Below the pieces are notes generated by a model. It made no database searches. It was given only the letters and a program-made list of their open reading frames with translations, and was not told where the DNA came from. A DNA stretch of 64,000 bases from Bryobacteraceae bacterium. GTDB lineage: Bacteria > Acidobacteriota > Terriglobia > Bryobacterales > Bryobacteraceae. Positions within the stretch are counted from its first letter, which is position 1; the number at the start of each line of letters is the position of its first letter. Shown here piece by piece: positions 1 to 64,000 of the stretch. The stretch covers positions 3,658,001 to 3,722,000 of the forward strand of contig BPGE01000001.1 of the NCBI GenBank assembly GCA_026002875.1, written 5' to 3'. A program made the position numbers and the translations under genes.

Positions 1-939
1 CAGCCGGCCCGCTTTTTCGAGCTCCGCCAGCACGCGGCCGATGCCGCGGTCCATGCGGTCCACCTGCGCCGCATACACGGCCATGCGCAGGTCCCACTCC
101 TCCTTCTCTTTCTGCGACAGCGAGTCCCAGGCGGGCACCGCCTCGTCGCGCGGCGCCAGCGGCCACGCGCGGTCCAGCAGCCCCATGGCGATCTGCCGCT
201 CGTGGCGCTCCGCGCGGATCCGGTCCCATCCCTTCAGATAGCGGCCGCGGTACTTGTCGATGTCCTCCGGCAGCGCGTGCAGGGGCCAGTGCGGAGCTGT
301 GTAGGCCAGATACAGAAACAATGGATTCTGTTTCGGCGCGGCTTCCCGCACCATGCGCACGGCATGGTCCGTGATCGCGTCGGTCATGTAGAACCCTTCG
401 CGCGGCGGCGTCCACAGCTCGTTGTTGAGCGCCATCGTCCGCCCGGGATCCAGCCGGAAGTAGTTCGTCGCCCCGCTGATCAGCCCGAAGTAGCGGTCGA
501 AGCCGCGATCGCACGGCCAGTGCGGCCGCCGCTCCCCGACGTGCCACTTGCCCGACATCAGCGTCGTGTAGCCCGCCGGTTTCAGCGCCTCCGCCAGCGT
601 CACGCACCGCCGGTTCAGATATCCCTGGTACGCCGGCAGCCCGCGGTCCTCCACCATGTGCCCCACGCCTGTCTGGTGCGGGTACAGCCCCGTCAGCAGC
701 GACGCCCGCGTCGGACAGCACCGCGCCGCGCAGTAAAACTGCGAGAACCGCACCCCGCTCCGCGCCAGCCGGTCCAGATTCGGCGTCTCGATCTCGCCGC
801 CATAGCAGCCTATGTCGGAGAAGCCGAGATCGTCCGCCAGAATCACCACGATGTCGGGGCGCTCGTCGCGCCGCGGCGCCGCGCTGCTCAGGGAAACCAC
901 CCCGCCAGCCGAAGCGGCGAGAAATGTTCGGCGGTTCAT
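1..939 (-). CDS. Sulfatase, C-terminus cut by window edge
   Basis: The visible 313 residues are the N-terminal part of a formylglycine-dependent sulfatase, which hydrolyses sulfate esters, probably on extracellular polysaccharides. A metal-binding Asp36-Asp37 pair follows the first strand. The signature C-C-P-T-R is at residues 74-78, with Cys74 as the residue converted to formylglycine, and G-K-W-H-V-G is at 130-135. The N-terminus MNRRTFLAASAGG looks like a twin-arginine signal, which suits export of a folded enzyme. The ATG at 937-939 has no ribosome-binding site but a TAGAAT hexamer 7 nt before it, so the mRNA may be leaderless. The frame is open to base 1 and the C-terminal subdomain lies outside the window. 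The substrate cannot be read from the sequence. Confidence 0.93.
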   Translation of the reverse strand, partial: MNRRTFLAASAGGVVSLSSAAPRRDERPDIVVILADDLGFSDIGCYGGEIETPNLDRLARSGVRFSQFYCAARCCPTRASLLTGLYPHQTGVGHMVEDRGLPAYQGYLNRRCVTLAEALKPAGYTTLMSGKWHVGERRPHWPCDRGFDRYFGLISGATNYFRLDPGRTMALNNELWTPPREGFYMTDAITDHAVRMVREAAPKQNPLFLYLAYTAPHWPLHALPEDIDKYRGRYLKGWDRIRAERHERQIAMGLLDRAWPLAPRDEAVPAWDSLSQKEKEEWDLRMAVYAAQVDRMDRGIGRVLAELEKAGRL

Positions 940-946
940 GGCCCGT

Positions 947-952
947 ATTCTA
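947..952 (-). promoter_or_regulatory. Putative -10 hexamer of the sulfatase gene (leaderless)
   Basis: TAGAAT on the minus strand ends 7 nt before the ATG of the sulfatase gene. No clear -35 box and no Shine-Dalgarno sequence is seen. The spacing would place the transcription start at or next to the start codon. The same arrangement recurs across the window. Confidence 0.4.
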
Positions 953-1129
953 TCCCCCGCATCTGCGCCGGTGCGCCGCAGGAGCGGATCGGGCCGCATT
1001 TCGTTGCCACCCTGGCCCTCCCGGCGGGCATCCAATGAATGCGAACGAATTCTTGTCAGGGTAGAATGGAACCATTGAACTCCCGCTGAGGGGCGTTCAG
1101 GAACTGGGCCCGCTGACTGTCAGACCACG

Positions 1130-1777
1130 ATGCTTTCGACCAGTGTTCATGTGCTCGCCGCCGTGTTGGCGCTGGCCACTCTGGCCGCTGTTGCGGCCGG
1201 CCTGCCCGCGACGGGCAGCTTCGGCTCGCCGGCGCTTGAAACGGCGGCCGCCATCGCCCTGCATCTGCAGTTCGGCGCGCTCTCTCTGGTCTGGCTGGTC
1301 ACGGCCCCGTTCTGGCGGCGTGAACTGGCCCGCTTCCGCGACTCGGGCTGGCCTTCGCTGCGCGCGATGGCCTGGTTCGCTCCCGCCGCCACGCTGGCGC
1401 AGATCGCGCTCGGCGCCGCCTGCCGCTACGGCCTTGCGGGCGTCATCCCGCACGTCACCTGGGCCTTCGCCGCGGCCATCCTGCTGCTCATGTTCGGCTC
1501 GTTCGTCCTCACTCAGAGCGGAGCGCCGCAGTCGCTGAAGCACGCCGCCACCGCTCTGGTCTCCATCACGGGCGTGCAGGTCGTGCTGGGTGTCATGGCG
1601 CTGCTCTACCGCGTGGCCAAACTCGGCGGCGGCTGGATGGAATGGGCCTCGCGCGGGCATATGGGCGCGGGCGCCCTTGTGCTCGGCCTCGCCGTCATCC
1701 TCGCCGCGTTCGTCCTCCGCTGCGCCGAACCGGCATCCCAGACTGAATCCCTCGCATCGAACGGAACGAACGCATGA
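1130..1777 (+). CDS. Heme A synthase-like (COX15/CtaA-type) membrane protein
   Basis: This 215-residue protein is almost wholly hydrophobic, with about six predicted membrane segments. Histidines sit near the helix ends (His44 in LHLQFG, and others in PHVTW, LKHAA and RGHMG), the pattern expected for heme-binding histidines of CtaA/COX15. It is shorter than typical CtaA (about 300 residues). The context supports the call: the stop overlaps the ATG of ctaB by ATGA, and SCO and DUF420 genes follow, so the operon probably matures a heme-copper oxidase. CtaB makes heme O and CtaA oxidises it to heme A. No good ribosome-binding site precedes the ATG. A TAGAAT hexamer at 1062-1067 could be the -10 of the operon. 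The sequence alone is a weak match, so the assignment rests partly on synteny. Confidence 0.6.
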   Translation: MLSTSVHVLAAVLALATLAAVAAGLPATGSFGSPALETAAAIALHLQFGALSLVWLVTAPFWRRELARFRDSGWPSLRAMAWFAPAATLAQIALGAACRYGLAGVIPHVTWAFAAAILLLMFGSFVLTQSGAPQSLKHAATALVSITGVQVVLGVMALLYRVAKLGGGWMEWASRGHMGAGALVLGLAVILAAFVLRCAEPASQTESLASNGTNA

Positions 1778-2631
1778 GGGCCTATCTCGAGCTCACCAAG
1801 CCCCGCATCACCTGGCTCATCCTCATGAGCACCGGGATCGGCTTCTACTTCGGCCATTCCGGCCCGCTTCACTGGGCCCTGCTGCTGCACTGCCTTCTCG
1901 GCACCGCGCTCATCGCCAGCGGCACGGCCACGCTCAACCAGTGGTACGAGCGCGACGCGGACGCCCGCATGCGCCGCACGGCCTCGCGCCCCATCCCCTC
2001 CGGCCGCGTCGCTCCGCGCAACGCCCTCTGGTTCGGCATTGCGCTCCTCGTTCTCGGCGAAGTGGAGCTCGCCCTCGGCGTCAACCCGCTCACCGCGTGG
2101 CTCGGCCTGTTCACGGTCGCCTCCTACCTGCTGCTCTACACGCCCCTCAAACAGAAGACCTGGTGGTCGACCACCGTGGGCGCGTTTCCCGGCGCCATGC
2201 CTCCGCTCATCGGGTTCGCCGCCGCCCGCGGCGAACTCACCCTCGAGTCCTGGGCGCTGTTCGCCATTCTCTTCCTCTGGCAGTTCCCGCACTTCTACTC
2301 GATCGCATGGATGTATCGCGAAGACTACGGCCGCGCCGGCATCCGCATGCTGCCCGTCGTCGAACCCGACGGCCGCTCCACCGCGCGCCAGGCGCTTCTG
2401 TTCGCGCTCATCCTGATCCCCGCCAGCCTCCTGCCGGGCTTCCTCTCCATGACCGGCCACTGGTATCTCGCCGCCGCCCTGCTGCTCGGCGCGCTGTTCC
2501 TGCGAGCCGCCGTGCGCCTGCACCGCGACCGTTCCGCCCTCAACGCCCGCGGCGTTCTGAAAGCCAGCGTCATGTACCTGCCGCTGCTGTATCTCGCGCT
2601 TCTGCTCGACAGCCGGCCAGGGCTATTCTGA
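1774..2631 (+). CDS. ctaB: Protoheme IX farnesyltransferase (heme O synthase)
   Basis: This 285-residue integral membrane prenyltransferase of the UbiA family adds a farnesyl group to protoheme to give heme O. The Asp-rich substrate motif is present as N-Q-W-Y-E-R-D-A-D-A-R-M-R-R-T, followed by the usual R-P-I-P-S-G-R. The second conserved loop reads Y-R-E-D-Y-G-R-A-G-I-R-M-L-P-V. Length and about nine hydrophobic segments fit the family. The ATG overlaps the stop of the upstream heme A synthase-like gene (ATGA), and the SCO gene starts 8 bp downstream, so the genes are probably cotranscribed and translationally coupled. Confidence 0.95.
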   Translation: MRAYLELTKPRITWLILMSTGIGFYFGHSGPLHWALLLHCLLGTALIASGTATLNQWYERDADARMRRTASRPIPSGRVAPRNALWFGIALLVLGEVELALGVNPLTAWLGLFTVASYLLLYTPLKQKTWWSTTVGAFPGAMPPLIGFAAARGELTLESWALFAILFLWQFPHFYSIAWMYREDYGRAGIRMLPVVEPDGRSTARQALLFALILIPASLLPGFLSMTGHWYLAAALLLGALFLRAAVRLHRDRSALNARGVLKASVMYLPLLYLALLLDSRPGLF

Positions 2632-2639
2632 AAATCGCA

Positions 2640-3194
2640 ATGAACCGCCGCGCCTGGCTCGCCGCCTCCAGCGCTGCACTGCTGTCTGGGTGCATCCGTT
2701 CCGGCCTTCCGGAGATCAACACGGTTCCGGACTTCGAACTGATCGACCAGGACGGCCAGCCTTTCCGCAGCGCGGAAAAGCTGAAAGACAAAATCTGGGT
2801 CGCCGACTTCTTCTTCACCACCTGCAACGGCCCCTGCCCGCGCATGTCCGCCCTCATGTACCGCGTGCAGGAAGCCGCCGCCGGCTTCGACGACGTCCGC
2901 CTGGTCAGCTTCACCGTCGACCCCAAAACCGACACGCCGGAAGTGCTGCGCGCTTACGGCCGCCGGTTCAAACAGAACCCCGCGCGCTGGTCTCTGCTGA
3001 CGGGAGATCCTGAAACGCTGCGCAGGCTGGGCGCGGAAGTGTTTTACCTCGGCGGCATGGGTCCGGAGCACGGCACGCGCTTCGCGCTCGTCGACCGCAG
3101 GATGCGCCTCCGCAGCTACTACGAGACCACGGACACTTCCTGCGTCGACAATGTGATCGCCGACATCCGCAAACTCAGAAGGGAACTGCTCTGA
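2640..3194 (+). CDS. SCO1/SenC family copper chaperone, lipoprotein
   Basis: This 184-residue thioredoxin-fold protein is predicted to deliver copper to the Cu-A site of cytochrome oxidase in the periplasm. The copper ligands are visible: C-N-G-P-C gives Cys62 and Cys66, and His144 lies in G-P-E-H-G-T-R-F. The N-terminus MNRRAWLAASSAALLSGC carries a lipobox ending at Cys18, so the protein is probably membrane anchored. The ATG at 2640 was chosen because the signal peptide starts there; the same frame is open far upstream but only as a shadow of ctaB. The stop overlaps the next ATG as TGATG. Position in the heme/oxidase assembly operon supports the role. Confidence 0.93.
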   Translation: MNRRAWLAASSAALLSGCIRSGLPEINTVPDFELIDQDGQPFRSAEKLKDKIWVADFFFTTCNGPCPRMSALMYRVQEAAAGFDDVRLVSFTVDPKTDTPEVLRAYGRRFKQNPARWSLLTGDPETLRRLGAEVFYLGGMGPEHGTRFALVDRRMRLRSYYETTDTSCVDNVIADIRKLRRELL

Positions 3195-3607
3195 TGGACG
3201 TGCGCGACCTGCCCACGCTGAACGCGCTGCTGAACACCACCTCTGCCGTGCTGCTCGTCACCGGATACCGCTTCATCCGTCAGGGCAGGCGCGACGCGCA
3301 CAAAAAGGCCATGACCGCCGCGCTCGCCGTCAGCGCGCTGTTCCTCGCCAGCTATCTCGTCTACCACGCGCAGGTCGGCAGCGTGAAGTTCCAGAAGACG
3401 GGCTGGATCCGCCCCGTCTACTTCAGCATCCTCATCTCGCACACGATTCTGGCCGCGGCCGTCGCGCCCATGGCGCTCGTCACCGTCTGGCGCGCCTGGA
3501 AAGGCCGTTTCGACAAACACCGCCGCCTCGCCCGCATCACGCTCCCGCTCTGGCTCTACGTCAGCGTCACCGGCGTCATCGTCTACCTGATGCTGTATCA
3601 TCTCTGA
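3194..3607 (+). CDS. DUF420 family membrane protein, oxidase assembly
   Basis: This 137-residue protein has four predicted membrane helices and matches the DUF420 pattern: a first helix near TLNALLNTTSAVLL, His67-containing SYLVYHAQVGSVKF, ISHTILAAAV, and a last helix in LWLYVSVTGVIVYLMLY. DUF420 proteins usually sit beside cytochrome oxidase or SCO genes and some help load copper or assemble the oxidase. Here the gene is last in the CtaA-like/CtaB/SCO operon, with a TGATG overlap with SCO. No oxidase subunit gene is in the window. A hairpin followed by T residues starts 3 bp after the stop. Confidence 0.8.
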   Translation: MDVRDLPTLNALLNTTSAVLLVTGYRFIRQGRRDAHKKAMTAALAVSALFLASYLVYHAQVGSVKFQKTGWIRPVYFSILISHTILAAAVAPMALVTVWRAWKGRFDKHRRLARITLPLWLYVSVTGVIVYLMLYHL

Positions 3608-3609
3608 AG

Positions 3610-3640
3610 AAAAGGGGACAGGAACACAATTCCCCTTTTT
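3610..3640 (+). terminator. Hairpin plus T-run after the oxidase-assembly operon
   Basis: AAAAGGGGA at 3610-3618 pairs with TCCCCTTTT at 3631-3639 across a 12-nt loop, and T residues follow. It lies 3 bp after the DUF420 stop, so it could act as an intrinsic terminator. It is also the left end of the inverted repeat listed separately. Confidence 0.45.
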
Positions 3641-3764
3641 CTGCCCATGGCGCGGGTGGGCCCTCAGGCCGGATCGCAAGCGTTCCCGCGGCAGCCCGGC
3701 TTGTCCGACGCTTCAGCGCCCGGTAGCGCCGGGAAAATGGGCAATTGTGTTCCTGTCCCCTTTT
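3610..3764. repeat. Inverted repeat with 22-bp perfect ends, REP- or MITE-like
   Basis: Bases 3610-3631 (beginning AAAAGGGGACAGGAACAC) recur as an exact reverse complement at 3743-3764. Similarity continues more loosely inward, and each end can also fold on itself. The ends enclose about 110 bp with no plausible gene. The GGGGACAGGAAC core resembles the short palindromes often found near REP-associated tyrosine transposases, but no such transposase gene is in the window. The element lies between DUF420 and lgt and supplies the sequence just upstream of the lgt start. Confidence 0.7.
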
Positions 3765-3777
3765 TTGTGGAAAGCAG

Positions 3778-4575
3778 ATGTTTCCGAAGATTCTGGACAT
3801 GGGCAGCTTCTTCCTGCCCGCTTACGGCCTGCTGGTCGCCATAGGCTTTCTTGCCGGCATGGGCCTCACGCTGCGGCTGGCCCGCCGCGCCGGGCTCAGC
3901 GTCGAAGCCGTCGGCAACCTCGCCATCTACTGCGCCCTCGCCGGTCTCGCCGGCGCCAAGCTCCTGATGTTCGTCATGGATTTTCCGTATTATTCAGAAA
4001 ATCCTGGACGCATTTTCAGCCTGGACACGCTTCTGTCCGCCGGCGTCTACTACGGCGGCTTCCTCGGCGCGCTTCTCTTCGCCTGGTTCTACATCCGCCG
4101 CCAGCAACTGCCCTGGTGGAAAACCGCGGACGTCTTCGCTCCCGGCATCGCCCTCGGCCACGCCATCGGGCGCCTGGGCTGCTTCGCCGCCGGCTGCTGC
4201 TGGGGCAGCGAATGCCACCGCCCCTGGGCGGTCACCTTCACCAACCCCGCCGCTCACGAGCTCACCGGCGTCCCCCTCGGCATCCCGCTTCACCCGGCGC
4301 AACTCTACGAAGCCGCCGCCACCGCTCTGGTCGCCCTCTTCCTCTACCTCCGCGTCCGCCGCCCGCACGCCGAAGGCGAGATCCTCGCCTGGTATCTCGC
4401 CCTTTATTCCAGCGCCCGCTTCTTCATCGAGTTCTTCCGCCACCACGACCAGCCCTTCCCCGTCGGAGCCATCCCCCTCACCTGGACGCAATGGATCGCC
4501 CTCGCCCTCTGCGCCGCCGGCGTCACGCTCCTCGCGCGCCGCCGCCCTCAGCGCAGCGAAGCCGCCAGCGCGTAA
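3778..4575 (+). CDS. lgt: Phosphatidylglycerol-prolipoprotein diacylglyceryl transferase
   Basis: This 265-residue inner-membrane enzyme transfers diacylglycerol from phosphatidylglycerol to the lipobox cysteine of prelipoproteins. The family signature region reads H-A-I-G-R-L-G-C-F-A-A-G-C-C-W-G, followed by H-P-A-Q-L-Y-E and S-S-A-R-F-F-I-E-F-F-R. About seven membrane helices are predicted. The ATG at 3778, behind GGAAAG, was preferred over an in-frame ATG at 3745, which would start inside the inverted repeat and add eleven unlikely residues. The 3' end overlaps the convergent phosphohexomutase gene by 28 bp. Confidence 0.93.
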   Translation: MFPKILDMGSFFLPAYGLLVAIGFLAGMGLTLRLARRAGLSVEAVGNLAIYCALAGLAGAKLLMFVMDFPYYSENPGRIFSLDTLLSAGVYYGGFLGALLFAWFYIRRQQLPWWKTADVFAPGIALGHAIGRLGCFAAGCCWGSECHRPWAVTFTNPAAHELTGVPLGIPLHPAQLYEAAATALVALFLYLRVRRPHAEGEILAWYLALYSSARFFIEFFRHHDQPFPVGAIPLTWTQWIALALCAAGVTLLARRRPQRSEAASA

Positions 4576-5900
4576 AGCCGGTCCGCCTCCTCCCGCGTCT
4601 TCGCTTCAGCGCTCACCCGCACCAGCGGCTCGGTGTTCGAGGCGCGCACGTGCACCCATCCGTGCTCCAGCATCAGCTTCAGCCCGTCCGTCCGGTCTGC
4701 GCGCGCCCCCGGCAGCGCCGCCTCCAGCGCCTGCATCATCTGCCCCAGCCGCCCGTGCTCGAACGAAAATTTCCCCGAGCGCCGCCAGTAGCGCGGCAGC
4801 GCCGCCGCCAGCGCGTTCAGCGTCTCGCCCGTCTCCGCCAGCCGCTCCAGCAGCAGCGCCATCCCCAGATACGAATCCCGGCAGTAGTGCACCGCCGGAT
4901 AGATGATCCCCCCGTTGGCGCCTTCTCCCCCGATCACCGCCTGCACGCGCCGCATCCGCTCCACCACGTTCGCCTCGCCCACGGGCGTCCTGTACACCGG
5001 GCACCCGTGCCGCGCGGCGATGTCGTCGATTACCGAGGACGTCGTCAGATTCACCACTACCGGCCCCTTCTTCTTCCGCAGCGCGCAGTCCACCGCCAGC
5101 GCCAGCACGTCGTCGTTGTCCAGCACGCGCCCCGTCTCGCCCGCCACCGCCAGCCGGTCGCCGTCCGGATCCTGCGCGAACCCGACATGCGCGCGCACCC
5201 GCGTCACCAGCTCGCTCAGCTCTCCCAGCGTCTCCGCCCGCGGCTCCGGATCGCGCGGGAACGGCTTCTCCGGATCCACGTGAATCGCATGCAGCTCGCA
5301 CCCGAGAACATCCCGCAAAAACCGCACGCTCATCCGCGAACCCGCCCCGTTCACTCCATCCAGCGCCACCCGGAACCGCCGCCGCCGGATCTTCTCCGCA
5401 TCCACCTGCCGCAGAATCCGCGCCATGTGCCGCTCCGGCGCCGTCTCCGCATCGACCACCACCCGCCGCATGTCCTCGTTCGCCGCATGCCGGAACTCGC
5501 TCTGGTGATACACGTCCAGCAGCTCCGCCCGCTCGTAGCGGTTGAAGAACAGCCCGTCGCTGTTGAACAGCTTCAGCGCGTTGTACTCCGGCGGATTGTG
5601 CGACGCCGTCACCGCAATGCCGCCCGCCGCGCGGATGTCGGCCACATAGATCTGCGCCGTCGGCGTCGGCACGATCCCGATCCGGATCACCTCGCACCCC
5701 GCCGCCAGCAGCCCGCAGCTCACCGCATGCACGAACATCTCGCCCGAAGCGCGCGTATCCCGCGCCACCACCACCGGTCCGGGTCCCACGTACGTCCCGA
5801 ACGCCTGCGCAAACGCGCACGCCAGGTTCGGCGTCAGAAACTCGCCCACCACGCCCCGCACTCCGGCGACGCTGATCTTCAGCTGATGCGCCCGGCTCAT
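4548..5900 (-). CDS. Phosphohexomutase (GlmM/ManB-type), copy 1
   Basis: This 450-residue enzyme of the alpha-D-phosphohexomutase family moves phosphate between C1 and C6 (or C1 and the amino-sugar C6) of a hexose phosphate. The phosphoserine loop T-A-S-H-N-P is at 98-103 with Ser100. The magnesium loop D-P-D-G-D-R is at 244-249, the sugar-binding loop G-G-E-G-A-N-G-G at 324-331, and the phosphate-binding loop R-A-S-N-T-E-P-L-V-R-V at about 419-429. The ATG at 5898-5900 overlaps the stop of copy 2 as ATGA, so the pair is probably translated together. Substrate (glucosamine, mannose or glucose phosphate) cannot be decided from these motifs. Confidence 0.9.
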   Translation of the reverse strand: MSRAHQLKISVAGVRGVVGEFLTPNLACAFAQAFGTYVGPGPVVVARDTRASGEMFVHAVSCGLLAAGCEVIRIGIVPTPTAQIYVADIRAAGGIAVTASHNPPEYNALKLFNSDGLFFNRYERAELLDVYHQSEFRHAANEDMRRVVVDAETAPERHMARILRQVDAEKIRRRRFRVALDGVNGAGSRMSVRFLRDVLGCELHAIHVDPEKPFPRDPEPRAETLGELSELVTRVRAHVGFAQDPDGDRLAVAGETGRVLDNDDVLALAVDCALRKKKGPVVVNLTTSSVIDDIAARHGCPVYRTPVGEANVVERMRRVQAVIGGEGANGGIIYPAVHYCRDSYLGMALLLERLAETGETLNALAAALPRYWRRSGKFSFEHGRLGQMMQALEAALPGARADRTDGLKLMLEHGWVHVRASNTEPLVRVSAEAKTREEADRLYALAASLR

Positions 5901-7270
5901 TCCGAGTAGCTCCTCACCAGGTCCATCACGGCATCGAACAGCCGCCGAGGCGTCCCGCCCCGCTGCTCGCAGATCACGCGGATCACCGGCTCCGTCTGCG
6001 ACACCCGCACGTGCACCCACCTGTCTTCCCAGTCCAGCCTCAGTCCGTCGCGCCGGTTCGCCCGCGCCTCCGGCCACCGCTGCTCCAGCTCGTCGAACAG
6101 TTCCGGCACGAACCGCGTCCGCACGGGGATCTTCCCCTTCAAGATCGAGTACGCCGGATAGTCCGCGATCAGCTCCGACATCGCCTGCCCCCGCCGCTCC
6201 ATCCGCTCCAGCATCCGCAGCATCGCCGCGATTCCGTCGTACACATACGGAAACTGCGGCATCATCACCGCCCCGGTGCCTTCGCCCGCCACAGCCACCT
6301 GTTCCATCGGATATCCCGCCAGCGCATCGGTCACCGCCTGCCGTCCCACCGGCAGCCGCACCACCTTTCCGCCGTGCCGCGCCGCCACTTCCTCGAGCAG
6401 CGCCGTCGACGACAGGTTCGTCAGCACCATCCGCCCGCAGCCGCGCTCCAGCATCTCGTCGGCGATCACCACCTGCACCAGCTCTTCGCTCGCCGCCTCG
6501 CCCTGCTCCGTTGCGAACGTCACCCGGTCGCTGTCGATGTCGAACAGGAACCCCGCATCCGCCCCCACTGTCTTCACCAGCGGCGCCAGCTGCAGCTCCG
6601 CCATCTTCTTCGTCGTCGACGGCTCGTGCACGAACGCCCGCCCCTCCAGCGCCTCGTTGATCAGAATCAGTTGCAGCCCGAACCGTTCGATCATCCGCCT
6701 CAGAATCAGCCCCGACGTCCCGTTCGTGCAGTCGACGAGCACCCGGAACCGCCGCAGCTTCTCCAGCGGAAACTCCGCCGCCAGCGCATCCAGATACGCC
6801 TCGATCGCCCCCTCTTCCTCCTTCCGCCGACCCGTGCCGTCATGCCCTGCAAAACGGAACTTCCGCAGGTGATAGATGTCGAGCAGTTCCTCGCTCTGCG
6901 CGCTGGAAAGATAACGCCCTTCGCGCGTGAAAAACTTCAGCGCATTCCACTCCGCCGGATTGTGGCTCGCCCCGATCGAAACGCCCCCTTCCGCATCCAG
7001 CCGCCGGATCGCATGCTGGATCACCGGCGTCGGCACAATCCCAAGGTCGATCACTTCATGCCCCGCCGCCAGCAGCGCGCTGGTCACCCCCTCCCGCATC
7101 ATCACGCTCGACACCCGCGGGTCCCGCCCGATCACCACCTGCCCCGGCCCTTCCAGAAACGTCGCGAACGCCGCCGCAAAATCCAGCACGTGCGACGCCG
7201 TCAGCCCGTGGCCCACGATGCCCCGCAGCCCCGCCGGCGAAATCCGCAACGTCGCCCCCGGCCGCGCCAT
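5897..7270 (-). CDS. Phosphohexomutase, copy 2 (divergent metal loop)
   Basis: This 457-residue paralogue of the neighbouring gene keeps the same order of motifs: A-S-H-N-P around Ser102, a metal loop at 244-249, G-E-G-T-G further on, and R-V-S-Q-T-E-P-V-I-R-V near the C-terminus. The metal loop is D-I-D-S-D-R instead of the usual D-x-D-G-D-R; the three aspartates remain, so it may still be active. The two genes share N-terminal layout and position, which suggests an old tandem duplication. The start at 7268-7270 overlaps the stop of the CBM9-like gene, giving a coupled three-gene unit. Substrate is unknown. Confidence 0.88.
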   Translation of the reverse strand: MARPGATLRISPAGLRGIVGHGLTASHVLDFAAAFATFLEGPGQVVIGRDPRVSSVMMREGVTSALLAAGHEVIDLGIVPTPVIQHAIRRLDAEGGVSIGASHNPAEWNALKFFTREGRYLSSAQSEELLDIYHLRKFRFAGHDGTGRRKEEEGAIEAYLDALAAEFPLEKLRRFRVLVDCTNGTSGLILRRMIERFGLQLILINEALEGRAFVHEPSTTKKMAELQLAPLVKTVGADAGFLFDIDSDRVTFATEQGEAASEELVQVVIADEMLERGCGRMVLTNLSSTALLEEVAARHGGKVVRLPVGRQAVTDALAGYPMEQVAVAGEGTGAVMMPQFPYVYDGIAAMLRMLERMERRGQAMSELIADYPAYSILKGKIPVRTRFVPELFDELEQRWPEARANRRDGLRLDWEDRWVHVRVSQTEPVIRVICEQRGGTPRRLFDAVMDLVRSYSE

Positions 7271-7959
7271 CACTCCTCCAGCCGCAGAATCCCGAACGCT
7301 TCGGGAATATGGTGGTTCCCCGTCGGCCCGGTCGCCCGCCACGCGATGCTCTTCCGCGGCGGCGGCCCCTGCAGCCGGTAAAAGTTCACCCGGAACTCAA
7401 ACCCCGGCCCCACGCGCTTCTCCGTGATCGACCGCACCGGAATCTTGAACGCCCCGTACCAGACCTTCCGCGCTGCGTCCACGCGCGCCGCCACCTGAAA
7501 GCCGGAATCCCACCGCCATCCGCCCTCCGGCTTCGGCTCCTTCCGGTCGATATCCAGGTCCACCCACTCGCCCAGCGGCGACACCTGATACTCGCGGTAT
7601 TGCCAGATCTTCTCGAAATCCGCCCCGATGAAAATCTCCGCCACGTCGCGCTCCCACAGCCGGTTCGTCTCCCGGTCGGTCGCAGGATTCTCGTTGACGT
7701 ACAGCTCCTCGTACGGGCAGATGAACAGGAAGTACAGGTGCGTGTCCGTCCACCGCGAACGGATCTCAGTCCGGTGCCGTGGCGTCTCCTCCCCTTTGGC
7801 GCTGTGCGTGGCGATCACCGCCCGCGCGCCGAACCACAATCCCGAATCCGGATCCGTGTTCAGCACCACGTTCCCCTGCAGCCGGCTGCTCCGCGCCGTT
7901 TCCGGCATCGCCGCCGGCGCCGCCAGCATCCATAAGATGAAGCCTGCTGTCCACCGCAT
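7270..7959 (-). CDS. Secreted carbohydrate-binding (CBM9-like) protein
   Basis: This 229-residue protein has a signal peptide (MRWTAGFILWMLAAPAAMP) and one domain resembling the family 9 carbohydrate-binding fold common in acidobacterial and bacteroidete secreted proteins. Typical features are R-W-T-D-T-H-L-Y-F-L-F, W-E-R-D-V-A-E-I-F-I-G and a C-terminal strand ending F-G-I-L-R-L-E-E. The start at 7957-7959 is preceded by AAAGG at 5 nt; ATGs at 7974 and 8001 would place residues before the signal peptide. The gene is first in a coupled unit with two phosphohexomutases. A direct functional link to sugar-phosphate metabolism is inference. Confidence 0.75.
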   Translation of the reverse strand: MRWTAGFILWMLAAPAAMPETARSSRLQGNVVLNTDPDSGLWFGARAVIATHSAKGEETPRHRTEIRSRWTDTHLYFLFICPYEELYVNENPATDRETNRLWERDVAEIFIGADFEKIWQYREYQVSPLGEWVDLDIDRKEPKPEGGWRWDSGFQVAARVDAARKVWYGAFKIPVRSITEKRVGPGFEFRVNFYRLQGPPPRKSIAWRATGPTGNHHIPEAFGILRLEE

Positions 7960-7968
7960 GGCAGCCTT

Positions 7969-7975
7969 TATCATA
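7969..7975. promoter_or_regulatory. Overlapping divergent -10 elements
   Basis: TATCAT at 7969-7974 on the plus strand ends 8 nt before the ATG at 7983. Its complement contains TATGAT (7975-7970), which ends 10 nt before the minus-strand start at 7959. One 7-bp near-palindrome may therefore serve both genes. No experiment supports this; it is inferred from position. Confidence 0.4.
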
Positions 7976-7982
7976 CCCGCGC

Positions 7983-8261
7983 ATGAACCCGCCATCCGCA
8001 TTCACCGATTTCAGGGATGAACTCGAACGCCACGAGTTCCAGATGGGCGCCGAAGCCGGCCGCCTCGCCGTCACGCTCGACATCCTCACCGACGCGCTGA
8101 TCCTCGTCGGCCAGCACGGCGTCTATTGCCAGAGCGCGCGGCAGCCCGGCAAGCCCGCCATGGATGTCCAGATCATCTCGCAGAACATCCTGCAGGCCAA
8201 GGAGCTCGTCTCGAGCGTCATCGAGCTGCTGCGCGCCCGCAAACGCGAATCGCAGGGCTGA
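7983..8261 (+). CDS. Small helical protein of unknown function
   Basis: I do not recognise this 92-residue protein. It is rich in helix-forming residues and has a central segment LAVTLDILTDALILVGQHGVYC that is amphipathic to hydrophobic, followed by ALVSSVIELL-like heptads near the C-terminus, so a helical bundle or dimer is likely. No signal peptide is seen. It is divergent from the CBM9-like gene across 23 bp and convergent with the acyl-CoA synthetase gene. A TATCAT hexamer 8 nt before the ATG and the lack of a ribosome-binding site suggest leaderless translation. Codon use matches neighbouring genes, which supports a real gene. Confidence 0.7.
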   Translation: MNPPSAFTDFRDELERHEFQMGAEAGRLAVTLDILTDALILVGQHGVYCQSARQPGKPAMDVQIISQNILQAKELVSSVIELLRARKRESQG

Positions 8262-8267
8262 CGCGGA

Positions 8268-11006
8268 TCAGTTCAGCTCCAGCCGCGCCGACACCACCGG
8301 CTCGTCCACTTCGCGCTGAATCCTGAATCCCAGCTTCTCCGCCACAAACTGCATCGCCGTGTTCTCGGCCAGAATGTCGGCGACGATCGCCTTCACGCCT
8401 TCTTTCCGCCCGATGTCGATCAGCCGCTTCAGCAGCTCCGTGCCGAGACCCTGGTTCTGGTAGTCGTCCGTCACCACGATCGAGAACTCGGCCTCGGGCT
8501 GCCCCAGCCCCTGCAGGCGTCCCACGGCGATGATCTGCTTCTGGCCCGTCGCCGGGTCGGTGCGTTCCGCCACCAGCGCCATTTGCTGCGCGTAATCAAT
8601 GAAGCAGATCCGGATCAGCCGCTCGTGCGCCACCCGCTGGCTCAGGTTCAGCACCTGGAGATACCGGTGGTACACCGTGCGCTCTGACAGCGACTCGTGG
8701 AACCGCACCATCGCCGGCTCGTCTTCCGGACGGATGGGCCGGATTGTCACCCGCTCGCCGTTCCGCATCGTCCACTCGCCAGCGTACTCGGCCGGATACG
8801 GACGGATCGCCGGCCGCGGCAGGTCCTGCTCCCGCATCTGCGGATCGTGCAGCACCACGCGCGCATCCAGCGCCAGCAGCCGCTCCGGCGACGCCAGCAG
8901 CGGGTTGATGTCCAGCTCCTTGATCCACGGCTGCTCCACCACCAGCCGCGAGAACCGCACCAGCAGCTGCTCCAGCCCCGCGATGTCCACGGGCTTGCGC
9001 CCGCGCACTCCTTTCAGCGCCGTGAAGATCTTCGTCCGCTCCATCATCCGCCGCGCCAGCGTCGTGTTCAGCGGAGGCAGCGCCAGTGCGCGGTCCTTGA
9101 ACACCTCCACCAGCTGCCCGCCCATGCCGAACAGGATCACCGGTCCGAATTGCGGGTCGATCGTCGAGCCCAGGATCACCTCGTAGCCGTCCAGCTTCGC
9201 AAACGGCTGCACGTTCACGCCCTGGAAATGTTCCGCGCCCGCCTTCTCTTCCACGCTCGCACGGATCGCCTGGAACGCCCGCCGCACGGCCTCTGCATCG
9301 CCCAGGTTCAGCTGCACGCCGCCCACGTCCGTCTTGTGCGTGATCGTCAGCGAGTGCAGCTTCAGCACCACCGGATACCCCATCTGCTCCGCCGCCGCCA
9401 CGGCTTCGTCCTCCGTGGCCGCGATGATCGACGGCAGCACCGGAATCCCGTACGCCGCCAGCACCTGCTTCGATTCGTGCTCGGTCAGGATCGTGCGCCC
9501 TTCGCCGCGCACGCGGTCCAGAATCTCGCGCGCTTTCTGCGCCGCGCCGCCCTCGTCATCGCCTGCGTAGCTCGGCGTCTCGTACAGCCCCCGCAGATTG
9601 TACGTGTAGCGCCACATGTAATTGAACATGCGCGCCGCCGTGTCCGGATACGGGAACGTCGGAATGCCCGCCTGGTTCAGGATCTGCTCGCCCGCGGCCA
9701 CTTCCACGCCCCCCATCCACGACGCCAGCACCGGACGGTCCCCCAGCTTCGCCAGCGGCCGCAGCAGTTGCGCCGTCTGCGTCGCGTCGGTCATCGCCTG
9801 CGGCGTCAGGATCACCAGCATCCCGTCCGTGTTCTCGTCCTTCGACACCACTTCCAGAGCCTTCGCATAGCGGTCCGGCCCCGCGTCGCCGATGATGTCC
9901 ACCGGATTGCGGTGGCTCCAGGTCGGAGGCAGAAACTGGTTCAGCTCCTCGATCGTCTTCTGCGAAATCTCGGCCAGCTCCCCGCCGCCCAGCAGCAGCG
10001 CGTCCGCCGCCAGCACGCCCGGTCCGCCCGCGTTGGTCAGGATCGTCAGCCTCGGTCCCTTCGGCCGCGGCTGCTTCGACAGAACCTCCGCCATGTAGAA
10101 CAGCTCGGCGATCGTCATCACCCGCAGCACGCCGCTGCGCCGGAACGCCGTATCGAGCACGTCGTCCGAGCCCGTCATCGCCCCCGTGTGCGACGCCGCT
10201 GCGGCCGATCCAGCCGCCGTCCTTCCCGCCTTGATCACGATGATCGGCTTCGTATACGCCACCTCGCGCGCCGCAGACAGGAAGCTCCGCGCGTCGCCCA
10301 CGCTCTCCATGTAGATCAGAATCGCCCGCGTCTTCGGATCATCGCCCAGGTAGTAAATCAGGTCGCCCCAGCCCACGTCCGCCATCGCCCCGATCGACAT
10401 GAATGCGCTGAACCCCACGTTCTCCTTCAGGCTCCAGTCCAGCACCGCCGTGCACAGCGCGCCGCTCTGGCTCAGGAACGCGATGTTGCCCGTCCGCGCC
10501 ATCGCCGCCGCGAACGTCGCATTCACGCCCGTCGGCGGAATCATGATCCCCAGGCAGTTCGGCCCGATGATCCGCATCCCCGCCGCGCGCGCGTTCTCCA
10601 CCAGCTGCCGCTCAAGTTCCGCGCCCTCCGGCCCCACCTCCTTGAACCCCGCCGAGATCACCACCGCCGCCTTGATCCCCGCCTCCCCGCACTCCTTGAT
10701 GATCCCGGGGATCAGCCGCGACGGCGTCACCACCACCGCCAGGTCCACCTCCGCCGGAATCTCTTTCACGTTCTTGTAGGCCTTGATGCCCAGCACGCTC
10801 GGCCGGTTCGGATTCACCGGAAATACCGCTCCGCCAAACGGCGAGCTGATCAGGTTCCACAGCGTCGTGCGGCCCACTGACCCCGGATTCTCTGTCGCGC
10901 CGATCACCGCCACGTTCTTCGGCTTGAAGAACGGATCCAGCGGATGCTCTTTTTCTCCAAAAATGTTGTGCGCCTTCTTCAGGGATTTTCCGCTTCCAGG
11001 TTTCAT
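8268..11006 (-). CDS. ADP-forming acyl-CoA synthetase fused to GNAT acetyltransferase
   Basis: This 912-residue protein has the layout of bacterial Pat-type protein acetyltransferases. From the N-terminus there is a CoA-binding Rossmann domain (about 25-150), a succinyl-CoA-ligase-like domain with the phospho-histidine motif S-H-T-G-A-M-T-G around His273, an ATP-grasp domain (about 490-700), and a C-terminal GNAT domain (about 745-905) with the acetyl-CoA loop Q-N-Q-G-L-G-T-E-L. Proteins of this type either make acyl-CoA with ADP release or acetylate lysines, often those of acetyl-CoA synthetase. The ATG at 11004-11006 was chosen because GGAAAGG lies 5 nt before it; an in-frame ATG at 11081 lacks such support. 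Confidence 0.88.
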
Positions 11007-11062
11007 TGCAGCCTTTCCGGTCTGAAACGTTGATTTGAAACTGCGCATTCCCATCATCCCGC

Positions 11063-11088
11063 CCCGCACCGCCCGGGGCAAGTGCGGG
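11063..11088 (-). terminator. Possible hairpin downstream of the BNR-repeat gene
   Basis: CCCGCAC and GTGCGGG form a 7-bp stem around a 12-nt GC-rich loop, about 20 bp after the stop of the BNR gene and before the acyl-CoA synthetase gene. No T-run follows, so intrinsic termination is doubtful. The rest of this 100-bp gap shows nothing else clear. Confidence 0.25.
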
Positions 11089-11106
11089 ACGGATGACGGA
11101 ATCGCC

Positions 11107-14100
11107 TCACTGATAGCGGCCCTGCGTGTACGGCACGCCGGCTGCGTCCAGCGCCTGCTCGAACTTCTTCAGCTCCTCGAGCAGGGTTTTCAGTTTCGCC
11201 CACTCTTCCGCCAGCTCCTCGCCTGCGATGCGCAGGTTGGTCTGCATCGTTCCCGTCGGCGGGCTCGTCATCCCGCGCGTCACCGCCACGGCGTTCGCCG
11301 CCCGCGCCTGAATCGACGTCGGCGCGCCGGACTCCAGCCCCCGCAGCGTTTCATCGCCGCGCAGCTTTCTCAGAATCGCCGTCACGCGCGCGTCCAGCTT
11401 CGACGCAGTTTCGATCATCGCCGGCTGCGCCGGTCCGTCCAGCAGCGCACGCCGGATCGCCGTCAGCTTCGCCTTCGCCTGATTGGCCGAATCCAGCGTC
11501 CCCAGCACCTGCCGCTGCACGCGCAGAGCCCGCTCGATGAATTCATCCCGCGCCTTCCGTTCCGCTTCCGTCAGCGCCCCGGCCGCGTCCGCTTCCACCG
11601 TGATCGTCTCTTCCGCGTTCAGCGGAGTCACCACTCCTCCGGCCTTGCGCGCCAGCGAAACCTTGTATACGCCCGGCGCTGCCAGCGCTCCGCCCGCCGG
11701 CTGCTGCCGCTGCCCGCCCTCGTCATCTCCGCCCTGCTGCTGCCCCTGTGGTCCCGCGCTGATCGCCGGTCCGCGCAGATTCCACGTCACGCGGTGCAGC
11801 CCGCGCGTGGCAGGTCCCGTCAGGTGCCGCACCACACGGCCCTTCGCATCGGTGATCGTCAGCAGGATCTGCGGCGGCTCTTCGTCGTCTTCCGCCGTCA
11901 GCTCCGCCTGCGACGGATACAGCGCCGGATCTTTCTTCGCCTGCTCCTGCCGCTGCTGCCGCTTCGTCCGCACCGTCTCCTTCAGCCAGTACGTGATCGT
12001 CGCCCCGTACGGCGGATTCTCCGCCATCCACAGCTGCTCGCCCTGCGAACCCCGGCTCTTGCCCGTGTCCTGCACGAACACCACCGCCTTCTTCACCGGA
12101 AACACGTGCGCCGCTTTCTCGAACACCTCCTGCTTCACTTGCCGCAGCGGCGAGTAATCGTCCAGCACGTAGAAGCCGCGCCCGAACGTCGCCAGCACCA
12201 GGTCTCCTTCGCGCTCCTGAATCGCCAGGTCCCGCACCGGGATCGTCGGCAGGTTGTTCCGCAGCCGGATCCACTTCTTCCCGCCGTCTGCCGTGAAGAA
12301 CAGCCCGAACTCCGTGCCGCAGAACAGCAGGTTCGGATTCACCGGATCTTCCGCCAGCGACAGCGCCGGTCCGTTCTCCGGCAGGTTGCCCGAAATCGAA
12401 GTCCAGGTCGCTCCCTTGTCCGTCGACTTCATCACATACGGCTTGAAATCCCCGTTCTTGTGGTTGTCGAACAGCGCGTACACCGTGTTCACGTCATGCC
12501 GCGACGCCACCAGCCGCTGCACGTACACTCCGATCGGTCCGATCGAAGACAGGTCCGGCAGCCCCTCGATCTTCTCGATCTTCCGCCACGTCTTGCCCCC
12601 GTCTTCCGTCACATGAATCAGTCCGTCGTCGCTGCCCGTGTAGATCAGCCCTTCCTTCTTCGGCGATTCGCTCACCGCCGTCAGGTTGCCGAACGTCGAC
12701 GTCGACTGGTGTTTCGCAATCGCCTCCGGCGGCCAGATCTTCCCCATCACCGGCAGCCGGTTGCGGTCCGTCTGCCGCGTCAGGTCGCCGCTCACCGGCG
12801 TCCACGTGCTGCCCCGGTCATCGGACCGGAACAGCCGGTTCGCCCCGAAATAGAGCCGCGACGGATTGTGCGGGCTGATGATGTAGGGCGACTCCCAGTT
12901 GAACCGCAGCGGCGGCTCGCCTTTGCCCTCCACTGGACGGATCGGCACGCGCTCTCCCGTCCGCCGGTTCAGCCGCACCAGTCCGCCGTACTGCGACTCC
13001 GCGTACACGATGTTCGGGTCCGTCGGATCGATCCGCACCACGAACCCGTCGCCGCCCGTCACCACGAACCAGTCGTTGTTCGTCGCCCCGTCCACCCCGC
13101 GCGTCGCCGACGGTCCGCAAACTGTGTTGTTGTCCTGCGTCCCGCCGCAGACGTTGTAAACAGGCGCGGCGTTGTCGGCGGCCACATTGTAAAACTGCAT
13201 CACCGGCAGGTTCGTGATGTGCCGCCACAGCCGCCCGCCGTCCCACGTCTCGTAAATCCCTCCGTCGCAGCCCGCCAGTATATGGTTGCTGTCCTTCGGA
13301 TCGATCCACCAGGCGTGCGTGTCCACGTGCTTGGCGCGCTCGCCCACCACGCGCCACGTCGCGCCGCCGTCGTCGGAGACGCGCACGATCACGTCCATCA
13401 TGTAGAGCCGCCCCGCCAGTTGCGGGTCCGCGTACACGCGCCCGTAGTACATCGGCAGCCCGGCGAGACTCGAACGCCGCTCCCAGCTCTCCCCCGAATC
13501 GAGCGAACGGTACGTCCCCGTGCTCTCTCTCGTTGCTTCCACCACCGCATACACCAGCCCTCGCTGCGCCCGCGAAAACTCCAGCCCGATCCGCCCCATT
13601 TCGCCGCCCGGCAGCCCTGTCGTGATCTTGCGCCACGTCTTGCCGCCGTCGTTCGACTTGTAGAGCGCCGACTCCGGTCCGCCGTGGATCAGCGTCCATA
13701 CATGACGCCGCCGCTGATGCGCCGCCGCCAGCACGACATCGGGATTGAAAGGATCAATGGCGACATCCGTCACGCCCGTGTTTTCGCTGATCTTCAGCAC
13801 CTGCGTCCACGTCTGTCCGCCGTCCGTCGTCTTGAACAACCCCCGGTCCCCGCCCGGCGACCACAGCGGACCCTGCGCCGCCACGTACACCACGTTCGAA
13901 TCGCGCGGGTCGATCACGATGCGTCCGATGTTGCCCGAGTTCCTCAGCCCCATGTTCTTCCACGTCCGCCCGCCGTCGGCGGACCGGTACACGCCGTCCC
14001 CGTAACCGACGCTGCGCTGCGCGTTGCGCTCGCCCGTGCCCACCCACAGCACGTTCGGATCGCGCGGGTCCATCGCCACGTCGCCGATCGAATAGCTCCC

Positions 14101-14388
14101 TTCGTTCTGGAAAATCGGCGTCCACGTCGTCCCCGCGTTCGTCGTCTTCCACACGCCCCCGGAAGCCACGCCCGCAATCCACGTCGCCGGATGCGACGGA
14201 TGCGCCACCAGCACCGTCACCCGTCCGGACAGCAGCGCCGGTCCGATCGAGCGCAGCCGGAACGCCCGGAACGTGGACTCCTGCCACGGGTCATTGGCAT
14301 CAGGCTTCGACGGCGCCGGCTTCGGCGCCTCCTGCGCCGCCAGCACGCAGCAGCCGAGAAGAACAGCAAGACTCGTCGTGAACCGCAT
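11107..14388 (-). CDS. Secreted BNR/VPS10-type beta-propeller protein
   Basis: This 1093-residue protein is built largely from Asp-box repeats (S-x-D-x-G-x-T-W): examples read [31 protein letters not shown] and S-T-D-K-G-A-T-W. These are typical of sialidase-like and VPS10/sortilin-like propellers, often annotated as glycosyl hydrolases in Acidobacteria. Two propellers probably occupy residues 40-740. A C-terminal helical segment (about 880-1080) follows a strand-rich linker. The N-terminus [14 protein letters not shown] is a signal peptide, possibly with a lipobox. No catalytic sialidase residues were identified, so enzymatic activity is open. TAGACT lies 9 nt before the ATG. Confidence 0.85.
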
Positions 14389-14397
14389 ACGCGGCTC

Positions 14398-14403
14398 AGT
14401 CTA
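14398..14403 (-). promoter_or_regulatory. Putative -10 hexamer of the BNR-protein gene
   Basis: TAGACT on the minus strand ends 9 nt before the ATG at 14388, with no Shine-Dalgarno sequence between. A leaderless or very short-leader transcript is inferred. Confidence 0.35.
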
Positions 14404-14470
14404 TCGCAGCGGCCGGGATCCTGAAGTTGCCTGCACTGGCCCCCTCTCCGGCGGCATCTAACACCATGAA

Positions 14471-15976
14471 GTGCAAACCATCGCCGTCACCGGCGCCACC
14501 GGCTACATCGGCGGCCGCCTCGTCCCGCGCCTCGTCGAGGCGGGCTATCGCGTCCGCTGCCTCGTGCGTTCCCCAATGAAACTGCGCGACCGCACGTGGG
14601 CGTCCTCCCCGCAGGTCGAAATCATTGCGGCGGACCTCTCAGATGAAAACGCCGTCCGTTCCGCCCTGCAGGACTGCACCGCCGCGTATTATCTCGTTCA
14701 CTCCATGATCAGCGCCGGCAAAGACTACGCCGCGCAGGATCTCCATCTCGCCCGCACGTTCGCCTCGGCAGCCGCGCAGGCGGGCGTCGGCCGCATCCTC
14801 TATCTCGGAGGACTGGGCGAAACCGGTCCCGGGCTCAGCCAGCACCTGGCCTCCCGCCGGGAAGTCGAAGCAGCCCTGCAGTCCGACGGCGTGCCCGTCA
14901 CCGTCTTCCGCGCCGCCATGATCATCGGCAGCGGCTCGGCCTCGTTCGAGATTCTCCGCTATCTCGTCGAACGCCTCCCCGTCATGGTCACGCCCCGCTG
15001 GGTCCATACGCCCTGCCAGCCCATCGCCGTGCGCAACGTCATCCACTATCTCGCCGCGGCGCTGGACTCTCCGGAAACCGCCGCCCAGACGTTCGACATC
15101 GGCGGTCCCGAGGTGCTCACCTACCGCCAGATCATGGACATCATGGGCGAAGAGCTCGGCGTCGGCCGCCGCCTCATCCTCCCCGTCCCTGTTCTCACGC
15201 CCCGCCTCAGCTCCTATTGGATCCACCTCGTCACCCCGCTCCATCACTCCATCGCCCGCCCGCTCGCCGAAGGATTGCGCAATCCCGTCGTCTGCCGCGA
15301 AACACGCATCCGCGAGCTCATTCCCCAGCCTCTGCTGACCGTCCGCGAAGCCATCCGCGCCGCTCTTCAGAAAACAGGCAGCGGCGAAGCGGAAACCACC
15401 TGGACCATGGCCGGCCCCGTACCCGGCGACCCCGATTGGGCCGGCGGAAAAGTCTTCGTCGACTCGCGCGCCACCCTCGTGCGCGCGCCCGCTGCGGAAG
15501 TGTTCCGCACCGTCTGCCGCCTCGGCGGCCGCCACGGCTGGTACGCCAACTGGCTCTGGGAGATCCGCGGCTTCCTCGACCGCCTCGTCGGCGGCCCCGG
15601 ACTCCGCCGCGGGCGCCGTCATCCGGATTCCATCGAACTCGGCGAGGCGCTCGACTTCTGGCGCGTCGTCGGTCTCGAGCCGCCCCGCCTGCTCCGCCTT
15701 CGCGCCGAGATGAAACTGCCCGGCGAGGCGCTGCTCGAATTCCGCGTCGAGACTCTCGGTCCAGACGCCAGCCAGCTTGTTCAGGAAGCGCGCTTCCACC
15801 CCCGCGGACTTCTCGGGCTGCTCTACTGGTTCGCCGTCACCCCGTTTCACGCCTTCGTCTTCCAGGGCATGCTCGACGCATTGCGCCGGGAAGCCGGACG
15901 CGCCGCCTCTAGCGGAAGCTCTTCAGCGCTTCCTCATAGCTCTCCCGCACGTCGAACACCGTATCCAGGCGCGTGA
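14471..15976 (+). CDS. SDR/NmrA-like oxidoreductase with DUF2867 C-terminus
   Basis: This 501-residue protein begins with a Rossmann nucleotide-binding motif V-T-G-A-T-G-Y-I-G-G-R-L at about 6-17. The extended SDR/NmrA-like domain covers about 1-300 and is followed by a DUF2867-type domain (about 320-475) with F-V-D-S-R-A, W-Y-A-N-W-L-W-E-I-R-G and P-F-H-A-F-V-F-Q-G-M. Substrate is unknown. Translation is read from GTG at 14471 because no in-frame ATG lies upstream; the nearby ATG at 14466 is in another frame. The last 23 codons run through the 3' end of the convergent STAS gene (68-bp overlap) and give a Ser/Pro/Arg-rich tail unlike the rest. Confidence 0.85.
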   Translation: MQTIAVTGATGYIGGRLVPRLVEAGYRVRCLVRSPMKLRDRTWASSPQVEIIAADLSDENAVRSALQDCTAAYYLVHSMISAGKDYAAQDLHLARTFASAAAQAGVGRILYLGGLGETGPGLSQHLASRREVEAALQSDGVPVTVFRAAMIIGSGSASFEILRYLVERLPVMVTPRWVHTPCQPIAVRNVIHYLAAALDSPETAAQTFDIGGPEVLTYRQIMDIMGEELGVGRRLILPVPVLTPRLSSYWIHLVTPLHHSIARPLAEGLRNPVVCRETRIRELIPQPLLTVREAIRAALQKTGSGEAETTWTMAGPVPGDPDWAGGKVFVDSRATLVRAPAAEVFRTVCRLGGRHGWYANWLWEIRGFLDRLVGGPGLRRGRRHPDSIELGEALDFWRVVGLEPPRLLRLRAEMKLPGEALLEFRVETLGPDASQLVQEARFHPRGLLGLLYWFAVTPFHAFVFQGMLDALRREAGRAASSGSSSALPHSSPARRTPYPGA

Positions 15977-16265
15977 TCCGCAGCAGCTCGCGGATCTTCG
16001 GCGGCATTGCGGCGAGCTTCAGCTCCGCGCCTTTCTCATTGGCCAGCGACAGCGCGCCCACCAGTTCCCCGATCCCTGTCGAATCCAGCTGCGTCGCGCC
16101 GCTGAAGTCCACCAGCAGCTTCTTCGCGCCGCCGTCCAGAGCCTCGCGCATCAGGTTCCGCAGCGTGTTCGTCGCCAGCCCCAGCGTGATGCGCCCCTGG
16201 CACCGGATCACGGTCACGTCGCCTTCCTGGCGGCTCTCGATGCGGTGTGCGGACGGCTGTGTCAT
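15909..16265 (-). CDS. STAS-domain anti-anti-sigma factor
   Basis: This 118-residue single-domain protein matches SpoIIAA/RsbV antagonists: V-T-V-I-R-C-Q-G-R-I-T-L-G at the first strands and L-V-D-F-S-G-A-T-Q-L-D-S-T-G-I-G-E-L containing the serine that is phosphorylated by an anti-sigma kinase and dephosphorylated by a PP2C enzyme. It would act in the cytoplasm as a partner-switching signal. No anti-sigma kinase or sigma factor is next to it, but a SpoIIE-type phosphatase lies about 9 kb away on the same strand; a link between them is speculation. The start ATG at 16263-16265 is clear. Confidence 0.9.
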   Translation of the reverse strand: MTQPSAHRIESRQEGDVTVIRCQGRITLGLATNTLRNLMREALDGGAKKLLVDFSGATQLDSTGIGELVGALSLANEKGAELKLAAMPPKIRELLRITRLDTVFDVRESYEEALKSFR

Positions 16266-16291
16266 GGCGGTCTTCGTATCCTAGCACCGCC

Positions 16292-17323
16292 TCACTGCCG
16301 CGGCAGCGCGGCGGCGATCGCCTCCAGCGCGCGCACGCAGTCGGCGCGGCTCGCGTCGTAGTGCGTCACCGCCCGCAGCGTGGAAGGTCCGATCGGATTG
16401 ATCAGCACGCCCTGCTCGCGCAGCCGCGCGCTCAGCTCCGCCGCCGCCATCCCCGTGCCGCGGATGTCGAAGATCACGATGTTCGTCTGCGGCACGGCGG
16501 GCTCTACGCGCACGCCGCGCAGGTTCGCCAGCCCTTCCGCCAGCAGGCGCGCGTTCGCGTGGTCCTCGTGCAGCTTGGGCGGCGTCTCTTCCAGCGCCAC
16601 CAGCCCCGCCGCCGCCAGCACCCCCGCCTGCCGCATCCCCCCGCCCAGCCGCTTCCGGTACAGCCGCCCCTGCGCGATCACGTCCCGCGGTCCCGCCAGA
16701 ATCGAGCCCACCGGCGCGCCCAGCGCCTTCGACAGGCAGAACATCACCGTATCGCCCGGCTCGCACAGCTCGCGCACGCTCGTCCCGCACGCCGCGGCCG
16801 CGTTGAAGATCCGCGCCCCGTCGATGTGGACCCGCAGCCCCAGCCCGTGCGCCCGCGCGCACACGTCGCGCAGCACCTCCACCGGATACACCGTCCCGCC
16901 CGCCATGTTGTGCGTGTTTTCCAGCTCGATGCAGCCCGTGTCCGCCGCATGCGGCCCCAGCGGCCGGATCGCCGGCTCGATCCTCTCCCACGTCAGAATC
17001 CCGTCCGGCGTGTCCAACGGCCGGATCAGGCAGCCCGAAAACCACGCCGTCATCGACAGCTCGTAGTTCAGCAGGTGACCGCGCGAGTCGCAGATCACCT
17101 CCTGCCCGTGCCGCGTCAGGCACTTGATCGCGATCGTGTTCCCCATCGTCCCCGACGGCACGAACAGCGCCGCTTCCTTCCCCGTGATCTCCGCCGCCCG
17201 CTCCTCCAGCCGGTTCACCGTCGGGTCTTCGCCGTACACGTCATCGCCCACCTCCGCCTCCGCCATCGCCCGCCGCATCGCCGCCGTGGGCTTCGTCACC
17301 GTATCCGATCGCAGGTCAATCAT
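16292..17323 (-). CDS. ltaE: Low-specificity L-threonine aldolase
   Basis: This 343-residue PLP enzyme cleaves L-threonine or L-allo-threonine to glycine and acetaldehyde. The start [13 protein letters not shown] is diagnostic for the family. P-S-G-T-M-G-N holds the cofactor phosphate at 57-62, H-I-D-G-A-R (Asp168) binds the pyridine nitrogen, and Lys199 in C-L-S-K-A-L-G forms the Schiff base. The ATG overlaps the hemW stop as TGATG, and cyaY lies upstream of hemW, so the three genes form one transcription unit. A metabolic link is possible through glycine or other amino-acid supply, but this is inference. Confidence 0.93.
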
Positions 17324-18399
17324 CACAGGAACGCCTCGAACACTTCATTGGACAACATCACGCCGCGCCGCGTCAGCCGCAGCCGCGCGCCCGCCCGCTC
17401 CAGCAGCCCCTCGCGCACGAACCGCTCCACCGCCTCCCCGAACCGCGCCTCGTCCTCCGGTCTGAGATCCACGCCCTCCATCAGCCGCAGCCCGGTCAGA
17501 TACCGCTCGGAAGCAACGTCCGCCCGCGTGCGTTGCGTCTGCGGTCCCCGCTCCGCGTATCCGCGCACATCGTCGGTGTTCGCCCAGCGCCACTCTCCGT
17601 CGAAAGAGTGCGCGTCCGCCCCGAATCCCGCGTACTCCTCCATCCGCCAGTACTTCAGGTTGTGCAGCGACTCATGCCCCGGCCGCGCAAAGTTGGAAAT
17701 TTCATACCTCCGCCACCCGCGTTTTTCCAGAAATTCCACCGCCATTTCGTAAAAATCCGCGATCTTTTCCTCCGCCGGCACCGCCCCCGCGGCGAACCGC
17801 CCGCCCCCGCTCAGCAGCTCCCGCCCCAGCCGCGAGTCCTCGTCCACCTCCAGCATGTACACCGAAACGTGCGGCGGCTCGAGCCGTTCGATCCACTCAA
17901 GCGACGTCCGCCACCCCGCTTCCGTCTGCGCCGGCAGCCCCGCGATCAGATCCAGGTTGATGTTCGTGAGCCCCGCCCCGCGCAGCAGCGCCACGTCCCG
18001 CTCCACTCCCTCCGCCGTGTGCTTCCGCCCCGTGCGCCGCAGCTCTTCTTCCACGAAACTCTGCACGCCCAGGCTCGCGCGGTTGATCCCGCAGTCCGTC
18101 CACGCCCGCACGGCATCCGCGTCCACCGCCCCCGGCGCCGCCTCCAGCGTCGCCTCCTTCCACGGCCGTCCCGGCGCCAGCGCGAGCACTGCCCGCAGCG
18201 CCTCCGCGGGCATCGACCCCGGCGTCCCCCCGCCCAGGTACACCGTCTCTGGCGTCCACCGCCACTCGTGCCCGCCGATCTCTTCCAGCAGCCGCTCCAG
18301 ATACCGCGCCTGCAGTTCAGCCGGAAACACGCCCGACGCGAAGTTGCAGTACGTGCACTTCTGCGAACAGAACGGCCAGGAAATGTAGACGCCCGGCAC
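17323..18399 (-). CDS. hemW: HemW-like radical SAM heme chaperone
   Basis: This 358-residue protein belongs to the HemN/HemW family. The N-terminal cluster motif reads [12 protein letters not shown] (Cys11, Cys15, Cys18). The fourth cysteine found in coproporphyrinogen dehydrogenase HemN is replaced by Phe, which points to HemW, a heme-binding chaperone that inserts heme into respiratory enzymes. V-Y-L-G-G-G-T-P and S-L-G-V-Q-S-F follow in the radical SAM barrel, with a HemN_C-like C-terminal domain. Translation begins at GTG (18397-18399), immediately after the TAG stop of cyaY. The frataxin-HemW pair suggests an iron-sulfur and heme supply role. Confidence 0.9.
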
Positions 18400-18717
18400 C
18401 TACAGCGTAAACTCGGGAATCCGCACGCGGATCGCGTCCGCGATCAGCTCTTCCAGCGTCCGCCCGTCGTCGAGCGCGAACGCCGAACCGTTCCAGTCCA
18501 GCTTGTAGCTCTTCACGTGCGCCGACACCCAGATCTGGCGCACCGGCGAGTTCGGGCTCACCACGAACCGCTCGCGCGGCTCTTCAAACTCGATCGTCAG
18601 CGCGCCCGCGTTCATGTCCACGTCGAACTCGTATTCATCGCTGGCTGCGGCGAGCTTGCGGTACAGGCTCTCGATGGCGTCGCCCGCCGCCTGGGCAAAC
18701 TCCTGTTCCGTGAGCAT
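18400..18717 (-). CDS. cyaY: Frataxin-like iron donor protein CyaY
   Basis: This 105-residue protein looks like bacterial frataxin, which binds iron and regulates iron-sulfur cluster assembly. It has an acidic N-terminal helix (MLTEQEFAQAAGDAIESLY), then strands with L-T-I-E-F, R-F-V-V-S-P-N-S-P-V-R-Q-I-W-V-S-A and D-W-N-G-S-A-F, and a final helix L-E-E-L-I-A-D-A-I. Length matches E. coli CyaY. The start at 18715-18717 was chosen because the conserved helix begins there and TACACT lies 7 nt upstream. Its TAG stop abuts the GTG of hemW. CyaY is best known from Proteobacteria, so its presence here deserves a phylogenetic check. Confidence 0.85.
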   Translation of the reverse strand: MLTEQEFAQAAGDAIESLYRKLAAASDEYEFDVDMNAGALTIEFEEPRERFVVSPNSPVRQIWVSAHVKSYKLDWNGSAFALDDGRTLEELIADAIRVRIPEFTL

Positions 18718-18724
18718 CTCTTTC

Positions 18725-18730
18725 AGTGTA
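18725..18730 (-). promoter_or_regulatory. Putative -10 hexamer of cyaY-hemW-ltaE
   Basis: TACACT on the minus strand ends 7 nt before the cyaY ATG. No ribosome-binding site is present, so leaderless transcription of the operon is inferred. Confidence 0.4.
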
Positions 18731-18755
18731 GCGGGGCGCGCCGCAGTCCAGCCGA

Positions 18756-18761
18756 TACAAT
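18756..18761 (+). promoter_or_regulatory. Putative -10 hexamer of the TPR operon
   Basis: TACAAT ends 6 nt before the GTG start at 18768. The divergent cyaY promoter is only about 25 bp away, so the two promoters share a very small intergenic region. Confidence 0.4.
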
Positions 18762-18767
18762 GGAAGC

Positions 18768-19883
18768 GTGAGCTGGGCCCTCCCTCTGCTGGCATGGCTC
18801 GTGCTGCAGGCGCCCGCCGCGCCGCCCGCCGAGGCTCTGCGCCTCATTGAGGAAGGCCGCGCCCGCGAAGCCGTCCCCCTGCTCGAAGAAGCAGCCCGCA
18901 CCCATCCAGACTCCGCCGCCATTCATTTCCAGCTCGGCTTCGCGCTCTCCGAAATCGGCGAAACGCAGCGCGCCATCGCCGCTTTCCGCCGAGTGCTCGA
19001 AATCGACCCGGAAATCCGCCCCGCCCGGCTCAATCTTGCGCACCTGTTCATCCGTGCTCAGCAGCCCTCGGAAGCCATCCCGCTGCTCGAACAGTGCCTC
19101 GAAGAACAGCCCGATGACGCCAGGGCCGCGTTCCTCCTCGGCCGCGCCCGCGCCGAAACCGGCCAGTGGCGCGCCGCCGCCGAAGCGTTCGAAAAGGCCG
19201 CCGAAAAGCAGCCCGGCGATGCGCAGACCGCCCTCGCTCTCGCCGAAGCCTGGGAGCGCGCCGGCGAAAAACAGAAAGCCGCCGCCATCTACGCGCGCTT
19301 CGCGGACGACCCCGCCGTGCTCGAGCGCCTCGGCGTCCTCGCGCTCGAATCGGGCGACGCGGAAGCCGCCATCCGCCACCTCGAGGCCGCCCGCGCAAAG
19401 AGCCCCACCACCGCCGTCCTCTATGCGCTCGCCACCGCCTATCTCCGCAACCGGCAGCTCGAACAGAGCGCCTCGGTCGCCGCCTCGCTCGTCCAGCTCG
19501 AGCCGTCCAACCCCGATCTCCGCCTCTTCTACGGACGCCTCCTCCGCGATCAGAAAAAGTACGCCGAAGCCGCGCCCCAGTTCCAGCAAGCCGCCCGCCT
19601 CGCCCCGCGCTCCGGCGAAGCCTGGAACGAACTCACCGCCATTCTCATGCTTCTCAAACAGTACGAGCCCGCCCTCGCCGCCCTCGAGCGCGCCCGCGAA
19701 CTCAACGGCCCCAGCCCCGCCTACGACTACTTCCGCGCTGCCATGCTTGACGCCATGAACCAGCCGAAAGCTGCGCTCGAAAGCTACCGCCGCTTCCTCG
19801 CCTCCAGCAACGGCGCCCACCCCGACGAAGAATTCAAGGCGCGCCAGCGCGTCAGAATCCTCGAAAAGGCGGTGCAGCGATGA
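18768..19883 (+). CDS. TPR-repeat protein with signal peptide
   Basis: This 371-residue protein has an N-terminal hydrophobic signal (MSWALPLLAWLVLQAPAAP) and then about eight to nine tetratricopeptide repeats, recognisable by A-x-x-x-L-E-x-A-x-x-x-x-P-D and A-A-x-x-L-G-x-A patterns from residue 20 to 350. TPR arrays serve as protein-protein interaction scaffolds; here probably in the periplasm. The GTG at 18768 is the only start that gives a complete signal peptide; the ATG at 18761 runs into a stop after three codons. It is the first of three genes joined by ATGA overlaps. Confidence 0.85.
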   Translation: MSWALPLLAWLVLQAPAAPPAEALRLIEEGRAREAVPLLEEAARTHPDSAAIHFQLGFALSEIGETQRAIAAFRRVLEIDPEIRPARLNLAHLFIRAQQPSEAIPLLEQCLEEQPDDARAAFLLGRARAETGQWRAAAEAFEKAAEKQPGDAQTALALAEAWERAGEKQKAAAIYARFADDPAVLERLGVLALESGDAEAAIRHLEAARAKSPTTAVLYALATAYLRNRQLEQSASVAASLVQLEPSNPDLRLFYGRLLRDQKKYAEAAPQFQQAARLAPRSGEAWNELTAILMLLKQYEPALAALERARELNGPSPAYDYFRAAMLDAMNQPKAALESYRRFLASSNGAHPDEEFKARQRVRILEKAVQR

Positions 19884-20326
19884 AGCTGGTCCTTGTCCTC
19901 TTCGCCCTGTCTGCCGTCTGCGCCGCTCAGCGGCAGCCCGCGGTGCTCACGCTCGATGCCGTGCGCTCGGAAGTCGATCCTCTCCGCCGCTTCGACCGCG
20001 CCCTCCAGTTCGCCGATTCTCGCCTGAATACCGCCTGGAAGCTCGTCCGCGAAGGCGGCTCCCGCACCGAACTCGAATCCGCCATCAGCGACCTCATCGC
20101 CGCCTCCGAGCTGTCCCTCGAATCCCTCCGCTCCACCGGACGCCGCCCCGGCAAGCTCAGCCGCCAGTACAAGCGCGGCGAACTCCGCCTGCGCAGCTTC
20201 GAAAAAGGACTCAAGGAACTCTCCCTCGCCGTCGGCTTCGACGAGCGTGAGAAGATCGAACAGGCGCGCCAGCGCATGGCCGAAATCCATGAAAAATTCC
20301 TGCTCGCCGTCATGACCGGAAAATGA
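19880..20326 (+). CDS. Exported helical protein of unknown function
   Basis: I do not recognise this 148-residue protein. It has a signal peptide (MKLVLVLFALSAVCAAQ) followed by an almost entirely helical, charged body with Arg/Glu-rich amphipathic segments. Its ATG overlaps the TPR gene stop (ATGA), and its own stop lies 11 bp before the next start. Its place between a TPR protein and a coiled-coil protein, all with export signals, suggests the three act together in the periplasm. No catalytic motif is seen. Confidence 0.75.
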   Translation: MKLVLVLFALSAVCAAQRQPAVLTLDAVRSEVDPLRRFDRALQFADSRLNTAWKLVREGGSRTELESAISDLIAASELSLESLRSTGRRPGKLSRQYKRGELRLRSFEKGLKELSLAVGFDEREKIEQARQRMAEIHEKFLLAVMTGK

Positions 20327-20337
20327 AGGAGGCCGTC

Positions 20338-21003
20338 ATGCGTTGGTTCCTGCCGCTCCTGCTCGCCTGCGCTCCCGCCATCGCGCAGCGCGACTTTCTC
20401 ACGCCCGACGAAGTCGAACAGCTCCGCCTCGTCCAGGACCCCGAGCCCCGCCTCCAGCTCTATCTCAAATTCGCCCGCCAGCGCGTCGACATGCTCGAGC
20501 AGCTCTTCGCCAAACGTCAGACCGGCCGCAGCGGCCTCATCCACGACACTCTCGAGCAGGTCACCCAGATCATCGAGGCGATGGACATGAACATCGACGA
20601 TGCCATCCGCCGCCAGAAGCCGCTCGAAAAACTCGATGGCATCGTCAAAGGCCAGAAGGAACTCCTCGAGAAACTCGAGGCGATGGCCGCCAGGGAAGAG
20701 CCCGACCGCGCCCGCTACCAGTTCGCCCTCGAGCAGGCGCTCGAAACCCTCCGCGACAGCATCGACATGAACGAGCAGGACATGAAAGAGCGCACGCTCT
20801 CCGTCGCCGATAAGGAAAAGGCCCTGCGCGAAGAGCGCGACGAACTGCTCGCCCCGGAGCGCAAAGAGGAGCTCGAAAAAGAGCGCAAGCGCATCGAGTC
20901 GGAAAAAGAAGGCGTCGCCCCAGGAAAAAAGCGGCCCACTCTTCTCAAGCCGGGGGAGAAACCGGGCCGTGTGGGCCAGCCTCCGCCCCCGCCGAAGAAA
21001 TGA
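20338..21003 (+). CDS. Exported coiled-coil protein of unknown function
   Basis: This 221-residue protein has a signal peptide (MRWFLPLLLACAPAIAQ) and then long charged helices; the segment from about residue 85 to 195 is Glu/Lys/Arg-rich with heptad spacing typical of coiled coil. The C-terminus is basic and ends with P-P-P-P-P-K-K. The ATG at 20338 is preceded by a perfect AAGGAGG at 5 nt, so it is preferred over an in-frame ATG at 20323. The last 59 bp overlap the convergent AI-2E-type permease gene. Function is unknown. Confidence 0.8.
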   Translation: MRWFLPLLLACAPAIAQRDFLTPDEVEQLRLVQDPEPRLQLYLKFARQRVDMLEQLFAKRQTGRSGLIHDTLEQVTQIIEAMDMNIDDAIRRQKPLEKLDGIVKGQKELLEKLEAMAAREEPDRARYQFALEQALETLRDSIDMNEQDMKERTLSVADKEKALREERDELLAPERKEELEKERKRIESEKEGVAPGKKRPTLLKPGEKPGRVGQPPPPPKK

Positions 21004-22063
21004 CCGCCGGCGGCGCCGCGTACAGTTCCCGCAGCATCCGGAACACCGCCGCCGCCGCCGAGATGATCACCGGCCCCGCGAACAATCCGATCGCCCCGAA
21101 CACCTGCATCCCGCCCATCAGCGCAAAGAAAATCACCAGCCCGTTCATCCCCGTGCGCCCGCTCAGCACCCACGGCCGCACGAAATTGTCCGACATCCCC
21201 ACCACCAGCCCGCCCCACACCGCAAGAAACAGCGCCTTGCCCCAGGCCCCCTGCAGGAACAGGATCGCCGCCGCCGGCCCCCACACCAGCGCCGTCCCCA
21301 CCACCGGTATCAGCGAACACACCGCCGCCGCCGCCCCCGCAAATACCGGCCCCGGCACCCCCGCCATCAGAAATCCCAGCGACGTCAGCGCCCCCTGCGA
21401 CACCGCCACCGCCGCCATCCCGTGAAAGTTCGCCACAATCGAATCGCGGATCGCCGCCAGCAGCCTCGCCGTCTTGTCCTGTTCCAGCGGCGACCACGCA
21501 TAGAACCCGTCCCGGATCTTCGGCCCTTCCAGAAACAGGAAGAACAGGATGAACACCGACAGCAGCGCGTTGCCCAGCGTCGCCGTCACGTTCGCCAGCA
21601 GCGCCGCCCCCCAGCTCCCCAGCAGCTTCACCGCCTCCTGCGCCTGATCCAGCAGCGCCGCTTTCACGTCCGGCGCCGGCAGCCCGGTCTTCTGCGCCGT
21701 CCATTGCACCGGCTGCTCCACCAGCGATGCCAGCCACGCCGCCCATCCGCCCTGTTCCGAAGTATGCCGCGCCAGGCTCTGATACAGCCCGCCCGCCTCC
21801 TGAATCACGTTCACCCCGATCAGAGCCAGCGGCCCCAGCACCAGCACCACGATGATCAGCGTCGCCGCCAGCGCCGCCGCCGCCGAAGACCGCAGCCACC
21901 GCAGCAGCCTCTCGTACAGCGGCTCGAACGCCACCGCCAGCACCACGGCAAACGTAATCGGACGCACGAACGGCGCCAGCAGCATCAGCACCAGCACTGC
22001 GCTCGCCAGCGCCAGCGCGATCAGCGCATACAGTCCCGTCCGGCTCTTCGGCTCCCCGCTCAA
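20945..22063 (-). CDS. AI-2E/PerM family membrane permease
   Basis: This 372-residue protein has the PerM layout: two N-terminal helix pairs, an extracytoplasmic region (about 85-150) and a C-terminal membrane block with V-C-S-L-I-P-V-V-G-T-A-L-V-W-G-P and D-N-F-V-R-P. The family includes TqsA and sodium/proton antiporters, so the cargo is not certain. The start is read as TTG at 22061-22063, which overlaps the tsaE stop as TTGA; no ATG is available nearby. It is the last gene of the minus-strand run beginning at lpxD. Confidence 0.85.
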   Translation of the reverse strand: MSGEPKSRTGLYALIALALASAVLVLMLLAPFVRPITFAVVLAVAFEPLYERLLRWLRSSAAAALAATLIIVVLVLGPLALIGVNVIQEAGGLYQSLARHTSEQGGWAAWLASLVEQPVQWTAQKTGLPAPDVKAALLDQAQEAVKLLGSWGAALLANVTATLGNALLSVFILFFLFLEGPKIRDGFYAWSPLEQDKTARLLAAIRDSIVANFHGMAAVAVSQGALTSLGFLMAGVPGPVFAGAAAAVCSLIPVVGTALVWGPAAAILFLQGAWGKALFLAVWGGLVVGMSDNFVRPWVLSGRTGMNGLVIFFALMGGMQVFGAIGLFAGPVIISAAAAVFRMLRELYAAPPAVISSAGAEAGPHGPVSPPA

Positions 22064-22488
22064 GGCAGCTCCTTCACTTCAATCCAACGCGTTTCATCCC
22101 CCCGCGGTTCGATCCGCACCTCCACTCTCTCTTCCGGCAGCAGCCGCGGAAACCGCTCCGCCCACTCCAGCAGCACCACCGCCTGCCGCGTCAGAATCTC
22201 GTCCAGCCCCAGCGAAGCCGCCTCCTGCTCCGTGTCCAGCCGGTACAGATCCACGTGATACAGCAGCCCGCCGCCGTGCTCGTGGATCAGCGCGAACGTC
22301 GGGCTCGAGATCTCGTCCCGCGGCGCCGCGCCCAGCCCTTCCGCCACGCCTTTGGCGAACGTCGTCTTGCCCGCACCCAGATTCCCGATCAGCAGCACGC
22401 ACCGCGGCGGCGTCCACTCCCGCGCCAGCTCCGCCGCCAGCGCGATCGTCTCCTCCTCGTTCTGCGTCGTGAACGTGCGCGTCCTCAT
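22060..22488 (-). CDS. tsaE: tRNA t6A-synthesis ATPase TsaE
   Basis: This 142-residue P-loop ATPase works with TsaB, TsaC and TsaD to make threonylcarbamoyl-adenosine at position 37 of ANN-decoding tRNAs. The Walker A motif G-N-L-G-A-G-K-T-T is at 35-43, followed by S-S-P-T-F-A-L-I-H-E and L-Y-H-V-D-L-Y-R-L, both conserved in TsaE. Its ATG overlaps the stop of the NAD(P)HX repair gene (ATGA); this neighbourhood (nnr next to tsaE) is common in bacteria. Confidence 0.95.
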   Translation of the reverse strand: MRTRTFTTQNEEETIALAAELAREWTPPRCVLLIGNLGAGKTTFAKGVAEGLGAAPRDEISSPTFALIHEHGGGLLYHVDLYRLDTEQEAASLGLDEILTRQAVVLLEWAERFPRLLPEERVEVRIEPRGDETRWIEVKELP

Positions 22489-23963
22489 GCCGCCGCTTCC
22501 CGGATCGCCTCCGGCAGGAACCGCACCAGGTCCGTCGCCGTCACGCACCACTCTGTCGACGCCTCCGCCGCCAGCTCGCCCGCGCGCCCGTGCAGCCACA
22601 CCGCCGCCATCAGCGCCTCTTCCCGCCGGTCCGGCCACTGCGCCAGCAGCCCGGCAATCAGCCCCGTCAGAATGTCACCAGCCCCCGCCGTCGCCATCGC
22701 CGGCGTCCCTGTCGGATTCACGAACACGCGCCCGTCCGGAAACGCGATCAGCGTGCGCTGCCCCTTCAGCACCAGCACCACATGCCGCTCCATCGCAAAC
22801 CGCCGCGCCACGCCCACGCGGTCCGCCTGAATGTCCACGCTCGTGCACCCCGCCAGCCGCGCCATCTCGCCCGGATGCGGCGTCAGCACCCGCCACGGCC
22901 CCGGCCCCCGGAACGACGTCCGCGCCAGCGCGTTCAGCCCGTCGGCATCCACCACCATCGGCAGCGCCGATTGCAGAAACAGCCGCTGCGCCAGCGACAC
23001 CATCTCCGGGTCCCTTCCCAGGCCCGGCCCCAGCGCGATCACGTCCTTGTCTCCCGGATCCTCGCTCAGCCCCTGCGTCATCAGCTCCGGCGCCAGCGAC
23101 GTCACCGTCCGCCTCTCCGCCTCCGCGCACGCCACCGTCACCAGCCCCGCCCCCGCTTTCAGCGCCGCCCAGCCCGCCATCGCCGCCGCGCCGCCCTTGC
23201 CTTCCCATCCTCCGATCACCAGCACATGCCCGAAGTCGCCTTTGTGCGAGCCCCTCGGCCGCGGCTCGAACAGCCGCCGGAAATGCCGCGTCTCGATCAG
23301 CTCCAGCCACAGCGACGCATCCCGCTCCAGCATCTCGTCCGGCGTTCCAATCGGAACCACGTGCAGCCGCCCCACCCGGTCGCACAGCGGCGGCAGCACC
23401 TGCTCCACTTTCGGCGCAGTGAAAGTCACCGTATGCGCCGGCAGCACGCTCTCGCCGTCCTCGCACAACCCCGACGGCATGTCCACGCTCACCACCGAGT
23501 CCCGCGCGCGCGGAAATCCGCTGTTCATCTCGCGGATGAAATCCAGCGCCACGCCCCGCGCCGGTCCGCTCAACCCCGTCCCCAGCAGCGCATCGATCAC
23601 CAGCGTCGCAGCCCGCATCACGGGTGTGATCTCGCGGTGGACGCGCACGCCCAGCGCCTGCAGCATCCGGTAGTTGATCTCCGCGTCGCCCCGCAGCTCC
23701 TCCGGCGGCCACGCCAGCACCACGTCCAGCGACCTCGGACGGAAGCGCAGATGCAGCTGCCGCGCGATCGCCATGCCGTCGCCCCCGTTGTTCCCCTTGC
23801 CGCAGATCACCACAATCCGCTGATGCTTCAGCGGCTCGTATTCGCGGTCCAGAAACTCCACAAACCGGCACGCCGCATTCTCCATCAGCACGATCGACGG
23901 CACCCCCGCCTCGATCGTCTTCCGGTCGATCTCACGCATCTGTTCCGCTGTCAGGATCTTCAT
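22485..23963 (-). CDS. nnrD: Bifunctional NAD(P)HX epimerase/dehydratase
   Basis: This 492-residue protein repairs hydrated NAD(P)H. The N-terminal YjeF_N domain (about 1-215) epimerises NAD(P)HX and shows the motif G-K-G-N-N-G-G-D-G at 55-63. The C-terminal ribokinase-like domain (about 225-490) is the ADP- or ATP-dependent dehydratase and shows G-S-H-K-G-D-F-G-H-V-L-V-I-G-G, G-P-G-L-G and a G-A-G-D-I-L-T-G-L-I motif near 420. The ATG at 23961-23963 overlaps the potassium channel stop (ATGA). All motifs look intact. Confidence 0.95.
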   Translation of the reverse strand: MKILTAEQMREIDRKTIEAGVPSIVLMENAACRFVEFLDREYEPLKHQRIVVICGKGNNGGDGMAIARQLHLRFRPRSLDVVLAWPPEELRGDAEINYRMLQALGVRVHREITPVMRAATLVIDALLGTGLSGPARGVALDFIREMNSGFPRARDSVVSVDMPSGLCEDGESVLPAHTVTFTAPKVEQVLPPLCDRVGRLHVVPIGTPDEMLERDASLWLELIETRHFRRLFEPRPRGSHKGDFGHVLVIGGWEGKGGAAAMAGWAALKAGAGLVTVACAEAERRTVTSLAPELMTQGLSEDPGDKDVIALGPGLGRDPEMVSLAQRLFLQSALPMVVDADGLNALARTSFRGPGPWRVLTPHPGEMARLAGCTSVDIQADRVGVARRFAMERHVVLVLKGQRTLIAFPDGRVFVNPTGTPAMATAGAGDILTGLIAGLLAQWPDRREEALMAAVWLHGRAGELAAEASTEWCVTATDLVRFLPEAIREAAA

Positions 23964-24973
23964 CGCTCGCCGCCTCCCGTGGCGCGCGCCTCGAACCGCC
24001 GCAGCGGCTCGGCCTCGCCCATCACCACCAGGCAGTCGCCAGGCTCGATCACCGCCGCCGCCGGCGGATTGAACTCCATGCCGCCGCCCGCTCGGCGGAT
24101 GGCCGGCACAACCACCTGCATCTCGCCCCGGATACGCGCCTCCGCCAGCGATTTTCCCACCAGGTCGCTGGCCCTATCCACTTCCACTTGCTCGATGCGC
24201 ACGTTCCATTCAGGCGTCGCCAGCGCGAATTCCAGAAACTGCCGCACATGCGGCTTCAGCAGCGACAGCGCCAGTTGCGCCCCGGCCGTCTTGTACGGCG
24301 CCAGCACCGTGTCCGCTCCCGCCCGCACCAGCTTCCTCTCTGTCGGTTCGTCCGAAGCGCGCGCCGCCACGCGCAGCCCTCCATTCAGCGCCTTCGCCGA
24401 CATCACCACGAACAGGTTGTCCGCGTCCGTGCTCAGCGCCGCCACCAGCCCCGCCGCCCGTTCAATGCCCGCCTCGCGAAGGGAATCATCCGACGTCGCG
24501 TCCCCGTTCAGCGCCACGCACCCCTGCCTCCGCGCCTGCTCCAGCCGCTTCTCGTCGCGGTCCACCACCACCACGTTCTCCCCGTTCTTGCGCAGCTCCG
24601 CCGCCGCTCCGCGCCCCACCCGCCCGAACCCGCACACAATGGAATGCCCCCGCAGCGATTCGATCATCTTCCTTACCCTTCTCCTGCCGAACACATCGCG
24701 GAACTGCGCCTCCAGGATCGCCTGCGTCATCACGCCGATCACCAGCAGCATCGTGCTGACGCTGATCACCATGTAAAACGAGTTGAACACCCGCCCCGCG
24801 CGCCCCAGCGGATGGATCTCCCCGTAGCCCACCGTCGTCATCGTCATGATGGCCATGTACAGCGCGTCCACCGGCGGATAATCCGCAATCAGCGCGAACC
24901 CCGCCGTCCCCAGGCTCAGCGTGGCCAGCACCGCCGCAGCCAGAATCTTCACCCTGCGCCCGTGCGTCAGCAT
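23960..24973 (-). CDS. Potassium channel with RCK (TrkA-N/C) domains
   Basis: This 337-residue protein has two membrane helices flanking a pore with the selectivity filter T-V-G-Y-G-E at 47-52, followed by a cytoplasmic RCK_N Rossmann domain starting at G-F-G-R-V-G (115-120) and an RCK_C domain (about 245-325). Four copies would form a ligand-gated K+ channel of the MthK/Kch type. The gene lies 6 bp after the SpoIIE phosphatase gene and overlaps the NAD(P)HX repair gene by ATGA. Confidence 0.93.
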   Translation of the reverse strand: MLTHGRRVKILAAAVLATLSLGTAGFALIADYPPVDALYMAIMTMTTVGYGEIHPLGRAGRVFNSFYMVISVSTMLLVIGVMTQAILEAQFRDVFGRRRVRKMIESLRGHSIVCGFGRVGRGAAAELRKNGENVVVVDRDEKRLEQARRQGCVALNGDATSDDSLREAGIERAAGLVAALSTDADNLFVVMSAKALNGGLRVAARASDEPTERKLVRAGADTVLAPYKTAGAQLALSLLKPHVRQFLEFALATPEWNVRIEQVEVDRASDLVGKSLAEARIRGEMQVVVPAIRRAGGGMEFNPPAAAVIEPGDCLVVMGEAEPLRRFEARATGGGER

Positions 24974-24979
24974 CCCCTT

Positions 24980-26971
24980 TCACCCGGTCTTGCGCACCAG
25001 CAGCAGCGTCAGGTCGTCCTGCAGCTCGCTCGACTCCGTCCACCGCGCCACTTCCTCCGCAATCAGCGCCCCCAGCTGTTCGACATCCAGCGCCGCGTGC
25101 TCCGTCAGCAGCTCGCACAGCCGCGCCTCTCCGAACATCTCTCCGTACGCGTTCTCCGGCTCCGTCACCCCGTCCGTGTAGCACACCAGCAGATCGCCCG
25201 GCGCCAGCCGGATCCGGCTCTCTCCGTACTTCGCCCCGGCGAAGCAGCCCACCACCATGCCGTTCGTGTCCAGCCGCTCCACTCGCCCGTCCCGCACCAG
25301 CAGCGGCGGCAGATGACCCGCGTTCGTGTACACCAGTTCGGAAGTCCCCTCGTCGTACACGCTGAAGAAGAACGTCGCGTACTTCTCCGGCGCCGTTGAA
25401 GCGTAGATCTGCTGATTGAGGTTCGACACCAGCCGCGCCGTCGAAATCGCCGGCGGTCCGTATCCCGCGCCCTGCCCCGCAGCCGCCGCCTCCGCCGCCT
25501 CAACGCATTGCCGCAATTGGCTCCGCATCGCCGATTGCAGCGTCGCCATCAGCAGCGCCGCCGAAATCCCCTTCCCCGCCACGTCCCCCAGCGCCAGCGC
25601 CAGCCGCCCGTCGCTCACCGGCTGGTAATCGAAGTAATCGCCCGACACCATCCGCGCCGCGTTGCACACGCACGCCAGCCGCAGCGATCCGAAGCTCGTG
25701 ATCGGCTTCGGCAGCAGCTGCGACTGCACCTCCCGCGCGATCTCCAGCTCCGCCTGCAGCCGCTGCCGCTCCTTCTCCGCCTGCAGCAGCCTCTCCAGGT
25801 TCCCCGCCATGATGTTGAACGACGTCCCCAGCTCCGCCAGCTGATCGTTCCCCGTCACCTGAATCCGGTGGCTCAGGTCTCCCCCGCGGATCCGCACCGT
25901 CGCTTCATACAGGTCGTTCACCGCCGACGTGATCGTCCGCGACAGCGACACGCCGATCCAGATCGAGCTCACCTCCACGATGAAGAACACGATCAGCGCC
26001 GTCGAAAACAGCACCAGCATCGTCGGTCCGCTGCTGCTCGTATCGACGCTGAACATGATCCGCAGCGGTCCGCTGATCCGCGTCGCCGCCCCCAGAAACA
26101 CCGTCGCCTCCCGCCCCGGCTCTTCCCAGATCGCCGCCGGAACCGACACGCCCCACTTCAGCGGCAGGTCCAGCACGTTCGCCGGCTCCGGAATCACGCC
26201 CGCCACGGGCGTCTCTTCCGGCAGCGGCGGATGCAGCGAAACCTCCATCGCCCGCACGCCCCCCGGGCCGATCGAAAACGGCGTCAGCTGAATCACGCCC
26301 AGCCCTGGCGCCAGCCCCTGCAGAAACGCCTGCGTCACCGGCACCCGGATCACCACCTCGGACCGCGCCCCGCCCGCGTGCGCCCACAGATGGAACCGTC
26401 CTTCGTGAATCAGCAGCCCCGCTGCGTCCCCGTGACCCTCCGGCGGATGCGGCAGCCGCGCATCCTCGGGGTACCGCACCTCGCGCCCCTGCTCGTCCTT
26501 CAGCAGAATCTCCGCCCCCGGAAAACGGTCCCGGATGAAGAATCCCGCCCGCTTCACCGCCTCCACCCGCACCTGCGGCGCCGCCCGCTGCAGCGACTGC
26601 GCCGTCATCTCCAGCGAGTTCACCCGCCGCCCCATCTCCACGCTCAGCAGGTACGCCGCAATCTGCCCCGAAACCACCCACGCCCCCGCCAGCGTCAGCA
26701 CCGCCAGCATCAGCATCGGCACGGCGGCGATGAACACGTACGCCACGATCAACCGGTTCCGCAGCCGCCAGATCAGCCGCCGCACCGCCCGCAGCCCGTG
26801 CCGCCACGCCAGCAGAAATCCCAGCCCGAACGCCGCCAGCTGCACCAGCACCGTCTCGAGCCGCCCCGGCGCCGCCCACTGCGCCCCGAGGCTCGCCAGC
26901 ACCGCCGCCAGAAAAAGCTGTTCCACCCGGCCCGCGGAGCGCAACCTGTTCAGCCAGCCAGACGGAGACAT
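24980..26971 (-). CDS. Membrane SpoIIE/RsbU-type PP2C phosphatase with HAMP
   Basis: This 663-residue protein has N-terminal membrane helices (about 18-105), a large extracytoplasmic sensor region to about 310, another helix near 325-345, a HAMP linker (about 345-400) and a C-terminal PP2C-like domain (about 430-660). The catalytic region shows V-S-G-D-Y-F-D, L-G-D-V-A-G-K-G-I-S-A-A-L-L-M and C-Y-T-D-G-V-T-E, with metal-binding aspartates present. Such phosphatases dephosphorylate STAS anti-anti-sigma factors in partner switching. The ligand is unknown. TACGCT lies 8 nt before the ATG. Confidence 0.9.
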   Translation of the reverse strand: MSPSGWLNRLRSAGRVEQLFLAAVLASLGAQWAAPGRLETVLVQLAAFGLGFLLAWRHGLRAVRRLIWRLRNRLIVAYVFIAAVPMLMLAVLTLAGAWVVSGQIAAYLLSVEMGRRVNSLEMTAQSLQRAAPQVRVEAVKRAGFFIRDRFPGAEILLKDEQGREVRYPEDARLPHPPEGHGDAAGLLIHEGRFHLWAHAGGARSEVVIRVPVTQAFLQGLAPGLGVIQLTPFSIGPGGVRAMEVSLHPPLPEETPVAGVIPEPANVLDLPLKWGVSVPAAIWEEPGREATVFLGAATRISGPLRIMFSVDTSSSGPTMLVLFSTALIVFFIVEVSSIWIGVSLSRTITSAVNDLYEATVRIRGGDLSHRIQVTGNDQLAELGTSFNIMAGNLERLLQAEKERQRLQAELEIAREVQSQLLPKPITSFGSLRLACVCNAARMVSGDYFDYQPVSDGRLALALGDVAGKGISAALLMATLQSAMRSQLRQCVEAAEAAAAGQGAGYGPPAISTARLVSNLNQQIYASTAPEKYATFFFSVYDEGTSELVYTNAGHLPPLLVRDGRVERLDTNGMVVGCFAGAKYGESRIRLAPGDLLVCYTDGVTEPENAYGEMFGEARLCELLTEHAALDVEQLGALIAEEVARWTESSELQDDLTLLLVRKTG

Positions 26972-26979
26972 TCCGCTTC

Positions 26980-26985
26980 AGCGTA
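26980..26985 (-). promoter_or_regulatory. Putative -10 hexamer of the SpoIIE phosphatase gene
   Basis: TACGCT on the minus strand ends 8 nt before the ATG at 26971. It lies in the 41-bp gap after the LOG-family gene and could start a separate transcript of the downstream genes. Confidence 0.25.
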
Positions 26986-27012
26986 CCCGCTTCCAGGCCG
27001 CTGCCGCCACTG

Positions 27013-27801
27013 TCACAGCCGCGATTTCGCGATGTCCGGCATCTCTTCCGCCGCCCGGATCTGCTGCGGCTGCAGGTAATTCTCCGTCAGGAATTTCTTC
27101 AGATGGTCCAGCGCCGTGTGCACGTCGTCGACGAATTCCATCAGCTCCAGATCCTCCGGGCTGATCATCCCGTGCCGCGCCAGCGCGTCGAAATTGATGA
27201 TCTCCCGCCAGTACTCCCGCCCGTACAGCATGATCATGATCTTCTTCTCGAGCTTCTGCGTCTGCGCCAGCGTCAGCAGCTCCGTCAGCTCGTCCAGCGT
27301 CCCGAATCCTCCCGGAAAAACGATCAGCGCCTTCGCCAGATACGCGAACCAGAATTTCCGCATGAAAAAGTAGTTGAATTCGAAATTCAGCTCCGGCGTG
27401 ATATACGGATTCGGATACTGCTCGTGCGGCAGCGCGATGTTCAGCCCGATCGACTTCCCGCCCGCGTCCCGCGCCCCCCGGTTGGCCGCCTCCATGATCC
27501 CCGGTCCTCCGCCCGTGCACACCACGAACCGCCTCGTCGGCGGCTCCAGCGCGTTCGACCACTGCGTGATCAGCCGCGCGAACTCCCGCGCCTCGTGATA
27601 ATACCGCGCCAGCGGTCCGTCCTCCGTGATCCGCGCCGACCCGAAAAACACCACCGTGTCCCGGATCTTTTCCCGGCTGAACCGGTCCAGCGGCTCCAGA
27701 TATTCCGCCAGAATCCGGATCGCCCTTCCGTTCCAGCTGTCCAGAAACGCCTCGTTCTTGTACGCCAGCGGCGCGCGGTTCATGTGGCGGCTTTTCTTCA
27801 T
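27013..27801 (-). CDS. LOG-family (TIGR00730-like) nucleotide-binding protein
   Basis: This 262-residue Rossmann-fold protein shows the LOG motif P-G-G-F-G-T-L-D-E and the preceding C-T-G-G-G-P-G-I-M-E-A-A-N-R-G-A, the two signatures of phosphoribohydrolases related to plant LOG and once called lysine decarboxylases. The expected reaction is release of ribose 5-phosphate from a nucleoside monophosphate. It carries an N-terminal extension of about 60 residues and belongs to the longer LOG subgroup. The ATG at 27799-27801 overlaps the lpxD stop (ATGA). Confidence 0.88.
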   Translation of the reverse strand: MKKSRHMNRAPLAYKNEAFLDSWNGRAIRILAEYLEPLDRFSREKIRDTVVFFGSARITEDGPLARYYHEAREFARLITQWSNALEPPTRRFVVCTGGGPGIMEAANRGARDAGGKSIGLNIALPHEQYPNPYITPELNFEFNYFFMRKFWFAYLAKALIVFPGGFGTLDELTELLTLAQTQKLEKKIMIMLYGREYWREIINFDALARHGMISPEDLELMEFVDDVHTALDHLKKFLTENYLQPQQIRAAEEMPDIAKSRL

Positions 27802-28847
27802 TCCGGTCTTTCTCCTGTTCCTTTTTCCAGTGCTGCGACGCGCTTTTCCAATTCTCTCACCGTCTTCATCAGCTCTGGCAGCCGCGGGAATGCGGTCACC
27901 GCCCTCCGCCACAGCGCCGCGTCGAACGCCGGCGAGCCCGACACCACGCTCCCCGCCTCCACGTCCCCCCCGATCCCGCTCTGCGCGTACACCACCACGT
28001 TGTCATGGATCGTCAGGTGCCCCGACACCCCCACCTGCCCCGCCAGCAGCACGTTCTTCCCCAGCACGCTCGACCCGGCGAGCCCCGTCTGCGCGCAGAT
28101 GATGTTGTCCTCCCCCACCACGCACGCATGCCCCACCTGCACCAGCGAATCGATCTTCGCCCCGCGCTTCACCCGCGTCTCCCCCACCGTCGCCCGGTCC
28201 ACCGAGCTCAGCGTCTGCACCTCCACGTCGTCCTCCAGCACCGCCGGTCCGGACTGCACGATCTTGTAGTGCGTCCCGTCCTTCTTCTTCGCAAATCCGA
28301 ACCCGTCGCCCCCGATCACCACCCCGTTCTGCAGCACCACCCGGTTGCCCAGCCGGCAGTGCTCCCTCACCGAGCTGTGCGCATGCAGCACGCAGTCTTC
28401 CCCGATCTCCGCCCCTTCGTAAATCACCACATGCGGATGGATCACCGTCCCCCGCCCGATCTTCACCCGCTCCCCGATCACCGCATACGCGCCGATCGAC
28501 ACCCCTTCCCCCACCGCCGCCGACGCCGCAATCACCGCCGTCGGATGAATCCCCGGCTGCGGCTTCGGCGGCTGATAGAACAGCTCCAGCGCCCGCGCGA
28601 AGTCCAGATACGGGTTCTCGCTCACAAGCGCCGGAATGTGCAGCCCGCCCGCCGCCGCCGACACGATGATCGCCCCCGCGCGCGTCCCCTTCACCTTGTG
28701 CGCGTACTTCGGATTCGCCAGAAACGTGATCTCCGACGGTCCCGCATGCTCCATCCCCGCCACGCCCGTGATCTCTTTTTCCCCGTCGCCGGGCTGCGCC
28801 GCGCGCAGTTCGCAGCCCAGCCTCTCAGCCAGTTCCTTCAGCCGCAT
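27798..28847 (-). CDS. lpxD: UDP-3-O-(3-hydroxyacyl)glucosamine N-acyltransferase
   Basis: This 349-residue lipid A enzyme transfers a hydroxyacyl chain from acyl carrier protein to the 2-amino group of UDP-3-O-acyl-glucosamine. It begins MRLKELAERLG, has the N-terminal uridine-binding domain (about 1-100), then left-handed beta-helix hexapeptide repeats (about 105-300) such as I-G-A-Y-A-V and I-G-R-G-T-V-I, with the catalytic region Q-V-G-H-A-C-V. A C-terminal helix (R-E-L-E-K-R-V-A-A-L-E) follows. TATGCT lies 8 nt before the ATG. The gene supports an outer membrane with lipid A. Confidence 0.95.
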   Translation of the reverse strand: MRLKELAERLGCELRAAQPGDGEKEITGVAGMEHAGPSEITFLANPKYAHKVKGTRAGAIIVSAAAGGLHIPALVSENPYLDFARALELFYQPPKPQPGIHPTAVIAASAAVGEGVSIGAYAVIGERVKIGRGTVIHPHVVIYEGAEIGEDCVLHAHSSVREHCRLGNRVVLQNGVVIGGDGFGFAKKKDGTHYKIVQSGPAVLEDDVEVQTLSSVDRATVGETRVKRGAKIDSLVQVGHACVVGEDNIICAQTGLAGSSVLGKNVLLAGQVGVSGHLTIHDNVVVYAQSGIGGDVEAGSVVSGSPAFDAALWRRAVTAFPRLPELMKTVRELEKRVAALEKGTGERPE

Positions 28848-28855
28848 TTGCGGCC

Positions 28856-28861
28856 AGCATA
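28856..28861 (-). promoter_or_regulatory. Putative -10 hexamer of lpxD
   Basis: TATGCT on the minus strand ends 8 nt before the lpxD ATG, with no ribosome-binding site. The divergent barrel gene has its own hexamer about 45 bp away. Confidence 0.35.
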
Positions 28862-28904
28862 GCGCACTCCTACGCCAGCGCGTCGCCGCTCCGCACCGGA
28901 CGGT

Positions 28905-28910
28905 TACACT
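28905..28910 (+). promoter_or_regulatory. Putative -10 hexamer of the Oar-like barrel gene
   Basis: TACACT ends 13 nt before the ATG at 28924, so the leader would be about 6 nt long. No Shine-Dalgarno sequence is seen. Confidence 0.35.
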
Positions 28911-28923
28911 AGAAGCAGAGCGG

Positions 28924-31722
28924 ATGCGGACCACTCTTCTCGCCCTGATCCTCGCCTCCGCCCTCGCGCGCGCACAGGCGCCCGGGCCTCCTCCGCTCGA
29001 ACAGGCGGCCGAGGAATTCCGCCGCCTCACCCGCGAGATGGGCCTCCGCCCAGACAGCCCGCGCCGCGTCGCACGCGCGCCCGGCGCCAGCCGCAGCGCC
29101 TACCACGGCCGCCTCTACCACAACCTCCGCAACGACATCCTCGACGCCATCCCTCACGAAATCCGCCAGCGCGGCGGCCAGAAGAACCTCCTCCGCCGAA
29201 ACCAGTTCGGCTTCAGCGTCTCCGGCCCTGTCCAGATCCCCAAAGTGTACGACGGCGGCCGCAAGACCTTTTTCTCCCTGAACTACGAAGGCGTCCGCGA
29301 GCGCATCGCCCGCAGCTATCTCCGCACCGTCGCCATCGAGCCCGAACGCCGCGGCGATTTCAGCCTCACCGTCGATCCTTCCGGCGCGCCGCTGCCCATC
29401 TACGACCCCGCCACCGTCCGGCCCAATCCCCTCTACAACCCCGCCCAGCCCGTCTCCCGCGACAACCTCGAATTCTTCAAGGACCCCTTCCCCGCCAACC
29501 GCATCCCCGATGCCCGCATCGACCCCGTCGCACGCAACGCCGTCCAGTATTACCCCCTGCCCAACACCGACGCCGGTCCTTTCTTCCGCAACAACTACTT
29601 CATCGTCTCCCCCGAAACCAACGTCGCCGACGGCATGATCGCCCGCGTCGATCACACCTTCCTCGAAAAGCACCGCCTCTCCGTCTCCTGGTCCTTCACC
29701 AACGGCCTCAGCGGCGCCGCCCGCCTCATCGACAGCCCCGCCGACTCCGCTCCCCCGGACCGCGAATTCTCCAACCGCCGCGGCGCCCTCGAGCACGTCC
29801 TCACCCTCTCCCCGCAGACCGTCAACACCGCCTCCGTCGAAGCGCAAACAAATATCTCCGAAAATGTTTCTGGCCAGTCCGGCTGGCCCTCCCGCCTCGG
29901 CCTCTCCGGCGTCGAGGATTCCAGCTTCCCCGCCTTCGACCTCGCCAACTACCTCGACATGGGCCGTGTCACCCCCGCCGGCCGCACCGCCCGCAACGCC
30001 TTCGTCTTCACCGAGGCCCTCTCCCACAAGCGCGGCCGCCACAGCCTCCGCCTCGTCAGCCAGTTCTCCCGCGCCCAGGTCAACACCTTCCTCCCCTTCG
30101 CTCCCTCCGGCGCCTACAACTTCCGCTGGCGCTACACCAGCCTGCCGGGCATCGTCAACACCGGCCTCGCCTTCGCTTCCTTCCTCCTCGGCGGCCCCGA
30201 GCAGGCCGATATCGCGCTCGTCCCCTTCCCCTCTTACTTCCGCAACTGGACCTGGACCAACTCCGCCCAGGACGTCTGGGAACTCCGCCCCAACCTCACC
30301 CTCTCTTTCGGCCTCAGCTTCCTGGCCGCCTCCCCGCGCGTCGAACGCTACAACCGCCAGAGCATCGTCGATCTGCGCGTCACCAATCCTTCCAACGGCC
30401 GTCCCGGCGCCCTCGTCTTCGCCGGCCGCAATGGCTACGGCCGCGCCTTCCAGCCCACCGTCGTCAAGCCCCAGCCCAACTTCTCTCTCGCCTGGAACCC
30501 CCGCGGCAACCGCCAGTCCGTCCTCCGCCTCTCCTGGGCCATGAGCTACCAGGCCTACCCCATCTACAACGGCCAATGGGGCACCCGCGGCTACACCGGC
30601 CACCCCTATTTCTACGCCTCCAACCCCTTCCTCGAACCCGCCTTCCATCTCCGCAACGGCATGCCCCCGCCCCCGCGCCCCGTCCCCGATCTCGCCCCCG
30701 ACGCCGCCGACGATACCGACGCCAACGTCCTCGACAACTCCGGCCGCCTCCCCCGCTACCAGTCTGCGGGCGTCAGCTACGAGCGCCAGGTCAAAGGCGG
30801 CATCGTGCTCACCGGGGCCGTCGGCCTCTCCTGGGGCCGCGACGTCTTCATCGGGAACAGCGCCGTCCGCCTCAACGCCGTCCACCCGGATTTCCTCGAC
30901 CTGCGCGAGCAGCTCAACGATCTTGCCCTGAACCGCGCCCTCCGCCCCTACCCCCAGTTCTTCGAAATCGACGTCTATTCCCAGTGGCCCGATGGCCGCT
31001 ACCGCCGCGAGGCCGTCTCCCTCCGCGCCGAAAAACGCACCGGCCAGGGCCTCTCCATGAACGTCTCCTACGAATACTCCCGCCAGTTCGACGACTATTC
31101 CGGCCCCTACGGCCGCCAGGATCAGTTCAACCGCAAAAACGAGTGGGCCCTCACCTCCTGGAACAACCCGCACCGCCTCTCCTTCTCCTGCATGTACGAG
31201 CTCCCCCTCGGCTCCGGCAAGCCTCTGCTCAATTACTCCGATTGGCGCGGCTACCTCGCTGGCAACTGGTCCATCTCCGCCATCTCCACTCTCGCCTCCG
31301 GCGAACCCCTCGCCCTCCGCGCCCAGTTCAACAACACCGGCGGCGTCCTTCAGACCGTCCGCGTCAACCCCGTCCCCGGCCGCGATCCCCGCGTCCCCAA
31401 CCGCGGCCCCGAGCTCTGGTTCAACCCCGAGGCCTTCGCCCACCCCCCGGACTTTGAAATGGGAGCCGGCCCCCGCACCCATCCCTTCCTCCGCGGCCCC
31501 ATCTCCCAGAATCACGACCTCTCCGTCTCCAAGCGCTTCCCGATCGACCGCGAACGCTCCCTCGAATTCACCGCCTCCGGCTTCAACTGGGTCAACCACG
31601 CCAACTGGACCGATCCCGACGTCGTCATCGGCCCCCCTTCCGCTCCCAACGCCAACGCCGGCCGCATCATCGCCTCCCGCGGCGGCCGCGTCGTCCAGCT
31701 TGGCCTGAGGTTCACCTTCTGA
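28924..31722 (+). CDS. Oar-like TonB-receptor beta-barrel lacking plug domain
   Basis: This 932-residue protein has a signal peptide (MRTTLLALILASALARA) and the long beta-barrel of acidobacterial Oar-like TonB-dependent receptors. The barrel begins early, at S-A-Y-H-G-R-L-Y-H-N-L-R-N-D (about residue 58), followed by R-R-N-Q-F-G-F-S-V-S-G-P-V and T-F-F-S-L-N-Y-E-G, and ends Q-L-G-L-R-F-T-F with the terminal aromatic residue needed for outer-membrane insertion. Family members are usually above 1,000 residues with a carboxypeptidase-regulatory domain and plug before this point; only about 40 residues are present here, so both domains appear absent. It overlaps the VWA-like gene by TGATG. Confidence 0.82.
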   Translation: MRTTLLALILASALARAQAPGPPPLEQAAEEFRRLTREMGLRPDSPRRVARAPGASRSAYHGRLYHNLRNDILDAIPHEIRQRGGQKNLLRRNQFGFSVSGPVQIPKVYDGGRKTFFSLNYEGVRERIARSYLRTVAIEPERRGDFSLTVDPSGAPLPIYDPATVRPNPLYNPAQPVSRDNLEFFKDPFPANRIPDARIDPVARNAVQYYPLPNTDAGPFFRNNYFIVSPETNVADGMIARVDHTFLEKHRLSVSWSFTNGLSGAARLIDSPADSAPPDREFSNRRGALEHVLTLSPQTVNTASVEAQTNISENVSGQSGWPSRLGLSGVEDSSFPAFDLANYLDMGRVTPAGRTARNAFVFTEALSHKRGRHSLRLVSQFSRAQVNTFLPFAPSGAYNFRWRYTSLPGIVNTGLAFASFLLGGPEQADIALVPFPSYFRNWTWTNSAQDVWELRPNLTLSFGLSFLAASPRVERYNRQSIVDLRVTNPSNGRPGALVFAGRNGYGRAFQPTVVKPQPNFSLAWNPRGNRQSVLRLSWAMSYQAYPIYNGQWGTRGYTGHPYFYASNPFLEPAFHLRNGMPPPPRPVPDLAPDAADDTDANVLDNSGRLPRYQSAGVSYERQVKGGIVLTGAVGLSWGRDVFIGNSAVRLNAVHPDFLDLREQLNDLALNRALRPYPQFFEIDVYSQWPDGRYRREAVSLRAEKRTGQGLSMNVSYEYSRQFDDYSGPYGRQDQFNRKNEWALTSWNNPHRLSFSCMYELPLGSGKPLLNYSDWRGYLAGNWSISAISTLASGEPLALRAQFNNTGGVLQTVRVNPVPGRDPRVPNRGPELWFNPEAFAHPPDFEMGAGPRTHPFLRGPISQNHDLSVSKRFPIDRERSLEFTASGFNWVNHANWTDPDVVIGPPSAPNANAGRIIASRGGRVVQLGLRFTF

Positions 31723-32651
31723 TGACCCGCCGCCTCTGTCTCGTCCTGCTCGCCGCCGCTGCCGCCGCAGCCCCCCAGCCGCCAGCGCATCCCCGCGGCC
31801 GCCGCCGCCGCATCCCCGCCTGGCTCGCCTCCGGATCCGCCGAAGGCCTCAAAGCCACCGTTGAAGGCCGCCAGGCTCCCATCGAGCGCGTCCTCTCCCC
31901 TCAGGACGACCTCCTCCTGCTCCTCGTCCTCGACATGACCGACGACATCGCTCGCATCGACGCCGCCCGCCAGGCCGCCATCTCCGCCATCGAACAGCTC
32001 CCCCCGAACGCCTGGCTCGGCGTCTTCAGCGCCCAGGACGGCCTCCGCGTCCTCGCCGACCCCTCCCCGGACCGCTCCTCCGCCATCAGCGCGATTCAGA
32101 GCGCCCCCACCACCGGCCGCGCCGGCTTCCTCGAAACCGTCGACCCCGCCGCACGCCTCGCCGCCTCCCTCGCCCACAAGGCCCCCGTGCGCACCGCCGT
32201 CCTCTTTCTCACCGACTCCGAAATCAGCAACTACCGCGAGGACTTCACCAACCCCGTCATCAACTACAGCGACACCCGCGACCTCTCCCGCCGCTTCCCC
32301 GACGCCCTCGTCCGCGAGAAATCCGCCCGCCTTGCCGCCACCCTCGCCCCCAGCGATGCGCCCGTCTTCGCCGTTCACCTCGCCTTCCGCCGCGACCGCC
32401 TCAACGAGGCCTACCAGACCGGCATCCAGCAGATCGTCGAAGCCACCGGCGGCCAGGCCTGGTTCTGCCGCAACCTCACCGAAATCCCCGAAGCCGTCGC
32501 CGCCGCCTTCGACCGCATCCGCTCCATGTTCGCCATCGACATCCGCCTCCCCGACGGCCTTCCGAAAAACGTCACCCTCCAGCTCTCCGGCCCCGACGCC
32601 GGCCTGCAGTACCGCAACCGTCTCACGGCTCAGTTCTGGAGTCACGACTGA
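31722..32651 (+). CDS. Secreted VWA-like protein (acidobacterial VWFA-related type)
   Basis: This 309-residue protein has a signal peptide (MTRRLCLVLLAAAAAAAP), a short basic segment and a von Willebrand factor A-like domain (about 60-290). The expected metal site D-x-S-x-S is degenerate, reading D-M-T-D-D at 71-75, and later strands include T-A-V-L-F-L-T-D-S-E and P-V-F-A-V-H-L-A-F. It resembles the VWFA-related proteins abundant in Solibacter relatives. The start overlaps the barrel gene stop (TGATG), which suggests coordinated surface or periplasmic roles. Ligand and metal dependence are unknown. Confidence 0.78.
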   Translation: MTRRLCLVLLAAAAAAAPQPPAHPRGRRRRIPAWLASGSAEGLKATVEGRQAPIERVLSPQDDLLLLLVLDMTDDIARIDAARQAAISAIEQLPPNAWLGVFSAQDGLRVLADPSPDRSSAISAIQSAPTTGRAGFLETVDPAARLAASLAHKAPVRTAVLFLTDSEISNYREDFTNPVINYSDTRDLSRRFPDALVREKSARLAATLAPSDAPVFAVHLAFRRDRLNEAYQTGIQQIVEATGGQAWFCRNLTEIPEAVAAAFDRIRSMFAIDIRLPDGLPKNVTLQLSGPDAGLQYRNRLTAQFWSHD

Positions 32652-32692
32652 TGCCCGCCCCCCGCCGCTCCGCCGGAGCCTCGCAGTTCAGT

Positions 32693-32698
32693 TACGAT
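32693..32698 (+). promoter_or_regulatory. Putative -10 hexamer of the coiled-coil gene
   Basis: TACGAT ends 7 nt before the ATG at 32706 in the 54-bp gap after the VWA-like gene. No ribosome-binding site is present. Confidence 0.35.
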
Positions 32699-32705
32699 TG
32701 AGCGT

Positions 32706-33536
32706 ATGCGAAACCCCGTCCAGGTCGCGCTCTCCGTCCTGCTGGGGCTTTCGCTCGCCGCCGGCGCCTGGCTCCTCCACACCCGCATGCATGTCCGCTC
32801 CCAGATGCAGCAGGAAATCGACAAAGCCGCCGCCGAGGCTGCGAAAGAGCGCGAGCGCGCCGACGCCCTCCTCCTCGAAAACGAGTCTCTCCGCCGCCAG
32901 CTCGCCGAACGCGGCATCCCCGCTCCCCTACCGGCCGCTGCTTCCCGCGCGGCCGAGGACGCCCGCCGCCTCGCCGCCATCCGCGAACTCAGCTCCGCCC
33001 AGTCCCGCCTCGCCGAAACCCAATCCGCCCTCGCCGAAGCCCGCAACCGCATCGCCGAGCTCGAAGCCTCCCTCGATCGCATCACGATCGAGAACAAACG
33101 CCTCGCCGCCGCCGAAGCCGCTCTCAACGAAGACCTCGATCACACGCGCCGCATCGTCCAGGCCATGGAAGCCGAAATCAGGGCCAAAAACGACCGCATC
33201 GCCCAGCTCGAAGCCTCCCTTCGCAAGGCGCGCGACGAGCTCCAGTCCCTCAGCCAGCGCGCCGGCGCCTTCGCCCCCGTCGTGGCCGATCTGATCGAAC
33301 TCAACCGCCGCCGCGACATCACTCTCACCTCCCTCCAGCGCCGCTACCGCGACATCACCGACCAGCTCCGCGCCCTCTCCGTCCGCCTCGACACCCAGCG
33401 CGACAACCCCGCCGCCGCCATCGCCGACATCTCCCGCATCCAGACCGCCGTCCTCGCCGCCGAAGAGGACCTCCGCCAGCTCAACACCCTCAACTCCCAG
33501 AGCCAGCAACTCATGCAGAAACTCGCCGCCCGCTGA
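32706..33536 (+). CDS. Membrane-anchored coiled-coil protein
   Basis: This 276-residue protein has one N-terminal membrane segment (VALSVLLGLSLAAGAWLL, residues 7-24) and then a nearly continuous helix with heptad repeats, for example L-A-E-T-Q-S-A-L-A-E-A-R-N-R-I-A-E-L-E-A-S-L. A short non-coiled region near 70-85 contains Pro residues. It probably projects into the periplasm as a long coiled coil. I do not recognise a family. Repeat array A begins about 40 bp after its stop, with no terminator visible in between, so the array may be part of its mRNA. Confidence 0.78.
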   Translation: MRNPVQVALSVLLGLSLAAGAWLLHTRMHVRSQMQQEIDKAAAEAAKERERADALLLENESLRRQLAERGIPAPLPAAASRAAEDARRLAAIRELSSAQSRLAETQSALAEARNRIAELEASLDRITIENKRLAAAEAALNEDLDHTRRIVQAMEAEIRAKNDRIAQLEASLRKARDELQSLSQRAGAFAPVVADLIELNRRRDITLTSLQRRYRDITDQLRALSVRLDTQRDNPAAAIADISRIQTAVLAAEEDLRQLNTLNSQSQQLMQKLAAR

Positions 33537-33574
33537 CCGCAACAACGCCTCGCCAGCGCGCGCCCCCCAACGGG

Positions 33575-34110
33575 CTTCCCCTCGCCCCTGCCCCCGGATT
33601 TCCCCTCGGCCTTGGCCGAGGGCTGCATCCCAACCGTGCCCCCCTCGGCCTTGCTCCCGGATTTCCCCTCGGCCTTGCCCCCGGATTTCCCCTCGGCCTT
33701 GGCCGAGGGCTGCATCCCAACCATGCCCCCCTCGGCCTTGCTCCCGGTTTTCCCCTCGGCCTTGGCCGAGGGCATCATCCCACCCGTGTCCCCCGGCGCA
33801 CTCTCCAGCGGGTTTCCCCTCGGCCTTGGCCGAGGGCTGCATCCCAACCATGCCCCCTCGGCCTTGCTCCCGGATTTCCCCTCGGCCTTGGGCCGAGGGC
33901 TGCATCCCAACCGTGCCCCCCTCGCCCTTGCCCCGAGTTTCCCCTCGGCCTTGGCCGAGGGCTGCATCCCAACCGTGCCCCCCTCGCCCTTGCCCCCGGT
34001 TTTCCCCTCGGCCTTGGCCGAGGGCTGCATCCCAACCGTGCCCCCCTCGCCCTAACCCCCGGCTTTCCCCTCGGCCTTGGCCGAGGGCTGCATCCCAACC
34101 GTGCCCCCCT
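33575..34110. repeat. Repeat array A: eight 20-bp palindromes at ~63-bp period
   Basis: The palindrome CCCTCGGCCTTGGCCGAGGG starts at 33603, 33690, 33753, 33817, 33879 (one extra G in the loop), 33942, 34005 and 34068. Steps are 87, 63, 64, 62, 63, 63 and 63 bp. Each copy is followed by CTGCATCCCAACCGTG (or a close variant) and by a degenerate half-copy (CCCCTCGGCCTTGCTCCCGG or similar); the first step contains one extra 24-bp half-copy. Stems of 8-9 bp enclose CTTG. The unit is near 63 bp, so reading frames stay open across the array and give Pro- or Gly-rich translations, which I regard as artefacts. It lies just after the coiled-coil gene. Confidence 0.95.
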
Positions 34111-34544
34111 GAGCCGTAGGCGCAGTCGCCGTGCAGCTCCGCACCTGCGCATTCCCGTCCACCCCAAATCCCCTCCTTTTTGGTTGTTTTTTTTCAACCG
34201 GTTCTGCCCCAGCCTGTGGCCCGCCCGCCGCCTCCATGGTCTCGTGACCGCAGCCCGGCATGGATTCCCCGCTCTCCTTCCCCCGTCCCGCTCGACGGCA
34301 GCCTCCCGGTGCCCGTGCGCGCAACTGCATTTTTACGAAACGAACCGAAAAACAAATAACTCAGATCAAATCAACAATTTACATATACACCTCGCAGAGC
34401 CGGCCGCAGAACGCTTCCAACACCCGGCGCCCGACTCTTCTCCCGCCGCCCGCGAACCGTGTCTGAACCCCTGCCTGTCTCCGTGGCCGCTCTTGTCCCG
34501 CCCCGCCCCGCAGTGATAGATTTGCGCCTGACCCGTTTCATCCC
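34111..34544. other. Gene-free, partly AT-rich intergenic region
   Basis: This stretch holds no convincing gene. GGTTG and CAACC (34182-34199) flank eight T residues and could form a weak hairpin. An AT-rich block at about 34330-34395 contrasts with the GC-rich surroundings and could hold promoter or protein-binding sites for the MFS gene. TAGATT at 34517-34522 is a candidate -10 hexamer with a 22-nt gap to the MFS ATG. No DnaA box was seen by eye. Confidence 0.5.
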
Positions 34545-35873
34545 ATGCGCCTCAACGCCACGCTCATCAAGTCCACCGTCGTCGCCGCCCTCGGCGGGCT
34601 GCTGTTCGGCTTCGACACCGCTGTCATCGCCGGAGCGACCAGCGCTCTCGAAAGGCTGTTCTCCCTTTCTCCCGCCATGCTCGGCTTCACGGTCGCCAGC
34701 GCCCTCTACGGCACCATCATCGGCGCCATGTTCGCCGGCATCCCCGGCGACCGCTACGGGCGCCGCGCCAGCCTGCGCCTGCTCGCCGTCTTCTACTTCG
34801 TCTCCGCGCTCGGCTGCGCGCTCGCCTGGGACTGGACCTCCTTCGTCGTCTCGCGCTTCCTCGCCGGTCTCGCCATCGGCGGTTCCTCCGTCCTCGGCCC
34901 CATGTACATCGCCGAAATCGCCCCCGCCCGCTGGCGCGGCCGCCTCGTCGGCTTCTTCCAGTTCAATATCGTCTTCGGCATCCTGCTCGCCTACTTCTCC
35001 AACTACCTGATCGGGCTCGCCGGCTTCGGCGGCGCCGAATGGCGCTGGAAACTCGGCGTCGCCGCCGCGCCCGCCGCCCTCTTCCTGTTCATGCTCTACA
35101 CGATCCCCGAAAGCCCCCGCTGGCTCGTCAAGAGGCGGCGCGTCTCCGAAGCCGGCGAAGTCCTCCGCCTCAACGGCGAGCCCGACTGGGAAAAAGAACT
35201 GGCCGACATTGTCGCCTCCGTCGACGCCGAACACGGCCACGCCGACGAGCCGCTCTTCCAGCGCAAATACCGCCTTCCCGTCTTCCTCGCCATCGCCATC
35301 GGCATGTTCAACCAGCTGAGCGGCATCAACGCCATCCTGTATTACCTCAACGACATCTTCGCCCGCGCCGGCTTCGACAAGGTCTCCGGCGACCTGCAGG
35401 CTGTCGCCGTCGGCTTCACCAACCTCGTGGCCACCATCATCGCCATGAGCGTCATCGACAGAATCGGACGCAAGAGCATGCTGCTCGTCGGCAGCGTCGG
35501 CTGCGCCGCCAGCCTCGCCGGCGTTGCATGGATCTTCTCCACCCAGGCGCACCAGCATCTGCTCGTCTGGCTGCTCGTCTCCTTCATCGCCTTCTTCGCC
35601 TTCTCGCAGGGCGCCGTGATCTGGGTCTACCTCAGCGAAATCTTCCCCACGCGCGTCCGCGCCAAAGGCCAAAGCCTCGGCAGCTTCACCCACTGGGCCA
35701 TGAACGCCATCATCAGCGGCATCTTCCCCGTCATCGCCGCCTCGTCCGGCGCCGCGCCCTTCGTCCTGTTCGCCGCCATGATGGCCGTGCAGTTCTTCGT
35801 CGTGCTCTTCCTGTTCCCCGAAACCAAAGGCCACACGCTCGAGGAAATGCAGCACCGCCTCGGCATCGAGTGA
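34545..35873 (+). CDS. MFS sugar porter (XylE/GalP-type)
   Basis: This 442-residue transporter has twelve predicted helices and the full set of sugar-porter signatures: G-G-L-L-F-G-F-D-T-A-V-I-A-G near the start, D-R-Y-G-R-R between helices 2 and 3, P-E-S-P-R-W-L after helix 6, N-Q-L-S-G-I-N-A-I-L-Y-Y in helix 7, and P-E-T-K-G-H-T-L-E-E-M at the C-terminus. It would bring a monosaccharide into the cell by proton symport. The adjacent DUF1080 gene, 33 bp downstream, suggests use of sugars released from glycans, but the substrate is not shown. Confidence 0.93.
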   Translation: MRLNATLIKSTVVAALGGLLFGFDTAVIAGATSALERLFSLSPAMLGFTVASALYGTIIGAMFAGIPGDRYGRRASLRLLAVFYFVSALGCALAWDWTSFVVSRFLAGLAIGGSSVLGPMYIAEIAPARWRGRLVGFFQFNIVFGILLAYFSNYLIGLAGFGGAEWRWKLGVAAAPAALFLFMLYTIPESPRWLVKRRRVSEAGEVLRLNGEPDWEKELADIVASVDAEHGHADEPLFQRKYRLPVFLAIAIGMFNQLSGINAILYYLNDIFARAGFDKVSGDLQAVAVGFTNLVATIIAMSVIDRIGRKSMLLVGSVGCAASLAGVAWIFSTQAHQHLLVWLLVSFIAFFAFSQGAVIWVYLSEIFPTRVRAKGQSLGSFTHWAMNAIISGIFPVIAASSGAAPFVLFAAMMAVQFFVVLFLFPETKGHTLEEMQHRLGIE

Positions 35874-35891
35874 ACCCGCCGCGGGCTGTGT

Positions 35892-35897
35892 TAGAGT
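35892..35897 (+). promoter_or_regulatory. Putative -10 hexamer of the DUF1080 gene
   Basis: TAGAGT ends 9 nt before the ATG at 35907, with no clear ribosome-binding site. It would give the gene its own short-leader transcript. Confidence 0.3.
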
Positions 35898-35906
35898 GCC
35901 CCTGTC

Positions 35907-36542
35907 ATGCTGTTCCGCAACCTGCTTCTCTGCGCCCTGATCTGCGCCGCCGCCTGCGCCGCCGACTGGATCGACCTGACCCCGCCCGACACGCCGCTCG
36001 GCAAGGAAGTCCCCGGTTGGACGCGCATCCCCATTCCGCCCGTCGGACCCGTCAACTCCGCTCTGCAGTGGAAAGTCGACGCCGCCTCGAAGACCATCCT
36101 CTGCACCGGACAGGGCGGCCACGAGTGGCTCCGCTTTGACAAAGAATTCGGCGACTTCGTCCTCGAACTCGAGTGGCGCTTCACGCCGCGCGAGGGCGAA
36201 ACGAAGTACAACTCCGGCATCGGCGTCCGCCTGTCCCGCTACGGCGAACTCTGGACGCAGGCGCAGACCGGACTCGCCGGCGGCTGGCTGTTCGGCGTCA
36301 ACCTCGTCAATGGCGAGATGACCCGCATCAACCTGCGCGACCAGATGACCCAAAACCGCGTCAAGCCTGCCGGCGAGTGGAACCGGTATGAAATCCGCGC
36401 CGAGGGCGGAACCATCACTCTCTCGGTCAACGGCGCTGTGGTCAGCACGATGACCGGCGTCGCCCTGCGCAAAGGCTACATCGGACTGGAAGCGGAAGGC
36501 TTCGAAATCGCCTTCCGCAATCTCCGCATCCGCCCGCTGTAG
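35907..36542 (+). CDS. DUF1080 (3-keto-disaccharide hydrolase-like) secreted protein
   Basis: This 211-residue protein has a signal peptide (MLFRNLLLCALICAAACA) and a single jelly-roll domain of the DUF1080 type, recognised by F-G-D-F-V-L-E-L-E-W-R-F, Y-N-S-G-I-G-V-R, W-N-R-Y-E-I-R-A-E-G-G-T-I-T-L-S-V-N-G and the closing I-A-F-R-N-L-R-I-R-P-L. Some family members hydrolyse 3-keto-glycosides; others are only carbohydrate-binding. The gene follows a sugar transporter on the same strand. The plus-strand base composition changes from C-rich to G-rich just after this gene. Confidence 0.88.
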   Translation: MLFRNLLLCALICAAACAADWIDLTPPDTPLGKEVPGWTRIPIPPVGPVNSALQWKVDAASKTILCTGQGGHEWLRFDKEFGDFVLELEWRFTPREGETKYNSGIGVRLSRYGELWTQAQTGLAGGWLFGVNLVNGEMTRINLRDQMTQNRVKPAGEWNRYEIRAEGGTITLSVNGAVVSTMTGVALRKGYIGLEAEGFEIAFRNLRIRPL

Positions 36543-36593
36543 CCCCCCGGCGGATCCCCGCTCTGCCGCCGCGCGGGACGCCGGCCGCTCCCG

Positions 36594-38957
36594 CTAGCAC
36601 CAGACCAGGGCGCAGGCCTGGATCTGAATGCCGGTCTTCTGCGGCTTGAGCCGGACGGTTTCGAACGCGTCTTCGCCGTACGCGGGCAGCGATGCGATTT
36701 CCCGCTGACATTGCGCGGAGAGTTCGTCGAAATCGGCCTGGAGTTTTTCGACCTTTTCGGCGGCCATGGCGACGTCGCTGCGCTCTTTTCCGAGACGCGT
36801 GGCCGCCCGGGCGGCGGTGCCGAGCCTGCCGACGCTGGAAGCGCTGATGGTCCTGCGGCCGGCGAACATGCCCAGCAGCGACGCGCCGACCGAGATCATC
36901 GTCTGCATGGTCTGCGCCGAGGCCTGCTGCTTCTCCTGCGCCAATTTCAATTCTTCGGAGCGTATTTTCTCAAGGAGAGCTTTGCGCCTCGACTCGTATT
37001 TGTCCGTGATTTTCGCCATCTCCCGGTCGCGCATCTCGCGCGCAGCCTGCTGAACGCGGATGCGGAAGTCGCGCTCGCTCTCGCCGGGGCGGGCGACCAG
37101 GCCGGTGGATGGGCTGCGCAGCAGCTCGAGCGCGCGGTTCTGATACAGCCAGAGCGCGAAGTCTTTCTGCCACTGCGCGTAGTTCTTCGGCTGCGCCGCG
37201 GCTGGTGGAAGCGGGGCGAATTCGGCGCCCTCGACAGGCCGCTGCAGCAGGTCTTCCAGCCGCAGATCGGACTCTTCGGCTTTCGACCAGTCGACGGGAA
37301 CCGGACCCTCCGTGATCGGACACGTGAAAGCCGCCTTTTCGACGAAATCGATGCCGAGCTTCTTGTCCGTGTACTGAAGCTGAGCCACGCCGAACAGGCG
37401 CGGTTCGTACTGGAGAACGCCGCCGCTCAATCGCGCGAAGTATTGCGGCACGCCCGGCGGAACAACCGGCGGAGCGGAGGACTGCGGCATCGCGCGCGCA
37501 GTCACGGTGACGCTTGCGGCGGCCATGGGACGCATCATCGAAGGCGTCTCCGCCGCCGGCGCGGCCTGCTGCTTCAGGCGGCGCAGTTCGGCGCGCGACA
37601 TCGGACCGCGGAGATAGCTGAGCGTCCAGCGGGTCTGGAACAGCACCGGCTGATCGAGATGGACGTTGTTCATCAGGAACACGCGGCTGCCCAGGCTGGC
37701 CAGCAGCCTCTCCATCTCCTGCCGGTTGAAGCTCGCGCCGGAAGCGGCGGAAGCGCCTTCGAGACCTTCGAGCACGCGCGCCTTGTCGCGCTCGGTCTGC
37801 AGGCGGCCGATGAACCAGGTGCCCGTGTTGGCGAGGCCCTTGTAATCGAGATCGACGGGATTCTGCGTGGCCAGCACGACGCCGAGACCGAACGCGCGCG
37901 CCTGCTTGAGCAGCGTCAGCAGCGGCTGTTTGGATGGCGGGTTGGCCACCGGCGGGAAGTAGCCGAAGATCTCGTCCATGTAGAACAGCGCGCGCAGGCT
38001 GGACGTGCCGCTCTGCCGCCGCACCCAGGCCAGAACCTGATTGAGCAGCAGCGAGACGAAGAACATGCGCTCGGCGTCGTTCAGGTGCGCGATCGAGAAG
38101 ATGCAGATGCGCGGCTTGCCGGCGGGCGTCCACAGCAGCGAATCGATGTCGAGCGGCACGCCTTCGCGCCACGCTTCGAAGCCCGGCGCCGCAAGCAGGT
38201 TGTTGAGCGCCATGGCGAGTGCGAAGCGCTCTCTGGACGGATAGAACGATTCGAGATCGAGCACGCCAAGCCGCGCGAACGGCGGCTGCTGGACCTGCTG
38301 GATGAGCGCGCCGAGATCGAGGCTGCGGCCCTCGCGCCACGCGGCGTCGAGAATGGCGGACAGCAGGACGTGCTCGCGCGACTGCACCGGATCGGCATTG
38401 ACGCCCGCGAGCGCGAGCAGCGAAGTGGCCGTTCCGGATACGCGGTCCCGCAGGGCTTCGCGGTCGCCGGGTTCTTCCTCTGAAGGAGCGTCGAATGACC
38501 GGAGCACGGAGACCGGAATGCCGGCGTCGGAGCCGGGCGTGTAGACGGCGAACTCGCAGGCTTCGCGGAGGCGGCGGATGCGCTCCGGCCCCTGATCCCA
38601 CTGTTCGAGCCCCGTGCGCCATTTCCCCGCCTCGGCGGCGGCGAAGGCGGCCGGGTCCATGCCTTTCGCGCGCGCTTCATCGGCGTTGATCCACGGAGCG
38701 AATTCCTCGGGAGAAAGATTGGGGAACGTGAGCAGGAGATTCGAAAGGTCGCCCTTGGGATCGACGACGATGGCAGGAATGGAATCGATGGCGGCCTCTT
38801 CAAGCAGCCCGATGCAGAGGCCTGTTTTGCCGGAGCCGGTCATGCCGACGCAGACGGCGTGGGTGACGAGATCTTTGCTGCGGTAAAGAAAGATTTCTCC
38901 TCCGGGATGGAGCCGACCGAGATAGAAGGCGCCAAGCTTTTCGTAGTCGGGAAGCAT
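36594..38957 (-). CDS. HerA-like ATPase (DUF87 family)
   Basis: This 787-residue protein has a HerA/DUF87 ATPase core: Walker A G-M-T-G-S-G-K-T-G at about 38-46, a Walker B-like F-Y-M-D-E-I-F-G-Y near 333-341 and A-T-Q-N-P sensor residues near 372. The C-terminal third is charged with a coiled coil (about 630-690) and a short hydrophobic segment T-M-I-S-V-G-A-S-L-L-G-M-F. HerA-like proteins are usually hexameric DNA translocases, but this long subgroup has no assigned role and no NurA-type nuclease is adjacent. TAGAAT ends 7 nt before the ATG; its first three bases are the stop codon of the upstream Arc-type gene. Confidence 0.85.
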   Translation of the reverse strand: MLPDYEKLGAFYLGRLHPGGEIFLYRSKDLVTHAVCVGMTGSGKTGLCIGLLEEAAIDSIPAIVVDPKGDLSNLLLTFPNLSPEEFAPWINADEARAKGMDPAAFAAAEAGKWRTGLEQWDQGPERIRRLREACEFAVYTPGSDAGIPVSVLRSFDAPSEEEPGDREALRDRVSGTATSLLALAGVNADPVQSREHVLLSAILDAAWREGRSLDLGALIQQVQQPPFARLGVLDLESFYPSRERFALAMALNNLLAAPGFEAWREGVPLDIDSLLWTPAGKPRICIFSIAHLNDAERMFFVSLLLNQVLAWVRRQSGTSSLRALFYMDEIFGYFPPVANPPSKQPLLTLLKQARAFGLGVVLATQNPVDLDYKGLANTGTWFIGRLQTERDKARVLEGLEGASAASGASFNRQEMERLLASLGSRVFLMNNVHLDQPVLFQTRWTLSYLRGPMSRAELRRLKQQAAPAAETPSMMRPMAAASVTVTARAMPQSSAPPVVPPGVPQYFARLSGGVLQYEPRLFGVAQLQYTDKKLGIDFVEKAAFTCPITEGPVPVDWSKAEESDLRLEDLLQRPVEGAEFAPLPPAAAQPKNYAQWQKDFALWLYQNRALELLRSPSTGLVARPGESERDFRIRVQQAAREMRDREMAKITDKYESRRKALLEKIRSEELKLAQEKQQASAQTMQTMISVGASLLGMFAGRRTISASSVGRLGTAARAATRLGKERSDVAMAAEKVEKLQADFDELSAQCQREIASLPAYGEDAFETVRLKPQKTGIQIQACALVWC

Positions 38958-38964
38958 GAGCGCT

Positions 38965-38970
38965 ATTCTA
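38965..38970 (-). promoter_or_regulatory. Putative -10 hexamer of the HerA-like gene, overlapping a stop codon
   Basis: TAGAAT on the minus strand ends 7 nt before the HerA-like ATG. Its TAG is also the stop codon of the upstream Arc-type gene, so the two genes are packed with no spare sequence. Confidence 0.4.
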
Positions 38971-39147
38971 GGACGATTTCTCGCCGCGGGGCTTCTCGTC
39001 CTTGAGGCGGCGCTGCTCGCGCAGAGCCTTGCGGAGGAGGAATTCGATCTGGGCGTTGAGGGAGCGCAGGTCGTCGTCGGCCCATTTCTTCAGCGCATCG
39101 AGCACGTCGGCGTCGATCCGCAACAGGAATGACTTGCGCTCCCCCAT
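38968..39147 (-). CDS. Arc-type ribbon-helix-helix DNA-binding protein
   Basis: This 59-residue gene encodes a protein that starts MGERKSFLLRID and continues with a W-A-D-D-D-L-R-S-L-N-A-Q-I-E-F-L-L-R-K-A-L segment, the layout of Arc/MetJ-type ribbon-helix-helix repressors: one beta strand followed by two helices, then a basic and acidic tail. It lies 15 bp after the SPFH gene on the same strand and is probably cotranscribed. A strong palindrome overlaps the promoter of the pair, which makes autorepression by this protein a natural hypothesis. The ATG at 39145-39147 has GGAA about 8 nt upstream. Confidence 0.85.
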   Translation of the reverse strand: MGERKSFLLRIDADVLDALKKWADDDLRSLNAQIEFLLRKALREQRRLKDEKPRGEKSS

Positions 39148-39162
39148 CGATGACAGTTCCGC

Positions 39163-40044
39163 TTACTGGTAGATGGTGCCGGTGTTCAGGACCGGCTGCG
39201 CGGCGGCTTCTCCGCAGAGGACGACGAGGAGATTCTGCACCATGGCGGCGCGCTGTTCGCCGTCAAGCTGGATGACATTCTTGCTGGCGAGCATCTCGAG
39301 CGCCATCTCCACCATGCCCACGGCGCCCTCGACGATCTTCTGCCGCGCGGCGATGACAGCGGACGCCTGCTGACGGCGCAGCATGGCGGCGGCGATTTCT
39401 GGCGCATAGGCGAGATAGCTGATCCGCGCTTCGACGACTTCGACGCCCGCGACCGCGAGCCGCTCCTGGATTTCGTCTTTCAGGCGCGAGGCGACCTCCG
39501 CGGTGCTGCCGCGCAGAGAGACCTGATGATCGTCGTGGGCGTCGTACGGATAAGCGGAGGCCAGGTTGCGCACGGCGGCTTCGCTCTGCACGTGCACGTA
39601 GTTCTCGTAGTTGTCCACCTGGAAGATCGCTTCCGCCGTGTCGACGACTTTCCAGACGACGACGGCGGCGATCTCGATGGGGTTGCCGTCCTGGTCGTTG
39701 ACCTTCATCTTCGAGGTCTCGAAGTTCCGGACGCGCAGCGAGACGTGCTTCTTTCCGTAGAAGGGGTTCGCAAAGCGCAGGCCCGGAGCGTTCACCGTGC
39801 CGACGTACTTGCCGAACAGCGTCAGCACGACGCCCTGGTTGGGCTGCACGGTGAAGAAGCCCGCCCAGCAGATCATGTCGGCCAGCAGCACGACGATGCA
39901 GACGAAGATCACGGGGCCGCGCATTTCCGCCGGGGCGTGCTTGGCCGCCCAGATGATGCCGCCGATGGCGGCGGCGAAGATGACAAGCACGAGCAGGAGA
40001 ACGGGGATGCCGTTCCACGCTTCGATGACGCGCTCTTTCAGCAT
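39163..40044 (-). CDS. SPFH/Band 7 domain membrane protein
   Basis: This 293-residue protein has two N-terminal hydrophobic segments (about 13-33 and 43-63) and a Band 7/SPFH domain (about 65-240), seen in F-T-V-Q-P-N-Q-G-V-V-L-T-L-F-G-K-Y, P-G-L-R-F-A-N-P-F and the V-S-L-R-V-R-N-F-E-T strand, followed by a helical region rich in Ala/Glu that would oligomerise. SPFH proteins form membrane microdomains and often control proteases. GGAGGA lies 9 nt before the ATG. Pairing with an Arc-type regulator suggests tight control, perhaps in response to membrane stress; that is inference. Confidence 0.92.
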   Translation of the reverse strand: MLKERVIEAWNGIPVLLLVLVIFAAAIGGIIWAAKHAPAEMRGPVIFVCIVVLLADMICWAGFFTVQPNQGVVLTLFGKYVGTVNAPGLRFANPFYGKKHVSLRVRNFETSKMKVNDQDGNPIEIAAVVVWKVVDTAEAIFQVDNYENYVHVQSEAAVRNLASAYPYDAHDDHQVSLRGSTAEVASRLKDEIQERLAVAGVEVVEARISYLAYAPEIAAAMLRRQQASAVIAARQKIVEGAVGMVEMALEMLASKNVIQLDGEQRAAMVQNLLVVLCGEAAAQPVLNTGTIYQ

Positions 40045-40086
40045 GGGGTTGGTCCTCCAGTTTTCGGGCGAGTCCTGCGGGCCTCG

Positions 40087-40122
40087 CTACCAAAATGATA
40101 TCACTTTGGTAGCCTGTGTCAA
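40087..40122 (-). promoter_or_regulatory. Promoter with overlapping 26-bp operator palindrome (SPFH-Arc)
   Basis: On the minus strand TTGACA (40122-40117) and TATCAT (40100-40095) are separated by 16 bp, a good sigma-70-type promoter about 50 bp before the SPFH ATG. The palindrome CTACCAAA(A)TGATATCA(C)TTTGGTAG spans 40087-40112 with one mismatched pair and covers the -10 box and part of the spacer. Binding there would block RNA polymerase, so this is a likely operator. The Arc-type protein encoded in the same operon is the first candidate to bind it. Confidence 0.7.
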
Positions 40123-40151
40123 GAGAAAAGCGCATTCCTCCCGGTGCAATG

Positions 40152-40163
40152 TGACTGGAGTCA
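40152..40163 (+). promoter_or_regulatory. Short palindrome upstream of the NO reductase gene
   Basis: TGACTGGAGTCA is a perfect 5-bp inverted repeat with a 2-bp centre, 64 bp before the NO reductase ATG. It could be a regulator site, but it does not match the FNR/DNR or NorR consensus that I know. Confidence 0.2.
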
Positions 40164-40227
40164 TGGAGCGCGGGCGGGCCTGAGGCTACAACTGGGACTG
40201 GCAGAGCCAGAGGAAAGGAGCAGTGCG

Positions 40228-42435
40228 ATGAAGCGGTTGTGGCTGGCTTTCGGGGCCGTGATCGTGATTTCGTTCTCGATTCTGGGATGGATCGGGACGC
40301 GGATCTATCAGGAGATGCCGCCGATTCCGGACCGTGTGGTGACGCGTGACGGGCGGGTCGTGATCGGGAGCGGGGAGATCGGGCAGGGGCAGAACATCTG
40401 GCAGACGATGGGCGGGATGGAAGTGGGGTCGGTGTGGGGGCACGGCAGTTACGTGGCGCCGGACTGGACGGCGGACTCGCTGCGGCGCGAGCTCGAGTTC
40501 GTATTGAACGAGTGGGCGCAGAGCGAGCACGGGAAGGCGTACAGGGAGCTGGACGCGGAGCGGCAGGCGGCGCTGCGGGGGCGGCTGGAACAGATGTTCC
40601 GGACAAATACGTACGACGCGGCTTCGCGCACGATCGTGATAGACGAAGTGCGGGCGCGGGCGTTCGAGTCGAATGTGGCGCACTACCGGAAGCTGTTCGC
40701 GGAGGGCGAGCCGGCGTACGCGATTCCGAAGGGCGCGGTGCCGGACGCGGAGCGGGCGCGGAAGCTGGCGGCGTTTTTCTGGTGGACGGCGTGGTCGGCT
40801 TCGACGAACCGCCCTGGGGACACGATCAGCTACACGCACAACTGGCCGCACGAGCCGCTGGTGGGCAACCGCCCGACGGGCGAGAGCGTGATGTGGACGG
40901 GCGTGAGCATACTGATGCTGCTGGGCGGGATCTGCGCGATGGTGTGGTGGTATGCGTCGCAGCCGAAGGAGGCGCCGATCGAGCGGCCGGCGGCGGATCC
41001 GCTGCTGCCGCTGCAGGCGACGCCGTCGCAGCGGGCGACACTCAAATACTTCTGGGTGGTGGCGCTGCTGATCCTGGCGCAGATCGTGCTGGGCGTGGTG
41101 ACGGCGCACTACGGGGTGGAAGGGGACGGATTTTACGGGATTCCGCTTTCGAAGTGGCTGCCATACAGCGTGACGCGGACGTGGCATGTTCAGCTTGGGA
41201 TTTTCTGGATCGCGACGTCGTGGCTGGCGGCGGGGCTGTATATCGGCCCGCTGGTTTCAGGCCACGAGCCGAAGCATCAGGCGCTGGGCGTGAATGTGCT
41301 GTTCGCGGCGCTGCTGGTGATTGTCGTGGGATCGCTGGCAGGCGAGTGGATGAGCGTGCACAACCGGCTGACGGACGATCAGGCGTTCCTGTGGGGCCAT
41401 CAGGGCTACGAGTATGTGGACCTGGGGCGGGTGTGGCAGATTCTGCTGCTGGTGGGCCTTTTCATCTGGCTGTTTCTGGTCATCCGCGCGGTGAAGCCGG
41501 CGTTCAGGAATGCGGGCGAGCAGAAGCCGCTGCTGATGATCTTCCTGATGAGCGCCGGGGCGATCGGGCTGTTTTACGGGGCGGGAATCATGTGGGGGCA
41601 GCACTCGCACCTGTCGATGGTGGAGTACTGGCGGTGGTGGGTCGTGCACCTGTGGGTGGAAGGGTTCTTTGAAGTGTTTGCGACGGCGGTGATCGCGTTC
41701 TTCTTCGCGCGGCTGGGGCTTGTGAGGCCGAAGCTGGCGGCGGAGGCGGCGCTGCTGTCGGCGACAATTTATCTGGCGGGCGGGATCATCGGGACGTGCC
41801 ATCACCTGTACTTCTCGGGGACGCCGACGGTGGCGCTGGCATGGGGCTCGGTGTTCAGCGCGCTGGAGGTGGTGCCGCTGACGATGGTGGCCTACGGAGC
41901 GCTGGACGATCTGCGGCGCGGGCAGGCGACCGAGTGGGCGCGGCGGTACCGCTGGCCGATTTACTATTTCGTGGCGGTGGCGTTCTGGAACATGCTGGGG
42001 GCGGGATTGTTCGGATTCATGATCAATCCGCCGATCGCCCTGTACTTCATGCAGGGGCTGAACACGACGCCGGTGCACGGGCATGCGGCGCTGTTCGGCG
42101 TGTACGGGATGCTGGGCATCGGCCTTATGCTCGTCTGCCTGCGGGCGATGGGGCAGAAGGAAGAGTGGAACGACCGCGTGATGAAGTTCGCCTTCTGGGC
42201 GATGAACGGCGGGCTGTTCGCGATGACGGTGTTCAGCCTGCTCCCGGTGGGGCTGCTGCAGACGTGGGCGAGCGTGAGCCAGAGCTACTGGTACGCGCGC
42301 AGCATGGAGTTCCTGCAGACGCCGCTGATGCAGGCGCTGAGATGGATGCGGGCGCCGGGCGACACGGTGTTCGCGATCGGCGCCGTGGCGCTGGTGTGGT
42401 TCGTGCTGAAGATCCGGCCGGCGGAGCAGGGCTGA
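40228..42435 (+). CDS. norB: Quinol-dependent nitric oxide reductase (qNOR)
   Basis: This 735-residue membrane enzyme reduces NO to N2O using quinol. It has the qNOR layout: an N-terminal helix and a periplasmic cytochrome c-like domain without heme-binding cysteines (about 30-215), followed by the twelve-helix NorB core. Conserved residues are visible: W-H-V-Q-L-G-I-F-W for a heme ligand, W-W-V-V-H-L-W-V-E-G-F-F-E with the non-heme iron His and Glu, G-T-C-H-H-L-Y-F and V-H-G-H-A-A-L-F-G. AAAGGAG lies 7 nt before the ATG. No nor accessory genes are adjacent, so it may serve NO detoxification rather than denitrification. Confidence 0.95.
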   Translation: MKRLWLAFGAVIVISFSILGWIGTRIYQEMPPIPDRVVTRDGRVVIGSGEIGQGQNIWQTMGGMEVGSVWGHGSYVAPDWTADSLRRELEFVLNEWAQSEHGKAYRELDAERQAALRGRLEQMFRTNTYDAASRTIVIDEVRARAFESNVAHYRKLFAEGEPAYAIPKGAVPDAERARKLAAFFWWTAWSASTNRPGDTISYTHNWPHEPLVGNRPTGESVMWTGVSILMLLGGICAMVWWYASQPKEAPIERPAADPLLPLQATPSQRATLKYFWVVALLILAQIVLGVVTAHYGVEGDGFYGIPLSKWLPYSVTRTWHVQLGIFWIATSWLAAGLYIGPLVSGHEPKHQALGVNVLFAALLVIVVGSLAGEWMSVHNRLTDDQAFLWGHQGYEYVDLGRVWQILLLVGLFIWLFLVIRAVKPAFRNAGEQKPLLMIFLMSAGAIGLFYGAGIMWGQHSHLSMVEYWRWWVVHLWVEGFFEVFATAVIAFFFARLGLVRPKLAAEAALLSATIYLAGGIIGTCHHLYFSGTPTVALAWGSVFSALEVVPLTMVAYGALDDLRRGQATEWARRYRWPIYYFVAVAFWNMLGAGLFGFMINPPIALYFMQGLNTTPVHGHAALFGVYGMLGIGLMLVCLRAMGQKEEWNDRVMKFAFWAMNGGLFAMTVFSLLPVGLLQTWASVSQSYWYARSMEFLQTPLMQALRWMRAPGDTVFAIGAVALVWFVLKIRPAEQG

Positions 42436-42447
42436 GAGCGCGGGCGG

Positions 42448-45075
42448 TTATACGTCTTCGCCGCCGGCTGCGGCGACTGATGCCGCAGCCTCCTGCTGCC
42501 AGCGGCAGGCGTCGCGGAATTCGCAGTAGCCGCAAAGATCCTTCACCGCCGGGCTGACTTCGATGCGTCCGGACTGGAAGTTCTCGATGGCGGCGCGGGT
42601 TTTTTCGAGGGCGGCGGCGATGCTGTCCCGCACCGCTTCAGGATCGGCGGGGCCGATGAGCTTCGACTGGTCTTTGAGGGCGATGTAATGAAGCGCCGCG
42701 GGCTGAAGCCCTTCGTTGTGGGAGAGCGCCTCGGCGTAGAGTTCGAGCTGGACGGAAACGGCCTTCCTGTCATTGATGTTTTTTTCGCCCGAGTACTTGA
42801 AATCGTAGACCTTGCAGGCACCCTCGGGGGAGGCGTCGATGCGGTCGGCGCGGCCGCGGATCTCGACACCTGAAACGAAAAGAGACAAATCTGTTTCGAG
42901 CCGGACCTCCCAGTCCGTGCTGGCGAGAGGGCTGGCCGCGTAGGCGGCCAGAGAGCGTTTCATCGCGGCCCGGTCGAGGACGGTCTGGTGGGTCTCGGAC
43001 AGGCCGTTGCGGCGCAACTCGCGGTCCCACATCTCGTCCGTGATGGTTTCGATCGAGCCGCCGCGGCGATGCCATTCGGCGAGGATCTGATGAGCAAGAC
43101 TGCCAAGGAAGGACGCATCGAGCCTTTCCGAAGGCAGGGGCGGGAGGGACTGCAGCCCGAGAATCGACCGGGCGAAGAACTGGAAGGGGCACTGGAGGTA
43201 GGACTCGACGGAGGTGGCGCGCAAAGAGGAGCGGATGGCGCGCACCGCCTGCAACGCTTCGTCGGATTGCAGGGCGGGGCGTGGCGCAGGCGCGCCGGGG
43301 CGCGAGGGGCGGATGACGAAGCGGCGGGCGGCGAGTTTCGGGGCGCGCTCAAGATCAAAGGCGTCGAGGAGGAAAGAGCGGAGGTTGGCTTCGCCTTTCT
43401 CGTTGCGCTCGGGCCAGGACAGGATAAGCTGTTCGGTAGCGCGGGAGCGGGCGATGTCGAAGTGGAAGCGCTCGAGAAGCTCGTAATCGGCGCGGGAGCG
43501 GACAGGAAAACCGTTCTGCCGGAGGGCGAGGCGGATTTCATCCGGGAGAACAGGGTCGGGCGAAGAGCGGCGGGGAAATTCGCCTTCGAGCAGGCCGCAG
43601 ACGAAGACGACGGGCAGTTCCCACTGGCGGGCTTCCTCGACGTCGAGGACGTGGACGACATCCCGGCGGAGTTCCTCCGGGTAGACGCGCGATTCCTCGA
43701 GTGCGTCTTTGAGAGCGGACCAGAAATCGCCGAAGGAGACCGGCTCGTCCGGCAGCAGCTTCGCGAGCGGCCGGGCGGCGTCCTTGATGGCGCGGAAGAC
43801 GGAAGCGTGAAGGCGGAGACCGGCGAGCTGCTCTTCCGGCAGCGGCCCGTCCGCGAAAGGCGGCTTGAGAAGAGAAGCCGTGAGAGGAAGGCGGCGGGCC
43901 CACTCGGCCGGGGTGCAGTGGTCGAACGGCCAGGATTCGAAGGGCGCGAGAACATCCGCGGCGGCGCCGGTGTTCTGGCGAAGCGCCTTCAGGCCCCGGA
44001 ACGGGAGATTTTCAAGAGCATCGAGCCACGTCTGGCCCTGGACGGCGGAGGCGGAGCGGCAGAGGGGATGGCGCAGGAATCCGAGCGTGGTTTCGCCGTC
44101 CCATTTGCTGATGACGGCATCGGCGAAGCGCTGGAAGAAGATGCCTGCAGGCTCGCGGAGGACCGCGCGGCCGAAGTAGGCATGGAAGGGGATGCGGAGG
44201 CGGCCGAGGGTGCGCTCAAGGAGCGCGAGATATGGATCCTCGCTGCGGATGACGACGCCCATTTCGCGCCACGGGCGGCCGCGGCGGTGTTCTTCCAGCA
44301 ACTGCAGGGCGATTTCTTCGCACTCGCGCTCGCGGGAGAGGGCAGGAATCAGGGAAATGCGCGGAGCGGGACGGCGGGATTGGAGGCGCTCGATGCGGGC
44401 GCCGGCGCGTCTGAAGTGTTCCACGACTGAGGCGGCGCCTTCCCATTCGGGCAGCGAGAGAACGAGCTGCGTGTTTTCGCGAAGGGCGTCGATGAAGGCG
44501 AGTTCGGCGTTGGAAAACTGCGTAAAGCCGTCGAACCAGAGGCGCGGGAGGCTTTCGCCGCCGGAGCGGACGCGGCGCGCGGCTTCCTGAAGCAGCTGGG
44601 CGCGGAGGCGAAGACCGGCTCCGGCGAGAGCCTGCTCGATGGCGCCGCAGATCTCGCCGAACTGAGGATCGAACTTCCGGTCAAAGTTCGCAAGAGAGGT
44701 CCACTGGAGAGAGCCGCAGCCGGAGTTGGCGAGTTCCTCGACGGCGGCGGCGATGGCGGCGGGCAGACCGGGCGCGTCGCGCAGCTGGGAGTAGAGGTCC
44801 GGGCGCTGTTCGAGTTCACGGGAGGCGAGAAGGGCGAGTTCGCTGGGGCCGGCGGTTTCGAGGCCCGGGGCGAGCGAGGAGGCGAAGCGGGAAAAGGTGG
44901 TGATCCAGGAGGGCGGGATCGGCTCGGCGCGGCGGGCGAGCTCGTGCTGGAGATGGAGGGCCATGGTGGAGGAGGGCACGACGAGCCGCGCCGGACCGGA
45001 GCGGGCGGCGGAACAGAATTCCCTGAGAATGTTTGTGGTTTTTCCGCTGCCGGGCGGGCCGAGAAGAAGCCTCAT
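42448..45075 (-). CDS. AddB-like helicase-nuclease with PD-(D/E)XK and Fe-S cysteines
   Basis: This 875-residue protein starts with a Walker A motif G-P-P-G-S-G-K-T-T (6-14), has an UvrD/AddB-like helicase-fold body, and ends with a RecB-type nuclease domain showing G-R-A-D-R-I-D followed by V-Y-D-F-K-Y-S-G. Cysteines in Y-L-Q-C-P-F and in C-G-Y-C-E-F-R-D-A-C (848, 851, 857) match the four ligands of the AddB 4Fe-4S staple. It probably processes DNA ends for recombination. A separate AddA-like partner is not in the window. The ATG at 45073-45075 has TACACT 6 nt before it; an ATG at 45090 is possible. Confidence 0.85.
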   Translation of the reverse strand: MRLLLGPPGSGKTTNILREFCSAARSGPARLVVPSSTMALHLQHELARRAEPIPPSWITTFSRFASSLAPGLETAGPSELALLASRELEQRPDLYSQLRDAPGLPAAIAAAVEELANSGCGSLQWTSLANFDRKFDPQFGEICGAIEQALAGAGLRLRAQLLQEAARRVRSGGESLPRLWFDGFTQFSNAELAFIDALRENTQLVLSLPEWEGAASVVEHFRRAGARIERLQSRRPAPRISLIPALSRERECEEIALQLLEEHRRGRPWREMGVVIRSEDPYLALLERTLGRLRIPFHAYFGRAVLREPAGIFFQRFADAVISKWDGETTLGFLRHPLCRSASAVQGQTWLDALENLPFRGLKALRQNTGAAADVLAPFESWPFDHCTPAEWARRLPLTASLLKPPFADGPLPEEQLAGLRLHASVFRAIKDAARPLAKLLPDEPVSFGDFWSALKDALEESRVYPEELRRDVVHVLDVEEARQWELPVVFVCGLLEGEFPRRSSPDPVLPDEIRLALRQNGFPVRSRADYELLERFHFDIARSRATEQLILSWPERNEKGEANLRSFLLDAFDLERAPKLAARRFVIRPSRPGAPAPRPALQSDEALQAVRAIRSSLRATSVESYLQCPFQFFARSILGLQSLPPLPSERLDASFLGSLAHQILAEWHRRGGSIETITDEMWDRELRRNGLSETHQTVLDRAAMKRSLAAYAASPLASTDWEVRLETDLSLFVSGVEIRGRADRIDASPEGACKVYDFKYSGEKNINDRKAVSVQLELYAEALSHNEGLQPAALHYIALKDQSKLIGPADPEAVRDSIAAALEKTRAAIENFQSGRIEVSPAVKDLCGYCEFRDACRWQQEAAASVAAAGGEDV

Positions 45076-45081
45076 GCGGGA

Positions 45082-45087
45082 AGTGTA
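45082..45087 (-). promoter_or_regulatory. Putative -10 hexamer of the AddB-like gene
   Basis: TACACT on the minus strand ends 6 nt before the ATG at 45075 and lies inside the codons that the alternative ATG at 45090 would add. This argues for the downstream start. Confidence 0.35.
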
Positions 45088-45177
45088 CATCGGCGGCGGC
45101 CGCAGCGGGCGTCCAGTTGCGCGCGTGAAGCGGTTCCGGGACCAGCTCCCGGGCGGCGCGGAGCGGGAGAGAGTGGA

Positions 45178-47292
45178 TCAGGGGAGTTTGTGGAGCCCTT
45201 CCCAACGGACGGTCCATCTGCCGTCGTTGGGAAAGCCGGGGGCGTGGCGCGCAGGGGCGCCGTCCCAGCCGGCGGCCATCATGGCGGCGGCGGCGAGCAG
45301 CCCGCCGTTGCCGGGCAGGTAGATGGTCAGGCCGGGGCGCTGGTAGTTGTGGCCATTCGGGTGATAGCGGTTTTTCGGGGTGTCCATCAGGAGAAACTCG
45401 ATGGCGAGGGCGGGTTCGCCGACGCGGGCGGCAGTCATGGCGGCGAGAGGGTAGTCCCAACCCCAGGTGTGCTCCCACTGCCAGGTTTCGCGGACTTTGA
45501 GCAGAGTCCGGCGCATGGTTTCGGAGTCGGCCATGCCGCCAGGCAGGAGGCCGAGGGCGCCGAGGAGGCTGGGATGGTCGCGGCGTTTGGAGGGGTCGCG
45601 GAACGTCTCCGGGTCTGATTCGGCGTTGACGTAGAGCCCGCCGACAACGGGGAGAGGAGAGAGCCGGCTGAGAACGTCGTCCCAGTCTCTGCGGCGGGTC
45701 AGACCGAGGCGCTCGCGCCAGATCTGGGCGGTGGCGAGCCCCCAGCGCCAGTATTCGAGTTCAAAAGCGGGATTGAAGGTCGTGCGGGGCGGATGGAGTT
45801 CCTGGGCGGGGATGAGCGGGGGGCCGAGGACGTAACGGTTCTTTCCGGGGTCGAGGCGCGCAAAGGAGGCCATGAAATCGGCCGTTTCAGCGACGAGATC
45901 GATCCACTGGCGGAGGAGGCGATCGTCTTTGCGGACGCGGTAGACGAGTTCGAGCAGATGGATCAGGTGGGGCTGCTGCCAGACAAGCAGGGGGCCGATG
46001 GCCGACGGGCTTTCGCGGCCATCGGGGCCGACCATCTTGGGCCAGCGGAGGCCGCGGTAGCCCTGGCGTGCGGCGGTCTCGCGAGCGAGCGGAGCGATGC
46101 GGCGGTACCAGGGGAGGCTTTTTTCGAGAAGTTCCGGGCGTCCCCATAGAGGGAAATGGGCGGCGTGCCACCAGTGCATTTCGAGGTGGAATTTACCGAA
46201 CCAGCTGTTGAATGCGAGGCCGGTTTCCTGCGGCGGCATGGAACCGGAACACTGGATGGCGGCCAGGTATTGCGAGAGAACGATGCGCCGTTCGAGCTCT
46301 TTTGCGCGGGGATCGGCGGACTGAGAGAGGTCGATGGCGCCGCCGCTCCGCCAGAATCGAGCCCAGTACCGCCGGGAAGCAGCTGCGGTTTCCTCGACCG
46401 ATGGTGTCGCAGCGGCAGGCGGATTCAGGGAGAATTCCGCAGTGAATTCAGCCCTGTTTCCGCTGAATTCAAGGACAAAAGCATGATCCGCATCGCGGCG
46501 GAGGGTGCCGCTGCCGGACCAGCGGAGGCGCGTGAAATACCGGGTTTCGTCGAGGGACCGCTCGAGCAGGGCATCCGAGCGCGAGGACGCGCGGATCCGG
46601 GTGGCGTGCCTGCCGGGGCTGGTCCAATCGGCGGGCTCGCCGGTATGGACGCCGCTGCCGTAGGGGAATTCGATTCTGATCCTGACGGGCGGGGAGGCGG
46701 CGCCGGTGCGCATGATGCGGACGGCGAGCAGATCCCGGACGGGGTGGACCCAGGTGCGCACCTCGAACGGCTGACCGGCGAAGGTGAAGCGGCTTTCGAG
46801 CGTTCCGGTCCAGAGATCGAGGCGCTGTTCGATGGCCTGGAGGTCCTTGATCGCTGCGGGGCGGCTGTCCATTTCCAAGTCGAAGCCGATGCGGGCGAGA
46901 CCAAGGCGGTGAGGATTCTGGCGGAGCCATTCGGCGGCAGGCGTGCGAATGTTGGTGGGGTATTGCACGGGGCGCCCGGCGGTGTCATAGGGTTCGAAGG
47001 TCTGCTCGAGGCGGTAGCCGGCGGGATTCGGGAAAGAGTGCCAGCCCCACTGAGAGAGGGTGGAGAGAGGAATGAAATCACGGTAAAAGTCGGGGAAGGA
47101 CTGCAGGCCGGTGACGTCGGCGGTGAAGGCGAATTCGCCGTTGCCGACGGAGAGCGGGGCCCAGGGATCGGCTGCGCGGAGGACGGGGTTGTGGCGGCGG
47201 ACAAGGGCCTGCCGGTCGATGGGCTGAGCCGATAGAGGGCTGAGCAGGATGATCAGCGGGGAAACGAAGAGCCGGAGGAGCTGTGGCGGCAT
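45178..47292 (-). CDS. Secreted six-hairpin glycoside hydrolase-like protein
   Basis: This 704-residue protein has a signal peptide (MPPQLLRLFVSPLIILLSPLSA). An N-terminal beta-sandwich (about 40-310) is followed by an alpha/alpha barrel (about 325-690) with W-F-G-K-F-H-L-E-M-H-W-W-H, W-W-H-A-A-H-F-P-L-W-G-R, R-W-P-K-M-V-G-P-D-G and W-E-H-T-W-G-W-D-Y-P, a layout seen in GH65/GH95-like and related families. The exact family and substrate cannot be fixed. Acidic residues in the barrel could be catalytic but were not matched to a known pair. The ATG at 47290-47292 lacks a good ribosome-binding site; starts further upstream would extend into unlikely sequence. Confidence 0.75.
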   Translation of the reverse strand: MPPQLLRLFVSPLIILLSPLSAQPIDRQALVRRHNPVLRAADPWAPLSVGNGEFAFTADVTGLQSFPDFYRDFIPLSTLSQWGWHSFPNPAGYRLEQTFEPYDTAGRPVQYPTNIRTPAAEWLRQNPHRLGLARIGFDLEMDSRPAAIKDLQAIEQRLDLWTGTLESRFTFAGQPFEVRTWVHPVRDLLAVRIMRTGAASPPVRIRIEFPYGSGVHTGEPADWTSPGRHATRIRASSRSDALLERSLDETRYFTRLRWSGSGTLRRDADHAFVLEFSGNRAEFTAEFSLNPPAAATPSVEETAAASRRYWARFWRSGGAIDLSQSADPRAKELERRIVLSQYLAAIQCSGSMPPQETGLAFNSWFGKFHLEMHWWHAAHFPLWGRPELLEKSLPWYRRIAPLARETAARQGYRGLRWPKMVGPDGRESPSAIGPLLVWQQPHLIHLLELVYRVRKDDRLLRQWIDLVAETADFMASFARLDPGKNRYVLGPPLIPAQELHPPRTTFNPAFELEYWRWGLATAQIWRERLGLTRRRDWDDVLSRLSPLPVVGGLYVNAESDPETFRDPSKRRDHPSLLGALGLLPGGMADSETMRRTLLKVRETWQWEHTWGWDYPLAAMTAARVGEPALAIEFLLMDTPKNRYHPNGHNYQRPGLTIYLPGNGGLLAAAAMMAAGWDGAPARHAPGFPNDGRWTVRWEGLHKLP

Positions 47293-47360
47293 TCCGTGAC
47301 CATGATGCCATGCGCGGGACCGCACCCACGAAAATCTCTATCCGGACCGGGCACCGCGAG

Positions 47361-47940
47361 GGGGCCGCTCGCTTCGGTGGTCCCTGCGAACACGGTTGGG
47401 ATGCAGCCCTCGGCCAAGGCCGAGGGGAAATCCGGGGGCAAGGCCGAGGGGAGGCCCTCAGGAGAGGGCGCTGCGGGGCACGGCTTGGGGCCGCTCGCTT
47501 CGGTGGTCCCTGCGAACACGGTTGGGATGCAGCCCTCGGCCAAGGCCGAGGGGAAATCCGGGGGCAAGGCCGAGGGGAGACGCGCAGGAGAGGGCGCTGC
47601 GGGGCACGGCTCGGGGCCGCTCGCTTCGGTGGTCCCTGCGAACACGGTTGGGATGCAGCCCTCGGCCAAGGCCGAGGGGAAGTCCGGGGGCAAGGCCGAG
47701 GGGAAACCCGCAGGAGAGGGCGCTGCGGGGCACGGCTCGGGGCCGCTCGCTTCCGTGGTCCATGCGAACACGGTTGGGATGCAGCCCTCGGCCAAGGCCG
47801 AGGGGAAGCCCGTTGGGAGGGCGCGGGAAACACGGTTGGGATGCAGCCCTCGGCCAAGGCCGAGGGGAAATCCGGGGGCAAGGCCGAGGGGAAATCCGGG
47901 GGCAAGGCCAAGGGGAAACCCGCAGGAGACAGCGCTGCGG
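47361..47940. repeat. Repeat array B: five 20-bp palindromes, 126-bp unit
   Basis: The palindrome CCCTCGGCCAAGGCCGAGGG starts at 47407, 47533, 47659, 47785 and 47847; steps are 126, 126, 126 and 62 bp. Each is preceded by CACGGTTGGGATGCAG and followed by GGAARYCCG. The 126-bp unit also has a half-copy (GGGGGCAAGGCCGAGGGG) and a constant block beginning GGGCCGCTCGCTTCG. The last step uses a different linker, GTTGGGAGGGCGCGGGAAA, which recurs almost unchanged in array C. Polarity on the plus strand is opposite to array A and the same as C. It fills most of the gap upstream of the glycoside hydrolase and beyond the terminator of the TIGR03437 gene. Confidence 0.95.
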
Positions 47941-48045
47941 GGCAGGGCTGGCATCCGCTGCCGCGGTTTTCATCCATGCCGATGATTCGCGGGGTGATGG
48001 GCGTTCTCTGGCGCGGGGAGGCGCTTGAAAAGGGGTGCAGAAATG

Positions 48046-48077
48046 CCAATGCCGCCCCCGGGAGGGGGCGGCATTGG
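48046..48077 (-). terminator. Strong hairpin after the TIGR03437 protein gene
   Basis: CCAATGCCGCCCCC and GGGGGCGGCATTGG form a perfect 14-bp stem with a 4-nt loop, 21 bp after the stop of the TIGR03437 gene. On the minus strand only a weak T-containing tail (CATTTCTG) follows. It separates the gene from repeat array B. Confidence 0.65.
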
Positions 48078-48098
48078 GGAACCGGATCCGGGCCCGTT

Positions 48099-51000
48099 TT
48101 ACTGAGCCTGGCCGATGGGGATGACGGAGGGCTGGCCGTAGAAGGCCGTTCCGCCGGGAGGCGCCGCCACGAGACCGAGAGGACGGTCGCCGAGCTGGGC
48201 ATTTTCGGGGATCTTGAAGAAGACCTCGTAGATGCCGATCAGGTTTTCAGCGAGCTTGGCCTCGATGACTTCGACGCCGGCGTTGTCGATACCGACGGCG
48301 ACAGTGGCGGTGACCTTCTGGTCAGGACGCCCGACGCGGTTGGTTTCGGCCAGAGGCGTGGCCTGGCCGAGGCCGATGGCGTACATGCGGACGATCTCGC
48401 CGCGGCGCGCCGGCGTGGCCTTGGTGACGACCAGACCGTCGGAGCGGATGACGACGGCGGCGCGGCGTCCGTCGATGGTGTCTTCGATGATGCCGGGGGA
48501 GAGCGCCGTGACGGGCAGGGTCACCGAGGTGACGATTCCGTCGACGGAGACCCGGGCTTCGACCGTCGTGCCGCTGATCTCGTACGGCACCTGGATGAGA
48601 GCCGACTCGGTCTGCCCTTCCTTCGCAATCCAGTAAATGGGCGCGAAGAAGGAAGCAGAGCCGGAGCGGAACTCGACGACGAGTCCGCGGAAGGTCTGCG
48701 GGAGCCGTCCGGCGAAGATGTTGGCGACGGCGACGTCAGTCACGTTCTTGGCGATGCCGCCGCCGGTGAGAAGGACGAGCGCGCCGGGGGCGACAGAACC
48801 GGGAGCGCCGGTGGCGTAGTTCCGGAAGCTGGAGGCCGTGATGGCCGGCCCCGGAACAATGGACTGAAGAGTGAAGCTGACCGGCGTAAGACCGGCAACG
48901 GACGCCGTCACAGTGATTGTGCCGGCACTCGCCCCGGCGGTGACGGTGACCTGAGCGCGGCCGTCGGCGCCAGTGGGTGTCGAGCTGGCGCTGAGGGTGC
49001 CGGGACCGGAGATGCTCCAGGTGACGGGGACGCCGGCAAGCGGCGCATTCTGGGCATCGACAACCTGGACGACGAGCGGCGCAGGAAAGACGGAATTGAT
49101 GGGGATGCCCGTCTGCCCGTCGCCGGAGATTTTCTGGAGCGAGGTGGCTGTGGACTCGACGGTCACGGTAAAGGTAGCGGCGAGGTCGCCCGCACGCACG
49201 GTGACCTGGAACGTGCCCGCGATGTTGCCAAGGCGGACGCGGGTGGAGACGCGGCCATTCGAGTCCGCCGTGGAGACAGTCTCAATGAGAGACAGAGCGG
49301 AGGGGTTGGAGACGCTCCAGACGACCGATGTGCCGGGGAGAGGATTGCCGCCGGCGTCGACGATGCGGGCGACGAGAGGCAGCGAGAGGGTGGTCCCCGT
49401 TTTTCCGGACTGGTTGTTGCCGGAGACGATGACAGGCGGCACGGGGTCGCCGGGGAGGACAATCAGCGTGATGCCCGGGAAGTCGAATCCGCCGCCGACG
49501 GTAGCCGTCAGGAACGTGGTTCCGATCTTTCCGGACGCGACGAGCGTGCAGGAGACGATCCCGTCGTCTCCCGAGAGTGAGGTGCCCTCCTGGCAGGTGG
49601 CCACAGGACCTGCGGCGGGATCCTGGTTCTCGGTCACCGCGGTGAGGCCGACTTTCGGGATGGGCATGCCAGCCATGCCGCCCTGGCCAAAGCCGGAGAG
49701 AATCCTGAAGCGGAGCGCATCTGGCGCCGGCTGGCCCAACTTGACCTCGATGATCCTGTCGGAAGGCTCCGGGGTCAGCATCTGGACGGACGGGAAGCCG
49801 AGATCGTTGGCGGGGAACTGGTTGATGAAGAAGGTGACGTTGCCGATGTCGCTGACAGCCTCGACCGTCCCCTGGACGAAGGACTGTCCGAGCGGGAAGC
49901 TGCCGAGGAAGAAGAAGTTGACCTGCGCCTTGCCGTCGGAATCGGTGATGGTCTGGGTGGGCGAGGTGAAGTTGAGGTTGGTCGTGGTCGTCTGCCAGAT
50001 CACCTGTTTGCCGGCCATGGGCTTTCCGTCGGCGTCGAGCGCCTGGACGACGAGCGGGATGTTGATGGTGCCGTAACGGGTGAGCTGGCCGTCGCCGGCG
50101 AGCTTGACGAGCCGCGCCCTGTCCGGGGTTCCGCCGCCGCCGCCCCCGCCGCCGCTCTGGCCGACGACCGTGGAGGTGAACTGGATGGGAGGCAGATTGC
50201 CGAGAGTGGCTTCGACGGTGAAGGGACCAGCGGCTTCAGGCGCGACCACGTCGACGTAAGTCCAGCCGTAACGGTTGGTGGCGTTGGCAGGCTGAAGGAT
50301 CTGGACGCCGGAGGTGAGGGCGCGGAAATTCACCGTGCGGCCCTTGACGGGACGGCCGGCGGAATCGATCACCCGCAGGTAATACCGGATAGTCGAAGAG
50401 GGGCTGACGTTGGCCTGACCGCCCCCGAAGCCATACAGGTTGCCAGCGATGGCCGTGGAGGGGGCGCTGGCCCACTGGATTTTCCCGGGCGTGATGATGC
50501 GGGAGGGCGTGGCGCCGATGCCAGCGAGGGGGAAGCGGGAGAGGGTGCCGCCGGAGTCGATGTAGAAGAGATACAGGGCGTTGGGGTACTCGTCCGAGGT
50601 AGCGATGCTTTCGATATTGGTGAGAGGAATCTGGTTGACGCGGAAGTCATTCACCGTGATTCCGGCACCAAGGACGAAGTTGAAATCAAAGACCTGCTGA
50701 ATGGCCGCGGAGTAGCCGATGGCGCGGGTCTCGCGGACCGGAATGAGGCGGTCAAGCAGCTGGATGGCGTTGCCGAAGGGGTTGCTGACGGTGGCAACCA
50801 CCGGCGCACCGCCGACGAACGCCCCGGCGGGACTGTTCTGACTGCGCAACTGAAAGTCGAAGATGCCGATGGAATGGGCTCCCTGAACGCGGTTGGCGGC
50901 GAAGGCGCGGGTTCCGGAGCCGGGGGAGAAGTAGAGCTTGCCCGGGTGAGTGAACGTGCCTCCGGCGAGGGAGGTGCGAGCCACTTCATCGAAGGGCGGG

Positions 51001-51650
51001 AGGGCGCGGAGTTCAATGAGGTTATTGAGAGCGGTGACGAAGACTCTGCCGAAAGGAGCGACGCTGAGGGCGAGCCGGGTGTCGCTGAACGTGCCGGCGA
51101 TGACGCTCGCGTTGAGCCCCTGCCAGTTGCTGGTCTGGATGGGCATCAGGAGATTCGGAGCGCAGAGGACGAGGAGGTACTGACCGTCGAGGGTCAACTC
51201 GGCATCGATCGGGTCGCCGGGCAGGGGGATGGCGGCGTTGACCACCTGCTCGGACTCGATGCGGACCATGTAGACGAGCGACGGGTTGCGGGTGACGACG
51301 TAGAGATGGGCGCCGTCAGGAGAGAGAATTCCCTGGACAGGGGTGCCAGCCCCGAGACCGATGGTCCGCGGTTGCGAGAGGGCGCCGCCGCTGATGGTGA
51401 CAAAGGTGACGGAGGACTGGGAGCTTTCGGAGACCACCATCAACTTTGCGCCGTCATCGCTGAGGAGAACCTGGGCGGCTTCCTGGGGAACAGGGACGGA
51501 TCCCACGGGGCGCAGTTCTTCATCGAGCACCGTCAGAGCAGGCGCCGCAGGAGTGGAGGACAGGCTGGTGATGTAGCGGCCCTGCGCAGTGGCAGCCAGG
51601 GTCAACGTCACCATCGCCGCAGTGAGAAGACTCAAACGGAACCAGGACAT
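48099..51650 (-). CDS. Secreted propeller and Ig-like protein with TIGR03437 C-terminus
   Basis: This 1183-residue protein has a signal peptide (MSWFRLSLLTAAMVTLTLAATAQG), an N-terminal region with repeated strands suggestive of a YVTN-like propeller (about 25-400), several Ig-like/invasin-like domains with the V-V-W-x-V-S-x-P and G-R-A-x-V-T-V-T patterns (about 420-950), and a C-terminal domain with N-Y-A-T-G-A-P-G-S-V-A-P-G and Y-A-I-G-L-G-Q-A-T-P, characteristic of the TIGR03437 family of Solibacter relatives. A poly-Gly stretch follows residue 500. It is probably a surface or extracellular adhesion protein. GAGG lies 6 nt before the ATG at 51648-51650. Confidence 0.88.
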   Translation of the reverse strand: MSWFRLSLLTAAMVTLTLAATAQGRYITSLSSTPAAPALTVLDEELRPVGSVPVPQEAAQVLLSDDGAKLMVVSESSQSSVTFVTISGGALSQPRTIGLGAGTPVQGILSPDGAHLYVVTRNPSLVYMVRIESEQVVNAAIPLPGDPIDAELTLDGQYLLVLCAPNLLMPIQTSNWQGLNASVIAGTFSDTRLALSVAPFGRVFVTALNNLIELRALPPFDEVARTSLAGGTFTHPGKLYFSPGSGTRAFAANRVQGAHSIGIFDFQLRSQNSPAGAFVGGAPVVATVSNPFGNAIQLLDRLIPVRETRAIGYSAAIQQVFDFNFVLGAGITVNDFRVNQIPLTNIESIATSDEYPNALYLFYIDSGGTLSRFPLAGIGATPSRIITPGKIQWASAPSTAIAGNLYGFGGGQANVSPSSTIRYYLRVIDSAGRPVKGRTVNFRALTSGVQILQPANATNRYGWTYVDVVAPEAAGPFTVEATLGNLPPIQFTSTVVGQSGGGGGGGGTPDRARLVKLAGDGQLTRYGTINIPLVVQALDADGKPMAGKQVIWQTTTTNLNFTSPTQTITDSDGKAQVNFFFLGSFPLGQSFVQGTVEAVSDIGNVTFFINQFPANDLGFPSVQMLTPEPSDRIIEVKLGQPAPDALRFRILSGFGQGGMAGMPIPKVGLTAVTENQDPAAGPVATCQEGTSLSGDDGIVSCTLVASGKIGTTFLTATVGGGFDFPGITLIVLPGDPVPPVIVSGNNQSGKTGTTLSLPLVARIVDAGGNPLPGTSVVWSVSNPSALSLIETVSTADSNGRVSTRVRLGNIAGTFQVTVRAGDLAATFTVTVESTATSLQKISGDGQTGIPINSVFPAPLVVQVVDAQNAPLAGVPVTWSISGPGTLSASSTPTGADGRAQVTVTAGASAGTITVTASVAGLTPVSFTLQSIVPGPAITASSFRNYATGAPGSVAPGALVLLTGGGIAKNVTDVAVANIFAGRLPQTFRGLVVEFRSGSASFFAPIYWIAKEGQTESALIQVPYEISGTTVEARVSVDGIVTSVTLPVTALSPGIIEDTIDGRRAAVVIRSDGLVVTKATPARRGEIVRMYAIGLGQATPLAETNRVGRPDQKVTATVAVGIDNAGVEVIEAKLAENLIGIYEVFFKIPENAQLGDRPLGLVAAPPGGTAFYGQPSVIPIGQAQ

Positions 51651-51747
51651 TGTTGCCTCTTTCAGGGAGATCTGGAAGGCAGCTTCTGCTTTGGAAGCGA
51701 GGAAGGGAACTAGGCACATTGTAGCACCACTTCCGCTGTTCGACAAA

Positions 51748-51781
51748 AAGGCCGGGGGGCCGATGGGCCCCCCGGCCTTTC
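51748..51781 (-). terminator. Rho-independent terminator of the 581-residue secreted protein gene
   Basis: AAAGGCCGGGGGGCC and GGCCCCCCGGCCTTT form a 15-bp stem with a 4-nt loop. On the minus strand it is followed by TTG and lies 25 bp after the stop of the upstream gene, in the gap before the TIGR03437 gene start. Confidence 0.8.
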
Positions 51782-51805
51782 ACCTGCAGAAAGTTTCTGC
51801 GGGGG

Positions 51806-53551
51806 TTACTGGTCCAACGCCTCCGAAGCGTTCCCGGCGTAGCGGGTGGTGAGACCGCCGCCGAGGATCAGAGCGATGTAGCCCTGGGCGAACTTGTTCG
51901 CGCCAAGGTCGCTGATGAAGGCGTAGCCGTGAGCGTACTGGAAGTTGCACCGGGCGATCATGTAGCCGGTGAACCCAGGCACGGGGTTGAGGTTCTGGGC
52001 GCTGTTGCCGCCGGACAACGTCATCAGCAGCTGACCGCCGGCCGGGATGGTGGCGGACGTCTGCGAGGTGTTACCCGGCGTGCCGTAGAAGAACAGCGTG
52101 CAGGTGCCGGTCTGGGCGGCCGTGTTGAACGGATCCACGGTCGTGTTGGAGATGGCGATGCCGGTGTCCCAGCCAGGGATGCTGGTCAGGAACGGGAACA
52201 GCAGCCGGGTCTCGCAAGCAACGATCGTGAAGGCCGTCGTCGCGGTCGGGTTCTGGTAGAAGCGCGGCACCGGAGCCGTGGACGAAGCCACGTCAACAGT
52301 GCTCAGAGGCGCGTAGCTGCCAGACACCGTGCCGGAACCCAGGGAGGGCAGACCGGAGTACCAGATGACCACCGGAACGTTCAGCGTCTCGGTGACGCCA
52401 GGGTTGGCGGCGGTGACTTCGTAGACCGCCGCGCCAGCGCCGCCCGTCAGAGAGACGAGGCCGTTGGCGGAGGCGGTGCTGCCGTCCACCGGCGAAGCCA
52501 GCAGCGTCAGCGTGGTGCCGGAACCGCTGGTGACCACCTGCGGCACGGCGACGTTGACGCCGGACGGGATGCCGGAGAACGTCAGGCGGAGACGGGTGGC
52601 CTGGGTGGCCTGGCCGGCGCCGCTGTTCAGGTAAGCCGCGCTGCCGGGCACGCCGCCCCAGAACATCGACTCAGTGTTGTAGATCTGGGTGAGGTCGTTC
52701 TGGTAAGGCGGGCCGTACGGAATGGTGGAGCCGGTACCGCCGCGGATACGGAAGGCGTTCGGGAACAGCTCAATAAAGCTGGCCGTGAAGAACGCCGTAC
52801 CGGGAGGCAGGGTTCCGGGCAGAGGCAGCGGATTGGAGGAGGTGTTCCAAGCCAGCGGGCTGGCGCACTGGTTGAAGTTGGCCGCGGTCGCGGAGAAGCG
52901 CAGACCGTTCTGGATGTAGCCGACAGCCAGGAACGGGCTGGTGATGGGCAGCGTCAGGGTGCCAGTGATGGACACGAAGATGTTCACCGGCGGGGGAATG
53001 AGGGAGGTGACGTTGCCACCGGTCGCCAGAGCCGCATTGACGCGGATGTTGACGAAGCGGAGCGTACGGACCGTGGTGGTGCCCGGCGGATCGAACGGGA
53101 TGTCGCGCCACTCAATGGCCTGGGCGTTGCCCGAGACCTGGTGAGCGAAGAACATGTTGCCGCAGGCGGCACCCGTGTAGGGAGCGACGCAGCCCGGAGC
53201 CTGGGGCGGAACGGGGAAGGTCGCCCAGACCTGGGCAGCCGGCGCCGGGTCGTCGATCAGCAGGGTCGCTTCAGAAGCGGTGGCCGAGCCGACCGCGATC
53301 AGCTTGCTCGTGATGTTGTAGCCGTTGGTGAACAGACGCACGTTGATGCGGGGCAGAGCCTGACCGGCAACAGTCGGCGTACCACCCTGGCAGGTGATGA
53401 ACGCCTGACCGACTTCTTCAGCCACGCCTTCCGCACGCAGCAGCGGCGGAGCGCCGCCGTTCAACGTGCAGTTCAAAGCCTGCGCACTGGCGATGCCGGA
53501 CACGAAGACCAACACAGCCAGGAGCAGGAGAGCTTTGCGAAAATCAACCAT
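51806..53551 (-). CDS. Secreted beta-rich protein of unknown function
   Basis: I recognise this 581-residue protein only as a type of secreted protein common in Solibacter relatives. It has a signal peptide (VDFRKALLLLAVLVFVSGIASAQA), four or more cysteines early in the chain (in L-N-C-T-L-N-G, I-T-C-Q-G-G, P-G-C-V-A-P and A-A-C-G-N), many Thr/Ser/Gly strands, and a C-terminal part with I-S-N-T-T-V-D-P and G-T-C-T-L-F-F-Y-G. The ATG at 53549-53551 is preceded by AAGGAGAAGGAA, and the frame upstream has poor coding character. A strong promoter, long leader and perfect terminator suggest high expression. Confidence 0.75.
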   Translation of the reverse strand: MVDFRKALLLLAVLVFVSGIASAQALNCTLNGGAPPLLRAEGVAEEVGQAFITCQGGTPTVAGQALPRINVRLFTNGYNITSKLIAVGSATASEATLLIDDPAPAAQVWATFPVPPQAPGCVAPYTGAACGNMFFAHQVSGNAQAIEWRDIPFDPPGTTTVRTLRFVNIRVNAALATGGNVTSLIPPPVNIFVSITGTLTLPITSPFLAVGYIQNGLRFSATAANFNQCASPLAWNTSSNPLPLPGTLPPGTAFFTASFIELFPNAFRIRGGTGSTIPYGPPYQNDLTQIYNTESMFWGGVPGSAAYLNSGAGQATQATRLRLTFSGIPSGVNVAVPQVVTSGSGTTLTLLASPVDGSTASANGLVSLTGGAGAAVYEVTAANPGVTETLNVPVVIWYSGLPSLGSGTVSGSYAPLSTVDVASSTAPVPRFYQNPTATTAFTIVACETRLLFPFLTSIPGWDTGIAISNTTVDPFNTAAQTGTCTLFFYGTPGNTSQTSATIPAGGQLLMTLSGGNSAQNLNPVPGFTGYMIARCNFQYAHGYAFISDLGANKFAQGYIALILGGGLTTRYAGNASEALDQ

Positions 53552-53816
53552 TTCCTTCTCCTTGTGAACTGTCGAATTTGAATTGATGAAGGGTCTCTTC
53601 AACCTGAGCCTCAGCGGAAGGGGAGATAGGAACCCATGCCCCCGGCAATTCCGGAAAAGTGCGGAGCGGAAAACCGTGATTTTCCGTTCTGCCTCCTCCG
53701 GTTCCTGCCGGTCTTCCTTGGTGGATTCCCATGTGCAATCGAAAATCTCTTGTTCTGTGCCTGCGGGATCCTGACCGAACTTTGAGTGCCGGGCCCTTCC
53801 GGGCACAGTCAGCACC
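53552..53816 (-). other. Long mRNA leader of the secreted protein gene
   Basis: About 260 nt lie between the predicted transcription start and the ATG. No gene is seen, although an open frame extends upstream. CGGAAAA and TTTTCCG (near 53667-53686) can pair across six bases. The leader could carry a regulatory structure; nothing I recognise as a riboswitch is present. Confidence 0.4.
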
Positions 53817-53846
53817 TTCATATCACCCTGCCAGACTCCCTGTCAA
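53817..53846 (-). promoter_or_regulatory. Sigma-70-like promoter of the 581-residue protein gene
   Basis: TTGACA (53846-53841) and TATGAA (53822-53817) are 18 bp apart on the minus strand. The -35 box is a perfect match to the consensus; the -10 box is weaker. It faces the secreted protein gene about 265 bp away. Confidence 0.5.
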
Positions 53847-54131
53847 GCGGCTACTTTTGCCGACGTGAAGCTGGCAGAGCGATGCCAGTACTCCCTACCC
53901 CCGCTATTTAAGCATGAAGCGTCCTGATTCGTCAAGACTTTCTCTTGGTTTGACCGATATTTGCGGCAGCCCAGAGGGCCGCGGGCGCGCCGGGCGGGCG
54001 GCGGGGCCGGCGAGGGGGACGCGGATCGCACGCGGTCATGCGGGGGTTTTCCGCTGTGGCGAGGGGGCCGGGAAGGGCGAATGCGCTGCCGGGAGAGCGA
54101 CGGAACTTGAGGGGCTGAGCGTCCCGGGGCC

Positions 54132-54812
54132 GGGGCACGGGCGGGATGCAGCCCTCGCGCAAGCGCGAGGGGAAGCCCGTTGGGAGGACGGGGGAAACAC
54201 GGTTGGGATGGAGCCCTCGGCCAAGGCCGAGGGGAAGCCCGCAGGAGAGTGCGCAGGGGGGGGCACGGGTGGGATGCAGCCCTCGCGCAAGCGCGAGGGA
54301 AGGCCCGCAGGAGAGGGCGCGGGGACACGGGCAGGATGCAGCCCTCGCGCAAGCGCGGTGGGAAGCCCGTTGGGAGGACGGGGGAAACACGGTTGGGATG
54401 GAGCCCTCGGCCAAGGCCGAGGGGAAGCCCGCAGGAGAGTGCGCAGGGGGGGCACGGGTGGGATGCAGCCCTCGCGCAAGCGCGAGGGGAGGCCCGCAGG
54501 AGAGGGCGCGGGGACACGGGCAGGATGCAGCCCTCGCGCAAGCGCGAGGGGAAGCCCGCAGGAGAGTGCGCAGGGGGGGCACGGGTGGGATGCAGCCCTC
54601 GCGCAAGCGCGAGGGGAAGCCCGTTGGGAGGACGGGGGAAACACGGTTGGGATGGAGCCCTCGGCCAAGGCCGAGGGGAAGCCCGCAGGAGAGTGCGCAG
54701 GGGGGGCACGGGTGGGATGCAGCCCTCGCGCAAGCGCGAGGGGAAGCCCGCAGGAGAGGGCGCGGGGACACGGGCAGGATGCAGCCCTCGCGCAAGCGCG
54801 AGGGGAAGCCCG
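54132..54812. repeat. Repeat array C: eleven palindromes with two stem variants
   Basis: Palindromes start at 54152, 54214, 54280, 54342, 54404, 54469, 54531, 54596, 54658, 54723 and 54785 (steps 62-66 bp). Three (54214, 54404, 54658) are CCCTCGGCCAAGGCCGAGGG and eight are CCCTCGCGCAAGCGCGAGGG; one of the latter (54342) has a damaged right arm. Both stem sides change together. Three linker types alternate and each precedes a fixed stem type, giving a higher-order unit of about 190 bp (linkers a, b, c) present three times with one extra b. The flank GGGATGCAG (or GGGATGGAG before the GGCC type) and the tail GGAAGCCCG match arrays A and B. It lies after the gspD stop. Confidence 0.95.
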
Positions 54813-54814
54813 GG

Positions 54815-54840
54815 GCGGGCGCCGGAGGAGCGGCGCCCGC
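54815..54840 (-). terminator. Possible hairpin after gspD
   Basis: GCGGGCGCC and GGCGCCCGC form a 9-bp stem with an 8-nt loop, about 55 bp after the gspD stop on the minus strand. No T-run follows, so it may be a weak terminator or a processing site before repeat array C. Confidence 0.3.
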
Positions 54841-54895
54841 GGGCGGAAGGCGGTCATGAAGTGCTGCTGCGGACGGGCTGGAGGCTGCCGGGACT

Positions 54896-57079
54896 TCAGC
54901 GCATCATTTTCTGCAGGCGGCGCATCTGCTGGACGAGCTCGTCGCTGGCGTCGGTGACCTCGTTGGTGTCGTAGACGACCCTTGGGGTGATGAAGACGAG
55001 CAGCTCGGTGCGCTCGCGGGAGAACGATTTGTTGCCGAAGGCGGCGCCGAGGACGGGGATGCGGTGCAGGAAGGGCACGCCGCCGCTGGACTGGGAGTTG
55101 GACTCGCTGATGATGCCGCCGATGGCGATGGTGTCGCCATCCTGAACGGTGACCTGGGTGGTGACGTTGCGGTTGGAGAAACTGGGCGACTGGATGCCGC
55201 CGACGGGAGGGGGACCGGGGCTGCTGACCTCCTGGTTGATGACGAGGGTGACGACGCCGGAGGGGTTGACGTTGGCGGTGATGCTGAGATTGACGCCGGT
55301 CTTGCGGTTGGTGATGGTGTTGGCGAACAGCGAGCTGCCGCCCTGCTGGACGCCGGTGACCGCCTGGGCGGTGAGCATGGGGACTTCGACGCCGACGTTG
55401 ATGGAGGCGGGGATGGAGTCAGTGGCGAGGACGGAGGGGGTGCTGATGACGCGGGTGCGGGTGGCGAGTTCGGAGGTGGAGAGGGCGGCCAGAAGCTCCT
55501 TACTCTGGCGGAGGAGCCAGCCGGTGGAGAGATTGAGCGAGGAACGGGTGAATTCCGCGGTCAGCGAGTGGGAGCTGGGCGTGCCGGAGGCGTTGCGGTT
55601 TTTGAGGAACCAGTCGAGGCCCCAGCTGAGGGCGCCGGTGAGCTGCAGCTCGAAGATCTTCGCCTCGATGAGGACCTGGCGGGGCGGGATGTCGAGCTCG
55701 CGCAGAAGGCGGAGGATGCTGTCGTATTCTTCGGGGGTGGCGAGGATGAGGAGGGAGTTGTCGGTGAGGTTGGGGACGACGCGCGGGCTGCGAGCTCCCC
55801 AGAAGTCCATGCCGCCCATGCCGAGATAGGCGCCGGTGAGATCCATGCCGGCGGCTCCCGCCTGGAGGTTGGCAGCACCGGCGGCGCCCTGAGCGCCCTG
55901 GGCTCCGGCGGCTGCGCCAGCCGTTCCGGCGCCGCCCGGACCGAATCCGCCCATGCCTGGGTACATACCCATCCCGGGCATGCCCATGCCCCAGCCGCCC
56001 ATGCCCGGCATGCCCATGCCCATTCCACCCATGCCCGGCATGCCCATGCCCATTCCACCCATGCCCATGCCGCCCATGCCCATCCCCCAGCCGCCCATGC
56101 CCATGCCCCAGCCGGGGAACATCTGGGAGTAAAGCATCGTGATGGAGGCAGCGAGCATGGGGGCCTTGCCGTACTTGACGCGGTAGACGTAGGTGTCGAT
56201 CTTGCCGGCGGCGCTCTTGACCTTGACATCGAGCCGCTCGATCCAGGTCTGGATCTGATCGAAGACGCCGGGATTGGGGGCGACGGCGATGAGGGTGTTG
56301 ATGCGGTCGACGGGGACGAACTTGACGGAGGCGAGCTCCTTGCTGAGGGACATGGACTTCATGAGGCCCTCGAGTTCCTTGGCCAGGTCGGAAGGGCGGC
56401 TGTGGCGCAGGTCGAAGAGGCGGACGCGCTGCTTGGCGAGGACGTCGGAGTCGAACAGGGAGATCATCTCCATAGTGCGCTTCATGCTGCGGCGGCTGTC
56501 GAGGACGAGCAGGAGGTTGGCGGGGGGATAGGCCCAGGCGCGGCCCTGGGGGCCGAGGAACTCGCCGATGAGCTTGGCGAGTTCCTCGACGTTGGCGTAT
56601 TTGAGGAAGACGAGATTGAGGATGGGGCGGTCGTCCTCGGGGATGTCTTTGACATCGACCTCCGGCGGAAGGGGCATGCGGGCGACGTCGGCGAGGGGGA
56701 CGATGCGGTAGATGCTGCCGGTCTGGACCATGGCGGCGCCGTTGATGCGGAGGATGGTGTCGAGCAGCTCGCGGGGGTCGATGTCGCGAAGTTCGCCGTA
56801 GGTGTTGAGCGTGACGGCGCCGCTGACGCCCTTGTCGACGACGTAGTTGATCTTGAGCTGGCGGGCGAGGAAGTCGACGACCTCGAGGAGGTTGACGTTT
56901 TGCAGGGAGAGCCCGGCGATGAGGCCGGCGGGGGGCTGGGCGGGCAGAGCGGGCTTGGTCTCCTGCGGGGCGGGGGGCTGCTGCGGAGCCGCGCCCGCGG
57001 GGAGGAGGAGCGCCGGATGGACGACGAGCAGAGCCATCGCGAGCGCGACTTCAGGACTGCGGAACCGCACGATGCGCAT
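54896..57079 (-). CDS. gspD: Type II secretion secretin GspD with Gly/Met-rich insert
   Basis: This 727-residue outer-membrane secretin forms the exit channel of the type II secretion system. It has a signal peptide (about 1-31), N0/N1-type domains (about 50-300) such as L-S-L-Q-N-V-N-L-L-E-V-V-D-F-L-A-R, an unusual Gly/Met-rich stretch at about 317-385 made of G-M-G-M-G-G and G-M-P-G-M repeats, and the secretin domain (about 430-705) ending in V-P-F-L-H-R-I-P-V-L-G-A-A-F-G and R-T-E-L-L-V-F-I-T-P-R-V. AAGGAGG lies 6 nt before the ATG at 57077-57079. It is the last gene of the gsp run. Confidence 0.93.
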   Translation of the reverse strand: MRIVRFRSPEVALAMALLVVHPALLLPAGAAPQQPPAPQETKPALPAQPPAGLIAGLSLQNVNLLEVVDFLARQLKINYVVDKGVSGAVTLNTYGELRDIDPRELLDTILRINGAAMVQTGSIYRIVPLADVARMPLPPEVDVKDIPEDDRPILNLVFLKYANVEELAKLIGEFLGPQGRAWAYPPANLLLVLDSRRSMKRTMEMISLFDSDVLAKQRVRLFDLRHSRPSDLAKELEGLMKSMSLSKELASVKFVPVDRINTLIAVAPNPGVFDQIQTWIERLDVKVKSAAGKIDTYVYRVKYGKAPMLAASITMLYSQMFPGWGMGMGGWGMGMGGMGMGGMGMGMPGMGGMGMGMPGMGGWGMGMPGMGMYPGMGGFGPGGAGTAGAAAGAQGAQGAAGAANLQAGAAGMDLTGAYLGMGGMDFWGARSPRVVPNLTDNSLLILATPEEYDSILRLLRELDIPPRQVLIEAKIFELQLTGALSWGLDWFLKNRNASGTPSSHSLTAEFTRSSLNLSTGWLLRQSKELLAALSTSELATRTRVISTPSVLATDSIPASINVGVEVPMLTAQAVTGVQQGGSSLFANTITNRKTGVNLSITANVNPSGVVTLVINQEVSSPGPPPVGGIQSPSFSNRNVTTQVTVQDGDTIAIGGIISESNSQSSGGVPFLHRIPVLGAAFGNKSFSRERTELLVFITPRVVYDTNEVTDASDELVQQMRRLQKMMR

Positions 57080-57099
57080 CGGCTGCCTCCTTGCTGCCC

Positions 57100-57522
57100 T
57101 CATTTGCGGGGAGACTTGCGCCACTCGTCGAAGGCGCGCTTTTCCTCGCCGTCGAGATCGTCCTGCTTTTTCGTCCAGGACTTCGCTCCGAAGGGGGTGC
57201 GGCGCTGGAAGACGACTTCGCCGCCGCGCGACTCGACGACGCGGAGTTCTGAGGCGCTGGCGGAGGGATCCTGGGCGGGGGCGTCCTCTTCGTAGCGGAC
57301 GAGCCCGAAGGGGGTGCGCTTGTAGATCCACGATTTGCCCTGGGGGTCTCTGGCGCGCCAGACGCCATCGCTGACGCGCTCGGCGCCGGGGGGCAGGGCG
57401 GTGGCGGGCTGGGCGGCAGGCTGGGCTTTCGCCGGAGCCTTGCGGGGCGCCGCGGAAGAGCGGTCCGCCTGCGCGGCGGCGGGCAGGGAAAGCAGAAACA
57501 GAAAGAGGAGAAATTGTTTCAT
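57100..57522 (-). CDS. Exported protein with RTPFG motifs, T2SS-associated
   Basis: This 140-residue protein has a signal peptide (MKQFLLFLFLLSLPAAAQA), a Pro/Ala-rich linker and two copies of a short motif: Y-K-R-T-P-F-G (67-73) and Q-R-R-T-P-F-G-A-K-S-W (106-116). A related motif, K-R-S-P-F-G-Q-Q-C-L-W, ends the neighbouring GspC-like protein. I know no family for it. Its position between the GspC-like gene and gspD (20 bp from the latter start) suggests it assists secretin assembly or interacts with GspC, which is inference. Confidence 0.75.
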   Translation of the reverse strand: MKQFLLFLFLLSLPAAAQADRSSAAPRKAPAKAQPAAQPATALPPGAERVSDGVWRARDPQGKSWIYKRTPFGLVRYEEDAPAQDPSASASELRVVESRGGEVVFQRRTPFGAKSWTKKQDDLDGEEKRAFDEWRKSPRK

Positions 57523-57547
57523 AGGGAGATCCTTTCTTCCGGGCTGG

Positions 57548-58279
57548 TCATTGCACTTTTTCCCACAGGCACTGCTGGCCGAAGGGGGAGCGTTTCAACA
57601 CCTTCCGGTAGCCGTCGACGACGGTGCCGGGGGGCGAAGAGTCGCCGGGCTGGCAGTAGCGGTAGTTTTCGCCGGCCTCGTCGCCGGGGCCTTTGCGCTC
57701 CTCGATGGTGCTGACGGAGGCGACATTGCTGACGCCCTGCTGGGGTGTCATCTGCGCCGAAGCAGAGGACTGGGCCTGCTGGGCGGGGTCCGGGGCGCCG
57801 CTGCTGTCGCGGAGCTCGTCGAAGCGTTTTCTGATCTCGCGGTCTTCCCAGCGGAAGACGAGTCCGGAGGGTTCGATGGCGGCGAGGAGGAACTCGCCCA
57901 CCTTGTCGCCGGCGACGTAGGTTTTCTGCCGCTGTCCGGGCAGGGCGAGGATGACGCGCGGGCCGTCGCCGAAGTTCATGGCGCCATAAAAATGCGGGAG
58001 CGGGGGCAGAGGCTTGGGCTGGGCGACCTCGATGACGATGTTGGGATTGCGGTCCGGGGTGAACAGCATCTTCGAGGCGACGGGCAGATAGGAGGCGGCC
58101 GAGATCTGCGGCGGCGGCGTAGGCAGGGCGACGGCGGGAGGGGGCGGGGTCTGGACGGAGGCGCGGAGGAACTCCGCGCGGCGGCGTTCGTGCTGTTCGT
58201 GCTGCACGCGCAGGCGCCACGCGGCGCCGGCGCAGGCGGCAAGGAGCAGGAGGTTGATGAGAAGCAGCCGTCCTCTCAA
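57548..58279 (-). CDS. gspC: GspC/PilP-like inner-membrane protein
   Basis: This 243-residue protein has one N-terminal membrane segment (about 5-20), a Pro-rich linker (40-60) and a homology-region-like domain (about 95-150) with F-Y-G-A-M-N-F-G-D-G-P-R-V-I-L and Y-V-A-G-D-K-V-G-E-F-L-L-A-A-I, as in GspC/PilP, which link the inner-membrane platform to the secretin. An extra C-terminal part (190-243) has C-Q-P-G-D-S-S-P-P-G and ends with the K-R-S-P-F-G motif shared with the next gene. The start is read as TTG at 58277-58279, overlapping the gspM stop (TTGA), with GGAGG about 9 nt upstream. Confidence 0.75.
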   Translation of the reverse strand: MRGRLLLINLLLLAACAGAAWRLRVQHEQHERRRAEFLRASVQTPPPPAVALPTPPPQISAASYLPVASKMLFTPDRNPNIVIEVAQPKPLPPLPHFYGAMNFGDGPRVILALPGQRQKTYVAGDKVGEFLLAAIEPSGLVFRWEDREIRKRFDELRDSSGAPDPAQQAQSSASAQMTPQQGVSNVASVSTIEERKGPGDEAGENYRYCQPGDSSPPGTVVDGYRKVLKRSPFGQQCLWEKVQ

Positions 58280-58872
58280 AAGCCGGGCCCTCCTTTCTTC
58301 TCGGGCACGAGGCTGGGATCGACGAGGCCGGTGATGGTGAGGCGGGCGGGAATGACCTTGCGGTTGCCGACCGTCTGGGAGAGGTTCACGTCGCTGACGG
58401 AGATCAACTCGGGCTGATTGCTCATGTCGGCGAGGAAGGAGACGAGCTGCTCGATCTGGGACTCGACGAGGACGGTGAGGACGATCTCGCCGTAGAGGCC
58501 GGCGAGGCGCCTGGGGGCGCCGAACTCGGTGCCGCGGAGGTTGAACCCTTCGGGCTGGTTTCTGGCGACGCGGCGGACGATCTCGAGCATTTCGGCCTGA
58601 GCCTGGGCGACAGTGCCGGCTTTGAGCATGCCGGCTTCGCGCTTGCCGAGCTCTTCGCGCACGCGTTTGAGGGCTTCTTCGCGGCCGGGGGCGGCGGCGG
58701 CCATGCGGCGCAGTTTCGTGACGCGCTGTTCCATCTGATCGACGGTCATGGCGACGCCGACCACGTCGGCGCCCTGTTCGGGCCAGAAGTAGACGGCGGA
58801 GAACACGACGGCGCAGAGCGCGAGCAGGGCGAGGGCGCGGCGGTCGCGCGGGGTGAGCGCCGGCATCCTCAT
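58276..58872 (-). CDS. gspM: Type II secretion protein GspM-like (GspMb/PilO type)
   Basis: This 198-residue protein has a short cytoplasmic tail, one membrane helix (about 14-30), a coiled-coil segment (about 45-80) and a ferredoxin-like C-terminal domain (about 110-190), the layout of GspM and PilO. It would bind GspL in the inner membrane. Its ATG overlaps the gspL stop (ATGA) and its stop overlaps the TTG of the GspC-like gene, so the chain is translationally coupled. Membership follows position and topology more than sequence motifs. Confidence 0.82.
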   Translation of the reverse strand: MRMPALTPRDRRALALLALCAVVFSAVYFWPEQGADVVGVAMTVDQMEQRVTKLRRMAAAAPGREEALKRVREELGKREAGMLKAGTVAQAQAEMLEIVRRVARNQPEGFNLRGTEFGAPRRLAGLYGEIVLTVLVESQIEQLVSFLADMSNQPELISVSDVNLSQTVGNRKVIPARLTITGLVDPSLVPEKKGGPGF

Positions 58873-60203
58873 GGCGCGACTCCTTCGCGTCTGGCGCGGA
58901 TGCGGAAGACATCGCCCGAGCCGCCGCGGGTGAGCGGAGCGGAGAACTCGACGCCCGTGAAGCGCGGGGAAGCCTCAAGCTTCTTGAGCAGCTCGTCGGC
59001 TTTTTCGCTTTCGCCCCAGAGGGAGACGGTGTCGGGAGTGATCTGGAGCGAGTTGAGCATGCCGGGGGGCTCGATCATTTCCGTGAGTTCGAGGAGGATG
59101 TCGAGGTGGCCGCGGGTGCGGCGGCGGAAGTTGTCGAGCAGTTCGATGCGCTGGACGGAGGCGGCGAGCTCGCGGTCGAACTTTTCGACCTGCTGAGCCT
59201 GGGGCGCGAGGCGGGCGGCTTCGGCTTCAAGATCTTTCAGATACCGGCGCTCAGCCCAGGCGCTTTCGGCGACGAGGGCGCCGCCGAGCAGGAGGAGCGA
59301 GGCGGCGAGGACGACGGTGGGGACGAACTGGGCGCGGGAGCTGGAGGCGCGGAGGTGCTCGGGAAGCAGGTTCAGGGGCGCGCCGAGGTGGGGGCAGGCG
59401 GCGGCGAGAGCGGCAGCCCATGCGGTGTCCGGCGGCGGCGCGGTTGCGGCGCCGGCGGGCGCGGGGAGGAGGTCCGGCCAGGAGAGGCGCGGGGCATCGG
59501 GCTCGAGGCGGAGCTCGGCGGCGGCGAGGCTGGCGGCGCGCTCGAGGGGCAGGTCGAAGAGGGCGGAGAAGAGCGGGCAGGCGGGGCTTTCGCCGTAGAT
59601 TTCGACGAGCGGCTCGGGCTCATCGGAGAGGGTACGGGCGGCGAGGAAGCCGCCCGCGGGCGGAGGCTGAAAGAGCCGGGAGGAGACGAAGACGGCGCTG
59701 CCGGAGAAGGTGAGCCCGGCCAGGCGGACGCCGGCCTCGGCAAACAGCGCCGTGTAGAAATCGATCACGCGCCGCTGGGCGATGGCGACGGCGAAGGAAG
59801 GGGAGCGGGCGATGCGGCGGGCATCGTGGGCGATGTCCTCGTCGCCGAACGGGTGGAGGGCGTCGAGCTGGAAGGCGATGGCGGCGGGCGCATCCTGGTC
59901 GGAGACTCCCGGCAGGCGCAGATGGCGGACGATGACTTCGTGCCTGGGAAGGACGAGCCAGCCGGCCAGATGAGAGGCGTGGAGGGAGGCGAGGAGGGCG
60001 GCGATTTCCCTGCCCCACTCGGAGGCGGGCCTTTCGCGGAAGCGCTCGACGGTGATGCGCCCGAGGAGGCGGACGTCGCGGGGCCGGACGCGGGCGACGC
60101 AGACCTCGAGGTTGGGGCCTTCGACGGCGATGCCGACGCCGGTGCCGAACCGGGCCAGCGGGCGCACGGAGGGCGACTCGAGGAGACCGGCGATCACTGC
60201 CAT
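58869..60203 (-). CDS. gspL: Type II secretion protein GspL-like (PilM-PilN fusion)
   Basis: This 444-residue protein has an N-terminal actin-like PilM/GspL domain (about 15-250), then a membrane helix (about 294-313) and a periplasmic PilN-like domain with coiled coil (about 315-380) and a ferredoxin-like C-terminus. The region V-L-P-R-H-E-V-I-V-R-H-L-R-L-P-G-V is typical of the PilM fold. It links the GspE ATPase to GspM and GspC. The 5' end overlaps the gspK gene by 10 bp. Confidence 0.88.
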   Translation of the reverse strand: MAVIAGLLESPSVRPLARFGTGVGIAVEGPNLEVCVARVRPRDVRLLGRITVERFRERPASEWGREIAALLASLHASHLAGWLVLPRHEVIVRHLRLPGVSDQDAPAAIAFQLDALHPFGDEDIAHDARRIARSPSFAVAIAQRRVIDFYTALFAEAGVRLAGLTFSGSAVFVSSRLFQPPPAGGFLAARTLSDEPEPLVEIYGESPACPLFSALFDLPLERAASLAAAELRLEPDAPRLSWPDLLPAPAGAATAPPPDTAWAAALAAACPHLGAPLNLLPEHLRASSSRAQFVPTVVLAASLLLLGGALVAESAWAERRYLKDLEAEAARLAPQAQQVEKFDRELAASVQRIELLDNFRRRTRGHLDILLELTEMIEPPGMLNSLQITPDTVSLWGESEKADELLKKLEASPRFTGVEFSAPLTRGGSGDVFRIRARREGVAP

Positions 60204-61177
60204 GCCTCGATCTCCGGGGAGGGCGGGACGGAGTCTTCCCAGCCCAGGATGCGGAAGCCTTCGGGGGCGACGGTGGAGTTGAGCTGGAGAGTCATGGCGG
60301 CGGTGCGGCGGACCTCGCTGAGGCGGCCGTCCGGGAGGCGGAGGCGGGCCGTGGCGCGCAGGGTGAAGATGTTGTCGCCGCCCATGCGGAAACGGCCCGC
60401 GGCCGGGCCGAGCAGGGGAACGACAATCCGCATGTCGAAGGAGGGCTGCTGCTGCCGGAGGCTGACGATCGCCTCGACGGCAGGAGCGGGCACGCCGAGG
60501 GCGAGCATGACGGCCGGGTGGACGGTGCGGATGTCGAGGCCGCGGCCGGAGCTGTAGACGGAGAGGCAGTCGCGGAGGCCGGGGCGGCGCACGACGGCGC
60601 CCTCCGGCGTGCGGGTGTAGCCGCCGTAGAAGAGGTCTGGGGTGATGCCGGCTACCGACATGAGCTCTTCAATCTGACTCAATGACGTTCTGGGCGCGCG
60701 GAAAGACGGCGCGGAGGACAAATAAAGGGTGTCGAGGCCGCTGATTTCGCTGCCGCGCCAGTGGAGGATGGCCTGCGTGATGAACTGGGCGGCGTCGGGC
60801 GCCACGCCAAGCACGAGGAGGAGGCGCTGGAGGTCCTCGCGAGAAGCGTGGTTGACGTTGAGTTTGGAGGACTCGGGGATGATCTCGACGATGGCATCGC
60901 CTTCAGGGAAGCGGAGGGGGAGGCGGGTGACGCGCCAGTCCCACCAGCGGGGCCAGCCGGCGGTGTTCAGGGGACCCGGGCCGTACTTCATGTAGTTCAT
61001 GGCGCGATAGAGGGCGCCGGTGGCGAGGTAATAGGCGCGGAGCCCCTGCTGGCCGGCCTCGGCGCGCTCGAGTTCGGTGCGGACGCGGAGGGCGACGGAG
61101 AACGCGATGGCGGAGAGTGCGGCGCTGAGCCAGAGCACCATGAGGAGGGCGCCGCCGCGGGAGGGTTTACCACTCAT
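60194..61177 (-). CDS. gspK: Type II secretion minor pseudopilin GspK
   Basis: This 327-residue protein is the large minor pseudopilin at the tip of the pseudopilus. It has a short leader ending R-G-G, then the hydrophobic helix A-L-L-M-V-L-W-L-S-A-A-L-S-A-I-A-F, and a body with S-S-K-L-N-V-N-H-A-S-R-E-D-L-Q-R-L-L, the conserved GspK motif of two helix-hairpin-helix-like units. Length matches the family. It overlaps gspJ by 11 bp and gspL by 10 bp. Confidence 0.92.
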   Translation of the reverse strand: MSGKPSRGGALLMVLWLSAALSAIAFSVALRVRTELERAEAGQQGLRAYYLATGALYRAMNYMKYGPGPLNTAGWPRWWDWRVTRLPLRFPEGDAIVEIIPESSKLNVNHASREDLQRLLLVLGVAPDAAQFITQAILHWRGSEISGLDTLYLSSAPSFRAPRTSLSQIEELMSVAGITPDLFYGGYTRTPEGAVVRRPGLRDCLSVYSSGRGLDIRTVHPAVMLALGVPAPAVEAIVSLRQQQPSFDMRIVVPLLGPAAGRFRMGGDNIFTLRATARLRLPDGRLSEVRRTAAMTLQLNSTVAPEGFRILGWEDSVPPSPEIEAWQ

Positions 61178-61901
61178 ATTGTTCCCCCGGGAGGCGGTTC
61201 TGGCGGAAGGGGCCGGTGAAGGTCAGCGGTGGAAGGGCGGAGCCGGCGGGGTCGAGGCCGGCCATTTCGATGCGGATGGCGGCAGGCCAGAGATCCATGC
61301 GGTTCCAGAGGGGCAGCCAGAGCTGCTGGGGGCCGCCGGTGTCGAGCAGATAGAGGAAGCGGCAGTACGCGAGACGGTCGGCGAGCACGAACGAGCCGGG
61401 CGAAGGCTGTGGCGGAGGGAAGACGGGCAGGACGGCGCCGGTCTCGGGATCGCGCTGGGGCGGGAGGCAGAAGAACCCTGCGCCGTCGGGACCGGTGTAG
61501 GGAATTTCGTTGGCCACGAGCCGAACGCCGCCTTCGGGGCGCGGAACGACGAAGAGTTCGACGATCTGGGGACGGCCGCGGTTGCCCTCGCGGATGGAGT
61601 AGGTGGTGACGAAGCGCGCCACGGAGGGCAGTCCCTGGAAGAACATGACGGGCGGTCCGCCGAGCTGCACGGGAGAGCCGCCGCAGCGGGCCATCACAGG
61701 AAGGAAGCCGGCGACCTGCTGCTGGAGGATGCGCTGAGCGCCGGAGGCTCGGCGGAGGGATTCGATGCGGCGGGAGCTGGATTCGAGGGCGGCGGCGCCG
61801 GCGCGCATGGCGGCGAGCATTCCGGCGGCGAGGAGGGAGACAAGAGTGATGGCGACGAGGACCTCGACGAGGGTCATGCCGGCGCGCGGGCGGCATTTCA
61901 T
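61167..61901 (-). CDS. gspJ: Type II secretion minor pseudopilin GspJ
   Basis: This 244-residue protein has a prepilin leader MKCRPRAG cleaved before Met9, with the conserved glutamate at position +5 (M-T-L-V-E), then a hydrophobic helix and a globular domain of GspJ size. A longer frame is open upstream but is a shadow of neighbouring genes. The ATG at 61899-61901 overlaps the gspI stop (ATGA). Confidence 0.88.
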   Translation of the reverse strand: MKCRPRAGMTLVEVLVAITLVSLLAAGMLAAMRAGAAALESSSRRIESLRRASGAQRILQQQVAGFLPVMARCGGSPVQLGGPPVMFFQGLPSVARFVTTYSIREGNRGRPQIVELFVVPRPEGGVRLVANEIPYTGPDGAGFFCLPPQRDPETGAVLPVFPPPQPSPGSFVLADRLAYCRFLYLLDTGGPQQLWLPLWNRMDLWPAAIRIEMAGLDPAGSALPPLTFTGPFRQNRLPGEQYEW

Positions 61902-62374
61902 GGCCGGGCCTCCGGCAGCGCCTGCATGGCCTCGAAGAACGGCACGTCGGCGGCGTCGAAGCGGATGCTGCGGTAGGCCGAGAGGGTAAGGGACCGGCGC
62001 GCGCCGGCGCTGCGCCACCAGACTTCGAGTTCGATGCGGTCGAGGATGCGGGTGCCGGGCGGAGGGACGGCGCCGGGCAGGACGACCATGCCCTCGAAGG
62101 GACGGACCACGGCGCGCCAGCCAGCCTCGATACCGCCCGTTTCTTCTGGAGAGAACATGCCTTCGAGAGGGACGCCTTTGGGCAGGTCGCGGCGCAGGAG
62201 GAGCTCGTCCATCTGCCGTCGGGCGAGCGCGGTGGCGCGCTCGCTTTCCACCATGCGGGAGGCGTTGGAGAGAGAGGCGCGCAGCGCGCCGAGCAGGCCG
62301 ACGACGGCCACGCCCATGAGCAGAGTGGCGACGAGGACTTCGAGCAGCGTGAATCCGCGTCTGTTGGCGATCAT
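61898..62374 (-). CDS. gspI: Type II secretion minor pseudopilin GspI
   Basis: This 158-residue protein has the leader MIANRRG followed by F-T-L-L-E-V-L-V-A-T-L-L-M-G, a classic type IV prepilin site with Glu at +5. Its size fits GspI. It starts 3 bp after the gspH stop and its own stop overlaps the gspJ ATG. Confidence 0.9.
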   Translation of the reverse strand: MIANRRGFTLLEVLVATLLMGVAVVGLLGALRASLSNASRMVESERATALARRQMDELLLRRDLPKGVPLEGMFSPEETGGIEAGWRAVVRPFEGMVVLPGAVPPPGTRILDRIELEVWWRSAGARRSLTLSAYRSIRFDAADVPFFEAMQALPEARP

Positions 62375-62377
62375 CCG

Positions 62378-63046
62378 TTAGCGCGTCTCCTCTTGAGAGA
62401 CGCGATCGGCGGGCGTTTCGACGACGGCCATGGCGGTCAAAGGATCGATGCGGACGAGGCGGCGCTGCCCGCGGCTGTTGGCGAAGACGAGGCCGACGGC
62501 GGGGAAGGGCTCGCCGGGGGCGAGCAGAACGATGCGGGAGGTTTCCTCGCCGGCGGCGGGCAGAGGGGGCAGGATGGCGGCGATGCGGACGCCGGACTCG
62601 AGTTTCTGTTCGCGGACGAAGCGCCCGGGAAAATCGCGCAGCACGATGCGGCCGGCGGCGCGGTCGGCGAGGAGTTCGAGGGGCGTCTGGGTGCGCTCGA
62701 CGCGGGTGATGCCCTGGGTGAGGAGCGCGGCGGCGCGGTCGGCTTCGGCGCGGAGCCGGAGCGAGTCCATGCCGGCGCTGACGCTCGGGTAGGTGATGCC
62801 GACCATGAGGCTGACGACCATGAGAACGATCATCAGCTCGAGCAGTGTGATGCCGCGCTGGGGGGAACGGCGGCGGGCGGCGGGGCGCTGTGCCGGGCAG
62901 TGCGGGCGGCGGCCCGCTTGAAAATCGCCCGCTGCGGGGCCGTGCAGGGGACCGCCCGCATTCGCGGCCTGCGGTCGCTTCGCGCGCGCCTCTGAGCCCG
63001 CTCTGAACCCGCGGGGATTTTCGATGCTGATGTCCCGGAGGGTCAT
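62378..63046 (-). CDS. gspH: Type II secretion minor pseudopilin GspH with long leader
   Basis: This 222-residue protein has the pseudopilin segment G-I-T-L-L-E-L-M-I-V-L-M-V-V-S at 65-79, with Glu at +5 after the Gly65 cleavage site, and a GspH-type globular domain. The leader before cleavage is 65 residues, whereas 5-20 is usual. No in-frame ATG, GTG or TTG lies closer to the cleavage site, so either the leader is real or translation begins at a rare codon. The leader is Arg/Pro/Ala-rich and unlike coding sequence of neighbours. Confidence 0.82.
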   Translation of the reverse strand: MTLRDISIENPRGFRAGSEARAKRPQAANAGGPLHGPAAGDFQAGRRPHCPAQRPAARRRSPQRGITLLELMIVLMVVSLMVGITYPSVSAGMDSLRLRAEADRAAALLTQGITRVERTQTPLELLADRAAGRIVLRDFPGRFVREQKLESGVRIAAILPPLPAAGEETSRIVLLAPGEPFPAVGLVFANSRGQRRLVRIDPLTAMAVVETPADRVSQEETR

Positions 63047-63067
63047 CGCGGCTCGCTGCGCGTGGCG

Positions 63068-63511
63068 CTATTGCGCCTTCCAGCTGACGATGTCGGCGTT
63101 GATGCCTTCGCCGCCGGGCTGGCCGTCTGCGCCGAGGCAGATGATTTCGGGCTCGTCGCCCTGTTCGCCGGGATAGCGGTAGATGTAGGGCCTGCCCCAC
63201 GGGTCGACGGGGATGTCCTGGGGCAGATAGGGCCCCTGCCACTGCGGCACGTTCTGCGGGCGGCGGCGGAGTGCCTGAAGGCCCATTTCGGTGGTGGGAT
63301 AGGTGCCCGTGTCGAGCTTGTAGGCGCCGAGGGCGGTCATGAACGCGTTGATCTGGGCGCGGGCGGCGGTGACGCGCGCCGTGTCGCTGCGGCTGAGGAG
63401 GCGCGGCGCCACGAGCGCGGCGAACAGCGCGATGATCGTCAGGACGACGAGCATCTCGATGAGGGTGATGCCGCGGCGGCCGCGGTTTGCTTGCCTGGTG
63501 CGGTTCTGCAT
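63068..63511 (-). CDS. gspG: Type II secretion major pseudopilin GspG
   Basis: This 147-residue protein has the leader MQNRTRQANRGRRG cleaved before Ile15, with Glu19 at +5 (I-T-L-I-E-M-L-V-V-L), and the GspG body containing L-G-A-Y-K-L-D-T-G-T-Y-P-T-T-E-M-G-L and P-Y-L-P-Q-D-I-P-V-D-P-W-G-R-P-Y-I-Y. The calcium-site aspartates near the C-terminus (G-A-D-G-Q-P-G-G) are present. It is the main subunit of the pseudopilus. Confidence 0.95.
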   Translation of the reverse strand: MQNRTRQANRGRRGITLIEMLVVLTIIALFAALVAPRLLSRSDTARVTAARAQINAFMTALGAYKLDTGTYPTTEMGLQALRRRPQNVPQWQGPYLPQDIPVDPWGRPYIYRYPGEQGDEPEIICLGADGQPGGEGINADIVSWKAQ

Positions 63512-63532
63512 CTCCGGTAGTTCCCTTCTCTA

Positions 63533-64000
63533 TTACATCGCCAATTCGTTGATGCCGCTGATGGCCATGAGCATGGAGAGGATGAGCGCGCCGACGGCGA
63601 CGCCCATGACGAGGATGACGAGCGGCTCGAAGAGAGAGGTGAAACGCTTGATGGCCGCGCGGGTGTCGGCCTCGTAGATTTCGGCGGCGCGGAGGAACAT
63701 GGTGTCGAGGCGTCCGGTCTCCTCGCCGATCGTGAGGAGGTGGGCGGTGAGGGGCGGGAACGCGCCGGTGGCGGCGAGCGGCGCGCTGATGCCTTCGCCG
63801 CGCTTGACGCCCTGTGCGACAAGCTCGAGGGCGTCGGCCATGCGGCGGTTGGTCATGATGGCACGGGCGATCTGGATGGACTGGATGAGGGGGACGCCGT
63901 TGGCGACGAGCGTGCCCATGGCGCGGGCGAACTGCGCGGTCTGCGCCTTGCGGAGGGCGTCGCCGAGCAGAGGGAGCCGGAGGCGGAAGCCATCCCACCA
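63533..64000 (-). CDS. gspF: Type II secretion platform protein GspF, N-terminus outside window
   Basis: The visible 155 residues are the C-terminal half of the GspF/PilC inner-membrane platform protein: A-Q-F-A-R-A-M-G-T-L-V-A-N-G-V-P-L-I-Q-S-I, then L-L-T-I-G-E-E-T-G-R-L-D-T-M, and the last helices L-F-E-P-L-V-I-L-V-M-G-V-A-V-G. The frame continues to base 64000 without a start. It would recruit the GspE ATPase. The gene is upstream of gspG in the same direction. Confidence 0.95.
   Translation of the reverse strand, partial: WWDGFRLRLPLLGDALRKAQTAQFARAMGTLVANGVPLIQSIQIARAIMTNRRMADALELVAQGVKRGEGISAPLAATGAFPPLTAHLLTIGEETGRLDTMFLRAAEIYEADTRAAIKRFTSLFEPLVILVMGVAVGALILSMLMAISGINELAM

Follow-up and report, generated by a model that had tools for sequence, protein, structure and literature searches.

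Three hairpin arrays between genes

The window, a stretch of 64,000 nucleotides (64 kb) from the single-contig genome of a Bryobacteraceae bacterium, contains three arrays of a short palindromic repeat, which all lie between script-called genes (Table 1). An earlier note on this DNA had counted 24 copies in three intergenic arrays, with a unit of around 63 bp, or 126 bp in array B, and this description holds. Array A comprises seven copies that are recovered by the pattern and an eighth that has one additional G near 33880; its steps measure 62-64 bp apart from one of 87, and 24-bp part units occur inside it, near 33641-33701. The steps are 126, 126, 126 and 62 in array B and 62-66 bp in array C, where eight stems are of the CGC and three of the GGCC form and one palindrome is damaged. 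That the repeats exceed chance expectation is corroborated by the GGCC form of the 20-base palindrome, which occurs 15 times in the window, always exactly, against a mean of 0.08 in shuffled sequence with up to three mismatches allowed. The 37-base core that had been proposed (the palindrome with its two flanks) reads on the minus strand in A and on the plus strand in B and C. The common flanks were generally as described, with exceptions in some copies of A and C: GATGCAG is GATGATG in one A copy and GATGGAG in three C copies, AGGATG forms the start of some C copies and three A copies deviate from RYCCG.

The arrays are non-coding and, as had been pointed out, the steps of 62, 65 and 66 bp in array C fit no reading frame. 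Palindromic repeats at a regular spacing are reminiscent of a CRISPR array, but this candidate was rejected, as it had been before, since the linkers recur within the arrays, so that there are no unique spacers, and the steps vary. No Rfam family matched in the window at the gathering score. Regarding the neighboring genes, the domain scan of the gene that ends before array B used the longer frame 48099-51746, and the longer frame 51806-53821 of the gene after array C gave no Pfam match at E 0.001.

Table 1. Arrays, neighboring genes (positions in the window) and the transposase gene (position in the source genome, G000)
Feature	Position	Strand	Description
Gene before array A	32706..33536	+	276 aa; FliJ and tropomyosin matches below cut-offs
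Array A	33575..34110	+ (CTTG-loop strand +)	8 copies of the hairpin repeat
Gene after array A	34545..35873	+	MFS sugar transporter
Gene after array B (transcription order)	45178..47325	-	No Pfam match at E 0.001
Array B	47361..47922	- (CTTG strand -)	5 copies
Gene with 3' end before array B	48099..51530	-	Big_1 and invasin-like domains
Gene after array C (transcription order)	51806..53602	-	Start uncertain
Array C	54127..54812	- (CTTG strand -)	11 copies
Gene with 3' end before array C	54896..57331	-	Secretin; script-called start shorter, 57079
Y1 HUH transposase gene	G000:2167718-2168164		149 aa; frame open; catalytic motifs present

Structure of the repeat unit

In the orientation that shows the CTTG loop, the core consists of CGGRTTTCC, a stem, the loop CTTG or CTCG, the returning stem and GGCTGCATCCC, and the linkers usually start with CAACCGTG. 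Covariation of the stem is observed directly: its inner part showed 63 cells in which both sides had changed in a compensatory way, versus 24.2 in shuffles and 0-3 in the slid control. Among 62 distinct sequences, double changes were found in 22 and 26 at two of the pairs and in 7 and 8 at two more, and the outer four pairs showed none. Two of the five covariation measures were not above the shuffles (double-change pairs, 4 versus 3.6; pair types, 10 versus 9.3). Beside the CTTG palindrome the foot reads GCAG, or CGGR five bases back, and not CnGA.

A second hairpin accompanies part of the arrays. In 19 of 58 clusters a GCCGCGAGAGCGGGCGGTC-like sequence (up to six mismatches) lies 16-18 bases past the final copy, whereas such a sequence is present at 63 of 20000 random places and behind 24 of 393 copies that are not last in their cluster; its foot is CTGA in five of these 19 and lacks CTGA in the other 14. 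A similar sequence was found 45-51 bases before the first copy in 9 of 58 clusters (up to five mismatches), and the one in front of the array at 2296074 has a stem of five pairs with CAGA directly at its foot. This array (2296074-2298235) includes many units of 102-103 bases with a CTGA-foot hairpin, which are mixed with 63-base units without it, and the most plausible reading is therefore that the 63-base unit is a two-hairpin unit that was shortened, or that the long unit is an extended form.

Size and distribution of the family

The core is by no means confined to the three sites, a possibility that the earlier note had raised: with at most three mismatches allowed, the 37-mer is matched at 109 genomic places, versus none for the reversed control. 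The same note had considered a collapsed-repeat artefact of assembly; judged from the assembly, not from reads, the single contig of 4,863,736 bases (4.86 Mb) argues against it. The evidence for a family is direct, as a pattern that leaves the stem positions free and tolerates up to three mismatches recovered 523 copies in this genome (213 on the plus and 310 on the minus strand) and none in the reversed control. A covariance model gave at least 156 matches, with 150 of 11127 candidates scored.

Outside the source genome the repeat is scarce. Within the genus, the strict GGCC pattern gave no match, and counts thus refer to the wider pattern, with nine copies in G004, two in G003 and none in G001 and G002. 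Of the 60 other genomes searched, 55 had no copy and G007, G033 and G035 had one each, where the single matches in G007 and G035, both at three mismatches, may be due to chance. The same covariance model under stricter filters, applied to 61 genomes of the family, recovered matches in the source genome, G003 (seven, mostly weak) and G033, and one weak match each in G015, G020 and G063. Exact matches to a similar pattern in the GTDB-species collection, from which own and near records may be absent, were limited to three stretches in two Bryobacteraceae MAGs, one of which appears to be G004, given the identical matches. The exact 20-base palindrome had no match in the literature text that was searched.

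Signs of array growth in place

Signs of amplification in place are directly visible in the linkers. For 198 of 252 units the nearest linker was found in the unit's own array (31 ties), versus a mean of 3.8 and a maximum of 12 when the labels were permuted; the 252 were the testable ones out of 260 units in 41 clusters. The same spacers were compared in relatives for arrays B and C. The spacer of array C measures around 950 bases here, compared to about 66 in G002, 127 in G001 and 208 in G003; in G004 it is about 365 bases long and holds one copy with diverged flanks. The array is missing in all four relatives compared. For array B the spacer is around 800 bases, versus around 120 in G003 and G004, and the array is missing in both.

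Matching sites were further compared for eight copy-bearing stretches of G004 and G003. The site at 3587052-3588077 contains 24 copies versus one in G004, and that at 2246359-2247801 contains 23 versus four, with the proviso that G004 is a draft MAG in whose assembly repeats may have collapsed. At 1021885-1021899 there is no copy between the flanks that enclose two in G004 (one of them at five mismatches). The flanks of a fourth stretch are separated in the source genome, and the other four had no match within the stretches fetched from it. These comparisons indicate that seeds come and go in G000 as well as in G004. Together, the own-array linkers and the one versus 24 copies at a matching site suggest that the seeds were dispersed first and then multiplied in place.

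Genomic placement and orientation

Placement was described from 689,038 bases of sequence that surround known copies and Y1 genes and cover 445 of the 523 copies (452 at up to four mismatches) in 59 clusters. Four of the 59 overlap a script-called gene. One orientation per array is a direct observation: all 52 multi-copy clusters examined have a single orientation. Of 57 clusters with both neighbors, 19 lie between convergent, 35 between tandem and three between divergent genes, compared to 25, 58 and 29 of 112 background spacers of at least 150 bases. Divergent spacers are thus depleted (3/57 versus 29/112, p=0.0008), and the convergent excess has p=0.14. Within tandem gene pairs, 24 clusters are in sense and 11 in antisense orientation (p=0.04), and the antisense cases weaken the idea that arrays always follow the 3' end of a gene in sense.

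Both the avoidance of divergent, promoter-containing spacers and the sense bias would be in line with host regulatory RNA or DNA sites, in which selected hairpins at 3' ends stabilise the mRNA or stop transcription and tandem copies raise the dose, and five single copies indeed fold as RNA with -16.6 to -19.0 kcal/mol. Nevertheless, we consider such a role unlikely: a scan of array A (33500-34250) found no intrinsic terminator (hairpin plus T run), arrays B and C are missing from the same spacers of relatives, and the avoidance of promoters is equally expected from neutral insertions. Palindromes with conserved flanks that are spread over the chromosome might also be the binding sites of a chromosome-organising protein (gyrase, a nucleoid or a segregation protein). 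This is very improbable, considering that cluster orientation bears no significant relation to the chromosome half (22 to 13 and 9 to 15, p=0.07, suggestive only) and that species of the same genus have few or no copies.

A Y1 transposase gene among the repeats

The family is linked to a gene for a Y1 HUH transposase of 149 aa (Table 1). Three copies are located downstream of it (2168225, 2168293 and a composite one at 2168355), and upstream there are two copies and one that is split inside the palindrome by an IS1182-family element; in addition, a stretch of 58 bases is directly repeated on both flanks. The protein matches Pfam Y1_Tnp with 28.1 bits (cut-off 23) and a transposase family of PHROGs with 23.7 bits, and stays below the cut-off of both the NCBIfam RAYT model (NF047646; 19 of 80 bits) and the IS200 model (27.9 of 55). 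A search of solved structures gave no meaningful match. The protein contains the motifs HVH, WA and YVVEKQ. An alignment of relatives recovered 16 of 26 loci, two of them as fragments; H-x-H is conserved in 14 of these 16, and Y----Q likewise in 14. These motifs fit a class-3 TnpA-Y1 protein, an assignment made by motifs and not by a tree; compared to the class-3 consensus in the available text of PMC6006769, the protein has THVH for NHVH and K for E in the Y motif.

Among the scanned proteins of this genome the best match to the RAYT model is a Y1 protein encoded around 3427295 (78.6 of 80 bits), which has no copies of the family nearby. A second class-3-like protein of 164 aa is encoded at about 800884-801378, and its gene has three direct repeats that contain GCACGGTTGGGA on one flank and a fourth on the opposite flank. 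Of the 132 GCACGGTTGGGA-type 12-mers in the fetched stretches, 125 are near the motif, and four of the other seven are those around the 164-aa gene. The repeat-bearing relatives G003 (two copies) and G033 (one) have no close relative of the 149-aa protein, and the best one in G004 (nine copies) is at 35%.

Hairpins of the same type as the second hairpin also lie beside class-3-like genes. A GAGCCGCGACCGTGAGGGAGCGGTC-like hairpin lies within 450 bases of the gene at 12 of 27 loci (up to four mismatches), versus 0 of 540 shuffles, and at 16 of 27 when seven mismatches are allowed; the foot is CnGA in 25 of 26 matches. None of the three class-3-like loci of G000 itself matches this hairpin at seven mismatches, and of the 26 other loci one has a hairpin common to both sides, which is inverted. 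In G053, of the same order, the palindrome that flanks one class-3 gene has only eight matches, and a high copy number is therefore not general.

A pure satellite, meaning a hairpin-prone sequence that slippage amplifies and recombination disperses while the transposase is only a bystander, would account for linkers that resemble their own array, the 24-base part units, the steps of 254 and 303 bases and the exact 90-mers that are common to 11 cluster pairs. This explanation is quite unlikely, however, as 59 clusters in many spacers require a dispersal step and the Y1 gene has copies upstream as well as downstream. Of the 491 genes called in array-rich stretches, only 4 have a cluster within 700 bp in both directions; the Y1 gene itself is not counted among them, as the IS1182 element parts it from its upstream cluster.

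Relation to known repeat systems

The earlier note knew of no named family with this layout, but the anatomy and the gene linkage fit REP-like elements that are linked to Y1 proteins. According to the available parts of PMC6006769, class-3 TnpA-Y1 proteins are rare, occur in Planctomycetes, Acidobacteria and Proteobacteria, and are associated with hairpins that have a CnGA foot and with high-copy 'atypical secondary structures' (around 600 hairpin copies in Solibacter usitatus). Shared with this description are the H-x-H, WA and Y----Q motifs, the acidobacterial host and a gene flanked by hairpins with hundreds of copies genome-wide; a CnGA-type foot is seen on the second hairpin of some units, and not beside the CTTG palindrome. 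In contrast, the CTTG palindrome predominates here and most units are without the CnGA-type hairpin, and the arrays are head to tail, an arrangement that those parts do not mention for class 3.

Like the REP, BIME and REPIN sequences with their RAYTs, the repeats are extragenic palindromes that exceed 100 copies, occur singly as well as in clusters and are found close to a Y1 HUH gene. Unlike GTAG-tagged REPs, for which a role of GTAG in cutting was shown (PMC8266576, as available), they have GCAG at the foot on the CAAG strand and no GTAG (GT[AG]G), and the 149-aa protein is far below the cut-off of the RAYT model. Whereas BIMEs have REPs in alternating orientation (PMC2817692, in the text available), no mixed or inverted orientation occurs in the 52 clusters. 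The accessible text of PMC3733652 describes head-tail REP dimers, tandemly reiterated clusters and acidobacterial TIRYTs. The TIRYT/TIRtron elements resemble the present locus in having a Y1 gene with flanking repeats, possibly also scattered in the genome, but the repeats are direct here and not terminal inverted. On the whole, the family looks like a new one within a known, sparsely described class of bacterial repeats, and what sets it apart is that its arrays are strictly head to tail, that there is a two-hairpin unit and that copy states form a series from singleton to array.

Proposed origin and implications

We consider it likely that this is a class-3 REP-like hairpin family, with seeds dispersed by a Y1 protein and then multiplied in place. 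The hairpins, when single-stranded, would be the substrates that the class-3 Y1 HUH transposase of Table 1, or a relative, cuts, and the enzyme would move single seed copies into spacers. Replication slippage or unequal recombination may then have multiplied each seed on site in a head-to-tail manner, and such local multiplication would yield arrays of uniform orientation with array-typical linkers. The unit of around 102 bp contains the CTTG palindrome together with a second, class-3-type hairpin whose foot is CTGA or CAGA, and the commoner 63-bp unit lacks this second hairpin. No cell function is required to explain the arrays. There is a small chance that the class-3 Y1 transposase drives both the dispersal and the head-to-tail amplification, in which case growth would be enzymatic instead of based on slippage: two hairpins in direct orientation would serve as the left and the right end of a circle of single-stranded DNA, which would insert again next to its parent copy. 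If true, this would add a third mode to the transposition of IS200/IS605 and the spreading of REP/BIME sequences.

In the available text of PMC6006769, it is suggested that class-3 Y1 proteins may stand between IS200 transposases and REP enzymes in evolution, and further experiments on them are called for. The genome described here offers an open gene with class-3 motifs, flanking hairpins and 523 copies that range from singletons to an array of 24; given this series of copy states and the genomes of the same genus with few copies or none, dispersal and amplification are separately testable.

Insertions within the repeat palindromes

Palindromes of the 523-copy hairpin family in the subject genome (G000) were found to be interrupted by an IS1182-family element and by a short element of ~157 bases, the ends of both being alike. 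At one of these places (L110) the inserted form of the palindrome itself repeats, with a step of 303-305 bases. Two more matches to the IS ends, at G000 3032620 and 3687470, both lie outside the repeats and look like chance matches. The IS1182-family/short element looks like a palindrome-targeting IS.

Palindromes carrying an insertion (IS1182-family or ~157-base element)
Stretch	Position in G000
L041	2165824-2167547
L043	35088
L051	1705717
L110	2060107/2060412/2060715
L119	4805485
L108	1587078

Related loci and distribution among genomes

A further domain resembling the class-3 (TnpA-Y1 HUH) transposase is located at G000:2182253 (L077/L122), within a stop-free frame of 636 residues, and is flanked by a 56-base direct repeat of a different hairpin. 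Sequence similar to this hairpin repeat occurs in G004, a draft MAG of the same genus, in the spacer corresponding to the array C site. G053, of the same order, yielded nine matches to the class-3 protein across several contigs, several with flanking repeats, direct or inverted. The secretin gene contains a degenerate tandem repeat of 15-30 bases (window 55967-56114).

The flanks of one array, compared between L124 and L112 (G000:2242716-2251475), are 99.4% and 93% identical, whereas elsewhere the two species share ~69-87% identity in the stretches compared; this may reflect either mis-binning of the MAG contig or a recent exchange. The one exact repeat copy on a 14-kb contig of a MAG from another genus of the same family (L126, G033:C92:4589) may reflect either mis-binning or transfer.
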